This document shows positions 1 through 40,271 of a stretch of DNA of 40,271 bases, in pieces. The stretch comes from a virus: the IMG/VR virus record IMGVR_UViG_3300032116_000506, positions 1-40,271 of that record. The stretch is one strand, 5' to 3'. The position numbers were made by a program, and so were the translations under genes. Every line of letters starts with the position of its first letter. The stretch's first letter is position 1. The notes beneath the pieces are model-generated. The model was not told the origin of the DNA, did no database searches, and was given only the letters and a program-made list of their open reading frames with translations.

Positions 1-98
1 CGCGAATAGGTTTCATACTTCACGCTGTCGCTTGAACTGTCCTTGCTTCCGGCACTGCCTTCGACTTGGTGGCCACTGGCCCCGTTCATTTCTTCCAT
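1..98 (-). CDS. Capsid scaffolding protein, N-terminal fragment cut by window start
   Basis: The ATG is at 98-96 and the frame runs off the left edge after about 32 codons. The fragment matches the first residues of the complete gene at 33442-34026, so it is the copy-1 allele of the scaffold. The AGGAGG ribosome site about a dozen bases upstream is present in both copies. The fragment is cut by the window, not broken by mutation. Confidence 0.85.
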   Translation of the reverse strand, partial: MEEMNGASGHQVEGSAGSKDSSSDSVKYETYS

Positions 99-132
99 TC
101 TTGATTATCCTCCTATGGTTTTCAAGTATTAG

Positions 133-783
133 TCAGAGATTACGACGAATGTATCGAATGACAACCTTTTTCATCTGTGTGAGTAGCTTATCTTTTAGGC
201 GCTCAGAGAATCCAAAGAACGGCCTTCCGGCCTCGGTAACATACTGCGCTAGCTTTAGGTTGCTGATCTCTTTGCCGACTTTATAGAATCCAGAGCGCCC
301 GGTGTTTACGTAGCTCATCCCACCGAATGACTTCTCGAATCCCTTTACTGTTCTGCCTAGGTTAACTTTTCTTTTTTTCTTCTTTCTTACGAATGATTCC
401 ATGTACTTCTTCCGGTATGGCTGATGAGTGCCATCCATAAAGAGCCTGATGAAAATGCTTCTTGTGGTAACGGAATAGGTGAACTTTATCGCGTCGAGGA
501 GTTGCCCGGTTAGAGTAAGGTTGGATCTGGTTTTAGAATAGGCTGGATGGGTTGGGCTGGCTTCTGCGATCTTCTCTCTCTCATTCTTCCAGCTTTTAGA
601 TAATGGCTTAAAACGCTCCCCCGTCTCTGGCGAGATCCCCTTCCTGGCTGTGAATTTCAGAGTATCGACGGCGATCTTCCCGAGCTCGTTAATCAGTTGA
701 GGGTTTTGAATTACCCTATTGATCCGATCCTTTGTTTCCTTCTCCAGTCGGTCCAGGCTGGCCTTATTGAATACGAGCTTCAT
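133..783 (-). CDS. gp10-like virion morphogenesis protein (copy 1)
   Basis: This 216-residue basic protein has the block order of the phage virion-morphogenesis or tail-completion families (Mu gpG-like, HK97 gp10-like): a K-P-L-S-K-S-W segment, an LTLTGQLLDAI segment near residue 95, and a C-terminal RPFFGFS segment followed by an amphipathic helix. Such proteins act at head or neck assembly or the head-tail junction. It overlaps the next upstream gene by four bases (ATGA). It is 17 residues longer than the 199-residue allele at 34061-34660 because of a Lys/Arg-rich insert near residues 135-155. The family call is by pattern; the exact assembly step is inferred. Confidence 0.6.
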   Translation of the reverse strand: MKLVFNKASLDRLEKETKDRINRVIQNPQLINELGKIAVDTLKFTARKGISPETGERFKPLSKSWKNEREKIAEASPTHPAYSKTRSNLTLTGQLLDAIKFTYSVTTRSIFIRLFMDGTHQPYRKKYMESFVRKKKKRKVNLGRTVKGFEKSFGGMSYVNTGRSGFYKVGKEISNLKLAQYVTEAGRPFFGFSERLKDKLLTQMKKVVIRYIRRNL

Positions 784-1382
784 TCCAGACCGCCCACCAG
801 GCCGAACAGATCCTCAAGCGTCCTAAGCCCGCGTACGAACTCCACGGCCTTCTCCTGGCTCTCGAGTGAGCTGATCGTCCTGGATCCTGCGCTAGCGTCG
901 ATCTCGGCCTTGAACTTCGGGAGCACCTCGCGCTTTACCTCGTCGCTGGTAACACCGAAGAAGGGGCGCTTATACTTCCCGTTAGGGATCGTAGGATGGC
1001 CCTCGAATCCGGTCTGATGTCCGTAAGCCTTCGGTGCGTCCACCTCGTCGTCGATGCCTATAACGACCAAGGCTCCGTCTTCCTCGAGGATGTCGATCGA
1101 GCGAAGCATATCCCCGGTGAGTGTCATGTTCACTTGGTTCCGGCTCTTGCCTGCGGCCTTAAATGATAGGCTGTTAGCGTAGGCTTTCGAATATGGACTC
1201 TTCAGATCCTTGCGCCCCAGGCCTCGCCCCTCCTTGGCCCGGTCGACCATGTAGTCGATCACACCCTGGGCGATCTTACGGACCAGGACAGGATCGGATG
1301 AAATGTCCCGGCCAGTCAGCTCGTTTAGGTCGAGCTTCTGAGAAACCCGGCTTTTAGTGAGCTTGATCCCTGGCTCGGCCAT
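780..1382 (-). CDS. Second gp10-like morphogenesis protein (copy 1)
   Basis: This 200-residue protein has the same landmarks as its downstream neighbour: a SPYSKAY segment, MTLTGDMLRSI and KRPFFGVT, in the same order and spacing. The two genes look like an old tandem duplication. A GHQTGFEGHP segment before the RPFFG block is typical of tail-completion or virion-morphogenesis families. The start ATG shares one base with the portal stop (TGATG), indicating translational coupling. The allele at 34657-35259 is the same length with only a few substitutions. It probably acts in head completion or the neck; the precise role is unknown. Confidence 0.6.
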   Translation of the reverse strand: MAEPGIKLTKSRVSQKLDLNELTGRDISSDPVLVRKIAQGVIDYMVDRAKEGRGLGRKDLKSPYSKAYANSLSFKAAGKSRNQVNMTLTGDMLRSIDILEEDGALVVIGIDDEVDAPKAYGHQTGFEGHPTIPNGKYKRPFFGVTSDEVKREVLPKFKAEIDASAGSRTISSLESQEKAVEFVRGLRTLEDLFGLVGGLE

Positions 1383-2914
1383 CAGTCCTCAGCTCCGACG
1401 TCGCCTTCCTCTTCTGGCATATCGTCTTCCATGTCCTGGACCTCAGCCACGGGTGTGGTCTGAGTTGGCATGATTCTTTCCATTTCACGACCAGACTCTT
1501 CCTGGATTCGCTGATAGACTTCCTGCGCATCCTCGAGCTCGATCTCGCGGTCCAGGGCGATGGCTTCGACCTGAGTGATCAGGCCCATCTCCTTCCGTTG
1601 CTGGATGTTCTGGAGTTTCTCGGCTTCGGATACCACGCTTGAAGGCTTCTTGAAGGTGATGCTCATGAAGGCGTCTTCAGAGATCGGAGCTACCCGGTAG
1701 CCCGGAAGAACGCTAGTCCCTCCGTAGGTGTTGAGATACGCCACGATGATTTTGAACAGCTTCTGCTCGGCATCTTTGAAGGCGGCGATGTCGGACTCGC
1801 TGGCCTCGAACTGCTCGACCATGGCCAGCAGGCGCTCGAATCCCGAGCTGTACTTCACCGAGTCCATCTTCGCATTGACCACCTTCGGATCCACGCCCCG
1901 GCTTGTCAGGAAGCTAGACAGGAGGCCCTCAAGGTAGGACAGCGATCCTTGCAGATCAGGGTTCGCGTTAGCATAGCCGAAGTCGGTCTCGACCGGGTTG
2001 TTAGGATCAATAGGCAAGCGAAGGACGAAGTTAGTCCCGATCTGGACATTATTCGGGATCAGGTTAGACGGAGCTTTCAGCCATGCCTGGCCGAAGCCCT
2101 GCATGCGGACCACGTTCCCGAGGTCGGTCAGGCCTGCGTTGAATTGAATGGTGAAGTCGGTAAGGGCAGCGCCGGAGCGGACCCAATACTCGCCGTCCTT
2201 GCCACCGTTGATGTCCACGAATGGCACGACCCCACCGATCGGGTTCTCGTAGCTGTCGGCCTTCATGATGTTTCCATTTTCATCCATGACGAAATTGAAC
2301 ACAGGCGACCATACCGCGATCGCCTTCATGCCCGCCTGATAATCGTCTTCGTCCGCGATCAGCTCGTTCATGCTGTCGCCGTCTTCTGTCACCTTAACGT
2401 TAGCTAGGTTCCGGTCGAATCCGTTGATGCAGTAAACCTCGCCATCCTCCTGGTCCTGGGACGATGGCACCACGTCGATGTTATGGGCAAGCAAGGCCTG
2501 GAGCTTCAGCTTCCCGGCGCGAGGGATGAGATACAGGTGCGTCTGGTCTTGAAGCTTGAAGTACTCGTTAGCCTTCATCATGACCGTGTCGATCTTTAGG
2601 TCCGCGTACACCTGACGGACCACCATCTCCTGCTCTTCGCTGAGGCCGTAGAACTCACGGACTGGAGCCTTCCTGTAAAGGCTGGCTTCCTTCTTCACGA
2701 TCCGGCGAGCCAGGTTGACCGAGCTTACGATCGGCGTGTTTTGGATGGTGTCTTTCGAGTAGAATCCCTCGAGGTAGGCCTTCACCTGCTGGAGGATCCG
2801 GTCCTTGAAGATCTCGAACTGCCCAAAGGATACCTTCTTGCGCTCGACGTTCTCGCTTGCCTTGGATTCGTCGATGATCTGTCTACGGACGTTAGGGTTC
2901 AAAAGGTTCAGCAT
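1382..2914 (-). CDS. Portal protein (copy 1)
   Basis: This 510-residue protein lies directly after TerL, the classic portal position, and has normal portal length. The N-terminal third is helical (RRIVKKEASLYRKAP is typical of portal proteins), the middle has the wing/stem pattern with an NPIGGVVPFVDING stretch, and the C-terminal end is strongly acidic. Twelve copies would form the ring through which DNA enters and leaves the capsid and to which TerL docks. The start is set by AAGGAGAT seven bases upstream, lying inside the end of TerL. The allele at 35259-36770 is 503 residues; most difference is in the acidic tail. Confidence 0.88.
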   Translation of the reverse strand: MLNLLNPNVRRQIIDESKASENVERKKVSFGQFEIFKDRILQQVKAYLEGFYSKDTIQNTPIVSSVNLARRIVKKEASLYRKAPVREFYGLSEEQEMVVRQVYADLKIDTVMMKANEYFKLQDQTHLYLIPRAGKLKLQALLAHNIDVVPSSQDQEDGEVYCINGFDRNLANVKVTEDGDSMNELIADEDDYQAGMKAIAVWSPVFNFVMDENGNIMKADSYENPIGGVVPFVDINGGKDGEYWVRSGAALTDFTIQFNAGLTDLGNVVRMQGFGQAWLKAPSNLIPNNVQIGTNFVLRLPIDPNNPVETDFGYANANPDLQGSLSYLEGLLSSFLTSRGVDPKVVNAKMDSVKYSSGFERLLAMVEQFEASESDIAAFKDAEQKLFKIIVAYLNTYGGTSVLPGYRVAPISEDAFMSITFKKPSSVVSEAEKLQNIQQRKEMGLITQVEAIALDREIELEDAQEVYQRIQEESGREMERIMPTQTTPVAEVQDMEDDMPEEEGDVGAED

Positions 2915-2915
2915 T

Positions 2916-4280
2916 TTATCTCCTTGAGCTTCCGACCATTACGGTCCCGAGCAAGTTGTGCTCGTAAACCACAGCGTAGCCGATCGCGGTGGTAATGTGC
3001 TGGTAAGGCTTTGAGTCGTCTTCGATGTAATCGCCGGACTTCTTCAGAGCTGTCAGCCTTAGCCCATCGTGCGTTACGGGAGCCGTTTTGTAAACGAACA
3101 AGCGCCGTTCGCCTGCCTCGTTCTGGCAATAGGCGTTCGCGATATTGTGGCGCTTCCTTACCGGAGGATTCTCACGAGGGACCTGCATCTCGAAGGTAGC
3201 GCCTGAGTTGGCCAGCGTTTTCCTGATGATGTCATAATCCGACACGATGGAGCGCGTGTCACGGGCCTGCCCGGAAGCGTCACCCCTCACCAGTATCTTC
3301 GCCCGGTGCGTCAGGATGCCCTTATCGATCCATGCGTCGATAGCGTCCTGAGTCCGAGCTCCTTGGATGACCACCTCGTCGAACCAGTGCCAGGCCTTTC
3401 CGTCCCACTGGCCAGCCGCCGATGACATGGGCTTCCCGTGGCCGATGTTGAAGTCGAACGCGAGCACGATCGGGAGATGGGGCCTTACCTGGTAGGCGGT
3501 GTTCAGGTAGTTCTTATCGGCGTCATAGGCCGAGTAGATCCGATCCTGGTCGATCTCGACCCACTCGCCATAGATGTACCTCTGGGCCTCTCGAGGAGCC
3601 AAGTCCTGCTTCAGTTGCTCGATGTAAACCGGATCTAGGAACGGGTTATCGGTCGTTACCGACTTGAACACCTTTCGAGTCCTGGCCTCGCTGTCGAAAA
3701 AGTATTTATAGACCCAGTGGCCTGGCCCGTCCGGATTCGTGGCAGCTATCAGGATGTTCTCCTTCACCTCTGGGATCCGACGAAGACGGGCCTTCAGCGT
3801 ATCGAAGGCGGCCTTGTCATCCTCGTTATTCTCGGTGAGCTCCTCGAACACAACCATGGACAGCTTGAGAGACCGGGCCTTCTTGTATTTCTTATCCGAC
3901 CAGCTTCTCGAGATGATCTCGGATCCGTTCCACCAGGTAACCTTAGCGATCGAGTGGTTTACTCTGTAGTGCTTTCCCTCGACGAAGTCTTCCGTGATGT
4001 GCTCCAGGATCTCCTTGAAGATCGTATCCTTCAGATCAGGCAGGGCCTTACGCGCTAGGCAGACTCTCGCTCCAGGATTCTCGACGCAATGACGGACGGC
4101 CAGATGAGCCATAAGGATAGACTTTGCGGATCCATAACTGCCAGACAAGAGAATCTCAGGCGTACCTGTTCCGAAATCCCAGTCATCAAGAAAATCGACG
4201 ACATCAGACTGATAAGGAATAACTCGCGGGTTAAAGTCGCTGAAGTAGGGCTTGGAGTATTGTTCGACTGCTTCACTCAT
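2916..4280 (-). CDS. terL: Terminase large subunit (copy 1)
   Basis: This 454-residue packaging motor combines an ATPase and an RNase H-fold nuclease. The P-loop is at residues 47-54 (GSYGSAKS, with Ala before Lys, tolerated in terminases), Walker B with the catalytic acid at 142-147 (MVVFEE), and a coupling motif near 178-183 (IAATNP). The nuclease domain starts with AFDFNIG (Asp276), continues with VRGDASG, and ends with the helical segment QHITTAIGYAVV. The start overlaps the TerS stop (ATGA). Only seven residues differ from the second copy at 36772-38136, despite many silent changes, so the gene is under strong purifying selection in both. Confidence 0.95.
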   Translation of the reverse strand: MSEAVEQYSKPYFSDFNPRVIPYQSDVVDFLDDWDFGTGTPEILLSGSYGSAKSILMAHLAVRHCVENPGARVCLARKALPDLKDTIFKEILEHITEDFVEGKHYRVNHSIAKVTWWNGSEIISRSWSDKKYKKARSLKLSMVVFEELTENNEDDKAAFDTLKARLRRIPEVKENILIAATNPDGPGHWVYKYFFDSEARTRKVFKSVTTDNPFLDPVYIEQLKQDLAPREAQRYIYGEWVEIDQDRIYSAYDADKNYLNTAYQVRPHLPIVLAFDFNIGHGKPMSSAAGQWDGKAWHWFDEVVIQGARTQDAIDAWIDKGILTHRAKILVRGDASGQARDTRSIVSDYDIIRKTLANSGATFEMQVPRENPPVRKRHNIANAYCQNEAGERRLFVYKTAPVTHDGLRLTALKKSGDYIEDDSKPYQHITTAIGYAVVYEHNLLGTVMVGSSRR

Positions 4281-4618
4281 TCCTTCTTCTTGCGCTCGTA
4301 GTTCATGTTTATTTTGATCGCGCCCTCGTTCTCGACAGCCACTTCTTGCTTATCTGCCCAACCGCATAGGTTCTTTAGGCAAAAAATCAGCATGGTGTTA
4401 TCCCCACCCATGGCCTTCTCGATCGCCTTTCTGATCAGCGCGTGTCTAGTGTGGACCATCTTTTGTTGCCGAAACTCGACAAAGCTCACGCCGTACTCGT
4501 CGCGGATAAAGCGCTCGATGGTACGATCCGAGCAGTCGAAGAACGCAGCCGTATCGAGGAGCGTCGGCTTCTGTCGCATGAAGGCTTCTAGCTTCTTCTT
4601 GTCGATTTCAACCGCCAT
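4277..4618 (-). CDS. terS: Terminase small subunit, type A
   Basis: This 113-residue protein sits immediately before TerL and overlaps it by four bases. Residues 10-55 form a helix-turn-helix of small-terminase type (DTAAFFDCSDRTIERFIRD), expected to recognise the packaging site. A central helical segment would form the ring, and the C-terminal tail EGAIKINMNYERKKKE would contact TerL. ATG at 4618 is preferred over the in-frame GTG at 4621 because it shares one base with the preceding stop (TGATG) and has GAGGTG just upstream. The copy-2 TerS (38133-38453) keeps this tail but has an unrelated N-terminal domain. Confidence 0.8.
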   Translation of the reverse strand: MAVEIDKKKLEAFMRQKPTLLDTAAFFDCSDRTIERFIRDEYGVSFVEFRQQKMVHTRHALIRKAIEKAMGGDNTMLIFCLKNLCGWADKQEVAVENEGAIKINMNYERKKKE

Positions 4619-5835
4619 CACGCACCTCTGATCTCATCCCAGGCGACTCCGTCTTCCCGGTGTGCCTTCTTGCCTGTAAACTTCTGCCATCGGTCGAGGA
4701 TTACTCCGCAGTAATGCGGATCAAGCTCCATCATAAAGCAGTTTCGTCCAGTCTTTTCGCAGGCGATTAGTGTTGATCCAGACCCACCAAAAACGTCTAC
4801 AATATTTGAACCTTTTGCGCGTTCAAAAAACCACTCAACAAGCGCAACCGGCTTTTGTGTTGGATGGACAGACCTGTCTTCGCCTCTTGCCGAAAAAGCT
4901 CCGGTTTGCCTAAGCACTCTCGCAAGTTCTCGTTTGCGTTTCTTTTTAGACCAGCAAGTTTCAAAGTCTGAACCAAATGCACCGTCTAATGTTCCCACTT
5001 CAATTTCTGATCGTGATCTCTTATCCCAAACAATCCAAGAGCCATTATTTTTTTCGTGAATCAACTCGGCGTAATAATCTGCGCCGAATAAAAAAATCTC
5101 TTCACAATCTTGAAAAATTCCCAATAGAGTTTGTATTAGTTCAGCCTTAAAATCATCTCCATCGCCAATGACTCGTTTGTGCTTTAATCCAGATTTCCCC
5201 ATTTTTGAGTAGTCTGTATCTAAATTCATGCCATACGGAGGATCTGTAAAAACCATATCGGCCTTCTCGCCGTTCATTAGCCGTTCGATATCGGTGATCG
5301 CAGTTGAGTCTCCGCACATGAGGCGATGATTCCCAAGGATGTAAACCTCGCCTTGAACCACCTTCGGATCTGGCCTGGCGTCTGGCACTTCGTCCTCGTC
5401 GCACTCTGGCTCGAGCTTCTCCGACAGATCAAGCGTAAAGTCCTTGAGTCCCAGCATCTCGAGATCAAAGTCTGGTCCAAGGTCTGGCAAGTCCGCATTG
5501 ATTCCAGCCAGGTCGAGCTCGGCCCAGGATGCGATCGCGTTGTCGGCCTGGATGAACGCATACTCGGCGGTCTCGTCCGCGAACTTCTGGTAGACCACAG
5601 GCATTGAATCGAAGCCCGCCTTCTTCCCTGCTAGCTTCCGTCCGTGGCCTGCCACGATACAGCCTGAGAGCTCGGAGATGATGATGGGATGCCTGATCCC
5701 GTGGTACTCGTAGAGCTTCGCCAGGCGCTCGATCTGCTCGTCTGAGTGCTTGTTCCTGTTCTTCGGGTGATCCTTCAGCTCATGGATGGGAATCATCCGG
5801 TCATAGCGACAATGGATCTCTGGAATGTTGGTCAT
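4618..5835 (-). CDS. ParB-like domain fused to a DNA methyltransferase
   Basis: This 405-residue two-domain protein starts at 5835, where GGAGG lies eight bases upstream; the in-frame ATG at 5850 precedes that site and is rejected. Residues 10-100 are a ParB/Srx-like domain with HPKNRNKH and the VAGHGRKLAG box. Residues 155-405 are a beta-class methyltransferase with DPPY at 198-201 (N6-adenine or N4-cytosine chemistry), HPTQKPVAL at about 324-332 and the AdoMet motif FGGSGST at 349-355. All key motifs look intact. Base composition across about 4680-5260 is visibly AT-richer than the flanks, suggesting later arrival. The second copy (38440-38976) lacks the methyltransferase domain. Confidence 0.9.
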   Translation of the reverse strand: MTNIPEIHCRYDRMIPIHELKDHPKNRNKHSDEQIERLAKLYEYHGIRHPIIISELSGCIVAGHGRKLAGKKAGFDSMPVVYQKFADETAEYAFIQADNAIASWAELDLAGINADLPDLGPDFDLEMLGLKDFTLDLSEKLEPECDEDEVPDARPDPKVVQGEVYILGNHRLMCGDSTAITDIERLMNGEKADMVFTDPPYGMNLDTDYSKMGKSGLKHKRVIGDGDDFKAELIQTLLGIFQDCEEIFLFGADYYAELIHEKNNGSWIVWDKRSRSEIEVGTLDGAFGSDFETCWSKKKRKRELARVLRQTGAFSARGEDRSVHPTQKPVALVEWFFERAKGSNIVDVFGGSGSTLIACEKTGRNCFMMELDPHYCGVILDRWQKFTGKKAHREDGVAWDEIRGA

Positions 5836-6001
5836 GCTCTGTTCCTCCACTGGACGGTCCAGCTAGCCCCACTGGGGCCTCTCTCTCCAGTGTTAGACCA
5901 TCCTCGTCAGGAATCAAAGCCGAACGCATTACTGCACCGAGTCGAGAGAGTAGGCTTTTTTTTCCTAGTGATCCCCTTACCCTAAGAGCGGGGGAACACG
6001 C
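5836..6001. promoter_or_regulatory. Divergent control region, copy 1
   Basis: These 166 bases separate the start of the minus-strand late unit from the plus-strand island, so both promoters should lie here, though I see no convincing -10/-35 pair. Three structures recur in copy 2: a perfect 6-bp inverted repeat with one-base loop (5850-5862), a GCCCC/GGGGC hairpin (5866-5878), and a stem flanking eight T residues (5951-5967) that shows a compensatory base change between copies. The first inverted repeat ends five bases before the ribosome site of the ParB gene. A one-base indel between copies breaks any shared reading frame, so the stretch is probably noncoding. Confidence 0.55.
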
Positions 6002-6946
6002 ATGGACCAGAAGCACTACGTGGTCGTAAAGCTGAAGGAGCTCGCGCATGAGTTGGGGCGCGTCCCGATGATCTCGGATTTCCAGGCCATCTTTCCGCGC
6101 ATCCCGGTCGGGATCCTGTTCGGGACCTGGGATAACGCTCTCAGGGCGGCTGGCCTGGTAGAGAAGGAAGAGCCGAAGAAGAAGGATCCATTCCCGGCCA
6201 TTGATGATCCTGAGAAGATCAAAGAGATCGTTTACTCTCAGGAACACAGAAACGTCGTCAGGCTTAACCACGCCGAGAAGATCATGGTCGTGGGCGACAT
6301 GCACCTGCCTTTCGTAAATCTGAACGCGCTCTCGATGGTCTACGCCTTCGCTCAGAAGGAACAGCCGGACGTGATCGTCCAGGTTGGTGATCTTACCGAC
6401 CAGTATTCGGCCTCGAAGTTTGCCAGGTCGCTGAACACCTACACGCCGAAGGCTGAGGATGATCTGTCCAGGGAGATGGCAGAGGACTTTTGGAAGACGC
6501 TCCAGCAGGTAGCACCGAAGGCGAAATGCTTCCAGCTCATGGGCAACCATGACGCGAGAATACTCAAGCGCATCGTCGAGAAGTGCCCAGAGGGAGAACA
6601 CCTGATCGCCCAGGCCATCCGATCCAGAATGACTTTCGAAGGAGTGACGACAATCCATGACCCGACCGAGGAACTCTACATCAACGGGATCTTGTTCATC
6701 CACGGCCACTATTCGAAGCTGGGCGCGCACCGTGATTTTAACAACTGCAACGTCGTGTGCGGTCACTCTCACCGTGGCGGGGTTAATTATCGGAGCTATA
6801 ATGGCGAGACCTTCTGGGAGCTTAACGCCGGATTCATCGGCGACCCCTATTCGAAAGCCCTCTCCTACCGTCCGCAACGGATCCATAACTGGACGACAGG
6901 GATCGGTCTCATCGACGAATACGGCCCGCGCTTTATCAGCTTCTGA
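6002..6946 (+). CDS. Calcineurin-like phosphoesterase with HNH-associated repeat (copy 1)
   Basis: This 314-residue protein has two parts. Residues 5-52 match the HNH/homing-endonuclease-associated repeat (LKELAHELGRVPMISDF then FGTWDNALRAAGL), a likely DNA-binding helical unit. Residues 92-280 form a metallophosphatase with all motifs in order: GDMH (Asp99, His101), GDLTD (Asp130), GNHD (181-184), HGH (234-236) and GHSH (254-257). It should be a two-metal phosphoesterase acting on a nucleic acid or nucleotide substrate. GGGGGAA lies eight bases before the ATG. First gene of the only plus-strand operon. The allele at 39142-40092 is 316 residues. Confidence 0.88.
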   Translation: MDQKHYVVVKLKELAHELGRVPMISDFQAIFPRIPVGILFGTWDNALRAAGLVEKEEPKKKDPFPAIDDPEKIKEIVYSQEHRNVVRLNHAEKIMVVGDMHLPFVNLNALSMVYAFAQKEQPDVIVQVGDLTDQYSASKFARSLNTYTPKAEDDLSREMAEDFWKTLQQVAPKAKCFQLMGNHDARILKRIVEKCPEGEHLIAQAIRSRMTFEGVTTIHDPTEELYINGILFIHGHYSKLGAHRDFNNCNVVCGHSHRGGVNYRSYNGETFWELNAGFIGDPYSKALSYRPQRIHNWTTGIGLIDEYGPRFISF

Positions 6947-6956
6947 GGAGGTCTCT

Positions 6957-7274
6957 ATGATCGTGAAGGTAGTGAATAAGAAATGGAAGATCACCGTCCG
7001 CACCGATAAGATCCACAACGCTCGATTTGGTGAGACGCACGGGATCGCCATGCTGGACGATAGGAAGATCCACATCAGGCGCTCGAGCATGAACTCGGAG
7101 ACGATCCTCCACGAGCTGATCCATGCCTATCAGCACGAGCTCTCGTTTCATGAGCTCCAGCTAGACGACGACCAGGTCGAAGAGTGGTTCGCCGAGCTGT
7201 TCGGGAAATACGGTCGCACGATGATCAAGGACGCCGATCGGCTTTTAACTTACTACCGGGAGCGGAAGAAGTGA
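6957..7274 (+). CDS. Small SprT-like zinc metallopeptidase (copy 1)
   Basis: This 105-residue protein contains HELIHAYQHE, an HExxH zinc-protease motif, at about residues 52-61, followed by an acidic helix (EEWFAELFG) that could supply the third ligand. It resembles minimal SprT-like or gluzincin domains seen in phages; the substrate is unknown. The start at 6957 is supported by GAGGAGG eight bases upstream, overlapping the phosphoesterase stop region. Its stop overlaps the GTG of the next gene. The second copy (40103 onward) begins M-T-V instead of M-I-V and is cut by the window end. Confidence 0.75.
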   Translation: MIVKVVNKKWKITVRTDKIHNARFGETHGIAMLDDRKIHIRRSSMNSETILHELIHAYQHELSFHELQLDDDQVEEWFAELFGKYGRTMIKDADRLLTYYRERKK

Positions 7275-7555
7275 GGCCATGGGCCCAGGCGCTCGTCCTG
7301 CTCGTGGCAGTATGCTTTAGCCTAGACCAGGTCCGGGACGCTGAGTGTAAGACCTATTGCCGGACCGCAGCCGGGTACGATTCCGGGATGTGGATTGTGA
7401 AGCAGAAACGGTGCTGGTGTGGCGACCTCATGGATCAAGAGAGGCTATCGGATAAGAAAATCATGGCGCCGAAGAAGGTTAACAAAGTCAGGAAAGCGAG
7501 CTTTATGGTCCCGATGAGTGTACCGAGCGAAGACTTCAGGCTTCCGTGGGAGTGA
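7271..7555 (+). CDS. Small exported or membrane-anchored Cys-rich protein
   Basis: The likely start is the GTG at 7271, which overlaps the preceding stop (GTGA), giving 94 residues. The N-terminus (RPWAQALVLLVAVCFSLDQV) is a signal peptide or membrane anchor; a C-K-T-Y-C pair and a C-W-C pair follow, then a Lys-rich tail. No family recognised. Its position after the phosphoesterase and peptidase in one coupled operon suggests an envelope-directed role expressed with them. It ends at 7555, directly abutting the end of the convergent zinc-ribbon gene, with no spacer for a terminator. Confidence 0.6.
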   Translation: MRPWAQALVLLVAVCFSLDQVRDAECKTYCRTAAGYDSGMWIVKQKRCWCGDLMDQERLSDKKIMAPKKVNKVRKASFMVPMSVPSEDFRLPWE

Positions 7556-7693
7556 TTAGTTAAGGCTTTTCTTCCGTTCATCTGAGACCACCATCAGGAT
7601 CGAGCGACAGTCCGCGCATACCCAGGTGTAAATCTTTCGGATCACCTGGTCGCCAGTCTTCGTCATGCCACACTCTTCGCAATAGAACACCAC
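7556..7693 (-). CDS. 45-residue zinc-ribbon protein
   Basis: A GTG at 7693 (another at 7690) opens a 45-codon frame with two knuckles, FYCEECGM and WVCADCRS, spaced 18 residues apart, as in small zinc ribbons of phage replication or transcription regions. A near-perfect ribosome site (GGGGGTGAT) precedes it by five bases. It is the last gene of the minus-strand early unit, just downstream of a likely terminator (7731-7786), so it may depend on readthrough or its own promoter. A longer frame over the same bases (7578-7793) lacks these features. Confidence 0.72.
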   Translation of the reverse strand: MVFYCEECGMTKTGDQVIRKIYTWVCADCRSILMVVSDERKKSLN

Positions 7694-7730
7694 GCTCGAT
7701 CACCCCCATCCTTCTGACAGCATAGCCCGA

Positions 7731-7786
7731 AGAAAAGAAAAGGCCAGAACCATTGAAAGGAACACGCATGGTGTTGGTCCTGGCCT
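7731..7786 (-). terminator. Stem-loop with U-rich tail after the Lys-rich gene
   Basis: The arms are 7741-7752 and 7774-7786: seven pairs (AGGCCAG/CTGGCCT), one bulged base, then five more (AACCA/TTGGT), around a 21-base loop. Read on the minus strand the stem is followed by TTTCTTTTCTTC, as in rho-independent terminators. It would end or reduce transcription of the early unit before the zinc-ribbon gene. Confidence 0.6.
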
Positions 7787-7813
7787 CGCTCATCGGATGG
7801 GAGCCGACGAAAC

Positions 7814-8041
7814 TTACTTCTTCTTTTTGCTTACAGTCTTCTTGGCCTTCTTGGCTTTAATGGTTTTGGTTACTGCTTTCTTAGCTACTTTTTTGTTTGC
7901 TGGCATTTTCTTTCTCTTTCGTTTGTTGGTTTTAGTTCTCCTTGCAGCGCCCACGGTCTGGGGGGAGTCCGTGAGCGTTGCGAGGAACCTAGACAGTAGG
8001 CTGTCGAGGAAGCCGATAATCTTTTCAACGATGGCGATCAT
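7814..8041 (-). CDS. Small Lys-rich protein with amphipathic N-terminal helix
   Basis: The 75-residue protein starts at 8041 behind AGGAG eight bases upstream. Residues 1-24 form an amphipathic/hydrophobic helix (MIAIVEKIIGFLDSLLSRFL). Residues 34-75 are extremely basic, with KKA/AKK repeats resembling the tails of histone H1-like bacterial proteins. An internal ATG at 7906 could give a 30-residue peptide that is nearly all tail. It may bind DNA or act at the membrane; neither is established. It overlaps the end of the membrane-peptide gene by 17 bases in another frame. Confidence 0.6.
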   Translation of the reverse strand: MIAIVEKIIGFLDSLLSRFLATLTDSPQTVGAARRTKTNKRKRKKMPANKKVAKKAVTKTIKAKKAKKTVSKKKK

Positions 8042-8186
8042 GGCGGTGGCTCCTGTCGGATGCGATTAAGAACAGGCCGATCAGTGTAACCAGGCCGAAG
8101 ACGAGCATGAAAAACACGAAGATCATAAAGCCCACAGCGACCAGCGGATCGTTAGAATCAAGGGCCTGAAGTATTGCCTGAGTCAT
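8025..8186 (-). CDS. 53-residue single-span membrane protein
   Basis: This short frame starts at ATG 8186 with GGAA about ten bases upstream and fills the gap between the VRR-NUC gene and the Lys-rich gene. Residues 15-42 are a clear membrane helix (AVGFMIFVFFMLVFGLVT and on), followed by a basic, His/Arg-rich tail. It overlaps the previous gene by 29 bases and the next by 17. A holin-like or superinfection-related role is possible but unsupported. Confidence 0.65.
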   Translation of the reverse strand: MTQAILQALDSNDPLVAVGFMIFVFFMLVFGLVTLIGLFLIASDRSHRHDRHR

Positions 8187-8514
8187 GTTTAGCGAGTTCC
8201 TTTTCTACGTCGTATATCGACCGAGCCACGAATGCAAGACCCCCTCGATCATTTATTTTCTGAATAAAGAACTGCTGCTCCGGGCTCACTCGCCCCTTAT
8301 CAGTCTTCACTTCGATAGCCAGGATCCGTCCACCGGGAAGGATGCCGAGAATGTCCGACACGCCCTTGATGTGGAATGGATTATTATTCTTCCGATAGAT
8401 CCGCTTTACTGGATCGTAAATGCCGACCGATTGATTCTTCCAGGCGAAGATACCGCGCTTGAAAAGGTAGGTCAGGATCTGGTTCTCGATAAGCTTTTCC
8501 GGCTGTGATGACAT
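8158..8514 (-). CDS. VRR-NUC-type nuclease
   Basis: This 118-residue protein starts at the first in-frame ATG (8514). It carries the PD-(D/E)xK core in VRR-NUC arrangement: Glu10, GVSD (Asp54), AIEVK (Glu68, Lys70) and a following Q-Q near 80-81. Stand-alone phage VRR-NUC proteins are structure-selective nucleases thought to cut Holliday junctions or branched replication intermediates, fitting its place after Erf. The ribosome site is weak, and a strong hairpin (8531-8556) lies just upstream, so translation or mRNA stability may be controlled there. Confidence 0.82.
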   Translation of the reverse strand: MSSQPEKLIENQILTYLFKRGIFAWKNQSVGIYDPVKRIYRKNNNPFHIKGVSDILGILPGGRILAIEVKTDKGRVSPEQQFFIQKINDRGGLAFVARSIYDVEKELAKHDSGNTSGP

Positions 8515-8530
8515 GGCCTGAAGTAAATCA

Positions 8531-8556
8531 GGGCGGTCAACCGAAGTCAACCGCCC
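8531..8556 (-). promoter_or_regulatory. 11-bp hairpin with UUCG tetraloop between Erf and nuclease genes
   Basis: The minus-strand RNA folds into GGGCGGUUGAC, a UUCG loop, and GUUGACCGCCC: 11 continuous pairs with two wobbles, closed by the stable C(UUCG)G loop. It lies in the 88-base gap between the Erf stop (8603) and the nuclease start (8514). There is no U-run after it, so it is more likely a processing, stability or attenuation element than a simple terminator. Confidence 0.6.
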
Positions 8557-8602
8557 CGACCAGCGCCGCGAGAGTAGCAGGCTATTCCCTGGCCTGCTGG
8601 CG

Positions 8603-9064
8603 CTATCTGTTGAAATCATCCCACGAAGGACCGGAGGCCTTCTGTTGGATCGGCCTTTGCGCTGGCCTTGCCTGGACAGGCTTAGGCGCTTCACGCTCGG
8701 CCCTGTTAGCGTCGTCGTCCTCCTCGGCTCCGAGTGCCACCAGGGAAGCAAGGCCCAGCCTGCGGCCATAGGTGAGAGCTGAACCGAAGCCCTGCATGGT
8801 CTGGCGTTCGAGGACCAGGTAAATCCTGCTCTCGATCTGCTCGCCAGATTCGTGGATCAGCTTAGTCTCGACGAAGTGGCCCTCTGGATCCTTGCCACAG
8901 GTCTGGGCGATGACGATCCCGTTCTGGTTCAGCTCGACCTTCACCGCATCCAGGACAGCCTCGAGCGTGGCGTATCTGCTTTTGAAGTGTGGGTTATTAG
9001 CGTTCTTCCGAGCGTTCTCGATCTTCTTCTGTGCTTCAAGTAATGCCTTCACGATGTTCTTCAT
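8603..9064 (-). CDS. erf: Erf-family single-strand annealing protein
   Basis: This 153-residue recombinase has family signatures NPHFKSRYATLEAV near residues 22-36 and QGFGSALTYGRRLGLASLVAL near 88-108, followed by an acidic EEDDDAN and a Pro/Gln-rich tail. It anneals complementary single strands, pairing with the exonuclease encoded just upstream. The ATG at 9064 is chosen because AAGGAGG lies five bases before it; the in-frame ATG at 9079 overlaps the exonuclease stop and lacks a good site. Annealing recombinases of this kind promote mosaic exchange between related phages. Confidence 0.9.
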   Translation of the reverse strand: MKNIVKALLEAQKKIENARKNANNPHFKSRYATLEAVLDAVKVELNQNGIVIAQTCGKDPEGHFVETKLIHESGEQIESRIYLVLERQTMQGFGSALTYGRRLGLASLVALGAEEDDDANRAEREAPKPVQARPAQRPIQQKASGPSWDDFNR

Positions 9065-9075
9065 GGTCGCCTCCT

Positions 9076-9858
9076 TCATGCCCAGCTGGGTGCGGTTAAT
9101 GGTACGGCGAATCTCGGAAACTTATCCGGGCACTCTGGCGTACGCTCAAGCTCAAGCGCTGTATCGAAGGCGCGCCAGTACTTCTCTACAGCCTTTTCAC
9201 GTGTGCTGATGTCGGTCACGTCGTACAGCGCTACCTCGCCGGATCCTGTCTCGCAGGCCAGGACCAGCATCTTCGGAACGCTTGCCAGCTTCGGATTATG
9301 GATCCGCGCCAAATTCGCGTAATGGAGAAACTGCACGTCATAGTGCAGATTCAGGAAGTCCTTCGCGAACAGCGCCGGATCAGCCGAGCGCGTGGTCTTG
9401 ATGTCCACGATCACGCTTCCGTCCTGGGACATGAGATCGAGCCTTCCCTTGATCGCACCGGCTGGCATCTCGCCCGAGATGGTGAACTCCTTGAGCCCGG
9501 TCCCGAGCAGGGATGAGAACTCCAGGATTTCGGCGGCGCGACGATGCATCCGCTTGATCTGCTCGAGCTCCTCGTCAGTGATGACGGTCTTGCCAGATGC
9601 CTGAGCCTCGAAAGCCTCGGAGGCCTCCTTCCCGGCCTTGGTGCGACGGTCGAACTTCTGGCTCACGGCCACCAGGTCGCCGAACCGATCGGCTTCGAGA
9701 AAGTAGGCGTGCAAAGCCGTGCCGAACTTCATCGCATCGGATGGCTCGCGCTCGACATGGAGCGACTGCCAGCCAGACCAGAGCCCGTTAGCGCAGGCCT
9801 TGAGAAGGCTGGCGTTAATTCCTGGAAGAGAACGATAATCGGAAAAGGGAATGTACAT
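9076..9858 (-). CDS. RecE-like PD-(D/E)xK exonuclease
   Basis: This 260-residue protein matches the RecE/exonuclease VIII C-terminal nuclease family. Visible motifs are FGTALHAYFLE (His50), GRLDLMS (Asp141), VDIKTTRS (Asp152, Lys154) and YDVQFLHYANL (Gln176, Tyr180), the order found in lambda-Exo/RecB-like nucleases. It would resect double-stranded ends to give single strands for Erf. It is separated from the previous gene by about 95 bases holding two direct repeats, so the exonuclease-Erf-nuclease set may have its own promoter. Confidence 0.88.
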   Translation of the reverse strand: MYIPFSDYRSLPGINASLLKACANGLWSGWQSLHVEREPSDAMKFGTALHAYFLEADRFGDLVAVSQKFDRRTKAGKEASEAFEAQASGKTVITDEELEQIKRMHRRAAEILEFSSLLGTGLKEFTISGEMPAGAIKGRLDLMSQDGSVIVDIKTTRSADPALFAKDFLNLHYDVQFLHYANLARIHNPKLASVPKMLVLACETGSGEVALYDVTDISTREKAVEKYWRAFDTALELERTPECPDKFPRFAVPLTAPSWA

Positions 9859-9909
9859 AGAATGACCGCCTCGCTTCGGTCGTGTTTGTTGATGCCTGGA
9901 CTTTACCAG

Positions 9910-9941
9910 TTAAACCTAGCTCCGGGTAATTATTAAACCTA
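9910..9941. promoter_or_regulatory. Paired 9-base direct repeats upstream of the exonuclease gene
   Basis: TTAAACCTA occurs at 9910-9918 and 9933-9941, 23 bases apart (about two helical turns), in an otherwise noncoding gap (9859-9953) in front of the recombination genes. The spacing suggests binding of a dimeric regulator on one DNA face. No clear promoter hexamers were found beside them. Confidence 0.35.
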
Positions 9942-9953
9942 ATAGGATCGGGC

Positions 9954-10220
9954 CTAGAAGATGTGTTTTTTCATCTCAATCAAAAAGGTCAACACAGGCT
10001 CGGACTGGCACGACGAACAGATGATGAGCATCGAGTCCTCCATGCGACACTCACACTCCCCGACTTCCTCGTCGACTAGGGCAATGGCAAGTTGGAACCC
10101 TTCGCGCTTCCCTAGTTCGTAGGCCTCGCGCTTAACCTGGGCGATCATGTCCCGGTTGACTGCTTCGCTCAGTCCCTTGATGATCGTGTCAGTATGCGGT
10201 TTTGGTTTCGCCTTGGCCAC
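9954..10220 (-). CDS. Small Cys-containing helical protein, unknown function
   Basis: The frame ends at 9954; the start is uncertain. GTG at 10220 gives 88 residues and ATG at 10148 gives 64; neither has a strong ribosome site, and the far-upstream TTG at 10298 lies inside another gene. The body is an amphipathic helix (AQVKREAYELGKREGFQLA) followed by a C-E-C and an ICSSC pair, possibly a zinc site. No family recognised. It is the last gene before the control region of the exonuclease gene. Confidence 0.5.
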   Translation of the reverse strand: MAKAKPKPHTDTIIKGLSEAVNRDMIAQVKREAYELGKREGFQLAIALVDEEVGECECRMEDSMLIICSSCQSEPVLTFLIEMKKHIF

Positions 10221-10329
10221 GCTGAGATGATGAGGCTTCGACCTGGATAGCACAAGAGCTATCAGCCTTATCAGCGCCACAGGTGCAGATCCAGCCAAGG
10301 CATGACGGCGCGTGTTTTACTTTTTGCAT
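10189..10329 (-). CDS. 46-residue Cys-rich zinc-knuckle protein
   Basis: ATG at 10329 sits four bases after a strong GGGGAGG site. The first 20 residues contain HAPSCLGWICTCGADK, a His/Cys cluster likely to bind zinc, as in many tiny phage early proteins. The rest is polar and Gln/Ser-rich. It overlaps the end of the membrane-peptide gene by 13 bases. Function unknown. Longer upstream extension of this frame (to 10491) runs across the membrane-peptide gene and is not favoured. Confidence 0.6.
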   Translation of the reverse strand: MQKVKHAPSCLGWICTCGADKADSSCAIQVEASSSQRGQGETKTAY

Positions 10330-10448
10330 AGAACCTCCCCGGCCCATCTCAGGCCACAGGCGACAAGCATCGCACCGAGCGCGAATGAGCCGCCAGATAA
10401 AAAGAAAATCCAAAAGAGCTCGACCATCGTTTCCGTTTCCATGTTCAT
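10317..10448 (-). CDS. 43-residue membrane protein
   Basis: ATG at 10448 (or 10442) opens a frame with an acidic N-terminus (METETMVE) and one membrane helix, LFWIFFLSGGSFALGAMLVA, ending in a short basic tail. GAGGG lies ten bases upstream and is partly enclosed by a long RNA stem (10461-10514). Overlaps the zinc-knuckle gene, indicating coupled translation. Function unknown. Confidence 0.6.
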   Translation of the reverse strand: MNMETETMVELFWIFFLSGGSFALGAMLVACGLRWAGEVLCKK

Positions 10449-10460
10449 AAATTGAAAGCC

Positions 10461-10537
10461 CTCGAGCCGGAGGCTGCGTTATTGTAGCCATCCGAGGTTA
10501 AACTCCGACTCGAGGGAAGCCCGGCACCATGCCAGGC
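10461..10537 (-). promoter_or_regulatory. Structured leader RNA between AP2 gene and membrane peptide
   Basis: Two strong foldings follow each other on the minus strand. First is an 8-bp stem with a three-base loop (arms 10530-10537 and 10519-10526, one wobble). Next is a 12-bp inverted repeat (arms 10503-10514 and 10461-10472, one wobble) with a 30-base loop that itself contains a GGCT/AGCC inner stem. The last arm runs into the ribosome site of the 43-residue gene. The roughly 100-base gap (10449-10549) therefore looks like a cis-regulatory RNA or processing site. Confidence 0.5.
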
Positions 10538-10549
10538 AATTCTTAATCC

Positions 10550-10753
10550 TTATCCAGTGAGCGCCTCAATGCTCGTCACTTGCTTTCCATTCTTAACCGC
10601 GTATCTGTTCCAGGCTTCGACCGCCTTCTCCATGCTCTCGTAGCATCCGAGATAAACGGGCTCGCCTTTGACAACCGTCCGCACCATCCATCGGTATGGC
10701 TTTCCGTTTCTTTTGAGTGCATACACGCAGAGCGGTTTTTTCTTCTTGTTCAC
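10550..10753 (-). CDS. Stand-alone AP2-like DNA-binding domain
   Basis: The 67-residue protein is one AP2/ERF-like fold: a three-strand part (KPYRWMVRTVVKGEPVYLGCY) with the Arg/Trp positions of the DNA-contacting sheet, then a helix (SMEKAVEAWNRYAVKNG). In phages this domain is usually attached to an HNH endonuclease; here no nuclease part is present. It may be a small DNA-binding regulator or a remnant of a homing endonuclease. It begins three bases after the stop of the Ala-repeat gene and precedes a structured gap. Confidence 0.65.
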   Translation of the reverse strand: MNKKKKPLCVYALKRNGKPYRWMVRTVVKGEPVYLGCYESMEKAVEAWNRYAVKNGKQVTSIEALTG

Positions 10754-10756
10754 AGA

Positions 10757-11275
10757 TCACTCCGCGCCTTTCGTAGCTTCGCCTTTCAGCGCTTCACGGG
10801 CATACTTTTTCATTATTTCAATCTGAGCTTGTTCTTCTTCCTTTCTAACAGCAGCATTAGCAGCATAAGCAGCAGCATCAGCAGCATAAGCAGCAGCATT
10901 AGCAGCATAAGCAGCAGCATTAGCAGCATAAGCAGCAGCATCAGCAGCATAAGCAGCAACATCAGCAGCGGCATGAGCAGCAGTAGCAGTAGCACCTTTT
11001 CTTGCGGCCTCTATTGCCTTTCTCGGACGATCATCGTTTGGATATTTGCTTTCGTAAATGTGCAACACTCTTTCGGCAAAGTCGGCAGCTACTAAACGCA
11101 GCTTGTCTTTATCAATCGACCGAACAAACACCCATTTTTTATCCTCATGAGTAAGTTCTGGTAAAGCAAGAAACGCTTCAAGCGTACCTTGCCAGTTTGA
11201 ATAACAAGTCAAATAGTGATCAAAACGATTTTTGCAGGGGTTCAATGATTCCAGATAGTCTTTGGTAATAAGCAT
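10757..11275 (-). CDS. Imm5-like protein with Ala/Tyr heptad repeats
   Basis: The 172-residue protein starts at ATG 11275, sharing one base with the preceding stop (TGATG), behind AGGTGG; the GTG at 11278 is less likely. Residues 1-95 include NPCKNRF and a RPRKAIEAARK segment, the pattern of putative Imm5-like immunity proteins common in phages. Residues 98-145 repeat A-A-Y-A-A-[DN]-A about six times, predicted as one long helix. A charged helix ends it. The biological role in phages is not known; 'immunity' is only a family label. Confidence 0.6.
   Translation of the reverse strand: MLITKDYLESLNPCKNRFDHYLTCYSNWQGTLEAFLALPELTHEDKKWVFVRSIDKDKLRLVAADFAERVLHIYESKYPNDDRPRKAIEAARKGATATAAHAAADVAAYAADAAAYAANAAAYAANAAAYAADAAAYAANAAVRKEEEQAQIEIMKKYAREALKGEATKGAE
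10850..10975. repeat. 21-base tandem repeat inside the Ala-rich gene
   Basis: Five near-identical 21-base units (10850-10954) and a sixth degenerate one encode the seven-residue Ala/Tyr repeat. Units differ mainly at one base that switches Asn and Asp. The length is a multiple of three, so copy-number change would keep the frame. Confidence 0.85.
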
Positions 11276-11517
11276 CACTGCCCACCTTTCCGCAGGTAAT
11301 TCAACGCTTCACGGGCACGGCGGCCACCCATTGGCTTTTGATCTAGAAATGGTTTTGACACATCGTCGAAATCAACTTCGGTAAGATATGGCATTTTGAT
11401 ATTTATCCACGCCTTATCAGCATAAAACTCCAACGCCTCCCTCAGTCGGGCGTTTTCGGCTTCGAGCTTTTCAATCTTTTCCATCAGCGCATCAATGTGC
11501 GTTTCTGTCGGTGTCAT
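11275..11517 (-). CDS. Small coiled-coil protein, unknown function
   Basis: The 80-residue protein begins at ATG 11517, where AAGGAG lies seven bases upstream inside the preceding gene's end and the start shares one base with that gene's stop. Residues 8-30 are a short coiled coil (ALMEKIEKLEAENARLREAL). The C-terminus GGRRAREALNYLR recalls a common class of phage early hypothetical proteins. No enzymatic motif. Confidence 0.65.
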   Translation of the reverse strand: MTPTETHIDALMEKIEKLEAENARLREALEFYADKAWINIKMPYLTEVDFDDVSKPFLDQKPMGGRRAREALNYLRKGGQ

Positions 11518-11864
11518 CACTCAGCTCCTTCTGCCTTGATCCGCACAGGATACCCGCCAGCCAGGATCCGATCCCGGTTCACGCGAAGCCATTCATGGAT
11601 CGCGCCTCCCTTGTTCCCCTGACCGCTCTCAGTGTTGAAAAGCCCGAACTCGGAGAATGCTTTCAGCACAACGTCGAAAGTCTGATCTTCCACCTGGTCC
11701 AGGATGATCTCCATGCGTTGCCTGTGGATCCTGAGATAATCCCGATCAGTCACGGCCTTGCGGAATCCGCGCTCTTCTGCTTCGGCCTCGAGCTTCTTCA
11801 AGGCCGGGCCAGTGTGAGCGAAGTCAAATCCTGCGTTAAATCCATCTGTATATTCGTCGAACAT
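11517..11864 (-). CDS. Small early protein, unknown function
   Basis: ATG at 11864 is preferred because GGGAGG lies six bases upstream; the ORF could be read further to 11903 but without a ribosome site. The 115-residue product begins MFDEYTDGFNAGFDFA, a stretch often seen in short phage early proteins, then has charged helices. No recognised domain. It sits between SSB and the coiled-coil gene in a tightly coupled row. Confidence 0.6.
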   Translation of the reverse strand: MFDEYTDGFNAGFDFAHTGPALKKLEAEAEERGFRKAVTDRDYLRIHRQRMEIILDQVEDQTFDVVLKAFSEFGLFNTESGQGNKGGAIHEWLRVNRDRILAGGYPVRIKAEGAE

Positions 11865-11935
11865 GAGGAGCCTCCCATCCTGTTGTAAAAGTTGGCCGAT
11901 CATTAACCGCTCGGCTCACACGGTGCTGGAAAAGA

Positions 11936-12235
11936 TTAGAACGGAACGTCGGCACTGAGGACGTCGATCCGGTCAGCGATCGCCTCGAGCCGGAAGTCTT
12001 TCTTAGCGGCTGGATCTGGATTCTTGATCATAGCGTTCCGAAGGCTTCCGAAGACAGTCACCTGGTCTCCGTCGACGATCTTCGTGTTGATGCCGAAGCC
12101 AGTCACCGGGATCTTCGAGGTGTAACCTTCTGCGTTCTGGCACTCAACCATGAAGTTGGTAATGATCATCCCGGTCTTCGCTGTGCGCTCTTTCACGTAA
12201 AGCGCTTTTCCACTTAGCTTGATTTTGTTTTCCAT
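11936..12235 (-). CDS. ssb: Single-strand DNA-binding protein (OB fold)
   Basis: The 99-residue protein has the beta-rich spacing of an OB fold (GKALYVKERTAKTGMIITNF, then KIVDGDQVTVFGSLR) and ends in S-A-D-V-P-F, like the acidic D-x-[IV]-P-F tip by which bacterial SSB recruits partner enzymes. It would coat single strands in replication and recombination. AAGGAAG lies about nine bases before the ATG. Shorter than E. coli SSB mainly through a missing linker. Confidence 0.72.
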   Translation of the reverse strand: MENKIKLSGKALYVKERTAKTGMIITNFMVECQNAEGYTSKIPVTGFGINTKIVDGDQVTVFGSLRNAMIKNPDPAAKKDFRLEAIADRIDVLSADVPF

Positions 12236-12249
12236 TGCTTCGCTTCCTT

Positions 12250-12489
12250 TCAGTTTAGTTTAGCGTCCAGTTCTGCCACCTTGATGCCGAGATACAGATC
12301 TCGGTAATGGCAATAGTTTCTCCATGCTCGTTCCCTGGCCTCAAGGAACGCCTTCGAGTTCCACCCTTTGGAATACTCCATCGAGTAGTAAATGTGCCAG
12401 GCCTGCGCTACCAGTGGATCGCGAAGCATGGCTTTCACCTGTTCAATCTTTTCGTGGTCGATCTTGTTGTTCATGCCCGGACAATACAT
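12250..12489 (-). CDS. Small helical protein, unknown function
   Basis: The start at 12489 shares one base with the preceding stop (TGATG), giving 79 residues; an ATG at about 12474 (MNNKIDHEK) is an alternative. It is rich in aromatic and charged residues (QAWHIYYSMEYSKGW), predicted all-helical. No family recognised. Translationally coupled to the zinc protein before it. Confidence 0.55.
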   Translation of the reverse strand: MYCPGMNNKIDHEKIEQVKAMLRDPLVAQAWHIYYSMEYSKGWNSKAFLEARERAWRNYCHYRDLYLGIKVAELDAKLN

Positions 12490-12818
12490 CAGAAATCCCA
12501 TTCAAGCTTATTATTAGAACTGATAGCCTTGGCCTTCGCGCACTTTCCGCAGTAATAAACCCACGCGCCAGATTGAGCCTTGAATGGAATCATGCTCCGT
12601 TGTTCCTTCATGCGCTTCTTGTATTCCATCGACTGCTCAAGCTTTCGCTTCATGGCGACCATGGACTCGCTTAGGTCTTGATCGGCCACGAGCTCGCGCC
12701 TGTGCTGGTATCCGCAGGCGTTACAGATCAGGCCCGAAAAACTTATTTCCTCTTCCTGGAGCTTTGCGAGTCGGTTGAATCCCACCGTTATCTTGTGAAG
12801 TTCTGTCTTCCAGTTCAT
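12489..12818 (-). CDS. Zinc-finger protein of the replication region
   Basis: ATG at 12818 with AAGGAG seven bases upstream gives 109 residues. Two knuckles, CNACGYQH near residue 33 and YYCGKC near 90, are separated by a charged helical insert (KRKLEQSMEYKKRMKEQR), suggesting one zinc ribbon formed by distant halves. Its first 98 bases overlap the end of the DnaB-like gene in another frame. A replication- or recombination-associated DNA-binding role is inferred from position. Confidence 0.65.
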   Translation of the reverse strand: MNWKTELHKITVGFNRLAKLQEEEISFSGLICNACGYQHRRELVADQDLSESMVAMKRKLEQSMEYKKRMKEQRSMIPFKAQSGAWVYYCGKCAKAKAISSNNKLEWDF

Positions 12819-13638
12819 CGTAAGCTCCTTGATTAAAATCCATGTAAAACTTTTTGTTAACGAACGCGCCACGCTTTCGGATCTTTTTGAACACCAGCTC
12901 GCGAGTCAAAGGCGAAAAGCTCCCGGTCATCTCGTCTTCGTTGAGTCGGTTGAACAGGAGCACATTACTCGCTTCCTGGACGCTAGTCGAGCTTCCCTTG
13001 ATGTCGAACTCTGAAAGCACCTTGCCACCTTCGGTCTTCTTCGGGTGCATAACCATGAAGATGTGAATCGGTATCTTCTTCGCCAGCATGACGAACGCAT
13101 GGACCGCCTCGTCCATCTCGATCAGCGTGTCGCTTGCCTTGGTGGGCTTTAGAAAAAAGTTCAGGTTATCGAGCACAGCGACCTCGACGCCTTTCTTCTC
13201 GTTCAAGTATTGAAGCGTCTGGACCATCTCGAGAACGTCGATCCGGTTGTCGTGAGTGGAAAAGATCGTATGCTCGAGCATGTGCTCATTCGCCCTGATG
13301 GTGGGGCTAAACTTTTCCATAGGCATCGCATGGCCGGAATTAAAATCCGTTCGCCCGGCGGCGCTCATCATCCGGCGAGCAAAGTCGTTCTGCCCGGTCT
13401 CGACAGATGCGATAAAGCACTTCACCTTTTGCTTTGTGAGGTGGCAGACCAGGTTAGCCAAGAACTGAGTCTTGCCGGATCCGGTCGCTCCGCAAAAGAT
13501 GGTGAACTCGTGAAGCCTAAGCCCCCCGGTGTACTGGCTGAACAAGGGCCAGGCGTTGATCATGTAACCCTTCGGTGGGTTCACGATCTCGAGGCTGGCC
13601 GACTGGAACACTTCGAAGCCGCCCTGGATGTTAAGCAT
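12721..13638 (-). CDS. DnaB-like RecA-fold helicase/ATPase
   Basis: This 305-residue protein corresponds to the DnaB/Twinkle C-terminal motor. Walker A is GATGSGKT at 50-57, Walker B VAVLDN with Asp157, followed by HIFMVMHPKK and the FDIKGSSTSVQEASNVLLFNR segment typical of DnaB motifs 3-4. The N-terminal primase-binding domain of full-length DnaB (about 150 residues) is missing, so it may act as a minimal replicative helicase or as a loader of the host enzyme. It overlaps the replication-initiator gene by eight bases. Confidence 0.85.
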   Translation of the reverse strand: MLNIQGGFEVFQSASLEIVNPPKGYMINAWPLFSQYTGGLRLHEFTIFCGATGSGKTQFLANLVCHLTKQKVKCFIASVETGQNDFARRMMSAAGRTDFNSGHAMPMEKFSPTIRANEHMLEHTIFSTHDNRIDVLEMVQTLQYLNEKKGVEVAVLDNLNFFLKPTKASDTLIEMDEAVHAFVMLAKKIPIHIFMVMHPKKTEGGKVLSEFDIKGSSTSVQEASNVLLFNRLNEDEMTGSFSPLTRELVFKKIRKRGAFVNKKFYMDFNQGAYDELEDRTSQDNGGIQPTRKAPGRGNKFFGPDL

Positions 13639-14419
13639 CGACGCCTCCAGGGATGTAACCGAAGGCCTTGATGATCAGGTCGTCCGTGATCTCGGCGCCT
13701 GACTTGCGCTGCTCCTTCTCGGCCCAGGACTTCCAGTCGCCAAGGCTGTCCCAAAACGACGCGAACATTTTCACGAACTCGGTGCCTACTTTGTTTTGAC
13801 TCATGAGGTGGGCCTTGTAACCTTTGACGGACCGCATTGCAAGGTGGAAGTCGTCGTCGGTCTTGATGATGGCCTTGAGTCGCTTGAGGCCCAGTTGCTT
13901 GCGCTGGTCGCCCTTCCTGCGAGGGTAGGCTTCGTAGATGGCCTCGAGGTTGAACTCACCCTCATCAGCCTCCGAAACAGAGCTCACACCGTCGGGCTCT
14001 TTGGCCGACATAGTAGTATTATTCTCTCTTCTCCCTTCTCTCTTCTCTCTTCTCCCGGCACTTTGCTCAATCTTTGCTTCTCTTTTGCCCCCCCTGGTCT
14101 CTTGTAATTCCAGCCACTTAGGAACAAAAAGTTCGAAACTTTCATCAGATTTCCAAAAAACTTTCATCTGAAAAGTTTCTGAAATCTTTTGAAGAAGTTT
14201 GCGACTTTTCTGTCGGTTCATGCCGAGCTTGGACTTGAAAATTGAAAGATTTGCACACCAGCTACCGCGCTTTTCCTGGTCTTCCCAACGGCTCACCATC
14301 TCAAGAATGGTCCAGTAAAAACCGACCACCTCACCCCCACCAGGTTCGGCCCATAGTTGTGCGATCGTCTGCCCTTCGTGGGCATCGTTGTAATGCTTAA
14401 ACCATCGGAGTCTGCTCAT
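13631..14419 (-). CDS. Replication initiator / helicase-loader-like protein
   Basis: The 262-residue protein opens with RLRWFKHYNDAHEG and a winged-helix-like domain (to about 110), as in phage replisome organisers. A low-complexity Arg/Glu linker (GRREKREGRREN, about 122-134) follows, then a C-terminal domain with YEAYPRRKGDQRK and a F-A-S-F-W/W-K-S-W pattern shared by lambda O/DnaD-like loaders. It should melt or mark the origin and recruit the helicase encoded next. The gene itself contains repeated AT-rich DNA (14136-14186) that may be the origin. First gene of the early unit. Confidence 0.7.
   Translation of the reverse strand: MSRLRWFKHYNDAHEGQTIAQLWAEPGGGEVVGFYWTILEMVSRWEDQEKRGSWCANLSIFKSKLGMNRQKSRKLLQKISETFQMKVFWKSDESFELFVPKWLELQETRGGKREAKIEQSAGRREKREGRRENNTTMSAKEPDGVSSVSEADEGEFNLEAIYEAYPRRKGDQRKQLGLKRLKAIIKTDDDFHLAMRSVKGYKAHLMSQNKVGTEFVKMFASFWDSLGDWKSWAEKEQRKSGAEITDDLIIKAFGYIPGGVDA
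14136..14186. other. Candidate intragenic replication origin
   Basis: Inside the initiator gene, AAACTTTCATC occurs twice, at 14136-14146 and 14158-14168 (22 bases apart). The second overlaps an imperfect inverted repeat whose outer arms are 14148-14153 and 14181-14186. The stretch is strikingly AT-rich against its neighbours, and a purine/pyrimidine-biased tract lies nearby at 14020-14060. Iterons plus an AT-rich unwinding region inside the initiator gene is the arrangement of lambdoid origins. Confidence 0.4.
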
Positions 14420-14687
14420 GATGAATCCCCTTGAAGAGAGCTGAGCTCGATGGTACCTTTCCCATCAGCAAAGCCCTACTCTTTGCTTACTCTCCGGCAA
14501 GATTGCCAAAGACGGCTCGACTCGCTAAAGTCGGGCCGTTTGCTTTTGTACACTAGTGACCGCCAGAATTAAAGCGGAAACCACGGAACGCTCTAAAATG
14601 GTTTATAGGCGATCCTAGCCCAGGTAGCGCCTCGGCCATTCGCCGATCAACTAAATCGCTTAAATCGACAGCCAGGGCCGTTATAGG
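14420..14687. promoter_or_regulatory. Noncoding gap between late and early units
   Basis: These 268 bases hold no convincing gene or tRNA. They should contain the promoter for the replication unit (minus strand). A TATAAA-like box lies at about 14608 on the minus strand, but without a good -35. A strong hairpin (14512-14539) and a small GGCA/TGCC hairpin (14496-14507) lie within. Confidence 0.4.
14512..14545 (+). terminator. Strong stem-loop with T-rich 3' side
   Basis: Arms 14512-14522 and 14529-14539 pair over 11 bp (one G-T wobble) around a six-base loop, followed on the plus strand by TTGCTTTTG. On the minus strand only a three-T run follows. The better terminator reading is therefore plus, although no plus-strand gene is near; it may work on both strands to separate the late and early units. 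Confidence 0.45.
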
Positions 14688-15236
14688 TCAAACGGGGCGC
14701 ATGATGAGATGAAGCCCAACCCCTTCGGCGCTCGAGCCCTGCTTCTGGATGAAGCTAATCTTGAGGACGTCGTTCTCGGCGACCGTAACGCTGGCGAGCC
14801 TTGGGGCGGTACATCCTGCTGGGAGGTTCACGTCGGTCGGAGTCGTCCCGGAGTAGTCAGTGATGACCCGGACAGCGTTTCCAGCCGAGAAGGAGATAGA
14901 TGGCCTGGTGGAGAAGATCGAGCTCGAGCCTCCGGCCAGAGGGAACTTCAGGACGTCCACCTCGCAGGTCCCAGACGCCCCGGCTTCCTTGTGGTAGAAA
15001 TGGATCTTCACGATTTCCATGGCGCACGGCGCGATCCACTCGATGTCCACGTTCGAGTCCGGCACTGGCGTAATCCAGTAAGGACCGTGCAGATTGAAGG
15101 CGCAGCTCATGAACTGTTTCGAGACCGCATGGTTCACGGACCCGGCGATCTTCGTCATGGTCGCTTCAGATGCTGAGGCCCCGGTTTCTACTTCTTCAAC
15201 GAGGATAAGCTGCTTGATAGGTGTGACTTCTGCCAT
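14688..15236 (-). CDS. Structural protein at the end of the late unit, probably tail
   Basis: The 182-residue protein is beta-rich with many Ser/Thr/Gly turns (AGGSSSIFSTRPSISFSAGNA) and no enzyme motif. AAAGG lies seven bases before the ATG. As the last gene after the large tail-tip protein it is likely a tail-tip accessory or receptor-binding protein. A short helical N-terminus (KQLILVEEVETGASASEATM) may anchor it. No family recognised. Confidence 0.5.
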   Translation of the reverse strand: MAEVTPIKQLILVEEVETGASASEATMTKIAGSVNHAVSKQFMSCAFNLHGPYWITPVPDSNVDIEWIAPCAMEIVKIHFYHKEAGASGTCEVDVLKFPLAGGSSSIFSTRPSISFSAGNAVRVITDYSGTTPTDVNLPAGCTAPRLASVTVAENDVLKISFIQKQGSSAEGVGLHLIMRPV

Positions 15237-15251
15237 GATATTTACCTTTCC

Positions 15252-18200
15252 TTAAACCCAAACATACGGCGTCCCCTGATCGGACGCAAAGCCAATCAGC
15301 TCGACCCGGTAGCCAGGCAATGGGAAGAATCCCATCGAGCTATTCAGTACGATTATATTCCCGACGATCTCCTTCACCCTGAGCTGGATCTCTTTTGTGT
15401 CCTGAGAGTAGTCAGGAGCGAAGACTCGGATGGTAGCCCCCACGAAGAACTTAGGAAGATCGCCAGCGGAGACCTCGAACTCTTCTTCGTTTATGGTAGC
15501 CGATACCTCCGCGCTACAATTCCAGAACGGATGGAGGGCCTTGTAAAGCGAATCATTCGAGGTGTTGAGCTCGTCGTAGTTCGGCACGTCGAGAATCGCA
15601 TTTGAGAAATCGAAAGCCTGGCCGCCTTCTGCCTTCATCTTAAAATAAGGGTAGGACGCAGGAGCCGCGAACGGAGCTGATAAATAATAATTGCCGACGT
15701 TCTTGAGAATTGTCGGCTGATTCGTTCGCCCAGTAATGTACTGAAGGAAAAGCCTAGTTCCGATGCTGTTCGCATAGTCGACATCTAGAGACGCCATTCT
15801 AATTCTAAGACCGATCGCGTATTCGTCACCATCGACCAGGCTTATGGTCGGTAAGCTGAAGGTCATGGTCTGATCGGTTCCGTAAGAGATAGCCGAAGCC
15901 ACGATTGGATCAGAGATAGCCACGGGAGAATTAGTGTTCGCCACGTCTGGCGAGTCGGTCATCGTCTCGAGTAGATTCCCTGAGAGCTTGTAAATGACAG
16001 CCTCATAATAAGCCGACCCCGGAACAGATCCCTCCACGGTCTTGTTATATACGAAGCTCACGGTTGAGATTTCAGAGCCGATCATGGTGAATCGCTGGAG
16101 AGGAGAGCAGACCACGGTCTCAAATCCGATCTCATAAGCCGCTATTCCAGACGTCCCGATGTTAAGTTGATGCGTGTCGGATGACGGGCTCGAGAGTGAG
16201 TCGATCACCACAGCCGGAGAGCCTGAAAGCGTAATCGCTGGGCTAACGGTCGCGATCAACGGATCAGCCGGATCGAATGAAACGAGCTTTACATTCTGGC
16301 TCTGAGAGAAGTCATAAGACCTGATCCTGACCGTCCGGTTCAGATATGGAGACCACTTTTCAGCTTCGGACTCAGATCCGAACGAAGGATCGAGCTTGAT
16401 CTGCGTCGAGCTCACCTTCTCGACAATATTAGAAGCCGGAGCCCATGTCCCATAACGGACCCCTGTCGAGTAGTTCGTGTCAACGATCTGAAGCCTGACC
16501 CGGCCAGCGCGCCAGTCGAAATCCTTATTCACCACCTCGAACACGCGAGGCCTGAAGTCCCTGGTTCCGCTCGAAGTATCGGACACCTGGAGTGCAGGCT
16601 CACCGAACACGATCGAGTCGCCGATCTCAACACCGAAGCCAGTCTTGAAGTCTGGCTCGACCGGGATCCACTCGGCGCCGAACTGATAGCGATCGAGATA
16701 GCGCTTCGAGTTCCTGCGTATGATCTCTTCATTCACCCCACCAGGACGGACGCCCCTGGCGATCACGGTCAGCGGTCTAGTCGGAGCCTTTACCCTGGCA
16801 GTCGAGATAGCCGAGAGCACGATGTTCTGATTAAGATACTTATCAGCCTCGACCGAGTCTTCGTTGTACTTAGTCACTACTGCATTGTAAAAATACTTGT
16901 TCACCGATCGGCTGGTCTTGATCTTCTGCGGATCCTTCAAGTTGTCGAGAGTCAGGATCTTCGAGTCAGATTCGTAAAGCGGTGGGGCCAGGATGCCGAC
17001 CGAAGACTTACCCTTACGTGGAAGAGCATACATCCCGGACGGGATAAAGAGCTCCTTCTGGATGAAGTCCTTCACGTTCATCGTCTCGCGAAGGTAAATC
17101 TGCAAGGTCGGGAGCATAGATGGAAACTTCTTCTTCAGCTCGAGAAACCTGGCGATGTCCACTTGCTTCGGACTCATTCCGATACCGTCTGGAAGCACGT
17201 TATACTGGCTAGCTATATCAAGTTTCGCCGGACTGCTCGGCTCAGTGGTGAACGAAGCGCCTTCAATGTAAAGGATCGTTCCAAGGTCAATCACCTCGAT
17301 GTCTTCGATCGGTGCGTTGATGATGTTTCCAGGAATACCCGAATCGTAAATCGTGGCAGTGTCACCGATCTGGACGTTCTTCTCGCGAACGAGATCCACG
17401 CCAGTAACGAGCAGGCCATTCGGATAGTTCTCAAGACCGCCGAAGTTGTAGAACTGAAGATCACCCTGAGCTTCCACGACCGACTGCTCTGGATTGGACA
17501 TCATGATCTGAAGGGCGAGATCAATAGCGTTAGAGTCAGCCGTTCCGTCGCCGATCATATACATGGAAGAGACCGAAGCCTCGTCCTCGTGGACGGATCC
17601 GAAGCTAGTGAGCGCCGCTCTGGTGCAGTTGAGTAGCTCATTCGATCCCGTGTCGATCGCAGTGTATTCGATAATTTCATCGTCCACGCGAACGAAGGTG
17701 CGGACCAGAGGAGTCTGACTGACGAGCAGGCCTTCGACTGACTTGAGCTTGAGCGTTGTCGGGACGCTGAGAGGCGTGATCCCTTGAGCCAGCGCGACCG
17801 CGTTCTGGTCTCCGTCAGCCTTGACCGTTACCAGTAAGGAAGCGTCCAGGCTCCCCTCGATGGCCTTCTTGATGGTTTTGTGTTTCGTTACAGACGACTC
17901 GATCTGGACCGTGATCAGGTTCCCAGATGTGGATACGACCGCCGTGTCGCCGATGAACGGGCTTTGCAGGTAACGGATTTCGACAGTACCGTCTACATCT
18001 CCGCGCTGAGTATAGAACAGGTTCTGGACCTTTACCGACTTATAGTCTGCCCGACCATCAAGCTCAGTCTCGATCAGAGGATACACCTCGGAGCGCTTCA
18101 GATCCTCCGGGTGAGCGATCGTAAACTCGACGAAGCCAGCGCCCGACTCGATCATCTGGATCTTACCGACGAACAGGTCGATATAGTCTTCCGGGAAAGC

Positions 18201-18599
18201 GCCATCCTTAAACCCGAGATAGATCGTACAGTCTCTATAAAGAACGTCGTCGACGTCGTAGCCTGGCGAGATGAGCTTAGTAACAGTCTGCTCGAAATCC
18301 ACCACCCGGATCTTCATGGTCTGCGTCGAGCTCGAGCCGCCCTTGTCGGAGTCTAGCTGTTGAGTGATGTTTGTGGTCGTTCCATCTAGGCTGATGTAAT
18401 CGAGCACCGAAGGATCTGGAGCCAGACCGCCTATCGTAAAATTTCCGATCTCGAGACCAGGCTGTCCGATGAACGCATAGACGCCAGTAACCTGAGCGCC
18501 GAAGCAGAACTCGTATCCGTCGATACACATCACCACGTTCGGCTCGATGTTCGTCCGGTTCAGTAAACTCTTAGCTCTGGTCGTTAGTTGATAGGCCAT
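15252..18599 (-). CDS. Large tail-tip / baseplate-hub-like protein
   Basis: At 1115 residues this is the largest gene. The first 200 residues (YEFCFGAQVTGVYAFIG, then a KIRVVDFEQTV strand run and DLFVGKIQ) resemble the strand pattern of tail-hub or distal-tail proteins. The middle repeats beta domains with VDDEIIEYTAI and an RFLELKKKFPSML helix. The C-terminal 350 residues look like carbohydrate-binding-type beta sandwiches. It would form the tail tip that contacts the host surface and DNA channel. It follows the lysin by three bases, which places the lysis genes inside the tail block. Assigned by size, fold pattern and context. Confidence 0.55.
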   Translation of the reverse strand: MAYQLTTRAKSLLNRTNIEPNVVMCIDGYEFCFGAQVTGVYAFIGQPGLEIGNFTIGGLAPDPSVLDYISLDGTTTNITQQLDSDKGGSSSTQTMKIRVVDFEQTVTKLISPGYDVDDVLYRDCTIYLGFKDGAFPEDYIDLFVGKIQMIESGAGFVEFTIAHPEDLKRSEVYPLIETELDGRADYKSVKVQNLFYTQRGDVDGTVEIRYLQSPFIGDTAVVSTSGNLITVQIESSVTKHKTIKKAIEGSLDASLLVTVKADGDQNAVALAQGITPLSVPTTLKLKSVEGLLVSQTPLVRTFVRVDDEIIEYTAIDTGSNELLNCTRAALTSFGSVHEDEASVSSMYMIGDGTADSNAIDLALQIMMSNPEQSVVEAQGDLQFYNFGGLENYPNGLLVTGVDLVREKNVQIGDTATIYDSGIPGNIINAPIEDIEVIDLGTILYIEGASFTTEPSSPAKLDIASQYNVLPDGIGMSPKQVDIARFLELKKKFPSMLPTLQIYLRETMNVKDFIQKELFIPSGMYALPRKGKSSVGILAPPLYESDSKILTLDNLKDPQKIKTSRSVNKYFYNAVVTKYNEDSVEADKYLNQNIVLSAISTARVKAPTRPLTVIARGVRPGGVNEEIIRRNSKRYLDRYQFGAEWIPVEPDFKTGFGVEIGDSIVFGEPALQVSDTSSGTRDFRPRVFEVVNKDFDWRAGRVRLQIVDTNYSTGVRYGTWAPASNIVEKVSSTQIKLDPSFGSESEAEKWSPYLNRTVRIRSYDFSQSQNVKLVSFDPADPLIATVSPAITLSGSPAVVIDSLSSPSSDTHQLNIGTSGIAAYEIGFETVVCSPLQRFTMIGSEISTVSFVYNKTVEGSVPGSAYYEAVIYKLSGNLLETMTDSPDVANTNSPVAISDPIVASAISYGTDQTMTFSLPTISLVDGDEYAIGLRIRMASLDVDYANSIGTRLFLQYITGRTNQPTILKNVGNYYLSAPFAAPASYPYFKMKAEGGQAFDFSNAILDVPNYDELNTSNDSLYKALHPFWNCSAEVSATINEEEFEVSAGDLPKFFVGATIRVFAPDYSQDTKEIQLRVKEIVGNIIVLNSSMGFFPLPGYRVELIGFASDQGTPYVWV

Positions 18600-18602
18600 A
18601 CC

Positions 18603-19046
18603 TTACGCCGATGGTAGCACCGGAAACGGCCACCTGTAACCTAGGAGCTCGCTTTTCTTGTATTTTGCCACCGATACCTTGTCGCCCTGGTTCCCACCGA
18701 GAAGGCTGATCGTGTGATCGTCCTCGCCCACGTAGAAGCCGACATGGCCAGACTTAGGATCTGACCCCCTGCGGAAGATACAGATCGTACCAGGCACGGG
18801 CTTTTCGATCTTATGTCCCCAATCGAGCCAGGACCTAGCGGCTGCGGATCCGGTCCCCTTAATCATGGCCTGCTTTAGACACCAGTTCGCGAAGCTCGAA
18901 CACCACGGGACCTCGTCCTCGGTGGCCTTGAGGCTAGTGGCGAAGTGGTAGTCGATAATGCGAGGATTATGCTTCGAGCCTTTGATCTCAGCCTGGCCGA
19001 GCTCCTTCCTGGCGATCTCTAACCATTTCGGCATCTGCTCACTCAT
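18603..19046 (-). CDS. Endolysin, CHAP/TIGR02594-type amidase or peptidase
   Basis: The 147-residue protein matches the TIGR02594/CHAP-like lysin pattern throughout: VPWCSSFANWCLKQA (catalytic Cys49), ARSWLDWG, PGTICIFRR, SGHVGFYVGE (His101), LLGGNQ (Asn119) and LLGYRWPF at the end. It should cut cell-wall peptide or amide bonds. There is no signal peptide, so export would need a holin. It overlaps the lipoprotein gene's end, AAGGAG lying eleven bases upstream. Confidence 0.88.
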   Translation of the reverse strand: MSEQMPKWLEIARKELGQAEIKGSKHNPRIIDYHFATSLKATEDEVPWCSSFANWCLKQAMIKGTGSAAARSWLDWGHKIEKPVPGTICIFRRGSDPKSGHVGFYVGEDDHTISLLGGNQGDKVSVAKYKKSELLGYRWPFPVLPSA

Positions 19047-19293
19047 TCGTCAGGCACTCCTTACGATGCCAGGCCCTGACCGTCTCGTAGTCCTTTGGGC
19101 TCATGGCGTAAAACTTATGGGACTCCTTCAGGCTGATCTCTCTGGCCTCTCCTGTCTTCATGTTCTGGCAGAAGACCACAGGCTTCGGATCGTCTGAATA
19201 GATCACGCACAGGCTGGCGTCAGGGCTTTCGTTACACCCTGCCAGGGCCAGCGTCAGAGGGAACGGTACGCGCTCAAGGATTGCGCGAAACAT
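19039..19293 (-). CDS. Small outer-membrane lipoprotein, o-spanin candidate
   Basis: The 84-residue product has a short basic start (MFRAILER), hydrophobic core and lipobox L-A-G-C with the lipidated Cys at residue 20, then a soluble part with two more Cys. Size, lipobox and position beside the lysin fit an outer-membrane spanin subunit (Rz1-like), which fuses the outer membrane to the inner at lysis. Its first 20 bases are nested in the previous gene in another frame, as is common for spanins. The soluble part is less Pro-rich than classic Rz1. Confidence 0.6.
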   Translation of the reverse strand: MFRAILERVPFPLTLALAGCNESPDASLCVIYSDDPKPVVFCQNMKTGEAREISLKESHKFYAMSPKDYETVRAWHRKECLTNE

Positions 19294-19456
19294 CTTCGAG
19301 GGATTCCTTCACCTCGGACTTCGTGACAGCCTTTTCCATGTCTTCCACGGCCTTCTTGTGAGCCATCTCGCGGAGAGACTTTACCAGACCGACCAGGGCC
19401 TGGATGATCGAGAGAGCGGTGGGGATAGCTTTAATGACTGACAGGATGGCGTTCAT
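19274..19456 (-). CDS. Small membrane-associated lysis-region protein
   Basis: The 60-residue protein has a hydrophobic N-terminal segment (residues 2-27, ILSVIKAIPTALSIIQALVGLV) and a highly charged helical tail (REMAHKKAVEDMEKAV). The start overlaps the previous stop (ATGA). It could be a holin-like pore former or the inner partner of the lipoprotein. The segment is more amphipathic than a standard membrane span, so the call is tentative. Confidence 0.5.
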   Translation of the reverse strand: MNAILSVIKAIPTALSIIQALVGLVKSLREMAHKKAVEDMEKAVTKSEVKESLEDVSRNP

Positions 19457-19737
19457 TTCTTCACCGCCTTGACGAGCTCGCCGACCGCGTCGATCAGCTC
19501 AGGAACCAGGCTCAGCGCCTCGCCCAGGCTAACGTCCTTCAGTTCAGACGGGACTTCCTCGATCCCGTTATAGGCGTCCAGAAGAGCTGACTTCAGAGGC
19601 TCGGACTGCATCTTAACCACGATCGGAGCGATGTCTGTTGCCTGCACGCCATCCTTGAACTCGGTTGCCAGCATAGCCGCCAGCTTGATAAACCCGACCA
19701 GGGCTTCCTTTGTTTCCTTAACGCCTTTATTTTCCAC
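19453..19737 (-). CDS. Small helical protein in the lysis region
   Basis: GTG at 19737 is chosen because AAGGAG lies six bases upstream, giving 94 residues; a TTG at 19752 would add five. It is predicted helical (EALVGFIKLAAMLATEFKDG, LVPELIDAVGELVKAV), with no membrane span, Cys or enzyme motif. Function unknown; position suggests lysis or virion release. Confidence 0.55.
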   Translation of the reverse strand: MENKGVKETKEALVGFIKLAAMLATEFKDGVQATDIAPIVVKMQSEPLKSALLDAYNGIEEVPSELKDVSLGEALSLVPELIDAVGELVKAVKK

Positions 19738-19969
19738 TCTCGTCTCCTTCAATCTTTAGCTTGTATTTGATTAGCGTAAGGTCTTCCTTCACGCTTAACA
19801 GGAGCGAGCTCATAGCCTCCTGTTTCTTCTCGAGCTCCTGGACCTTAGCCTCGGCTCCTGTCGCTGAATAGCTGATCGAGGAGAGCCAGAGAACAAAGGC
19901 AACGAAAGACGGAACCGCCGCACCGATTACGAAAACAGGAATGGAGGTTTTTCCGTCGATCTTATTCAT
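19727..19969 (-). CDS. Membrane protein with coiled coil, i-spanin or holin candidate
   Basis: The 80-residue protein has one clear span (residues 10-32, IPVFVIGAAVPSFVAFVLWL) followed by a coiled coil (AKVQELEKKQEAMSSLLLSVKEDLTLIKYKL). An N-terminal anchor with a periplasmic coiled coil is the topology of inner-membrane spanins; it could instead be a small holin. It overlaps the preceding gene by ATGA and lies upstream of the lipoprotein. Confidence 0.55.
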   Translation of the reverse strand: MNKIDGKTSIPVFVIGAAVPSFVAFVLWLSSISYSATGAEAKVQELEKKQEAMSSLLLSVKEDLTLIKYKLKIEGDESGK

Positions 19970-20292
19970 GGCGTGTTTTGGAAAACTGTTACAAGCGCGT
20001 AGGCGCTACCCTTGCCGCTTTCTTCTGTTGTTATAACCTTTCCTTCTGGAACATATATCTGCACCGCACCGTCATCGGGATTTGATGGAACCCCATTTGA
20101 TTGACTTACAATAGTAAACCCATCTAGTTTTACACTCGCGCTACCTCCTCCGAATCCATTGTCTAGAGGGCCAGAAACGATGATCCATGAAATAATCCCA
20201 TAACACCCGGCTGGGATTGTGTACGAGGCGTTGTCGATAAGAGTTACGCCCTGCCTGAACTTTATTGTAGTGTTATTGCTGTAAGTTGCCAT
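19966..20292 (-). CDS. Small beta-rich structural protein
   Basis: ATG at 20292 forms a TAATG overlap with the preceding stop, giving 108 residues. The product is beta-rich (NNTTIKFRQGVTLIDNASYTI, with Gly/Ser loops), like small tail or fibre-tip accessory proteins, and ends before the lysis genes. No family recognised. Confidence 0.5.
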   Translation of the reverse strand: MATYSNNTTIKFRQGVTLIDNASYTIPAGCYGIISWIIVSGPLDNGFGGGSASVKLDGFTIVSQSNGVPSNPDDGAVQIYVPEGKVITTEESGKGSAYALVTVFQNTP

Positions 20293-20663
20293 TACGCCAC
20301 GCCCCACTTCACGTCTTTAAGGTCTGATTTTGGATAATTTATGCTTATCTCGAGCATTTTTTCCCCGTGTTTTTTGATCTCATCGCTCCCGTGCTTTTTT
20401 GCAATATCAAAAAGAAGCGAGGAAAAGTTACGCGCAAAATAATTATAAAATTCGCTATTCTTGTTTTGCTTGATAAGTCGAACAGCTTGAGAGTAAAGGG
20501 CCAAAACTTCCGGCTGATTTACAAAACCAATATATTCATTTGCGCAATTAAAAGCTTCAACATAGGCCTTCACCGTTTCAGGATCTGACTCACGCAGTTG
20601 ATTCATAGCCATAGCCGAGTATCCATATAGCTCGTTTTCATTTTTAATCAGATCGCAAAGCAT
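20292..20663 (-). CDS. AT-rich helical protein, unknown function
   Basis: The 123-residue all-helical protein starts at a TAATG overlap (20663) with GGTGGTGAG upstream. It has no recognised motif. Its DNA is clearly AT-richer than the structural genes around it, as is much of the fibre gene before it, hinting that this fibre module was exchanged as a unit. A fibre-specific chaperone is one possibility. Confidence 0.5.
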   Translation of the reverse strand: MLCDLIKNENELYGYSAMAMNQLRESDPETVKAYVEAFNCANEYIGFVNQPEVLALYSQAVRLIKQNKNSEFYNYFARNFSSLLFDIAKKHGSDEIKKHGEKMLEISINYPKSDLKDVKWGVA

Positions 20664-21163
20664 TATCTCACCACCTTGTTCGCCGCCTCGACACGGCCCA
20701 GTTCAAATTCTAAGTATTCTTCATCATTCATGCTAGTCGTAATGCCAAGCGCCTTTTGCCTGATGTGTCGAAGAACCTTCCAGTCCGTGCTCTCGAGGTA
20801 GCGCAGAGCTTCAGTCGACAGCTTTTCCAGCGCCACGGCCTCTGTAATGTCAACGACTTCCACGGTGTACTCGGCGCGGAGCTTTACCTCGCGATGCGTC
20901 CGAGCTGGGATGGCTTCCTGGACGATGGCGCCAGCGTCGTCCATAACGGCGTCGATGGCTGGGAAGTATTCCACCGTGCGCTCTTCAAGAACATCGTCCT
21001 CGTCGTAGCCTTCGGCCATCGGCTCGTCCTTGTGAAGCACCCACCGCTCGGGCTTGCCCCACCAGTTACCTGCGACACCGTCAGCGATCCACGCTTGAGG
21101 ATCGAGCATTTCTGCGCCGTGAGTTTGTTGTCCTTCTTTGTTTTTAATGATTACTTTTTTCAT
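20663..21163 (-). CDS. Tail fibre assembly-like protein
   Basis: The 166-residue protein lies straight after the fibre gene. Its C-terminal third, STDWKVLRHIRQKALG then SMNDEEYLEF, follows the 'TDWKV-R-h-x-E' pattern of phage tail-fibre assembly chaperones; the centre has an acidic EGYDEDDVLEERTVEYFP segment. It would help the upstream fibre fold and trimerise. Confidence 0.6.
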   Translation of the reverse strand: MKKVIIKNKEGQQTHGAEMLDPQAWIADGVAGNWWGKPERWVLHKDEPMAEGYDEDDVLEERTVEYFPAIDAVMDDAGAIVQEAIPARTHREVKLRAEYTVEVVDITEAVALEKLSTEALRYLESTDWKVLRHIRQKALGITTSMNDEEYLEFELGRVEAANKVVR

Positions 21164-21166
21164 GGT

Positions 21167-23080
21167 TTAATTGCCGCCTCGAATGATAGAAATCTTGTTT
21201 GTTCCAGCTAAAGGATAGAGGCCTAGGTTTCCGTTTGGAGATATTGCAAAAACCTCCAAATAGTCTCCAGCGTTCATTGGAATAAGTCCCGACATATTGT
21301 TTGTGTATCTGTCTCCATATGCACCGAATGTACTTGCGACATTCGGCTCTCTTTTTACCGTAGACAGTGACCACGACGCTGATCCGTTTACTGTCGCATA
21401 AATTTCAAATGGTCGCTCTGATCCTGCGGATGTTCCTTGTGCAATAACAGAAACGCTATAAGTACCAGACACAGGGGCAACAAACCTATTGTTTACTGAA
21501 TCCCATGCTGAATGTGTGCTTTTGATTACAGTTGGGTATGAAATTTTGGTCGTAGATGTTCCAATAACGCTTCCTGCCCTGTTCTCTCTGATTTCTGCCA
21601 CCGTCTCGCTCGCCGCCACCACGGACGGGCCGGAGAGTCGCTCGATGGAAAGCCACGGCCAATTATTAGATGCAGGAGTCCATGTTGCCGTATTGTTATA
21701 GATAGCAACGGTATCTCCTGCGTTCTGTTTAGTGACAAGGGTTCCGGATCCTTGCGTTCCACCAGTGGAAGCGGTTGTCATCAAGCTAACGTCAACACCG
21801 TTGATTCTTAAATAACAGTCAGAGGTAACGCCAGAAGTTTTGAATCCGTTAACCGAAATTCTATAAAGACCACTTACTGGAAATCGGTAAACTCCAGCGC
21901 TATAAGCCCCGTGAGTGTCGGCAGTAATTGTTTGAAAATTAACAATTCCAACAGGTACGGTTGCGCCTACGCCGTAAATAGAAGCCGCCACCACCCGAGT
22001 GTCGGTGTCGTTTGACATTTGCACCGAGGAGGACCATCCCGCAATAATTACGCTGAAATCCAAAACGATGTAATCTTGGTTGTTCCAAGCAAACGGAATT
22101 GCGTTTCCGGTTATGTTGGCGCTTCTAGCATATCCGGCGGCAGAATCTTCCACCTTTACACCAATAGAGGTGGCATTAAAAACAAATGTAAACCCATCGT
22201 ATCCGGTCAGGGCAAAATCTTCCACATAAGCAAGACCCACCGTTGCGGGCTGAGAGGAGGGATATTTTGAAAGATCAACAGTGTATCCAGCCGGCAAATT
22301 AACGGTAAGCTGAGTGTTTGTTGGAATAGCAGAACACTGAAGCCTGACTCGGCCCTGCATGGTGTCGCCAACCCTGCGCCAAATACCTGCGTAAGTTGTA
22401 TTGGCCCACGACCCGGTCGGAGTATAGCTCACCCAATCCGTCACGACAGGGCCGATGGGGGCTGTCACTCGAGAGCAGGTGAAGTTATCGAACTCAAGCG
22501 AGCAAGCGGAGCCAACAGCCTGAGAAGCAATAACGGCAATACGATATTTCTGGCCAGCGACAACGCTAGTTTGGAAAGTAGCAGTCACACGACCCGGACC
22601 GCTCGACTGGTTCATGCCGAGGAAGCCAGCAGGCTGGATCCAGTTAGCGCCGCCAGCAGTTGCGTCGTAGATGTAGACCATCAAGGTCTGAGATCCGAGA
22701 GTGCCTGAGAAGTTAAGCGTTCCGGTCACCCGCTCATAGTCGAATGTAACGGTCAGAGGCTTGCCGAGATCCATCCGATCAAGCGTAAACTCGTCGGAGA
22801 TGAAGCCCTGGCCTGCGGTCCATCCGGCAGCGCCAGTAACTAGAAGCGAGCGCGAGCCAGAGAGCGGAGTGATAGAAGTAGCCGACAGCGCGATAGATGC
22901 GGCGGCTGTCGATGAGATCGTAGGCGTCCCGGTCGGGAGCCCAGAGGTGAGCGTGACCGCCATCTCGGTCCAGCCCTGGATCGTTCCGTTCTCGAAGCTC
23001 GATTTTAGGTAGTTACGATTATCGACCAGGCCTTCGATGTTGTCTGCTGTCAGTGTCCGAAAGTTACTATTCAGTGCCAT
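21167..23080 (-). CDS. Tail fibre with C1q-like jelly-roll domains
   Basis: The 637-residue protein starts with a short conserved attachment segment (NSNFRTLTADNIEGLVDNRNYL), followed by a carbohydrate-binding-like beta sandwich (about 30-210). Two C1q/TNF-like jelly rolls follow: GAYSAGVYRFPVSGLYRISV near 390-415 and NRFVAPVSGTYSVSVIAQG near 540-560. This architecture is typical of receptor-binding fibres. AAGGGG lies upstream of ATG 23080. The 3' half of the gene is AT-richer than the 5' half, suggesting a swapped receptor-binding end. Confidence 0.7.
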   Translation of the reverse strand: MALNSNFRTLTADNIEGLVDNRNYLKSSFENGTIQGWTEMAVTLTSGLPTGTPTISSTAAASIALSATSITPLSGSRSLLVTGAAGWTAGQGFISDEFTLDRMDLGKPLTVTFDYERVTGTLNFSGTLGSQTLMVYIYDATAGGANWIQPAGFLGMNQSSGPGRVTATFQTSVVAGQKYRIAVIASQAVGSACSLEFDNFTCSRVTAPIGPVVTDWVSYTPTGSWANTTYAGIWRRVGDTMQGRVRLQCSAIPTNTQLTVNLPAGYTVDLSKYPSSQPATVGLAYVEDFALTGYDGFTFVFNATSIGVKVEDSAAGYARSANITGNAIPFAWNNQDYIVLDFSVIIAGWSSSVQMSNDTDTRVVAASIYGVGATVPVGIVNFQTITADTHGAYSAGVYRFPVSGLYRISVNGFKTSGVTSDCYLRINGVDVSLMTTASTGGTQGSGTLVTKQNAGDTVAIYNNTATWTPASNNWPWLSIERLSGPSVVAASETVAEIRENRAGSVIGTSTTKISYPTVIKSTHSAWDSVNNRFVAPVSGTYSVSVIAQGTSAGSERPFEIYATVNGSASWSLSTVKREPNVASTFGAYGDRYTNNMSGLIPMNAGDYLEVFAISPNGNLGLYPLAGTNKISIIRGGN

Positions 23081-23090
23081 TCTTTACCCC

Positions 23091-24341
23091 TTAAAAGTTC
23101 CTGTTCACTTCGATATACCGAGCGAGAGTAGCATCGTAAACAAAATCCATCACGTGATACTTGAGAATCCGAGCCGGGCTTCCGTTTAAGATGCAGCCAT
23201 TAGCGGCGTCATTATTCAAAACCTCAATCCAGCTTGTATCAGAGTTGCCGATAAGACGAATCATGGAGCCATCTGCTGGAGGAATTGATCCAAAAGAAAG
23301 AGCGCTTAGCTGAGTGCCAGAAGCGAACGCGCTCTGTATCAGCCACTTCTGCTGACCCTTTGTTGAATCAATGGGCACAGAAGCATCAGGGAATAAATCT
23401 AGTTTAATGTAGGAAGTCCAACCTCCACCAGTCCCAGTGGCGTTAACCGTAACGGTCATAGCAGATCCGACCAGTGTGGCCTCGATTCCGGGACCGACGA
23501 AGTCGATCGAGTTTACCCCCCCGGCAGATCCAAGGTTCACGCCCTCATCCTTGAACTGGATCGAAGGCTGTTTGCCTGACAGGCCAGAGATCAGAGGAGT
23601 CAGGGCATCGTAGACCGCGTCTGATGATGGAGCTTTATCCACCACCCCGTTCGTGATGGTTTGAGTGATCGTTGCAGACTGGGCGCGTCCGTCAGTGAAG
23701 TATAGGTTCGTCGTCCCCTCGCCCAAGTCGTCCGTATCCTTGAGCCCAAAGGCTGTGTCGAAGCTGGTCCCGAAGTCGGCGGTGTTCAGCTTGAGCGCCA
23801 GTGCATCGAAGACCGCATCTTCAGATGGGGCCTTATCAATGACGCCGTTAGTGATCACCTGAGTGACCACCGCACCCTGGGCCCGGCCATCGGTAAAGTA
23901 AAGATTCGTGGTCCCTTCCGCGAGCTCGTCCGTGTTGACGATCGGGCGACCGATAAAGACGTAGGTGGATCCTGACCACCGATAGGAGTAATTAGTATCA
24001 AGCGTGACGTAAATCTTACTGGTCTCACCAGTCACCGGGAGTGCTGCGAAGGTGGCCACCTCGATCACGTCGTCGACATAGGACGGAAGCTGAGCCGCCG
24101 GGACCTTCCCGTCCACCCCGAGCTCGGCCACGCCGTTAGCTGCGCCCTTCTGAGACAGTGGGATCTTCAGAGCATCGGACGCAATCACGTCGTTGATCGC
24201 CTGCTGGACGTTCGAAACGGTCGCACCGCTTCCGGCCTCGCTGAGCGTCTGGACTCCGAACATGGTGTTATCGTCTTGTTTCGATGCGAAGGCCGCGTTA
24301 AATGTCGCCGCGTCCGCTTTCTGCCCGTTGATTACGCTCAC
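23091..24341 (-). CDS. Tail fibre with repeated TTNLYFTDGRA blocks
   Basis: GTG at 24341, behind a strong GGGAGG site, starts 416 residues. Two copies of EGTTNLYFTDGRAQ, each followed by an ITNGV-DKAPS-DAV-DAL segment, occur near 140-185 and 205-250; this repeat is widespread in tail fibres and forms trimeric shaft segments. The C-terminal 130 residues are a beta-rich tip. Its start overlaps the previous stop (GTGA). Probably forms a side or central fibre with the downstream gene. Confidence 0.75.
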   Translation of the reverse strand: MSVINGQKADAATFNAAFASKQDDNTMFGVQTLSEAGSGATVSNVQQAINDVIASDALKIPLSQKGAANGVAELGVDGKVPAAQLPSYVDDVIEVATFAALPVTGETSKIYVTLDTNYSYRWSGSTYVFIGRPIVNTDELAEGTTNLYFTDGRAQGAVVTQVITNGVIDKAPSEDAVFDALALKLNTADFGTSFDTAFGLKDTDDLGEGTTNLYFTDGRAQSATITQTITNGVVDKAPSSDAVYDALTPLISGLSGKQPSIQFKDEGVNLGSAGGVNSIDFVGPGIEATLVGSAMTVTVNATGTGGGWTSYIKLDLFPDASVPIDSTKGQQKWLIQSAFASGTQLSALSFGSIPPADGSMIRLIGNSDTSWIEVLNNDAANGCILNGSPARILKYHVMDFVYDATLARYIEVNRNF

Positions 24342-25114
24342 AGAACCTCCCTAAAGACTAGGCGCCCCGTGCGGTAAAGTCCTTCGCCGTAGTCGATCAT
24401 TTCCAACAGCTTGAAGCCCGTACCCTGCGAGTCGCTTTCCGTGGATTCTAAAACCAGCTTCGAATAGTTCGCAACGTCTAATCCGTTAGGCATGAACTCG
24501 ATGGTCGATTTCTCGATGGCAAAGCCCATGAACCGAAGCGCGTCAGCGACCCCAGTCAAGTTGCTAGTCCAGATGTCGTCACCGATGAACTTCCGGTCAG
24601 TGATGAAATCCATCGAGCACTCCATGTAGCGCTTGGTCCCGAACCGGATCACCTCGACCGCTCCCGACCCGGTCTCATTGATCGAGGCCTTCACGCTCTT
24701 GACGTTATGGTCCAGTGGCACGTAGTCGAGTAGGTAGAACTGAGGCTCGTAGGAATACCCGATCGCCGTGGTCCCGTCGTACTGACTGAAGCCAGTGAGA
24801 TCACCAGACCCGGCGAAGCCCAGGCGCGAATAGATATTGGAGGCGCTATTCGGTCCAGACGATCGAAGGATCGAGAATGTCCCACTGGCTGTGATTCTCA
24901 AGAGCCGTGTGGTGCGATTGAGAGTAACGGTGTAAGTGAGGGATCCAGATGAGTTCAGCGCCGAAGAGAGAGCGACTGCGAGCTCGCTGGGGGCGTAAGC
25001 CTTAACAGCAAGAGCGACAGATACAACTCCCGTTCCTTCGTCGATATCAAGGATGTTATTATCTGAATCAATCTGGACCCCAAAATAAAACTTCGAGCGA
25101 GTAAGCAAAGCCAT
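24338..25114 (-). CDS. Distal-tail (Dit)-like protein
   Basis: The 258-residue beta-rich protein directly follows the tape measure, the usual Dit position in siphophages. It starts MALLTRSKFYFGVQID, contains VSVALAVKAYAPSELAVALSSAL (a helix-strand unit seen in tail proteins), and ends in a sheet (GEGLYRTGRLVFREVL). It would close the tail tube and attach fibres. The start lies one base after the tape-measure stop. No direct motif proves the family. Confidence 0.5.
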   Translation of the reverse strand: MALLTRSKFYFGVQIDSDNNILDIDEGTGVVSVALAVKAYAPSELAVALSSALNSSGSLTYTVTLNRTTRLLRITASGTFSILRSSGPNSASNIYSRLGFAGSGDLTGFSQYDGTTAIGYSYEPQFYLLDYVPLDHNVKSVKASINETGSGAVEVIRFGTKRYMECSMDFITDRKFIGDDIWTSNLTGVADALRFMGFAIEKSTIEFMPNGLDVANYSKLVLESTESDSQGTGFKLLEMIDYGEGLYRTGRLVFREVL

Positions 25115-27154
25115 TTAAGCCATCCCCCTAACGACTGCGCCCTTCGAGTCAATGGCGTCGTTTAGAAGCGCTACGATCCGATTCTGAGTGTCTGAGCTGT
25201 CCAGGATGTCGCCCATCACCTGGAAGTTAACGACTGTCTGAGGAGCCCGTACAGCGCCCTCTCCGACCATGGCTGTGGCATCGAATGCCGGAGCCTCTGG
25301 AGTGGTCGAGGAGCTCGCCCCGACGCCACCACCGCCAGCCGTTGCAGCGCCACCTGCCCCACCGCCGAACGCCTTGAGCAACCCGCCGAGAACGACGAGA
25401 GCCGCACCTGCGGCAATAGCTGCGCCCCCGGTTATGTTACCGAAGATCGGGATAGCCTGGTTCGCGATACCCATGGCGATAAACATATTCCCCATATTGA
25501 TGGCAATATCCCCGAGGATCCCGAGGAAGCTATTCCGAAACGCGACCCATGCGTCCTCGCCCCTGGCAAGCGCACCGCCTACGCTGGCGAGAGCTGATCC
25601 AATCCCCTGGACCAATGTAAGCTTGATATAGTTCCCGACGTCCGCGAGCTTTTCCTTTGTACTTTGGACATAAGCCCCCCAGACGCCCTGGGACTTCATT
25701 TGATAGTTGAGCTGGGCATTCAGGATCGCCTGATTCTGTGCCGCCACCTGAGCCTGCTCGAGCTGATAGCGTTCCTGCTGAGAAAAGCCCCTCTCGTTCG
25801 AGAAATTCTGCTCGATCTGGCGACGGTCGTTCAGGCCCTTTTCCACGATCTGCTTCAGTTGATCCTGGTATAGGATCTCCATCTCGGCCTGTCGCTGATT
25901 TCCGTCAGCGATGAAAGCCAGGTTAGCCTGGCGATTAGCGTTCTCCTGCTGAGAGAAGCCGAGCATGGCCTGATTAAACTGGATAGCTCTCTGTTCAGCG
26001 AGATCCATTTCCTGGAGTCTCTGCGCGTTGCTCTTAGCCCTTGCCGTTGCTTCTTCCTGATAAAGCGAGATCCTTTTAGCCAGAGGATCAGACTCAATCG
26101 AGCGAGTGGTGGCGCTGAACTTTACCTCGAGCTGAGAGAGTGCGGCCTCAGCCGCCTGAAGCTGGACGGTAAGATTCGCCATGCGATCATCGACGCCCAT
26201 CTCTGTTCCTGCGGCGAGATCAGGAGCCATGAGTTCTTTGTTCAGAAGCGCGATCCGCTCGCGAAGAATGGCAGCAGATTCTGCGGCCTTCTCCTGAGTC
26301 ATCGAAATCTGTTTTGTGCTGTTAATGGTAAGCGATGCCGACTGATTAAACCTGTCGATGTAGGACTGGATCAGGCCACCGAACACGCTCTCGAATGCAA
26401 GCGCTCCGATCTCTTTCAGGTTCCCGAGATTAACGGAGAGCCTGGTCGTCGAGTCGCTGAATTTCTTGATGCTACCGTCTACCTTGCCGAATCTAAACTC
26501 CGCTTCGGACAGGATGGCGTTAGCGTTAACGAATGCCCGTTGCTGTTCTGTAAGCTGGTTAACGGTCAGGCCTATGCTCTGCGCGAACTTCTTCTGTTCT
26601 GATGAGAGATCGACCACCAGGCCAACCTGCTGCTTCAGCGCCCGCTCGTTCCCGGTCTGGATAGCATAAATGAAGGCCTCGGTATTCGCCTTCATGTCTC
26701 CGAATCCTGCGGCTGAAGCCTTACGGGCTAGCTCGAAAATCTGAGGAAGTCTCTGGGCAGTAAGGCCCAGCCGGATCATCGCCTGATTAGCCAGATCAAG
26801 CGCGTCCTCATCGTCCATAAGGCCATCAATGGATGCCATTATGGCTTGATTGAATGCCTCGGTGGCTATGCCCGTTTGCTGAGTGATCGTTGCGAATTGA
26901 GCATTAACGACCCGGACCTTCTCAGCCTCGAGCATCATGTCGCGCATACCGCGAGCCAGCGAAGCCGTGGCGTCGAGCGCAGTCCTGGCAAGGTCGATAT
27001 AGGCATTGAAGCCCATGGCCTTGATCGGATTAGCCAGAGATCCAAGGCTAGCGGCGACCTCCTTCTCAGTGGTCTCGGCCTCCTTGCGAATAGTAGCGAA
27101 GGCCTTCCTTACTGAGCCATCGTCTAGCACTATCTCTAGTTCGATTTTTTCCAT
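25115..27154 (-). CDS. Tape measure protein
   Basis: The 679-residue protein is mostly alpha-helical, with long coiled coils (AEKVRVVNAQFATITQQTG, REIQ-type stretches around 380-500) and a hydrophobic Gly/Ala block near 520-620 (GGAAIAAGAALVVLGGLLKAFG) that could insert in membrane at DNA ejection. At about 1.5 angstrom per residue it would set a tail near 100 nm, consistent with a siphovirus. It follows the two chaperone frames as in other siphophages. AAGGAA precedes ATG 27154. Confidence 0.88.
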   Translation of the reverse strand: MEKIELEIVLDDGSVRKAFATIRKEAETTEKEVAASLGSLANPIKAMGFNAYIDLARTALDATASLARGMRDMMLEAEKVRVVNAQFATITQQTGIATEAFNQAIMASIDGLMDDEDALDLANQAMIRLGLTAQRLPQIFELARKASAAGFGDMKANTEAFIYAIQTGNERALKQQVGLVVDLSSEQKKFAQSIGLTVNQLTEQQRAFVNANAILSEAEFRFGKVDGSIKKFSDSTTRLSVNLGNLKEIGALAFESVFGGLIQSYIDRFNQSASLTINSTKQISMTQEKAAESAAILRERIALLNKELMAPDLAAGTEMGVDDRMANLTVQLQAAEAALSQLEVKFSATTRSIESDPLAKRISLYQEEATARAKSNAQRLQEMDLAEQRAIQFNQAMLGFSQQENANRQANLAFIADGNQRQAEMEILYQDQLKQIVEKGLNDRRQIEQNFSNERGFSQQERYQLEQAQVAAQNQAILNAQLNYQMKSQGVWGAYVQSTKEKLADVGNYIKLTLVQGIGSALASVGGALARGEDAWVAFRNSFLGILGDIAINMGNMFIAMGIANQAIPIFGNITGGAAIAAGAALVVLGGLLKAFGGGAGGAATAGGGGVGASSSTTPEAPAFDATAMVGEGAVRAPQTVVNFQVMGDILDSSDTQNRIVALLNDAIDSKGAVVRGMA

Positions 27155-27161
27155 GACTTCC

Positions 27162-27434
27162 TTATCGTCGGCTTAGGATTTCCATGAGCTCTTTGTTCGT
27201 GAGCTTCTTTCCTTCCGATTTTCGCACCGGATTAGCCAGCTTCTCAAGCTCTTTATGATACCGCTCGCGTTCCTTGCCTTCGACGTGTGGCATCATCAGG
27301 AGGTTAGACTGCACCAGGCACTGCCTCGCCTCGATAGCCGTGATCGAATGCCAGTAATCAAGAGCGACATCAACCGGAAGGCTGTCGATATAGTCATCAG
27401 TCCAGCCGTAGAAATGGGCCAGACCAGCCTTCAT
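27162..27434 (-). CDS. Tail assembly chaperone, T part (made by -1 frameshift)
   Basis: The second chaperone frame ends with a Lys-rich tail (GKKLTNKELMEILSRR) of the kind that binds the tape measure. It has an ATG at 27434, but with a poor ribosome site. The frame continues upstream without stop to the A9 slippery run at 27453-27461, so most product is probably the fused form (about 181 residues). Role: keep the tape measure soluble and guide tail-tube polymerisation. Confidence 0.75.
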   Translation of the reverse strand: MKAGLAHFYGWTDDYIDSLPVDVALDYWHSITAIEARQCLVQSNLLMMPHVEGKERERYHKELEKLANPVRKSEGKKLTNKELMEILSRR

Positions 27435-27448
27435 GAGCTTGTGCTCAG

Positions 27449-27706
27449 TTAGTTTTTTTTTGGAAACAGAACAAAGCCGATAAACTCCTGGAAATCCAGG
27501 ACGTCGAACGACTCGAGGGCGGCCTTATCGAGACCGAGGGAGCAGAAGAAGTCGACGTAGACTTCCTTCACATCCTTCGGATCAGCCGATGCGACCTTAC
27601 CCTGGAGGGCCTCCGACTCCGAAATACGAGGGACTCTCATCTCGTACTCGGAGCCGGATACCTTTACCTTGATCTTCTTTGGTTTCGCCTCAAAAACCAG
27701 TTCCAT
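27449..27706 (-). CDS. Tail assembly chaperone, G part
   Basis: The 85-residue first frame has a beta start (MELVFEAKPKKIKVKVSG) and helical end, ending F-P-K-K-N just at the slippery run. Its position between tail tube and tape measure and the overlapping second frame match lambda G/G-T. Ribosomes that do not slip stop at TAA 27449-27451. Confidence 0.8.
   Translation of the reverse strand: MELVFEAKPKKIKVKVSGSEYEMRVPRISESEALQGKVASADPKDVKEVYVDFFCSLGLDKAALESFDVLDFQEFIGFVLFPKKN
27453..27461 (-). other. Programmed -1 frameshift site
   Basis: The coding strand reads CC, nine A, then CTAA. In frame 0 this is Pro-Lys-Lys-Asn-stop. Sliding back one base on A-AAA-AAC gives Lys-Lys-Lys-Leu-Thr-Glu and continues in frame into the second chaperone, eighteen bases before its ATG. 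This matches the frameshift mechanism conserved in tail chaperones of siphophages. Confidence 0.85.
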
Positions 27707-27719
27707 TAGATCCCCTTAA

Positions 27720-28652
27720 TTATGCGTCAGGAAGAGCAGCCGCGTCCCCGTAAGAGAACAGGTTAGCGAATCCAGACTTCGAGCTGTCGAGGTATCCGAT
27801 AGCTTCAATAGGCAGGATATATTCGTTCTCAGCAGAGAAGGTCTGCTCTCCCAGCTTCAGCTTACACTTATGGATGGTGAAGTCTTCGGAAGCGTCAGCG
27901 TCTGCGGCCTTGTCGGTCGGACGAAAGACGAGCTTGTCAGCCACATCGTCAGTCGACTTGAACAGGTTCGAGGATCCGTATCCAGAGATCACCTCAGAAG
28001 CGGCGTCGTCGGTTACTACGGTGCTTCCGTAGAAGTTAAGCGCCCGGCGAATGGACTCAACGGAAGAGTCCTTCAGCTCGAACGAAGCGGACACAGAAGC
28101 GCCACGGCGAATCTCAGCCAGGACGAAGTCGCCAGTCTGAGGAGCCTTGATTTCCTTGGTCTGCTCGGTAACGGTAAAGGTGATATCGCCATTGGTTCCA
28201 CCGAGGTCGGTAGCGACAGAGCCGAACTGAGCGACGGTGATGGAAAAGCCGGTCTTCTTGGTAGGATCGAGAGCATCCCGGGCCTCGTAAGCGTAGCCGT
28301 CTGCAGTCATGTAGCACTCGACTTCGTTGCCGGAAACGGTAGCGACAACCCATGCGAGCGGGTCAATTACAGCCTGGAGAGCCGAAGCCACAGCGCTTTT
28401 CGAGGCGCCAGTAGCGATGGCCACTTCATGCCCGGTAGCATTCGGAACAGCAGGATCGACAGCAGAGCCGCCGGAGGTGTTGAACCAGAAGTAATGTTTC
28501 GCCTGAGTCACGGGCTCGTGAACGACGAAGAACTTCCCGTCGAGGGAGTTGGATTCGTCTGCCTTGGTGAAGACGCAGAACTTTTGAGGACGATCGGAAC
28601 CGAGAATGATGTTCCGAATACCGAGGTTATACTTGTTAGAATTACAGGCCAT
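27720..28652 (-). CDS. Major tail tube protein
   Basis: ATG at 28652, seven bases after AGGAGG, gives 310 residues; a GTG at 28658 would add two. It is beta-rich, with Ala/Gly/Thr-rich strands, an Asp-Asp-Ala loop section near 215-225 and a final SGFANLFSYGDAAALPDA. Size, very strong ribosome site and position just before the chaperones point to the tube protein. A central insert (about 60-150, with VASALQAVIDPLAWVVATVSG) may be an extra surface domain. Confidence 0.75.
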   Translation of the reverse strand: MACNSNKYNLGIRNIILGSDRPQKFCVFTKADESNSLDGKFFVVHEPVTQAKHYFWFNTSGGSAVDPAVPNATGHEVAIATGASKSAVASALQAVIDPLAWVVATVSGNEVECYMTADGYAYEARDALDPTKKTGFSITVAQFGSVATDLGGTNGDITFTVTEQTKEIKAPQTGDFVLAEIRRGASVSASFELKDSSVESIRRALNFYGSTVVTDDAASEVISGYGSSNLFKSTDDVADKLVFRPTDKAADADASEDFTIHKCKLKLGEQTFSAENEYILPIEAIGYLDSSKSGFANLFSYGDAAALPDA

Positions 28653-28679
28653 GATCACCCCTCCTTTGGGCTTTCGTTT

Positions 28680-29114
28680 TTAGTTCTGGACGCAGATCCA
28701 TACTTTGAACCGAAACACGAAAACCACTTGGATCGTGTTGTCGTTGCTTTCCTCATCGTAGGGTTCAAAGCTCAGTGAGTCAAGGAAGACCCCAGTGATG
28801 GCTGGGCTAAAGTTGAAGAAGTTCTCGGCCCGGAGCATCCCGACCACGATCTCTTCGGACTTCACGATTGACTGATCCAGCGCTTCCTCTGGTGTCCGGT
28901 AGCCCTTGAAGAAGGCTTTGATCCTGACCGGAACCTCGACGCCCTGCGCCTCATTGTTCTTTTCCACGCCACTGATCTCGAGCATGGCCTGGTGAAAAGC
29001 CCCGTCGATAATGGCTGATGGGATGTTCTGATCGTTGAATGGGTCCGTATGCTCGACGTATCCGAGCTCGGTCATCCTGGCAGTTACGTAGGGACGAACC
29101 GCCGTGAGACTCAT
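28680..29114 (-). CDS. Tail terminator/completion-like protein
   Basis: The 144-residue protein starts SLTAVRPYVTARMTELGY, the opening helix pattern of tail-terminator proteins. It has a central mixed sheet ending QVVFVFRFKVWICVQN, and sits between connector and tail tube, the normal terminator position. Start overlaps the previous stop (ATGA). Confidence 0.6.
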   Translation of the reverse strand: MSLTAVRPYVTARMTELGYVEHTDPFNDQNIPSAIIDGAFHQAMLEISGVEKNNEAQGVEVPVRIKAFFKGYRTPEEALDQSIVKSEEIVVGMLRAENFFNFSPAITGVFLDSLSFEPYDEESNDNTIQVVFVFRFKVWICVQN

Positions 29115-29821
29115 CGACGCACCAGCGTAAAGGAGCGCAGGTCAGCGCCCTCGGATGATTCCAGCGTACCGTTTCCGTTGAAATCAGCCTGGATACGGCC
29201 ACGGCCCTGGACCAGGAGCGCCTTCTGTCCGTACATTCTGGCCTTGTTCAGGAACACGTCGTCGACTTGATTAGAAATACCCATAAAGATAAGCTCAAGC
29301 GTCATATAGATCGAGAGCTGTTTCAAGTCATCAGTGAGGGAGAGATCCGCTTTTGTGAGCTTGGTCCCGTCTGTACGCCAGACCCGGATCGAGTCGAGCC
29401 AGTCGAGGATAAGGTACTGGGCGTTGCGGTGAATGTTGTTATAGGTGCTCTTTCCAGCCGGAAGCCACTTGAGAATGTCCGGCTCGAACTGGATCAGGTC
29501 CGAATCCTTCGAGAACAGCTTGTCCTGCTCGGGTGTCACGACCTCGATCGACCGTGTAAAAGTTTCAGTATGGGGCCCGGCCTTGATCTCGAGAGTCACG
29601 GTCTTCGTCCCGGCGGTGGCGTATTCCCAGTCAAGGAACCAGTCCTTCGGGTTTCCAGTGCCCTGGACCGCGATCAGGTCCACCCCTGTCTCCGGGCTAA
29701 TCTTTACCTGGTCGATCGGCTGCTCACCTTTAGGAGAGAATGACTTGGAAGCGTTTAGCCTTGTCTTATCCTTGGTCTGGACTACCGCTTCTAGCTCGAG
29801 ATTTCCAAAAATGTTAGCCAT
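29111..29821 (-). CDS. Head-tail connector-like protein with EF-hand-like loop
   Basis: ATG at 29821 follows AAAGGGGAAA, giving 236 residues; longer readings lack a ribosome site. The N-terminal 95 residues look like an Ig/PKD-type beta domain (WEYATAGTKTVTLEIKAG). The C-terminal half is helical (LILDWLDSIRVW, DLKQLSIYMTLELIFMGIS) as in head-tail connectors. Near the end, DFNGNGTLESSE has the D-x-N-x-N-G-x-L-x-x-x-E spacing of a calcium-binding EF-hand loop. Position between head fibre and terminator supports a neck role. Confidence 0.5.
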   Translation of the reverse strand: MANIFGNLELEAVVQTKDKTRLNASKSFSPKGEQPIDQVKISPETGVDLIAVQGTGNPKDWFLDWEYATAGTKTVTLEIKAGPHTETFTRSIEVVTPEQDKLFSKDSDLIQFEPDILKWLPAGKSTYNNIHRNAQYLILDWLDSIRVWRTDGTKLTKADLSLTDDLKQLSIYMTLELIFMGISNQVDDVFLNKARMYGQKALLVQGRGRIQADFNGNGTLESSEGADLRSFTLVRR

Positions 29822-29842
29822 TCTTTCCCCTTTTGAAGTGAA

Positions 29843-29869
29843 CCCCTCCACCACATCGTAGCGGAGGGG
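29843..29869 (-). terminator. Hairpin between head-fibre and connector genes
   Basis: A 7-bp GC stem (CCCCTCC/GGAGGGG, arms 29843-29849 and 29863-29869) lies between the fibre stop (29889) and the connector start (29821). Only weakly U-rich sequence follows on the minus strand, so partial termination or a stability element is likelier than full termination. Confidence 0.4.
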
Positions 29870-29888
29870 CCACCAGTTTCAACCTATA

Positions 29889-31397
29889 TTAGGCCTTTGC
29901 GTAATTCGCGTAGAACTTATCACCAGCTTCCACAGATTCCGCACCGTTTGGGCTCACCAAAGATCCATACCAAGTCAGGCGAGTTTTGCCAGCGACAACA
30001 CTCAGGACATAGTCCACACCTTCATGGATTGCGAGGCGACCGATAAAGGCATTGAGCGAGCCAGGACGAGCTTCAAACTCAAGGTCGACGAACATCAGAT
30101 CAACAGATCCCAAGGTCTTAGGAGCATCCTTGTGGAAGGTGATCGGATTGGCTTCGAGAGCATCCAAACGACCGGAGAGAGCAAGGTCGCCAGCTTCCCG
30201 ATCCGATGCCTCAGAAGAGAGACCGGAGGAGAGAGCAGAAACTGCACCCTGGCGGTCGCTGATCTCTTGAGCCAGTTCAGACTGGAGGGCATCGATCTCA
30301 CCTTCGGCTGTGTCCATGCGTCCAGAAAGGGCGCTGTCAGCATCTTGAAGGCCGGAAACAACGGACGCAAGCGCGTTGTCGTTCTCGAGATCAACCGAGT
30401 TGATCAGCGCAACGATCTCAGCGAATGAGTCCTTGTCAGCCTGAGAAGCGTCCATGATCGCGTCGATACGGCCCTTCTCGGTGTTGATCTGGGACTGGAG
30501 TCCTGCCTCAACGCCTTCGGCACGAGTCTTTTCGACAAGGATACCAGCGTCAGCGTAGGACTTGGCCTCAAGGAGCTTGGCCGAGTCCTGATCATCCACG
30601 TACTTCTTGACCGCAACGTCTTCTCCAGCAGAAGGCATCGAGGGCGCACCAGACAGTCCGGTGAGCTTGATCTTTCCGCTTTGGATGTCGGTCTTCGAAA
30701 GCATCTCAGCGCTTCCGTACAGACCGGACCAGTTGAACACCGTAGTGTTCGCAGACTTATTCACCGCCCCATACGAGGTGGTCATAATGTGAGTAACCCT
30801 GACAGGGCTGATCACGAAGATCCGAGAATGGGCGGGAGCCGTGAAGCTGATCGAGAAGGCTGGGTTATTGTAAGACTGAACGGTGACTGCAACGGCTTCG
30901 TTGCGACCGTTGTCAATGCGCCAGACCGAGCCCTTGAAGTTAGCGTCAGAAACAACATCGCCGAGATAGACGTTTCCTCCGGTGGTCATGTTGATCGTTC
31001 CGCTAGTAGACGGAGCCGGATCATTCACAATATAATACTGGTTATAGATTCCTGCGATCGCCTGCTCGCGAGCAACCAGGCCAAAAGCCCGTGGAGTCGT
31101 TTGCTTGTAAGTCTCGAAAGCAGTGTCACCAGTCGAAGGAAGCGAGGTCAGCTTCCCGGTCATGGTGTCGCCAGCCTTAGCGACTTTCAGAGCATCAGCA
31201 GAATCGATGTAGGACTTTTGCTCGAGGTGCTTGGTATCAGTGTATGCGTTAGCAGTAGAAACTGCGGACGCATCGCCAGCCTGGCGGTCAAGAATCTCTT
31301 GAGACACCTGGCCCTCAACTGCATCAATCTGGTCGTCAAAGTAATTGATTACTTCCGGCGCCAGATACTTCTTTTTGATTTGATTTGGTTCGCTCAT
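29889..31397 (-). CDS. Coiled-coil fibre protein in the head module (head or neck fibre)
   Basis: The 502-residue protein has an N-terminal helix, coiled coil, the fibre motif GDTMTGKLTSLPSTGDTAFE (about 76-95), a beta domain, then long heptad coiled coil (about 265-425, with AEGEIDALQSELAQEISDRQ) and a beta tip (about 430-502). This is fibre architecture, yet the gene lies between the coat and connector genes, far from the tail fibres. A capsid-vertex, collar or whisker fibre is therefore likely. GGGAAA precedes the ATG. Confidence 0.65.
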   Translation of the reverse strand: MSEPNQIKKKYLAPEVINYFDDQIDAVEGQVSQEILDRQAGDASAVSTANAYTDTKHLEQKSYIDSADALKVAKAGDTMTGKLTSLPSTGDTAFETYKQTTPRAFGLVAREQAIAGIYNQYYIVNDPAPSTSGTINMTTGGNVYLGDVVSDANFKGSVWRIDNGRNEAVAVTVQSYNNPAFSISFTAPAHSRIFVISPVRVTHIMTTSYGAVNKSANTTVFNWSGLYGSAEMLSKTDIQSGKIKLTGLSGAPSMPSAGEDVAVKKYVDDQDSAKLLEAKSYADAGILVEKTRAEGVEAGLQSQINTEKGRIDAIMDASQADKDSFAEIVALINSVDLENDNALASVVSGLQDADSALSGRMDTAEGEIDALQSELAQEISDRQGAVSALSSGLSSEASDREAGDLALSGRLDALEANPITFHKDAPKTLGSVDLMFVDLEFEARPGSLNAFIGRLAIHEGVDYVLSVVAGKTRLTWYGSLVSPNGAESVEAGDKFYANYAKA

Positions 31398-31421
31398 TTA
31401 TTTCCCATCCTGTTTTGTTTG

Positions 31422-31895
31422 TTATGCCGGATAGATGACCCGGATCGTTTCACCGATCTCGAGGAATCCATCAAGCGTAAGACCAGTCCAGAGTATCTCA
31501 GAACCGCTCACGATGTAGTCAAGACCTAACCTCTGCTCCGGTCCACCATCAGGCAAAAACCGCACAGCTTGAGCTGATTTTGGCTCATACTGAAGAGCGA
31601 TTTTCTTTTCTAAAATATGGGCTTCCGTCAGCGTGAACGCTTCGGTCTGCCATTCTTGGGAAAGCGAATCCTGGCTAATCCACTCCGTGTCAAAATCAAC
31701 GGAAGAAGACTTTGCGAGGAGGTCGCCCTGATCGCCACCGTCTGGGATCCCAACACCTACCGGAACACCGCCGAGCGTGACACCGTCGCCACCGTAAAAT
31801 TTTAGCTTATCTGTATCGTAAACGATCTCCCCGTCGAGGAGCATGAGCCCCACCCGTTGAGCCGTTGTAATTCGTGGAACTCGTAGGATTGCCAT
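31422..31895 (-). CDS. Fibre-base protein with Mtd-N-like motif
   Basis: The 157-residue protein opens RITTAQRVGLMLLDGEIVYD and continues with FYGGDGVTLGGVPVG, the motif of the N-terminal domain shared by Mtd and many trimeric phage fibres. A C-terminal beta section ends TLDGFLEIGETIRVIYPA. It precedes the head-module fibre and could be its attachment base. AGGAG lies upstream of ATG 31895. Confidence 0.6.
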   Translation of the reverse strand: MAILRVPRITTAQRVGLMLLDGEIVYDTDKLKFYGGDGVTLGGVPVGVGIPDGGDQGDLLAKSSSVDFDTEWISQDSLSQEWQTEAFTLTEAHILEKKIALQYEPKSAQAVRFLPDGGPEQRLGLDYIVSGSEILWTGLTLDGFLEIGETIRVIYPA

Positions 31896-31896
31896 C

Positions 31897-32085
31897 TTAT
31901 ACTCCTACCTCTATCACGCGCTGGCCTTGGTCTAAAATCGAAGAATCGTTTGCTCGGCTGCCAGTATCAATGGCGAGATCAGAAATCCCAGACTCACCGA
32001 GTGTAATGTTGGCAGGATCCGACACGTCGTCAGGCTTTATCACGAAGACCAGGTCGCCGAGTTGTGTGTCGAATCTCCAAGGCAT
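31897..32085 (-). CDS. Small structural-region protein
   Basis: The 62-residue protein begins MPWRFDTQLGDLVFVIKP and is beta-rich and acidic. Its start shares one base with the previous stop (TAATG). No family recognised; coupling to both neighbours suggests a part of the same head-fibre complex. Confidence 0.55.
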   Translation of the reverse strand: MPWRFDTQLGDLVFVIKPDDVSDPANITLGESGISDLAIDTGSRANDSSILDQGQRVIEVGV

Positions 32086-32357
32086 TATAGCCTCACCTTC
32101 AAAACGCTTACAGGCGTCTTCTTCGCTGCTGATTCATAAGTAACCGTTACCGTCTGAACAGTCACGCCACCGAGCCTGTAGGTGAAGACGTCTATATTCG
32201 CAGCCGGAAACGTTGTGATGATCTCGTCCCACTTGATCCCGGCTGTCTCGACGTTCAGCGAGTCGCCAGCGGGCATGATCGCAATAGCTGGCTTTCCATC
32301 CTCGCCTTCGCGAAACTTCCCGTATTCCCTGTCCTGTTGAGAGCCTGGAAGACTCAT
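32085..32357 (-). CDS. Small structural-region protein, beta-rich
   Basis: The 90-residue protein has a polar start (SLPGSQQDREYGKFREGEDG) and a C-terminal sheet ending SVLKVRL. ATGA-type overlap with the previous gene. Unknown function, possibly a fibre-attachment or head-decoration subunit. Confidence 0.55.
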   Translation of the reverse strand: MSLPGSQQDREYGKFREGEDGKPAIAIMPAGDSLNVETAGIKWDEIITTFPAANIDVFTYRLGGVTVQTVTVTYESAAKKTPVSVLKVRL

Positions 32358-32575
32358 TTGGCCCCCTCCAGTTCTTTAACCTTTTGAGGATCGAAGTCCT
32401 CGTAGAACCACGCGATCCAGACCAGGCGTCCGTTAAGCGTGACTTGCCCGATGTCAAAGTATCTAACATGGGCTCCCATCCTTGCATTATTCATAAGCAT
32501 CGACCGCCGGAGGCCCATCGGGCTCCCGGCGGTGATGAAATTCGGAATGGCTGTCGGAAGCGTATCCCGTCCCAT
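32354..32575 (-). CDS. Small head-region protein, unknown function
   Basis: The 73-residue protein directly follows the coat gene. It contains LRRSMLMNNARMGAHVRYFDI and an aromatic GRLVWIAWFYEDFDP segment. It may be a decoration or head-completion protein; no family recognised. The ribosome site is weak, but it is flanked by tightly packed genes on the same strand. Confidence 0.5.
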   Translation of the reverse strand: MGRDTLPTAIPNFITAGSPMGLRRSMLMNNARMGAHVRYFDIGQVTLNGRLVWIAWFYEDFDPQKVKELEGAK

Positions 32576-32587
32576 TCCGGTTATTTA

Positions 32588-33430
32588 TTAGATCTTTACG
32601 ATGAGAGGCGACTTGCCAGCAGCAGCACCGAGCTCGCCAGTCTGGAGAGCCTTAACACCGAAGAGCTGGTCGATAGCGACCTTCTTCGCGCTGGTTCCGT
32701 ACTCGATAGCAGGCTGTTCAGCCATGTTCGGAGCCTTCTGGAAAGCGATACCGACAGCGTCTTTCGCGTACCAGTAGCCTTTACCAGCGGCGACGCCCTG
32801 GTGAACCATGACGGGCATTCCGTACACGGTTCCGATCTGTCCGCTTGGGATGTTGGACGAGCCGTAGTAATCGGCGCGCACGAACTCGGCGATCTTCAGC
32901 ATGGCCTTCTCCTGGTCCGGTCCGATGAGCATAACGCAAGCGGAAGGATCAGCGAAAGACTTCAGGAGCTGTTCGCGAGCATCCAGGATCAAGTCAGCAG
33001 TGAGAGGAGCAGCGCCCACATCGAGGCCAGCACCTGCTTCGAGGACAGCGATGATCTGCTCGTCGACATAGCGACCGTGTGCGGAAGCTGCGCGGAGAGC
33101 GTTTTCGATCTGGACGTCCATGGACGACTGGATCTCATCAGAGCTGTCGATCAACCAAGACACGTAAGCGTTCAGGTTAAGGTCGAGCTTGTCAGTGGTA
33201 GCGCTCAGGGCCTGGATGGTTCCAGGAACAGCAGAGGCGCGGTTTTCAACGGTGAAGCTGGACAGCTTTGGGAAGCTGATCGACTTCATTCCTTTTCCGG
33301 CGTAGCTGGAGAGATCGCTAACGCTGGCGAGGAGCTTTGCCCGGAACTTGAGTTCCTTCTGGACGAGGCTAGTGATTAGATCGTTCTTGGTTGCGGATAG
33401 TTGGGTATTCCCAGTGATTACGTCAGCCAT
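32588..33430 (-). CDS. Major capsid protein (HK97 fold)
   Basis: The 280-residue protein has the layout of small HK97-fold coats: helical N-arm, ISFPKLSSFTVENRASAV strand region, spine helix SWLIDSSDEIQSSMDVQIENALRA split around 90-115, ACVMLIGPDQEKAMLKIAEF and the Y-G-M-P-V-M-V-H strand near 205. It follows the scaffold and has AAGGAA ten bases upstream. I see no protease gene nearby; the separate scaffold suggests assembly without proteolytic delta-domain removal. Confidence 0.85.
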   Translation of the reverse strand: MADVITGNTQLSATKNDLITSLVQKELKFRAKLLASVSDLSSYAGKGMKSISFPKLSSFTVENRASAVPGTIQALSATTDKLDLNLNAYVSWLIDSSDEIQSSMDVQIENALRAASAHGRYVDEQIIAVLEAGAGLDVGAAPLTADLILDAREQLLKSFADPSACVMLIGPDQEKAMLKIAEFVRADYYGSSNIPSGQIGTVYGMPVMVHQGVAAGKGYWYAKDAVGIAFQKAPNMAEQPAIEYGTSAKKVAIDQLFGVKALQTGELGAAAGKSPLIVKI

Positions 33431-33441
33431 GTTTTATTCCT

Positions 33442-34026
33442 TTATGGTTTCAGGGTTTTCAGTTTCTCAATCAATTCGTCCTTCGTGAGTTCCTTTACAG
33501 GCTTCTCCCCGGAGAACGTCCCAGCCGATAAGTGAACATCACCCGGCTTCTGTGCTCCAGTCGCGAAGAAGTAAGGCTTTGACTTGGCAAGGTTCGCGAT
33601 CTGAGTCTTTAGCTGTTCAGTGTTAAGATTGAAACTTTCGTCGATCTCAACGCTGGACCAGTCGCCTACCTTTACGATGTCATCCAAGGCTTCCTTGCGC
33701 GCTCCCATGGTGAGGGCTAATTGCTTAACCTCCTTCTGGAAGATGGTCTTAGCATAGGCTGCATCCTTGGCCTTGAGTGCGTCTTCGATCTCCCGCTTGG
33801 ATTTCAAAACACCCTCCAGGGCTTCCTTATACTTGCCCTGTTCCGCTAGTACCGTCTGCTCGCGCTCGTGTTCCTTTGCCTGAAACTCATTCAGCTTTGC
33901 TTTCAGGGCTTTGATTTCCCCGATCGCGCGCGAATAGGTTTCATACTTCACGCTGTCGCTTGAACTGTCCTTGCTTCCGGCACTGCCTTCGACTTGGTGG
34001 CCACTGGCCCCGTTCATTTCTTCCAT
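33442..34026 (-). CDS. Capsid scaffolding protein
   Basis: The 194-residue protein has a low-complexity Ser/Gly start, a long charged coiled coil (about 35-100, IKALKAKLNEFQAKEHEREQ and on), a helical centre and a short C-terminal helix ELTKDELIEKLKTLKP of the kind that binds coat subunits. It directly precedes the coat gene, as in GP20-like scaffolds. Complete allele of the fragment at 1-98; its first 98 bases begin the repeated part of the window. Confidence 0.8.
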   Translation of the reverse strand: MEEMNGASGHQVEGSAGSKDSSSDSVKYETYSRAIGEIKALKAKLNEFQAKEHEREQTVLAEQGKYKEALEGVLKSKREIEDALKAKDAAYAKTIFQKEVKQLALTMGARKEALDDIVKVGDWSSVEIDESFNLNTEQLKTQIANLAKSKPYFFATGAQKPGDVHLSAGTFSGEKPVKELTKDELIEKLKTLKP

Positions 34027-34060
34027 TCTTGATTATCCTCCTATGGTTTTCAAGTGTTGG

Positions 34061-34660
34061 TTAGAGATTACGACGGATATAGCGAATGACAACCTTTTTC
34101 ATCTGTGTAAGTAGCTTATCTTTTAGGCGCTCAGAGAAGCCGAAGAACGGCCTTCCGGCTTCGCTAACGTACTGCGCTAGCTTTAGGTTGCTGATCTCTT
34201 TTCCGACCTTATAGAATCCAGACCGGCCAGTATTCACGGTTGTCTTTCCGCGCTTTGTTTTTCTTGTGAATGATTCCATGTACTTCTTCCGGTATGGCTG
34301 ATGAGTGCCATCCATGAAGAGCCTGATGAAAATGCTTTTTGTGGTTACGGAATACGTGAACTTGATCGCGTCGAGGAGTTGCCCGGTTAGGGTAAGGTTG
34401 GATCTGGTCTTAGAATAGGCTGGATGGGTTGGGCTAGCTTCTGCGATCTTCTCTCTCTCATTCTTCCAGCTTTTAGATAATGGCTTAAAACGCTCCCCTG
34501 TCTCTGGCGAGATCCCTTTCCTGGCTGTGAATTTCAGAGTGTCGACTGCGATCTTTCCGAGCTCGTTAATCAGTTGAGGGTTTTGAATGACCCTATTGAT
34601 CCGATCCTTCGTGTCCTTCTCGAGTCGGTCTAGGCTGGCCTTATTGAAGACGAGCTTCAT
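34061..34660 (-). CDS. gp10-like virion morphogenesis protein (copy 2)
   Basis: The 199-residue allele of the gene at 133-783. It shares the LTLTGQLLDAI and RPFFGFS blocks but has a shorter basic loop (TRKTKRGKTTVNTGRS) where copy 1 carries 17 extra residues. That places the variable part in one surface loop. Overlaps the upstream gene by four bases as in copy 1. Confidence 0.6.
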   Translation of the reverse strand: MKLVFNKASLDRLEKDTKDRINRVIQNPQLINELGKIAVDTLKFTARKGISPETGERFKPLSKSWKNEREKIAEASPTHPAYSKTRSNLTLTGQLLDAIKFTYSVTTKSIFIRLFMDGTHQPYRKKYMESFTRKTKRGKTTVNTGRSGFYKVGKEISNLKLAQYVSEAGRPFFGFSERLKDKLLTQMKKVVIRYIRRNL

Positions 34661-35259
34661 TCTAGACCGCCCACCAGGCCGAACAGGTCTTCAAGCGTCC
34701 TAAGGCCACGCACGAACTCCACGGCTTTCTCCTGGCTCTCGAGCGAGCTGATCGTCCTGGCCCCTGCGCTCGCGTCGATCTCGGCCTTGAACTTCGGAAG
34801 CACCTCGCGCTTTACCTCGTCGCTGGTAACGCCGAAGAAGGGGCGCTTATACTTTCCGCTCGGGATCGTCGGATGGCCCTCGAATCCGGTCTGGTGTCCG
34901 TAGGCTTTCGGTGCGTCTGTCTCGTCGTCGATGCCGATCACGACCGATGCACCGTCCTCCTCGAGGATGTCGATCGATCGGAGCATATCCCCGGTCAGCG
35001 TCATGTTCACCTGGTTCCGGCTCTTGCCTGCGGCCTTGAAGGAAAGGCTGTTCGCATAGGCTTTGGAATAAGGGCTTTTAAGGTCCTTGCGGCCCAGGCC
35101 TCGCCCTTCCTTGGCCCGGTCGACCATGTAGTCGATCACGCCCTGGGCGATCTTACGGACCAGAACCGGATCAGATGAGATGTCCCGGCCAGTCAGCTCG
35201 TTTAAGTCGAGCTTCTGAGACACTCGGCTTTTCGTGAGCTTGATCCCCGGCTCGGCCAT
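34657..35259 (-). CDS. Second gp10-like morphogenesis protein (copy 2)
   Basis: The 200-residue allele of 780-1382, with five or so substitutions (for example A-L-V-V to A-S-V-V and S-R-T-I to A-R-T-I). Keeps the MTLTGDMLRSI and KRPFFGVT blocks and the one-base overlap with the portal stop. Confidence 0.6.
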   Translation of the reverse strand: MAEPGIKLTKSRVSQKLDLNELTGRDISSDPVLVRKIAQGVIDYMVDRAKEGRGLGRKDLKSPYSKAYANSLSFKAAGKSRNQVNMTLTGDMLRSIDILEEDGASVVIGIDDETDAPKAYGHQTGFEGHPTIPSGKYKRPFFGVTSDEVKREVLPKFKAEIDASAGARTISSLESQEKAVEFVRGLRTLEDLFGLVGGLE

Positions 35260-36770
35260 CAGTCTTCAGCCTCGAGCTCGTCTTCCTCGTCTTCCACTTC
35301 AGCCGCTGGTGGGGCCTTAGCTGGCACGATTCTTTCGATCTCCCGACCAGACTCTTCCTGGATCCGCTGGTAAATCTCCTCGGCGTCATCCATTTCGATC
35401 TCGCGATCTAAGGCGATAGCTTCCACCTGAGTGATAAGGCCCATCTCCTTCCGTTGCTGGATGTTCTGGAGCTTCTCGGCTTCAGAGACCACGCTAGAAG
35501 GCTTCTTGTAGGTGATGCTCATGAAGGCATCCTCGGAGATCGGAGCGACCCGGTAGCCAGGGAGAACGCTCGTCCCGCCGTAGGTGTTCAGGTAGGCCAC
35601 GATGATCTTAAAGAGCTTCTGCTCGGCGTCCTTGAAAGCGGCGATGTCGGACTCGCTGGCCTCGAACTGCTCGACCATGGCGAGGAGACGCTCGAATCCA
35701 GAACTATACTTGACCGAGTCCATCTTAGCATTGACCACCTTCGGATCCACGCCACGGCTGGTCAGGAAGCTAGACAGGAGGCCCTCGAGGTAGGAGAGAG
35801 AGCCTTGCAGATCCGGGTTCGCGTTAGCATAGCCGAAGTCGGTCTCGACCGGGTTGTTAGGATCAATGGGCAAACGAAGCACAAAGTTGGTCCCGATCTG
35901 AATGTTGTTCGGGATCAGGTTAGAGGGAGCCTTGAGCCATGCCTGGCCGAAGCCCTGCATCCGCACCACGTTCCCAAGGTCGGTCAGGCCTGCGTTGAAT
36001 TGAATGGTGAAGTCGGTAAGAGCGGCGCCAGAGCGGACCCAATATTCGCCGTCTTTCCCGCCGTTGATGTCTACGAATGGAACGACCCCACCGATCGGGT
36101 TCTCGTAGCTCTCGGATGGCATGATGTTCCCCTGCTCATCCATGACGAAATTGAACACAGGCGACCATACCGCGATCGCCTTCATGCCTGCCTGATAATC
36201 GTCTTCGTCAGCGATGAGCTCATTCATGCTGTCGCCGTCTTCGCTCACCTTGACGTTAGCCAGGTTGCGATCGAAGCCGTTGATGCAGTAAACCTCGCCT
36301 TCCTCCTGGTCCTGAGAGGATGGGACCACGTCGATGTTATGAGCGAGCAAGGCCTGGAGCTTCAGCTTCCCAGCGCGAGGGATCAGGTAGAGGTGAGTCT
36401 GGTCTTGGAGCTTGAAGTATTCGTTGGCTTTCATCATGACCGTGTCGATCTTCAGATCCGCGTACACCTGACGGACGACCATCTCCTGCTCTTCGCTGAG
36501 CCCGTAGAACTCACGCACTGGGGCCTTACGGTAAAGGCTGGCTTCCTTCTTCACGATCCGGCGAGCCAGGTTTACCGAGCTCACGATCGGCGTGTTCTGG
36601 ATCGTGTCCTTCGAGTAGAACCCCTCGAGGTAGGCCTTAACCTGTTGAAGGATCCGATCCTTGAAAATCTCGAACTGGCCGAAGCTCACCTTCTTGCGCT
36701 CGACGTTCTCACTTGCCTTGGATTCGTCGATGATCTGCCTGCGGACATTTGGGTTCAAAAGGTTCAGCAT
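35259..36770 (-). CDS. Portal protein (copy 2)
   Basis: The 503-residue allele of 1382-2914. Nearly all replacements are conservative; the acidic C-terminal tail is the exception, being rewritten and seven residues shorter. AAGGAGAT lies seven bases upstream of the ATG, inside the TerL end, as in copy 1. Confidence 0.88.
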   Translation of the reverse strand: MLNLLNPNVRRQIIDESKASENVERKKVSFGQFEIFKDRILQQVKAYLEGFYSKDTIQNTPIVSSVNLARRIVKKEASLYRKAPVREFYGLSEEQEMVVRQVYADLKIDTVMMKANEYFKLQDQTHLYLIPRAGKLKLQALLAHNIDVVPSSQDQEEGEVYCINGFDRNLANVKVSEDGDSMNELIADEDDYQAGMKAIAVWSPVFNFVMDEQGNIMPSESYENPIGGVVPFVDINGGKDGEYWVRSGAALTDFTIQFNAGLTDLGNVVRMQGFGQAWLKAPSNLIPNNIQIGTNFVLRLPIDPNNPVETDFGYANANPDLQGSLSYLEGLLSSFLTSRGVDPKVVNAKMDSVKYSSGFERLLAMVEQFEASESDIAAFKDAEQKLFKIIVAYLNTYGGTSVLPGYRVAPISEDAFMSITYKKPSSVVSEAEKLQNIQQRKEMGLITQVEAIALDREIEMDDAEEIYQRIQEESGREIERIVPAKAPPAAEVEDEEDELEAED

Positions 36771-36771
36771 T

Positions 36772-38136
36772 TTATCTCCTTGAGCTTCCGACCATTACGG
36801 TCCCGAGCAAGTTGTGCTCGTACACTACCGCATAGCCGATGGCGGTCGTGATGTGCTGATAAGGCTTTGAGTCGTCTTCGATGTAATCGCCGGACTTCTT
36901 CAGAGCTGTCAGCCTTAGCCCATCGTGCGTCACGGGAGCCGTTTTGTAAACGAACAAGCGCCGTTCGCCTGCCTCGTTCTGGCAATAGGCGTTCACGGTG
37001 TTATGCCTTTTCCTTACCGGAGGATTCTCCCGAGGGACCTGCATCTCGAAGGTAGCTCCTGAGTTGGCCAGCGTTTTCCTGATGATGTCATAATCTGAGA
37101 CGATCGACCGCGTGTCTCTGGCCTGCCCGGAGGCGTCACCCCTGACGATGATCTTCGCCCGGTGCGTCAGGATGCCCTTCTCGATCCATGCGTCGATAGC
37201 GTCCTGAGTCCGAGCTCCCTGGATCACCACCTCGTCGAACCAGTGCCAGGCCCTCCCGTCCCACTGGCCAGCCGCCGATGACATGGGCTTACCGTGGCCG
37301 ATGTTAAAGTCGAACGCGAGCACGATCGGAAGGTGGGGCCTCACCTGGTAGGCGGTGTTTAGGTGGTTCTTATCGGCGTCATAGGCCGAATAGATCCGGT
37401 CCTGGTCGATCTCGACCCACTCGCCGTAGATGTATCTCTGTGCCTCTCGAGGGGCTAGGTCCTGCTTCAGTTGCTCGATGTACACCGGATCTAGGAATGG
37501 GTTGTCAGTCGTGACAGACTTGAACACCTTGCGCGTCCTGGCTTCGCTGTCGAAGAAATATTTGTAAACCCAGTGGCCCGGCCCGTCCGGGTTTGTGGCG
37601 GCGATCAGGATGTTCTCCTTCACTTCCGGGATCCGGCGAAGACGGGCCTTCAGCGTATCAAATGCGGCCTTATCGTCTTCGTTATTCTCGGTGAGCTCTT
37701 CGAAGACCACCATGGACAGCTTGAGCGACCGCGCCTTCTTGTATTTCTTATCTGACCAGCTTCTCGAGATAATCTCGGATCCGTTCCACCAGGTAACTTT
37801 AGCGATCGAGTGGTTCACTCTGTAGTGCTTACCCTCGACGAAGTCTTCCGTGATGTGCTCTAGGATCTCCTTGAAGATCGTGTCCTTCAGATCCGGCAAC
37901 GCCTTACGAGCTAGACAGACTCGCGCTCCAGGATTCTCGACGCAATGACGGACGGCCAGATGAGCCATAAGGATAGACTTTGCGGATCCATAACTGCCAG
38001 AAAGGAGAATCTCTGGCGTACCTCGTCCGAAATCCCAGTCATCAAGAAAATCGACGACATCAGACTGATAAGGAATAACTCGCGGATTAAAGTCGCTGAA
38101 GTAGGGCTTTGAGTATTGTTCAACTGCTTCACTCAT
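36772..38136 (-). CDS. terL: Terminase large subunit (copy 2)
   Basis: The 454-residue allele differs from copy 1 at seven residues: Thr38Arg just ahead of the P-loop, Tyr258His, and five others in the nuclease half. All ATPase and nuclease motifs are intact. It is paired here with a TerS whose DNA-binding domain is unrelated to that of copy 1, so one TerL type serves two recognition modules. Confidence 0.95.
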   Translation of the reverse strand: MSEAVEQYSKPYFSDFNPRVIPYQSDVVDFLDDWDFGRGTPEILLSGSYGSAKSILMAHLAVRHCVENPGARVCLARKALPDLKDTIFKEILEHITEDFVEGKHYRVNHSIAKVTWWNGSEIISRSWSDKKYKKARSLKLSMVVFEELTENNEDDKAAFDTLKARLRRIPEVKENILIAATNPDGPGHWVYKYFFDSEARTRKVFKSVTTDNPFLDPVYIEQLKQDLAPREAQRYIYGEWVEIDQDRIYSAYDADKNHLNTAYQVRPHLPIVLAFDFNIGHGKPMSSAAGQWDGRAWHWFDEVVIQGARTQDAIDAWIEKGILTHRAKIIVRGDASGQARDTRSIVSDYDIIRKTLANSGATFEMQVPRENPPVRKRHNTVNAYCQNEAGERRLFVYKTAPVTHDGLRLTALKKSGDYIEDDSKPYQHITTAIGYAVVYEHNLLGTVMVGSSRR

Positions 38137-38453
38137 TCCTTTTTCTTGCGCTCGTAATTCATGTTGATCTTGATCGCGCCCTCGCTTGCGATGTCGATCG
38201 TGTCCTTCTGTCCGAGGAGTTGCTTCCCGAGCCAGATCAACATCGAGGCGTTACCCTTTCGAGCGGCGTCCAGTTGCCAGCGCCGAAGGGACATTTTTAG
38301 AGATGCTCGGCCTTTTGCTAATTGTTCCGCGAAACGTCGGTCGAGCGTATCGGTTGAGCATCCGACGAAGTCAGCGATCTCGGTCGTCTTGCATCCGATG
38401 GAGGCCAGCTTCTCTACCAGGTTACCGTCGATCTCAAGTTCAGGCCTGGCCAT
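38133..38453 (-). CDS. terS: Terminase small subunit, type B
   Basis: The 106-residue protein is encoded where TerS is expected and overlaps TerL by four bases. Residues 15-40 (KLASIGCKTTEIADFVGCST then DTLDRRF) form a small-terminase helix-turn-helix different from that of type A. The final 16 residues, EGAIKINMNYERKKKE, are identical to type A. GAGGG six bases before the ATG lies inside the ParB gene, and the two overlap by 14 bases. Confidence 0.8.
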   Translation of the reverse strand: MARPELEIDGNLVEKLASIGCKTTEIADFVGCSTDTLDRRFAEQLAKGRASLKMSLRRWQLDAARKGNASMLIWLGKQLLGQKDTIDIASEGAIKINMNYERKKKE

Positions 38454-38976
38454 TCGGTCCCTCGGTCACTTCGTTTAGTTTCGAATCAAACACCTCGTAG
38501 CACTTCGGGCATCTCACGAGAGACTGCTCCTCGTCCTTCTGGGCTTGCTTCTGGTCTACCTCTGACAGATCAAGCGTGAAGTCCTTGAGGCCTAGCATCT
38601 CGAGATCGAAGTCCGGCCCCAGGTCTGGCAGGTCCGCATTGATCCCAGCCAGGTCGAGCTCGGCCCAGGACGCTATCGCGTTGTCTGCCTGGATAAACGC
38701 ATACTCGGCGGTCTCGTCCGCGAACTTCTGGAACACCACAGGCATCGAGTCAAAGCCTGCCTTCTTCCCTGCCAGCTTCCGTCCGTGGCCCGCCACGATA
38801 CAGCCAGAGAGCTCGGAGACGATGATGGGATGTCTGATCCCATGGTATTCGTACAGCTTCGCCAGACGCTCGATCTGCTCGTCTGAGTGCTTGTTCCGGT
38901 TCTTCGGATGATCCTTCAGCTCATGGATGGGAATCATCCGGTCATAGCGACAATGGATCTCTGGAATGTTGGTCAT
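38440..38976 (-). CDS. ParB-like protein with C-terminal CPKC knuckle, no methyltransferase
   Basis: The 178-residue protein starts at 38976 with GGAGG eight bases upstream. Residues 1-139 match copy 1 almost exactly through FTLDLSE, including VAGHGRKLAG. It then departs into a 39-residue tail with Gln/Lys-rich helix and RCPKCYEVFD (Cys156, Cys159), half a zinc ribbon. This could be the ancestral or an alternative form of the copy-1 fusion. Longer readings upstream pass through the control region and are rejected. Confidence 0.8.
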   Translation of the reverse strand: MTNIPEIHCRYDRMIPIHELKDHPKNRNKHSDEQIERLAKLYEYHGIRHPIIVSELSGCIVAGHGRKLAGKKAGFDSMPVVFQKFADETAEYAFIQADNAIASWAELDLAGINADLPDLGPDFDLEMLGLKDFTLDLSEVDQKQAQKDEEQSLVRCPKCYEVFDSKLNEVTEGPNGQA

Positions 38977-39141
38977 GCTCTGTTCCTCCACTGGACGGTC
39001 CAGTCGGCCCCACCGGGGCTCTCTCTCCAGTGTTAGACCATCCACGTCAGGAATCAAAGCCGAACGCATTACCGCACCGAGTCGAGAGAGTGGGCTTTTT
39101 TTTCCCAGTGATCCCCTTACCCTAAGAGCGGGGGAACACGC
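38977..39141. promoter_or_regulatory. Divergent control region, copy 2
   Basis: This 165-base counterpart of 5836-6001 keeps the 13-base inverted repeat (38991-39003), the GCCCC/GGGGC hairpin (39007-39019, loop base changed) and the T8-loop stem (39091-39107). In the last, TAGG/CCTA of copy 1 is TGGG/CCCA here: both arms changed together, which argues for selection on the pairing. Confidence 0.55.
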
Positions 39142-40092
39142 ATGGACCAGAAGCACTACGTGGTCGTAAAGCTGAAGGAGCTCGCGCATGAACTGGGGCG
39201 CGTCCCGATGATCTCGGACTTTCAAGCGATCTTTCCGCGCATCCCGGTCGGGATCCTGTTCGGGACCTGGGATAACGCTCTTCGGGCGGCTGGCCTGGTC
39301 GAGAAGGAAAAGGAAGAGCCGAAGAAGAAGGACCCATTTCCGGCTATTGATGATCCTGAGAAGATCAAAGAGATCGTTTACTCTCAAGACCACAGGAACG
39401 TGGTCAGGCTAAACCACGCCGAGAAGATCATGGTCGTGGGCGATATGCACCTGCCCTTCGTGAACCTGAACGCGCTATCGATGGTCTACGCCTTCGCTCA
39501 GAAGGAACAGCCTGACGTGATCGTCCAGGTGGGCGATCTTACCGACCAGTATTCGGCCTCGAAATTCGCCCGGTCGCTGAACACCTATACGCCGAAGGCT
39601 GAGGACGACCTGTCCCGGGAGATGGCCGAGGACTTCTGGAAGACGCTCCAGCAGGTTGCGCCTAAGGCGAAATGCTTTCAGCTCATGGGCAACCATGACG
39701 CGAGAATACTCAAGCGCATCGTCGAGAAGTGCCCGGAGGGAGAGCACCTGATCGCCCAGGCTATCCGATCCCGAATGACATTTGAAGGAGTGACCACCAT
39801 CCATGACCCGACCGAGGAACTCTACATCAACGGAATCTTGTTCATCCACGGCCACTATTCGAAGCTGGGCGCACACCGTGATTTTAACCAGTGTAATGTC
39901 GTGTGCGGTCACTCTCACCGGGGCGGGGTTAACTATCGGAGCTATAATGGCGAGACCTTCTGGGAGCTCAATGCCGGATTCATCGGCGACCCCTATTCGA
40001 AAGCCCTCTCCTACCGTCCGCAACGGATCCACAACTGGACGACTGGGATCGGTCTTATCGACGAATACGGCCCGCGCTTTATCAGCTTCTGA
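39142..40092 (+). CDS. Calcineurin-like phosphoesterase with HNH-associated repeat (copy 2)
   Basis: The 316-residue allele of 6002-6946, with two extra residues (K-E) in the charged linker after residue 55 and a handful of conservative changes such as Asn248Gln-type. All metal-binding motifs (GDMH, GDLTD, GNHD, HGH, GHSH) are unchanged. Same GGGGGAA ribosome site. Confidence 0.88.
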   Translation: MDQKHYVVVKLKELAHELGRVPMISDFQAIFPRIPVGILFGTWDNALRAAGLVEKEKEEPKKKDPFPAIDDPEKIKEIVYSQDHRNVVRLNHAEKIMVVGDMHLPFVNLNALSMVYAFAQKEQPDVIVQVGDLTDQYSASKFARSLNTYTPKAEDDLSREMAEDFWKTLQQVAPKAKCFQLMGNHDARILKRIVEKCPEGEHLIAQAIRSRMTFEGVTTIHDPTEELYINGILFIHGHYSKLGAHRDFNQCNVVCGHSHRGGVNYRSYNGETFWELNAGFIGDPYSKALSYRPQRIHNWTTGIGLIDEYGPRFISF

Positions 40093-40102
40093 GGAGGTTT
40101 CT

Positions 40103-40271
40103 ATGACAGTCAAAGTGGTAAATAAGAAATGGAAGATCACCGTCCGCACCGATAAGATCCATAACGCTCGCTTCGGTGAGACGCACGGTATCGCCATGCT
40201 GGATGATCGGAAGATCCACATCAGGCGATCGAGCATGAACTCGGAGACGATCCTTCACGAGTTGGTCCACG
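40103..40271 (+). CDS. SprT-like metallopeptidase (copy 2), cut by window end
   Basis: The gene begins at ATG 40103 behind GAGGAGG and runs off the window within its HExxH motif (HELVH). The visible 56 residues match copy 1 (6957-7274) except at the second residue and Ile-to-Val in the motif. The truncation is by the window, not by mutation. Confidence 0.8.
   Translation, partial: MTVKVVNKKWKITVRTDKIHNARFGETHGIAMLDDRKIHIRRSSMNSETILHELVH

Follow-up and report, generated by a model that had tools for sequence, protein, structure and literature searches.

Self-overlap of the window

The window, that is, the whole stretch of 40,271 nucleotides from IMGVR_UViG_3300032116_000506 that was analysed, carries phage genes at both ends, among them those for the large (TerL) and small (TerS) terminase subunits, a ParB-domain protein and a phosphoesterase, each present in two versions (Table 1). 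The phosphoesterase (6002-6946, 39142-40092) has an N-terminal homing-endonuclease-associated repeat domain (Pfam HNH_repeat), and its gene lies on the plus strand, adjoining the minus-strand packaging genes.

A preliminary description had proposed that the window overlaps itself by 6-7 kb, with two different strain versions of the same genes, and self-BLAST bears this out, as positions 1-4328 match 33929-38184 with 89.8% identity and 5419-7123 match 38560-40269 with 92.9% identity. The two copies (A on the left, B on the right) have identical order and orientation, a spacing of 33,928 bp between their starts and 676 mismatches in 6337 aligned bases. The exact overlap of the window ends is 0. 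Divergence was said to lie mostly at silent sites, and this is the case: TerL has seven residue changes in 454, and 88 of its 101 nucleotide differences fall in third positions (dS 0.37, dN 0.0105), while the metallophosphoesterase differs at 2 of 314 residues and a 200-aa protein at four, most of the remaining overlap proteins being likewise conserved. The overlap contains the seven complete genes that had been reported as counted twice and also fragments of two more, namely the 5′ end of a scaffold-like gene (1-98) and an ORF (from ~6946) that contains a HELIH motif.

The copies had also been described as the same genes in the same order, differing additionally by indels. Order and homology stand, but inside the overlap ~4329-5418 and ~38185-38559 form a non-homologous stretch at the DNA level, where identity between the two TerS alleles (A and B) is only 36%, with the C-terminus EGAIKINMNYERKKKE in common, and the methyltransferase part is absent in B. 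A phage terminal redundancy, be it a direct terminal repeat or headful, is excluded, since the copies differ by 7-10%, include this non-homologous stretch and share no exact end overlap.

Table 1. Features of the window, with positions on the presented strand.
Feature	Position	Strand	Evidence or remark
Copy A of repeated region	1..7123		self-BLAST
Copy B of repeated region	33929..40269		self-BLAST
Fork vertex	1..127		identical to 33929-34055; strain A branch starts the contig; exact-run analysis and k=127 graph
TerL, copy A	2916..4280	-	Pfam Terminase_3, E 1.7e-23
TerS, allele A, 114 aa	4277..4621	-	phrog_309 terminase small subunit, E 1.4e-6
ParB-methyltransferase fusion, copy A only	4618..5835	-	Pfam ParB_N + N6_N4_Mtase; methyltransferase part ~4621-5355
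TerL, copy B	36772..38136	-	7/454 residues differ from copy A
TerS, allele B, 106 aa	38133..38453	-	TerS role from position and similarity to allele A
ParB-only protein, copy B	38440..38991	-	Pfam ParB_N only, without methyltransferase domain
Strain A segment	1..12487		100% identical to IMGVR_UViG_3300031951_000634
Strain B (other-strain) segment	12488..40271		83-93% identical to strain A where homologous
Loss of match to strain A	12488..12529		5 mismatches in 42 bases, then different replication module to ~14482
First shared exact stretch of at least 127 bp, strain A versus window past 12487	33512..33672		161 bp
Second shared exact stretch of at least 127 bp	33917..34055		139 bp; its last 127-mer also opens the contig

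Differences between strains in the packaging region

The two TerS alleles segregate among strains with TerL proteins 97-100% identical to that of copy A, with allele A in L003, L004, L006, L007, L008, L010, L013 and L021 and allele B in L005, L009 and L022. The adjoining ParB domain is either fused to varying methyltransferases or has a short C-terminus without one, and the ParB-fused methyltransferases of several close relatives are 41-54% identical to that of copy A. From these comparisons the TerS/ParB-methyltransferase region (4277-5835, 38133-38991) looks like a site of allele swapping between strains, TerL itself remaining ~98% identical. The overlap also retains genuine differences between strains in these genes.

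Relationship to strain A

The left part of the window (1-12487) is identical throughout to IMGVR_UViG_3300031951_000634 (L021, G013; 34,982 bp), here called strain A, and is divergent from it thereafter. The strain A record has one TerL and overlaps itself by 126 bp, the same 126 bases standing at its start and at its end. It continues upstream of the equivalent of window base 1, near 28025 of that record, and thus base 1 starts the contig, not the strain A genome. A further 12 bases upstream are common to strain A and the window, making up the full exact stretch of 139 bases at 33917-34055, and beyond them strain A carries a diverged sequence of its own, homologous to the window on the left side of 33929. 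What marks the start of the contig is a fork in the graph and not the end of a genome.

The identity with strain A extends to 12487, and neither 7125 nor 33929 is its limit; the left strain runs past the overlap, and the window is not simply one genome with a copy of its end. At this point identity stops abruptly at a replication module (12488-14482) with a DnaB-like helicase and an initiator-like protein. The module (12530-14482) is absent at that place in G013, G014 and G005 and is collinear in L054 at 75%; gene order here is therefore natural in at least one relative (L054), an assembly switch being still compatible with it. The change from strain A at ~12487 may reflect either a switch during assembly or genuine recombination.

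As a single-copy unit genome, strain A has been recovered (34,982 bp, one TerL); strain B was not found separately, and a search with an exact pattern of 48 bases from close to the right end brought up no second record of it. We infer that strain B is a separate genome.

The 127-base match at the start of the contig

Alignment of the copies shows that positions 1-127 equal 33929-34055 exactly and that base 128 differs, the longest other exact run between them being 95 bases (562 runs). The contig end starts with an exact repeat of the length of an assembler k; in a published JGI-processed dataset, metaSPAdes was run with -k 21,33,55,77,99,127, where 127 is the top k (PMC12697132). For the present record, we infer the assembler and k. 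A k-mer merge of the right end with copy A was rejected, because the alignment stops 2 bases short of 40271 and no long exact run extends beyond 40161.

De Bruijn graphs were built from the strain A circle and window positions 12488-40271 with k of 127, 99, 77 and 55. In the k=127 graph the two sequences share only two stretches, and out-forks likewise number only two; the vertex of the second is window 33929-34055, which is also window 1-127. The corresponding fork falls at window base 29 for k=99, 51 for k=77 and 73 for k=55; of the four values, only k=127 makes base 1 the site of the strain fork.

Strains of a phage encoding an Erf-like annealing protein and an exonuclease VIII-like protein could plausibly recombine, and the contig could on that account be a real recombinant concatemer or terminal-redundancy heterozygote from a mixed infection, whose packaged DNA included 6.3 kb of redundancy derived from the other strain. 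This is very unlikely, given that the boundary sits at the exact base predicted from k=127, that the redundancy, at 19% of the genome, would be a large one, that such an arrangement is seen in no relative and that an individual hybrid molecule cannot be picked out by short reads drawn from a population.

Related contigs and host context

Overlaps of k-mer size recur among the relatives. The contig of L005 begins with exactly 127 bases common to L003 from the same sample. G014 (L022; 33,725 bp) has a 182-bp self-overlap at 98.4% identity with an exact 127-base 3′ tip, and G015 (L025; 33,091 bp) has a 442-bp self-overlap at 95.2% with an exact 99-base 5′ tip. There are also exact self-closures of 127 bp (G025, G033), 99 bp (G019) and 55 bp (G039), while the end overlaps of G029 and G030 may be local repeats and were left out of the firm closures. 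The self-closing relatives are ~31-35 kb long, so that related contigs close at unit length with overlaps of k-mer size. The contig ends of G014 and G015 are smaller versions of the artefact seen in the window, which is the extreme of a series.

TerL and the major head protein are single in every relative where they were found, with one TerL or one head gene apiece in over 20 of them. These counts speak against a stable tandem duplication, diverged by 10%, within one phage genome of ~40 kb, as do the 100% identity of copy A to a strain that has no second copy and the different TerS alleles of the copies, which segregate between strains. With the contig itself in its favour and nothing beyond it, such a duplication is scarcely credible.

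Two diverged copies in direct orientation would also fit two related prophages in tandem in one bacterial chromosome. Tandem prophages would be expected to show flanking host DNA or attachment sites and an integrase. In the window, each contig end falls within a phage gene that has a homologue in the other copy, only one unit lies between the copies, and no integrase or host gene was present among the ORFs scanned with PHROGs, some of the small ORFs included. Across 85,462 genomes of bacteria and archaea, the only TerL relative found was a distant one (39%) on a Flavobacteriaceae MAG contig, which is too distant for host assignment. Strain A, moreover, is its own self-overlapping contig of 34,982 bp, and tandem prophages would leave the exact 127-base run at base 1 unexplained, making this origin extremely improbable.

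Origin of the contig

The contig is almost certainly (probability about 0.96) a product of de Bruijn-graph assembly, consisting of one turn of a map of ~34 kb that starts in strain A and ends in strain B. The 6-7 kb repeat is not a real feature of any phage. The preliminary description had suggested that the contig runs round a 33-34 kb genome and passes from one strain to another, and the idea gains support from the 127-base start, the fork at base 1 at k=127, the single-copy strain A record and the unit-length relatives with a single TerL.

Under this assembly origin, two or more strains of one phage, its map of ~34 kb being circular (or circularly permuted), would have occurred together and been assembled jointly. 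As the strains differ at 7-17% of bases, they would meet at k=127 only at rare exactly shared stretches. The contig would begin at the branching vertex that ends the stretch 33917-34055, on the outgoing branch of strain A, and its path round the map would re-enter that vertex after 33,928 bases and then follow the branch of strain B for 6.3 kb. Because the second pass leaves on the strain B branch, the same genes appear twice, in two strain versions, and a molecule carrying two copies would not be required.

Comparison with known assembly artefacts

In the CheckV study, terminal repeats (DTR) of metagenomic contigs were reported to pile up at k-mer lengths, e.g., 55, 77 and 99, where circular templates are cut, and some contigs were reported to hold concatenated genome copies (PMC8116208). 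The window resembles the k-mer terminal overlap of circular templates (PMC8116208, Extended Data figure on DTR lengths) in having an exact repeat of the assembler k at the cut point. However, in the window the k-mer joins the start to the interior, and the ends are unlike and form no end repeat, since the second pass exits on the branch of the other strain. With the concatenated-genome contigs (PMC8116208, Extended Data Fig. 9) it shares a genome that is read more than once, probably by the assembler, but the window holds 1.19 genome lengths and not two or more, and its copies are ~10% apart, leaving few repeated k-mers. Inter-strain chimeric contigs in de Bruijn assemblies (PMC11443906) are likewise strains joined via short conserved stretches longer than k, whereas here the join closes round a circular map and both strain versions are displayed.

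The window provides an explained case of an artefact that is missed by exact end-repeat checks, its end overlap being 0. K-mer copy counting would detect it weakly, because the copies share no exact stretch longer than 127 bases. Wrapped contigs of this kind make a genome look longer and richer in genes than it is and can be misread as duplications. A simple test, usable on whole collections, is whether the self-match from base 1 ends at exactly k.

The window also has a short internal repeat at 10849-10989 (78 bp, 90% alike), which lies within a 173-aa ORF on the minus strand (10757-11278) and encodes an alanine-rich stretch of the AAYAANA type.

Follow-up and report, generated by a model that had tools for sequence, protein, structure and literature searches.

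A probable slot for exchangeable DNA-modification genes, flanked by a constant ParB domain and the terminase genes, in a phage group

In type I HsdS and type III Mod proteins, specificity is altered by swapping the recognition part within a constant catalytic frame, and target-recognition-domain exchange was reportedly described in a lactococcal phage by Hill et al. in 1991. The locus considered here resembles these systems in that a recognition part is swapped while the catalytic frame remains constant. However, in contrast to HsdS and Mod, it involves an orphan beta-class phage methyltransferase (MTase), fused to a ParB domain and adjoining the terminase, and no restriction partner was noticed among the genes examined in the window (the whole stretch of 40,271 nucleotides that was analysed).

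Variable MTases near phage terminases are already known from a Mu-like phage of cryoconite (Bellas et al. 2020, PMC7468147). There, phages that are otherwise nearly the same are distinguished by a 2-kb stretch of the packaging module carrying ParB, TerS and TerL; DNA MTases have been gained or lost in this stretch, or have given way to an acetyltransferase, and MTases and terminases rank with the genes that vary most. The present locus likewise harbours variable MTases in a packaging module with ParB, TerS and TerL. Nevertheless, whole genes vary in the cryoconite phage, whereas here the ParB domain and both MTase caps stay and the middle alone changes; further, Mom, TAGT and a set of 7-deazaguanine genes are among the alternatives found here, and independence from the TerS heads was tested. 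Our literature search returned nothing closer than this system. Psychrobacter phage pOW20-A (JF974295), a single isolate, encodes a ParB-MTase-like 'DNA methylase' (38.8% identity, 97% query coverage), after which come, in an order like that of the window, a small ORF and TerL, with overlapping genes. The phrog_498 DNA methyltransferase family matches the fusion over its whole length (E=6.7e-86) and, as a family annotation, is silent on exchange. With regard to nomenclature, the name ParB_n is used for a different nuclease family in PMC12373910.

Two strains in one record and the segment exchanged between them

The viral record IMGVR_UViG_3300032116_000506, analysed from position 1 to 40,271, carries two copies of the locus, A and B (Table 1). 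Its first 12487 positions are identical, letter for letter (100%), to IMGVR_3300031951_000634 (G001), a closed relative of 34.98 kb; identity stops at 12487 and similarity near 12530, the replication module differs from that of G001 at 12.5-14.4 kb, and beyond about 14.5 kb the two are only 81-88% identical, with the exception of a single 93% stretch and some short ones. The contig ends of G001 and G003 are near-identical (127 nt at 99% and 182 nt at 98%, respectively), as in closed circles, and each of the genomes G001 to G004 (33-35 kb) has a single ParB_N match. Each copy comes from a different strain of the same phage group, the second strain starting from about 12488, and two alleles are present in the window because the record joins these strains; the join itself may have arisen during assembly or by genuine recombination. 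A single physical genome of 40.3 kb, with a diverged 6.3-kb duplication providing two alleles for switching, would agree with the presence of both copies within one contig, but was rejected as very improbable given the identity to a shorter relative with near-identical ends, the drop of this identity past about 12.5 kb and the single ParB_N match in each of the four relatives. When genome contigs were scanned for a host, a Bdellovibrio MAG (54%) and a Rickettsiales MAG (32%) were the sole matches, and neither is a close relative.

Homology between the copies extends over the flanks 376-4328 (90.8% identity) and 5419-7123 (92.9%), and the swapped segments, of 1090 nt in copy A and 375 nt in copy B, gave no BLAST match to each other. 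The earlier note had placed the exchange at about 4330-5421 against about 38186-38563; both the swap and its two junctions are borne out, within a few bases, and TerL and the ParB domain are constant, as the note had stated. It had also proposed an exchange in a single step, which is possible for the window's two strains but is not a general rule. All four combinations of TerS head and ParB form occur among relatives.

Table 1. Coordinates of the locus features in the window
Feature	Positions	Strand	Remarks
TerL, strain 1, constant flank	2916..4280	-	Pfam Terminase_3 E=1.7e-23; 92.6% DNA identity to 36772-38136
TerS-A: variable HTH-like head and constant 16-residue tail (about 4277-4327)	4277..4618	-	PHROG 309 terminase small subunit E=1.4e-6
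Replaced segment, form A: MTase part of ParB fusion and TerS-A head	4329..5418	-	
ParB domain and beta-class N6/N4 DNA methyltransferase fusion, 405 aa	4618..5835	-	PF02195 8e-7, PF01555 2.6e-16
MTase C-cap (FGGSGSTLIA... to stop), anchor 3	4618..4791	-	Conserved in the same four phages as the N-cap
Hypervariable MTase middle (about aa 202-348), predicted target recognition region	4792..5232	-	Exchanged as a unit
MTase N-cap to DPPY (aa 140-201), anchor 2	5233..5418	-	Conserved among four phages
Constant ParB domain (aa 1-139), anchor 1	5419..5835	-	92.6% DNA identity to 38560-38976
Strain-1/strain-2 junction	12488..12530	.	End of G001 identity, then of similarity
TerL, strain 2	36772..38136	-	92.6% DNA identity to 2916-4280
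TerS-B: different head, same tail	38133..38453	-	PHROG 12540 1.7e-5, PHROG 309 2.2e-3
Replaced segment, form B: Zn-ribbon-like ParB tail and TerS-B head	38185..38559	-	
ParB domain and short CPKC tail, without MTase ('empty' slot)	38440..38976	-	PF02195 3.5e-8

Exchange of the recognition region within the ParB-MTase fusion

Across the window, PF01555 matches were found in copy A only. The closest fold to the fusion in Foldseek is M.BceJIV (2.6e-9), with M1.HpyAVI, CcrM and M.RsrI also retrieved. The motif alignment, which retained 25 of 31 sequences, revealed an invariant DPPY (residues 198-201) and an FGGSG (349-353) that is invariant or nearly so; with DPPY located N-terminal to FxGxG and the recognition region in between, the fusion is, on its motifs, a beta-class MTase.

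Among four phages with N-parts 95-98% identical, the N-cap shows 89-98% identity in 20-column windows, falling to 58% by the DPPY edge, the middle, which holds low-pLDDT patches, shows 4-49% sliding identity, and the C-cap 92-98% from about aa 352. More broadly, phages that are 91-98% alike over ParB and N-cap have middles 16-47% and C-caps 76-100% identical. The fusion set comprised 79 candidate ORFs, 78 of them with a ParB match and 41 distinct; the ten pairs whose N-parts are at least 90% identical have middles at 16-47% (median 27) and C-parts with a median of 95%. Over 820 pairs of the 41 distinct fusions, rho is 0.48 between N-part and C-part and 0.04 between N-part and middle, sequence pairs, like the rows of the comparison of relatives below, being non-independent, so that p-values are merely descriptive. 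Reverse cases were also observed, with N-part, middle and C-part identities of 52/84/69 for L049-L027 and 55/85/68 for L022-L043; relatives were searched partly by peptide patterns taken from the window's own MTase middle, which favours relatives alike in that region, such as L043 and L048. Conserved flanks, unrelated middles and the same middle in unrelated frames are thus all found, as in target-recognition-domain exchange, and the compared proteins show that both catalytic caps are kept and only the predicted target-recognition middle is replaced within the fused MTase.

TerS heads, conserved tails and the question of linkage

Both TerS-A and TerS-B qualify as small terminase subunits, being small HTH-type proteins encoded just before TerL with matches to TerS families, and both ORFs overlap the TerL start. 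They have their final 16 residues in common (EGAIKINMNYERKKKE), and the NYERK tail is borne by three head types, namely A, B and that of L028. The position of TerS is occupied by 46 distinct ORFs, a few of them (L012, L316, HNH-like L272, L276, L280) probably not TerS; a C-terminal [FILMV].[FILMVA].Y peptide is present in 34 of the 46, compared with 4% of shuffled tails and 26/235 other ORFs. The modular structure of TerS and the head/tail boundary previously proposed are supported, unrelated heads keeping the C-terminal peptide; the alignments show the predicted head replaced as a second, independent module.

The earlier note had further suggested that the TerS head and the ParB form constitute one cassette, linked for example through methylation near the packaging site or escape from restriction; in such a model, the MTase would mark DNA near a packaging site read by the head. 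The co-inheritance set beforehand as its check was not found. The table of heads and slots held 24 TerL rows, 22 with a known slot, and was brought to 18 distinct relatives (TerL at least 74% identical) by removing the copies L005, L259, L260 and winA; L012, L261 and L271 (truncated where their contigs stop), L028 (a third head, on a contig lacking the slot) and L220 (partial TerL) were omitted. TerS-A occurs with an MTase (winA/L022, L007, L008, L014, L026, L027) and with a Zn tail (L011), TerS-B with a Zn tail (winB, L006, L023) and with an MTase (L013, L016, L017, L024), an MTase accompanying TerS-A in 6/9 and TerS-B in 4/9 relatives (descriptive Fisher p=0.64). Both head types were present in four of the six recognition-region clusters (at least 60% alike), two of these four on weak head assignments, and TerS-A was also found with Mom and with 7-deazaguanine genes. 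These distributions led us to reject the linkage, which we regard as very unlikely, despite the overlap of the neighbouring genes by a few bases (4618; 38440-38453), their joint exchange between the window's two strains and the clustering of Zn-tail phages with TerS-B. In the TerL tree, this cluster includes L011, which carries TerS-A, and it indicates that not every split brought a reassortment of slot and head. MTase specificity, as predicted from the recognition regions, does not follow the TerS head.

Contents of the probable slot among relatives, and the constant ParB domain

Phages whose TerL proteins are at least 97% alike carry four recognition-region alleles with TerS-A and one with TerS-B, as well as Mom (PF25680 1.5e-47) and two Zn-tail variants. 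More distant relatives harbour Mom with TerS-B, TAGT (PF20691 1.4e-35, searched in 12 records), D12 MTases, C5 MTases, ABC+GNAT in the slot and, in L025, a queuine-transglycosylase-like gene with QueC/QueD/QueE/FolE-type genes. In 24 long records picked by TerL alone, with gene-TerL distances obtained by arithmetic, PF01555 (10/10 carriers) and Mom (2/2) are encoded on the TerL strand, no more than 2 kb upstream of it; the slot holds 13 of the 16 modification loci, the other three lying 5-7 kb from TerL, and ParB_N was detected in only 11 of the 24. Gene order varies, TerS standing ahead of ParB-MTase in L321, and no Pfam match was obtained for the upstream ORFs examined in L279, L274, L309 and L302, nor for L237:3646-4185. 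Individual IMG/VR contigs, being assemblies, may be chimeric; across these contigs, the predicted content after the constant ParB is shown to differ between otherwise close phages, being an MTase fused to it, a short Zn-ribbon-like tail, or a modification gene standing apart, such as Mom or TAGT. In some relatives, HNH-, trypsin- or transposase-like genes were noticed close to the slot.

We consider it probable that the locus serves as a slot for exchangeable DNA-modification genes, with the constant ParB domain on one side and TerS-TerL on the other. The functions named are those of the families to which the proteins belong, and the slot probably lets near-identical phages evade different host restriction systems by allele replacement. 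Phage-phage recombination would take place at four anchors, namely, the ParB domain, the MTase N-cap, the MTase C-cap and the TerS tail/TerL start, and host restriction would select the modification allele; the TerS tail would dock on TerL, and a head swap would change the packaging site. Terminase-adjacent regions are described in PMC10448857 as hot spots for homing-type nucleases, which are a candidate helper of slot exchange. Neutral mosaicism, with a junction tolerant of any insertion where modification genes lie by chance, would fit the mosaic nature of these phages elsewhere, as in the replication module at 12.5-14.4 kb, and the HNH-, trypsin- and transposase-like genes near the slot in some relatives. 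It is nonetheless unlikely in view of the recurrence of chemically different modification genes at one place, the share of modification loci held by the slot in the 24 records and the confinement of the replacement to the middle, which determines specificity, while the rest of the enzyme stays constant.

As an exchangeable modification slot, the locus offers a compact natural library, in which the packaging genes are almost identical and the modification enzyme and recognition region differ. Comparing these phages would give direct insight into the way phage evolution is driven by restriction, and the library would yield MTases that are matched in a constant frame but have many specificities. 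The exchange of TerS heads, with the peptide on the TerL side conserved, would be useful for mapping the docking of the small and large terminase subunits, and the comparison sets right the attractive but unsupported notion that methylation and the choice of packaging site are linked.

The same ParB domain accompanies slots filled by an MTase, a Zn tail, Mom or TAGT. As a tentative idea, to which we give a rather low probability, it might be a general loader or DNA clamp that brings the plugged-in modification enzyme onto phage DNA before packaging. It is equally doubtful that it would do so either fused to the MTase or working alongside Mom, TAGT and other enzymes, and just as speculative that ParB would act before TerS starts packaging, the packaged DNA then being fully modified. 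The CPKC tail of copy B is zinc-ribbon-like (Zn_ribbon_5 0.012, below the Pfam cut-off), and the ParB_N match of copy A lies above the cut-off. In Foldseek, the ParB part resembles the CTP-binding ParBs 6sdk and 7bm8 (rmsd 2.6-3.3 over 126-129 columns). GERRxR is the nucleotide-binding motif of the ParB N-terminal (CTP-binding) domain; GHGRKLA in the window's ParB aligns with GERRFRA of 6sdk, the motif being partly kept.

Two versions of the packaging locus in one record

The window is a single IMG/VR virus record, the ends of which repeat each other: 1-310, 376-4328 and 5419-7123 recur at the 3' end with 91-94% identity. Between the repeats, 4329-5418 is replaced by 38185-38559, with no match between the two replaced parts, and the final 16 residues of the two TerS types, TerS-A and TerS-B, are identical. 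The swap described in the earlier note, with the TerS tail kept across it, thus holds, coordinates included. Divergent to ParB in both copies lies a plus-strand gene (6002-6946 and 39142-40092) coding for a metallophosphoesterase whose N-terminus carries a homing-endonuclease-associated repeat (PF18780).

Genes affected by the replacement in the 5' copy (A) and the 3' copy (B) of the locus
Feature	Position	Strand	Copy
TerS-A	4277-4618	minus	A
ParB-methyltransferase fusion	4618-5835	minus	A
TerS-B	38133-38453	minus	B
ParB domain with short CPKC tail	38440-38976	minus	B

The two copies appear to come from two strains rather than from one genome. Positions 1-12487 are identical to the relative IMGVR_3300031951_000634 (G001); over 14483-40271 identity to it drops to 81-88%, with one piece at 93% and a few short ones as exceptions. 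Copy B lies nearer to IMGVR_3300046786_000355 (G003; 91-92%). In each of these relatives the two ends nearly coincide in sequence (G001, 127 nt at 99.2%; G003, 182 nt at 98.4%), as expected if they are closed-circular genomes, the first of about 34.9 kb and the second of about 33.5 kb. Most simply, the record follows a circular or permuted genome through a full turn, and the part that overlaps its own start belongs to a second strain. Identity to G001 stops at 12487 and similarity near 12530. Past this point, a gene for a DnaB-like helicase (12721-13638) takes the place of another gene present in G001 and G003; the joint near 12.5 kb would be either artefactual, from assembly, or a genuine recombination. 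The protein encoded at 10757-11278 matches Imm5-like proteins weakly and contains an Ala-rich tandem repeat of the AAYAADAAAYAANAA type, encoded by 13 overlapping copies of 63 nt.

A DNA-modification slot beside the terminase

A survey from 2013 (Iyer and others) reportedly linked ParB domains to DNA-modification genes in phages. Comparison of relatives marks this locus as a slot next to the terminase in which DNA-modification genes are exchanged. The ParB domain is its constant left anchor, with varied families to the right (Pfam/PHROGs), namely, a fused PF01555 methyltransferase (MTase), Mom (PF25680; 1.5e-47 in L004, 2e-44 in L021, 9e-47 in L038; L numbers denote related IMG/VR records) and TAGT (PF20691; L015 at 1.4e-35, and L224 through a copy 69% identical to that of L015). 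More distant relatives carry a D12 MTase (L237, 2.4e-11), a C5 MTase (L238, 7e-58; L305, 2e-44), or an ABC ATPase and GNAT pair (L228; L301 and L316 by phmmer). In L025 (1-3240), a queuine-transglycosylase-like gene and QueC, QueD, QueE and FolE-type genes lie immediately upstream of TerS-A, a predicted 7-deazaguanine DNA-modification set. The slot ORF of L239 (5600-6010) matches the Acb2/Tad1 hairpin domain weakly, at a score under the cut-off, and is possibly an anti-CBASS gene. The short, zinc-ribbon-like CPKC tail (Zn tail) looks like an empty slot because PF01555 matches within the window are confined to copy A, and none of PF01555, Mom, C5, D12 and TAGT is matched in G003. Between its TerS-B and a TerL of 98% identity, L013 (3790-4947) carries another complete N6/N4 MTase gene, which L012 has in part. 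The order is changed in L321 (2954-5148), with TerS ahead of a ParB-MTase directly before TerL. By eye, 150-175 aa HNH homing-type-nuclease-like ORFs occur in the slot-TerL interval of the distant L272, L276, L280, L294 and L305.

Among 24 records no shorter than 28 kb, picked by TerL alone, PF01555 (10/24) and Mom (2/24) always lie at most 2 kb upstream of TerL on the same strand (distances by arithmetic). Of the D12 and C5 loci, that of G015 is in the slot (phmmer 2e-101, though below cut-off with Pfam), and those of G017, G004 and G002 lie at a distance of 5-7 kb, so that 13 of the 16 modification loci are in the slot. ParB_N was detected in 11/24, leaving a majority of this broader set without detectable ParB.

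The earlier note had TerS head and ParB-MTase swapped as one cassette and suggested that the two may be linked. Among relatives gathered from TerL matches in IMG/VR and by tblastn with the modules, TerS-A accompanies the MTase (copy A/L022, L007, L008, L014, L026, L027), the Zn tail (L011), Mom (L004/L005) and the 7-deazaguanine-type genes (L025), and TerS-B the Zn tail (copy B, L006, L023), the MTase (L013, L016, L017 with its equals L018 and L019, L024), Mom (L021, L038) and TAGT (L015). With copies removed, the MTase is found in 6/9 TerS-A versus 4/9 TerS-B phages (Fisher p=0.64). These mixed combinations refute a constant pairing of each head with one ParB form, and the coupling of TerS head and MTase is not supported. 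On the TerL tree, the minimum is four switches of head, three of which are required by branches with good support, and five of slot class; TerS-B Zn-tail phages cluster, with L011 (TerS-A) inside.

Exchange inside the ParB-MTase fusion

Exchange inside the METHYLTRANSFERASE shows in the sliding identity among copy A, L007, L008 and L014, which is 92-100% in the ParB domain and about 89-98% from there up to DPPY, drops to 4-49% across the following ~140 residues and returns to 92-98% at around residue 352. In beta-class adenine MTases, the target recognition domain sits between DPPY and FxGxG. In a predicted structure of the fusion (mean pLDDT 77.6), confidence is high for the ParB part and the catalytic caps but low for some stretches of the middle; this model matches such enzymes (M.BceJIV, M1.HpyAVI, CcrM, M.RsrI) and CTP-binding ParB proteins.

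Across 41 distinct fusions (820 pairs), identity of the N-part, up to DPPY, correlates with that of the C-part (rho 0.48) but not with that of the middle, the putative target recognition region (rho 0.04). Ten pairs with N-parts at least 90% identical have middles at 16-47% (median 27) and C-parts at a median of 95%. The reverse is seen in L049-L027 (N-parts 52%, middles 84%) and window/L022-L043 (55% and 85%), each pair combining different TerS heads. Both head types occur in 4/6 multi-member middle clusters, two of these four resting on weak head assignments. One relative scan was queried with peptides from the window's own middle and favours middle-alike relatives, a bias that does not produce the mismatch between flank and middle.

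These comparisons show MTase middle, whole slot content and TerS head each replaced independently beside constant anchors. Co-infecting phages would recombine within the anchors, and host restriction-modification may select the slot alleles. Titles and abstract starts in the literature, subscription journals being thinly covered, yielded neither recognition-region-only exchange among ParB-fused MTases of phages nor alternation of methylation, Mom, TAGT and 7-deazaguanine genes in a single slot. In cultured phages, for example Psychrobacter phage pOW20-A, the ParB-MTase, a small ORF and TerL stand in a row. Bellas et al. (2020, PMC7468147) describe a variable 2-kb packaging-module region in near-identical phages, with MTases coming and going, and rank MTases first in frequency among the variable genes with a known function.

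The TerS C-terminus

An NYERK tail ends TerS-A and TerS-B and also the TerS of L028, whose head differs from both. The pattern [FILMV].[FILMVA].Y occurs within the last 26 residues of 34/46 distinct TerS-position ORFs, compared with 4.0% of shuffled tails and 26/235 other ORFs, which supports a conserved TerL-side peptide at the TerS C-terminus. This peptide would bind TerL, and its hydrophobic-x-hydrophobic-x-Tyr form on unrelated heads may represent a general TerL-docking motif. A second natural example is provided by L268 (4052-4441) and L269 (620-1075), which have differing head types and almost the same tail.
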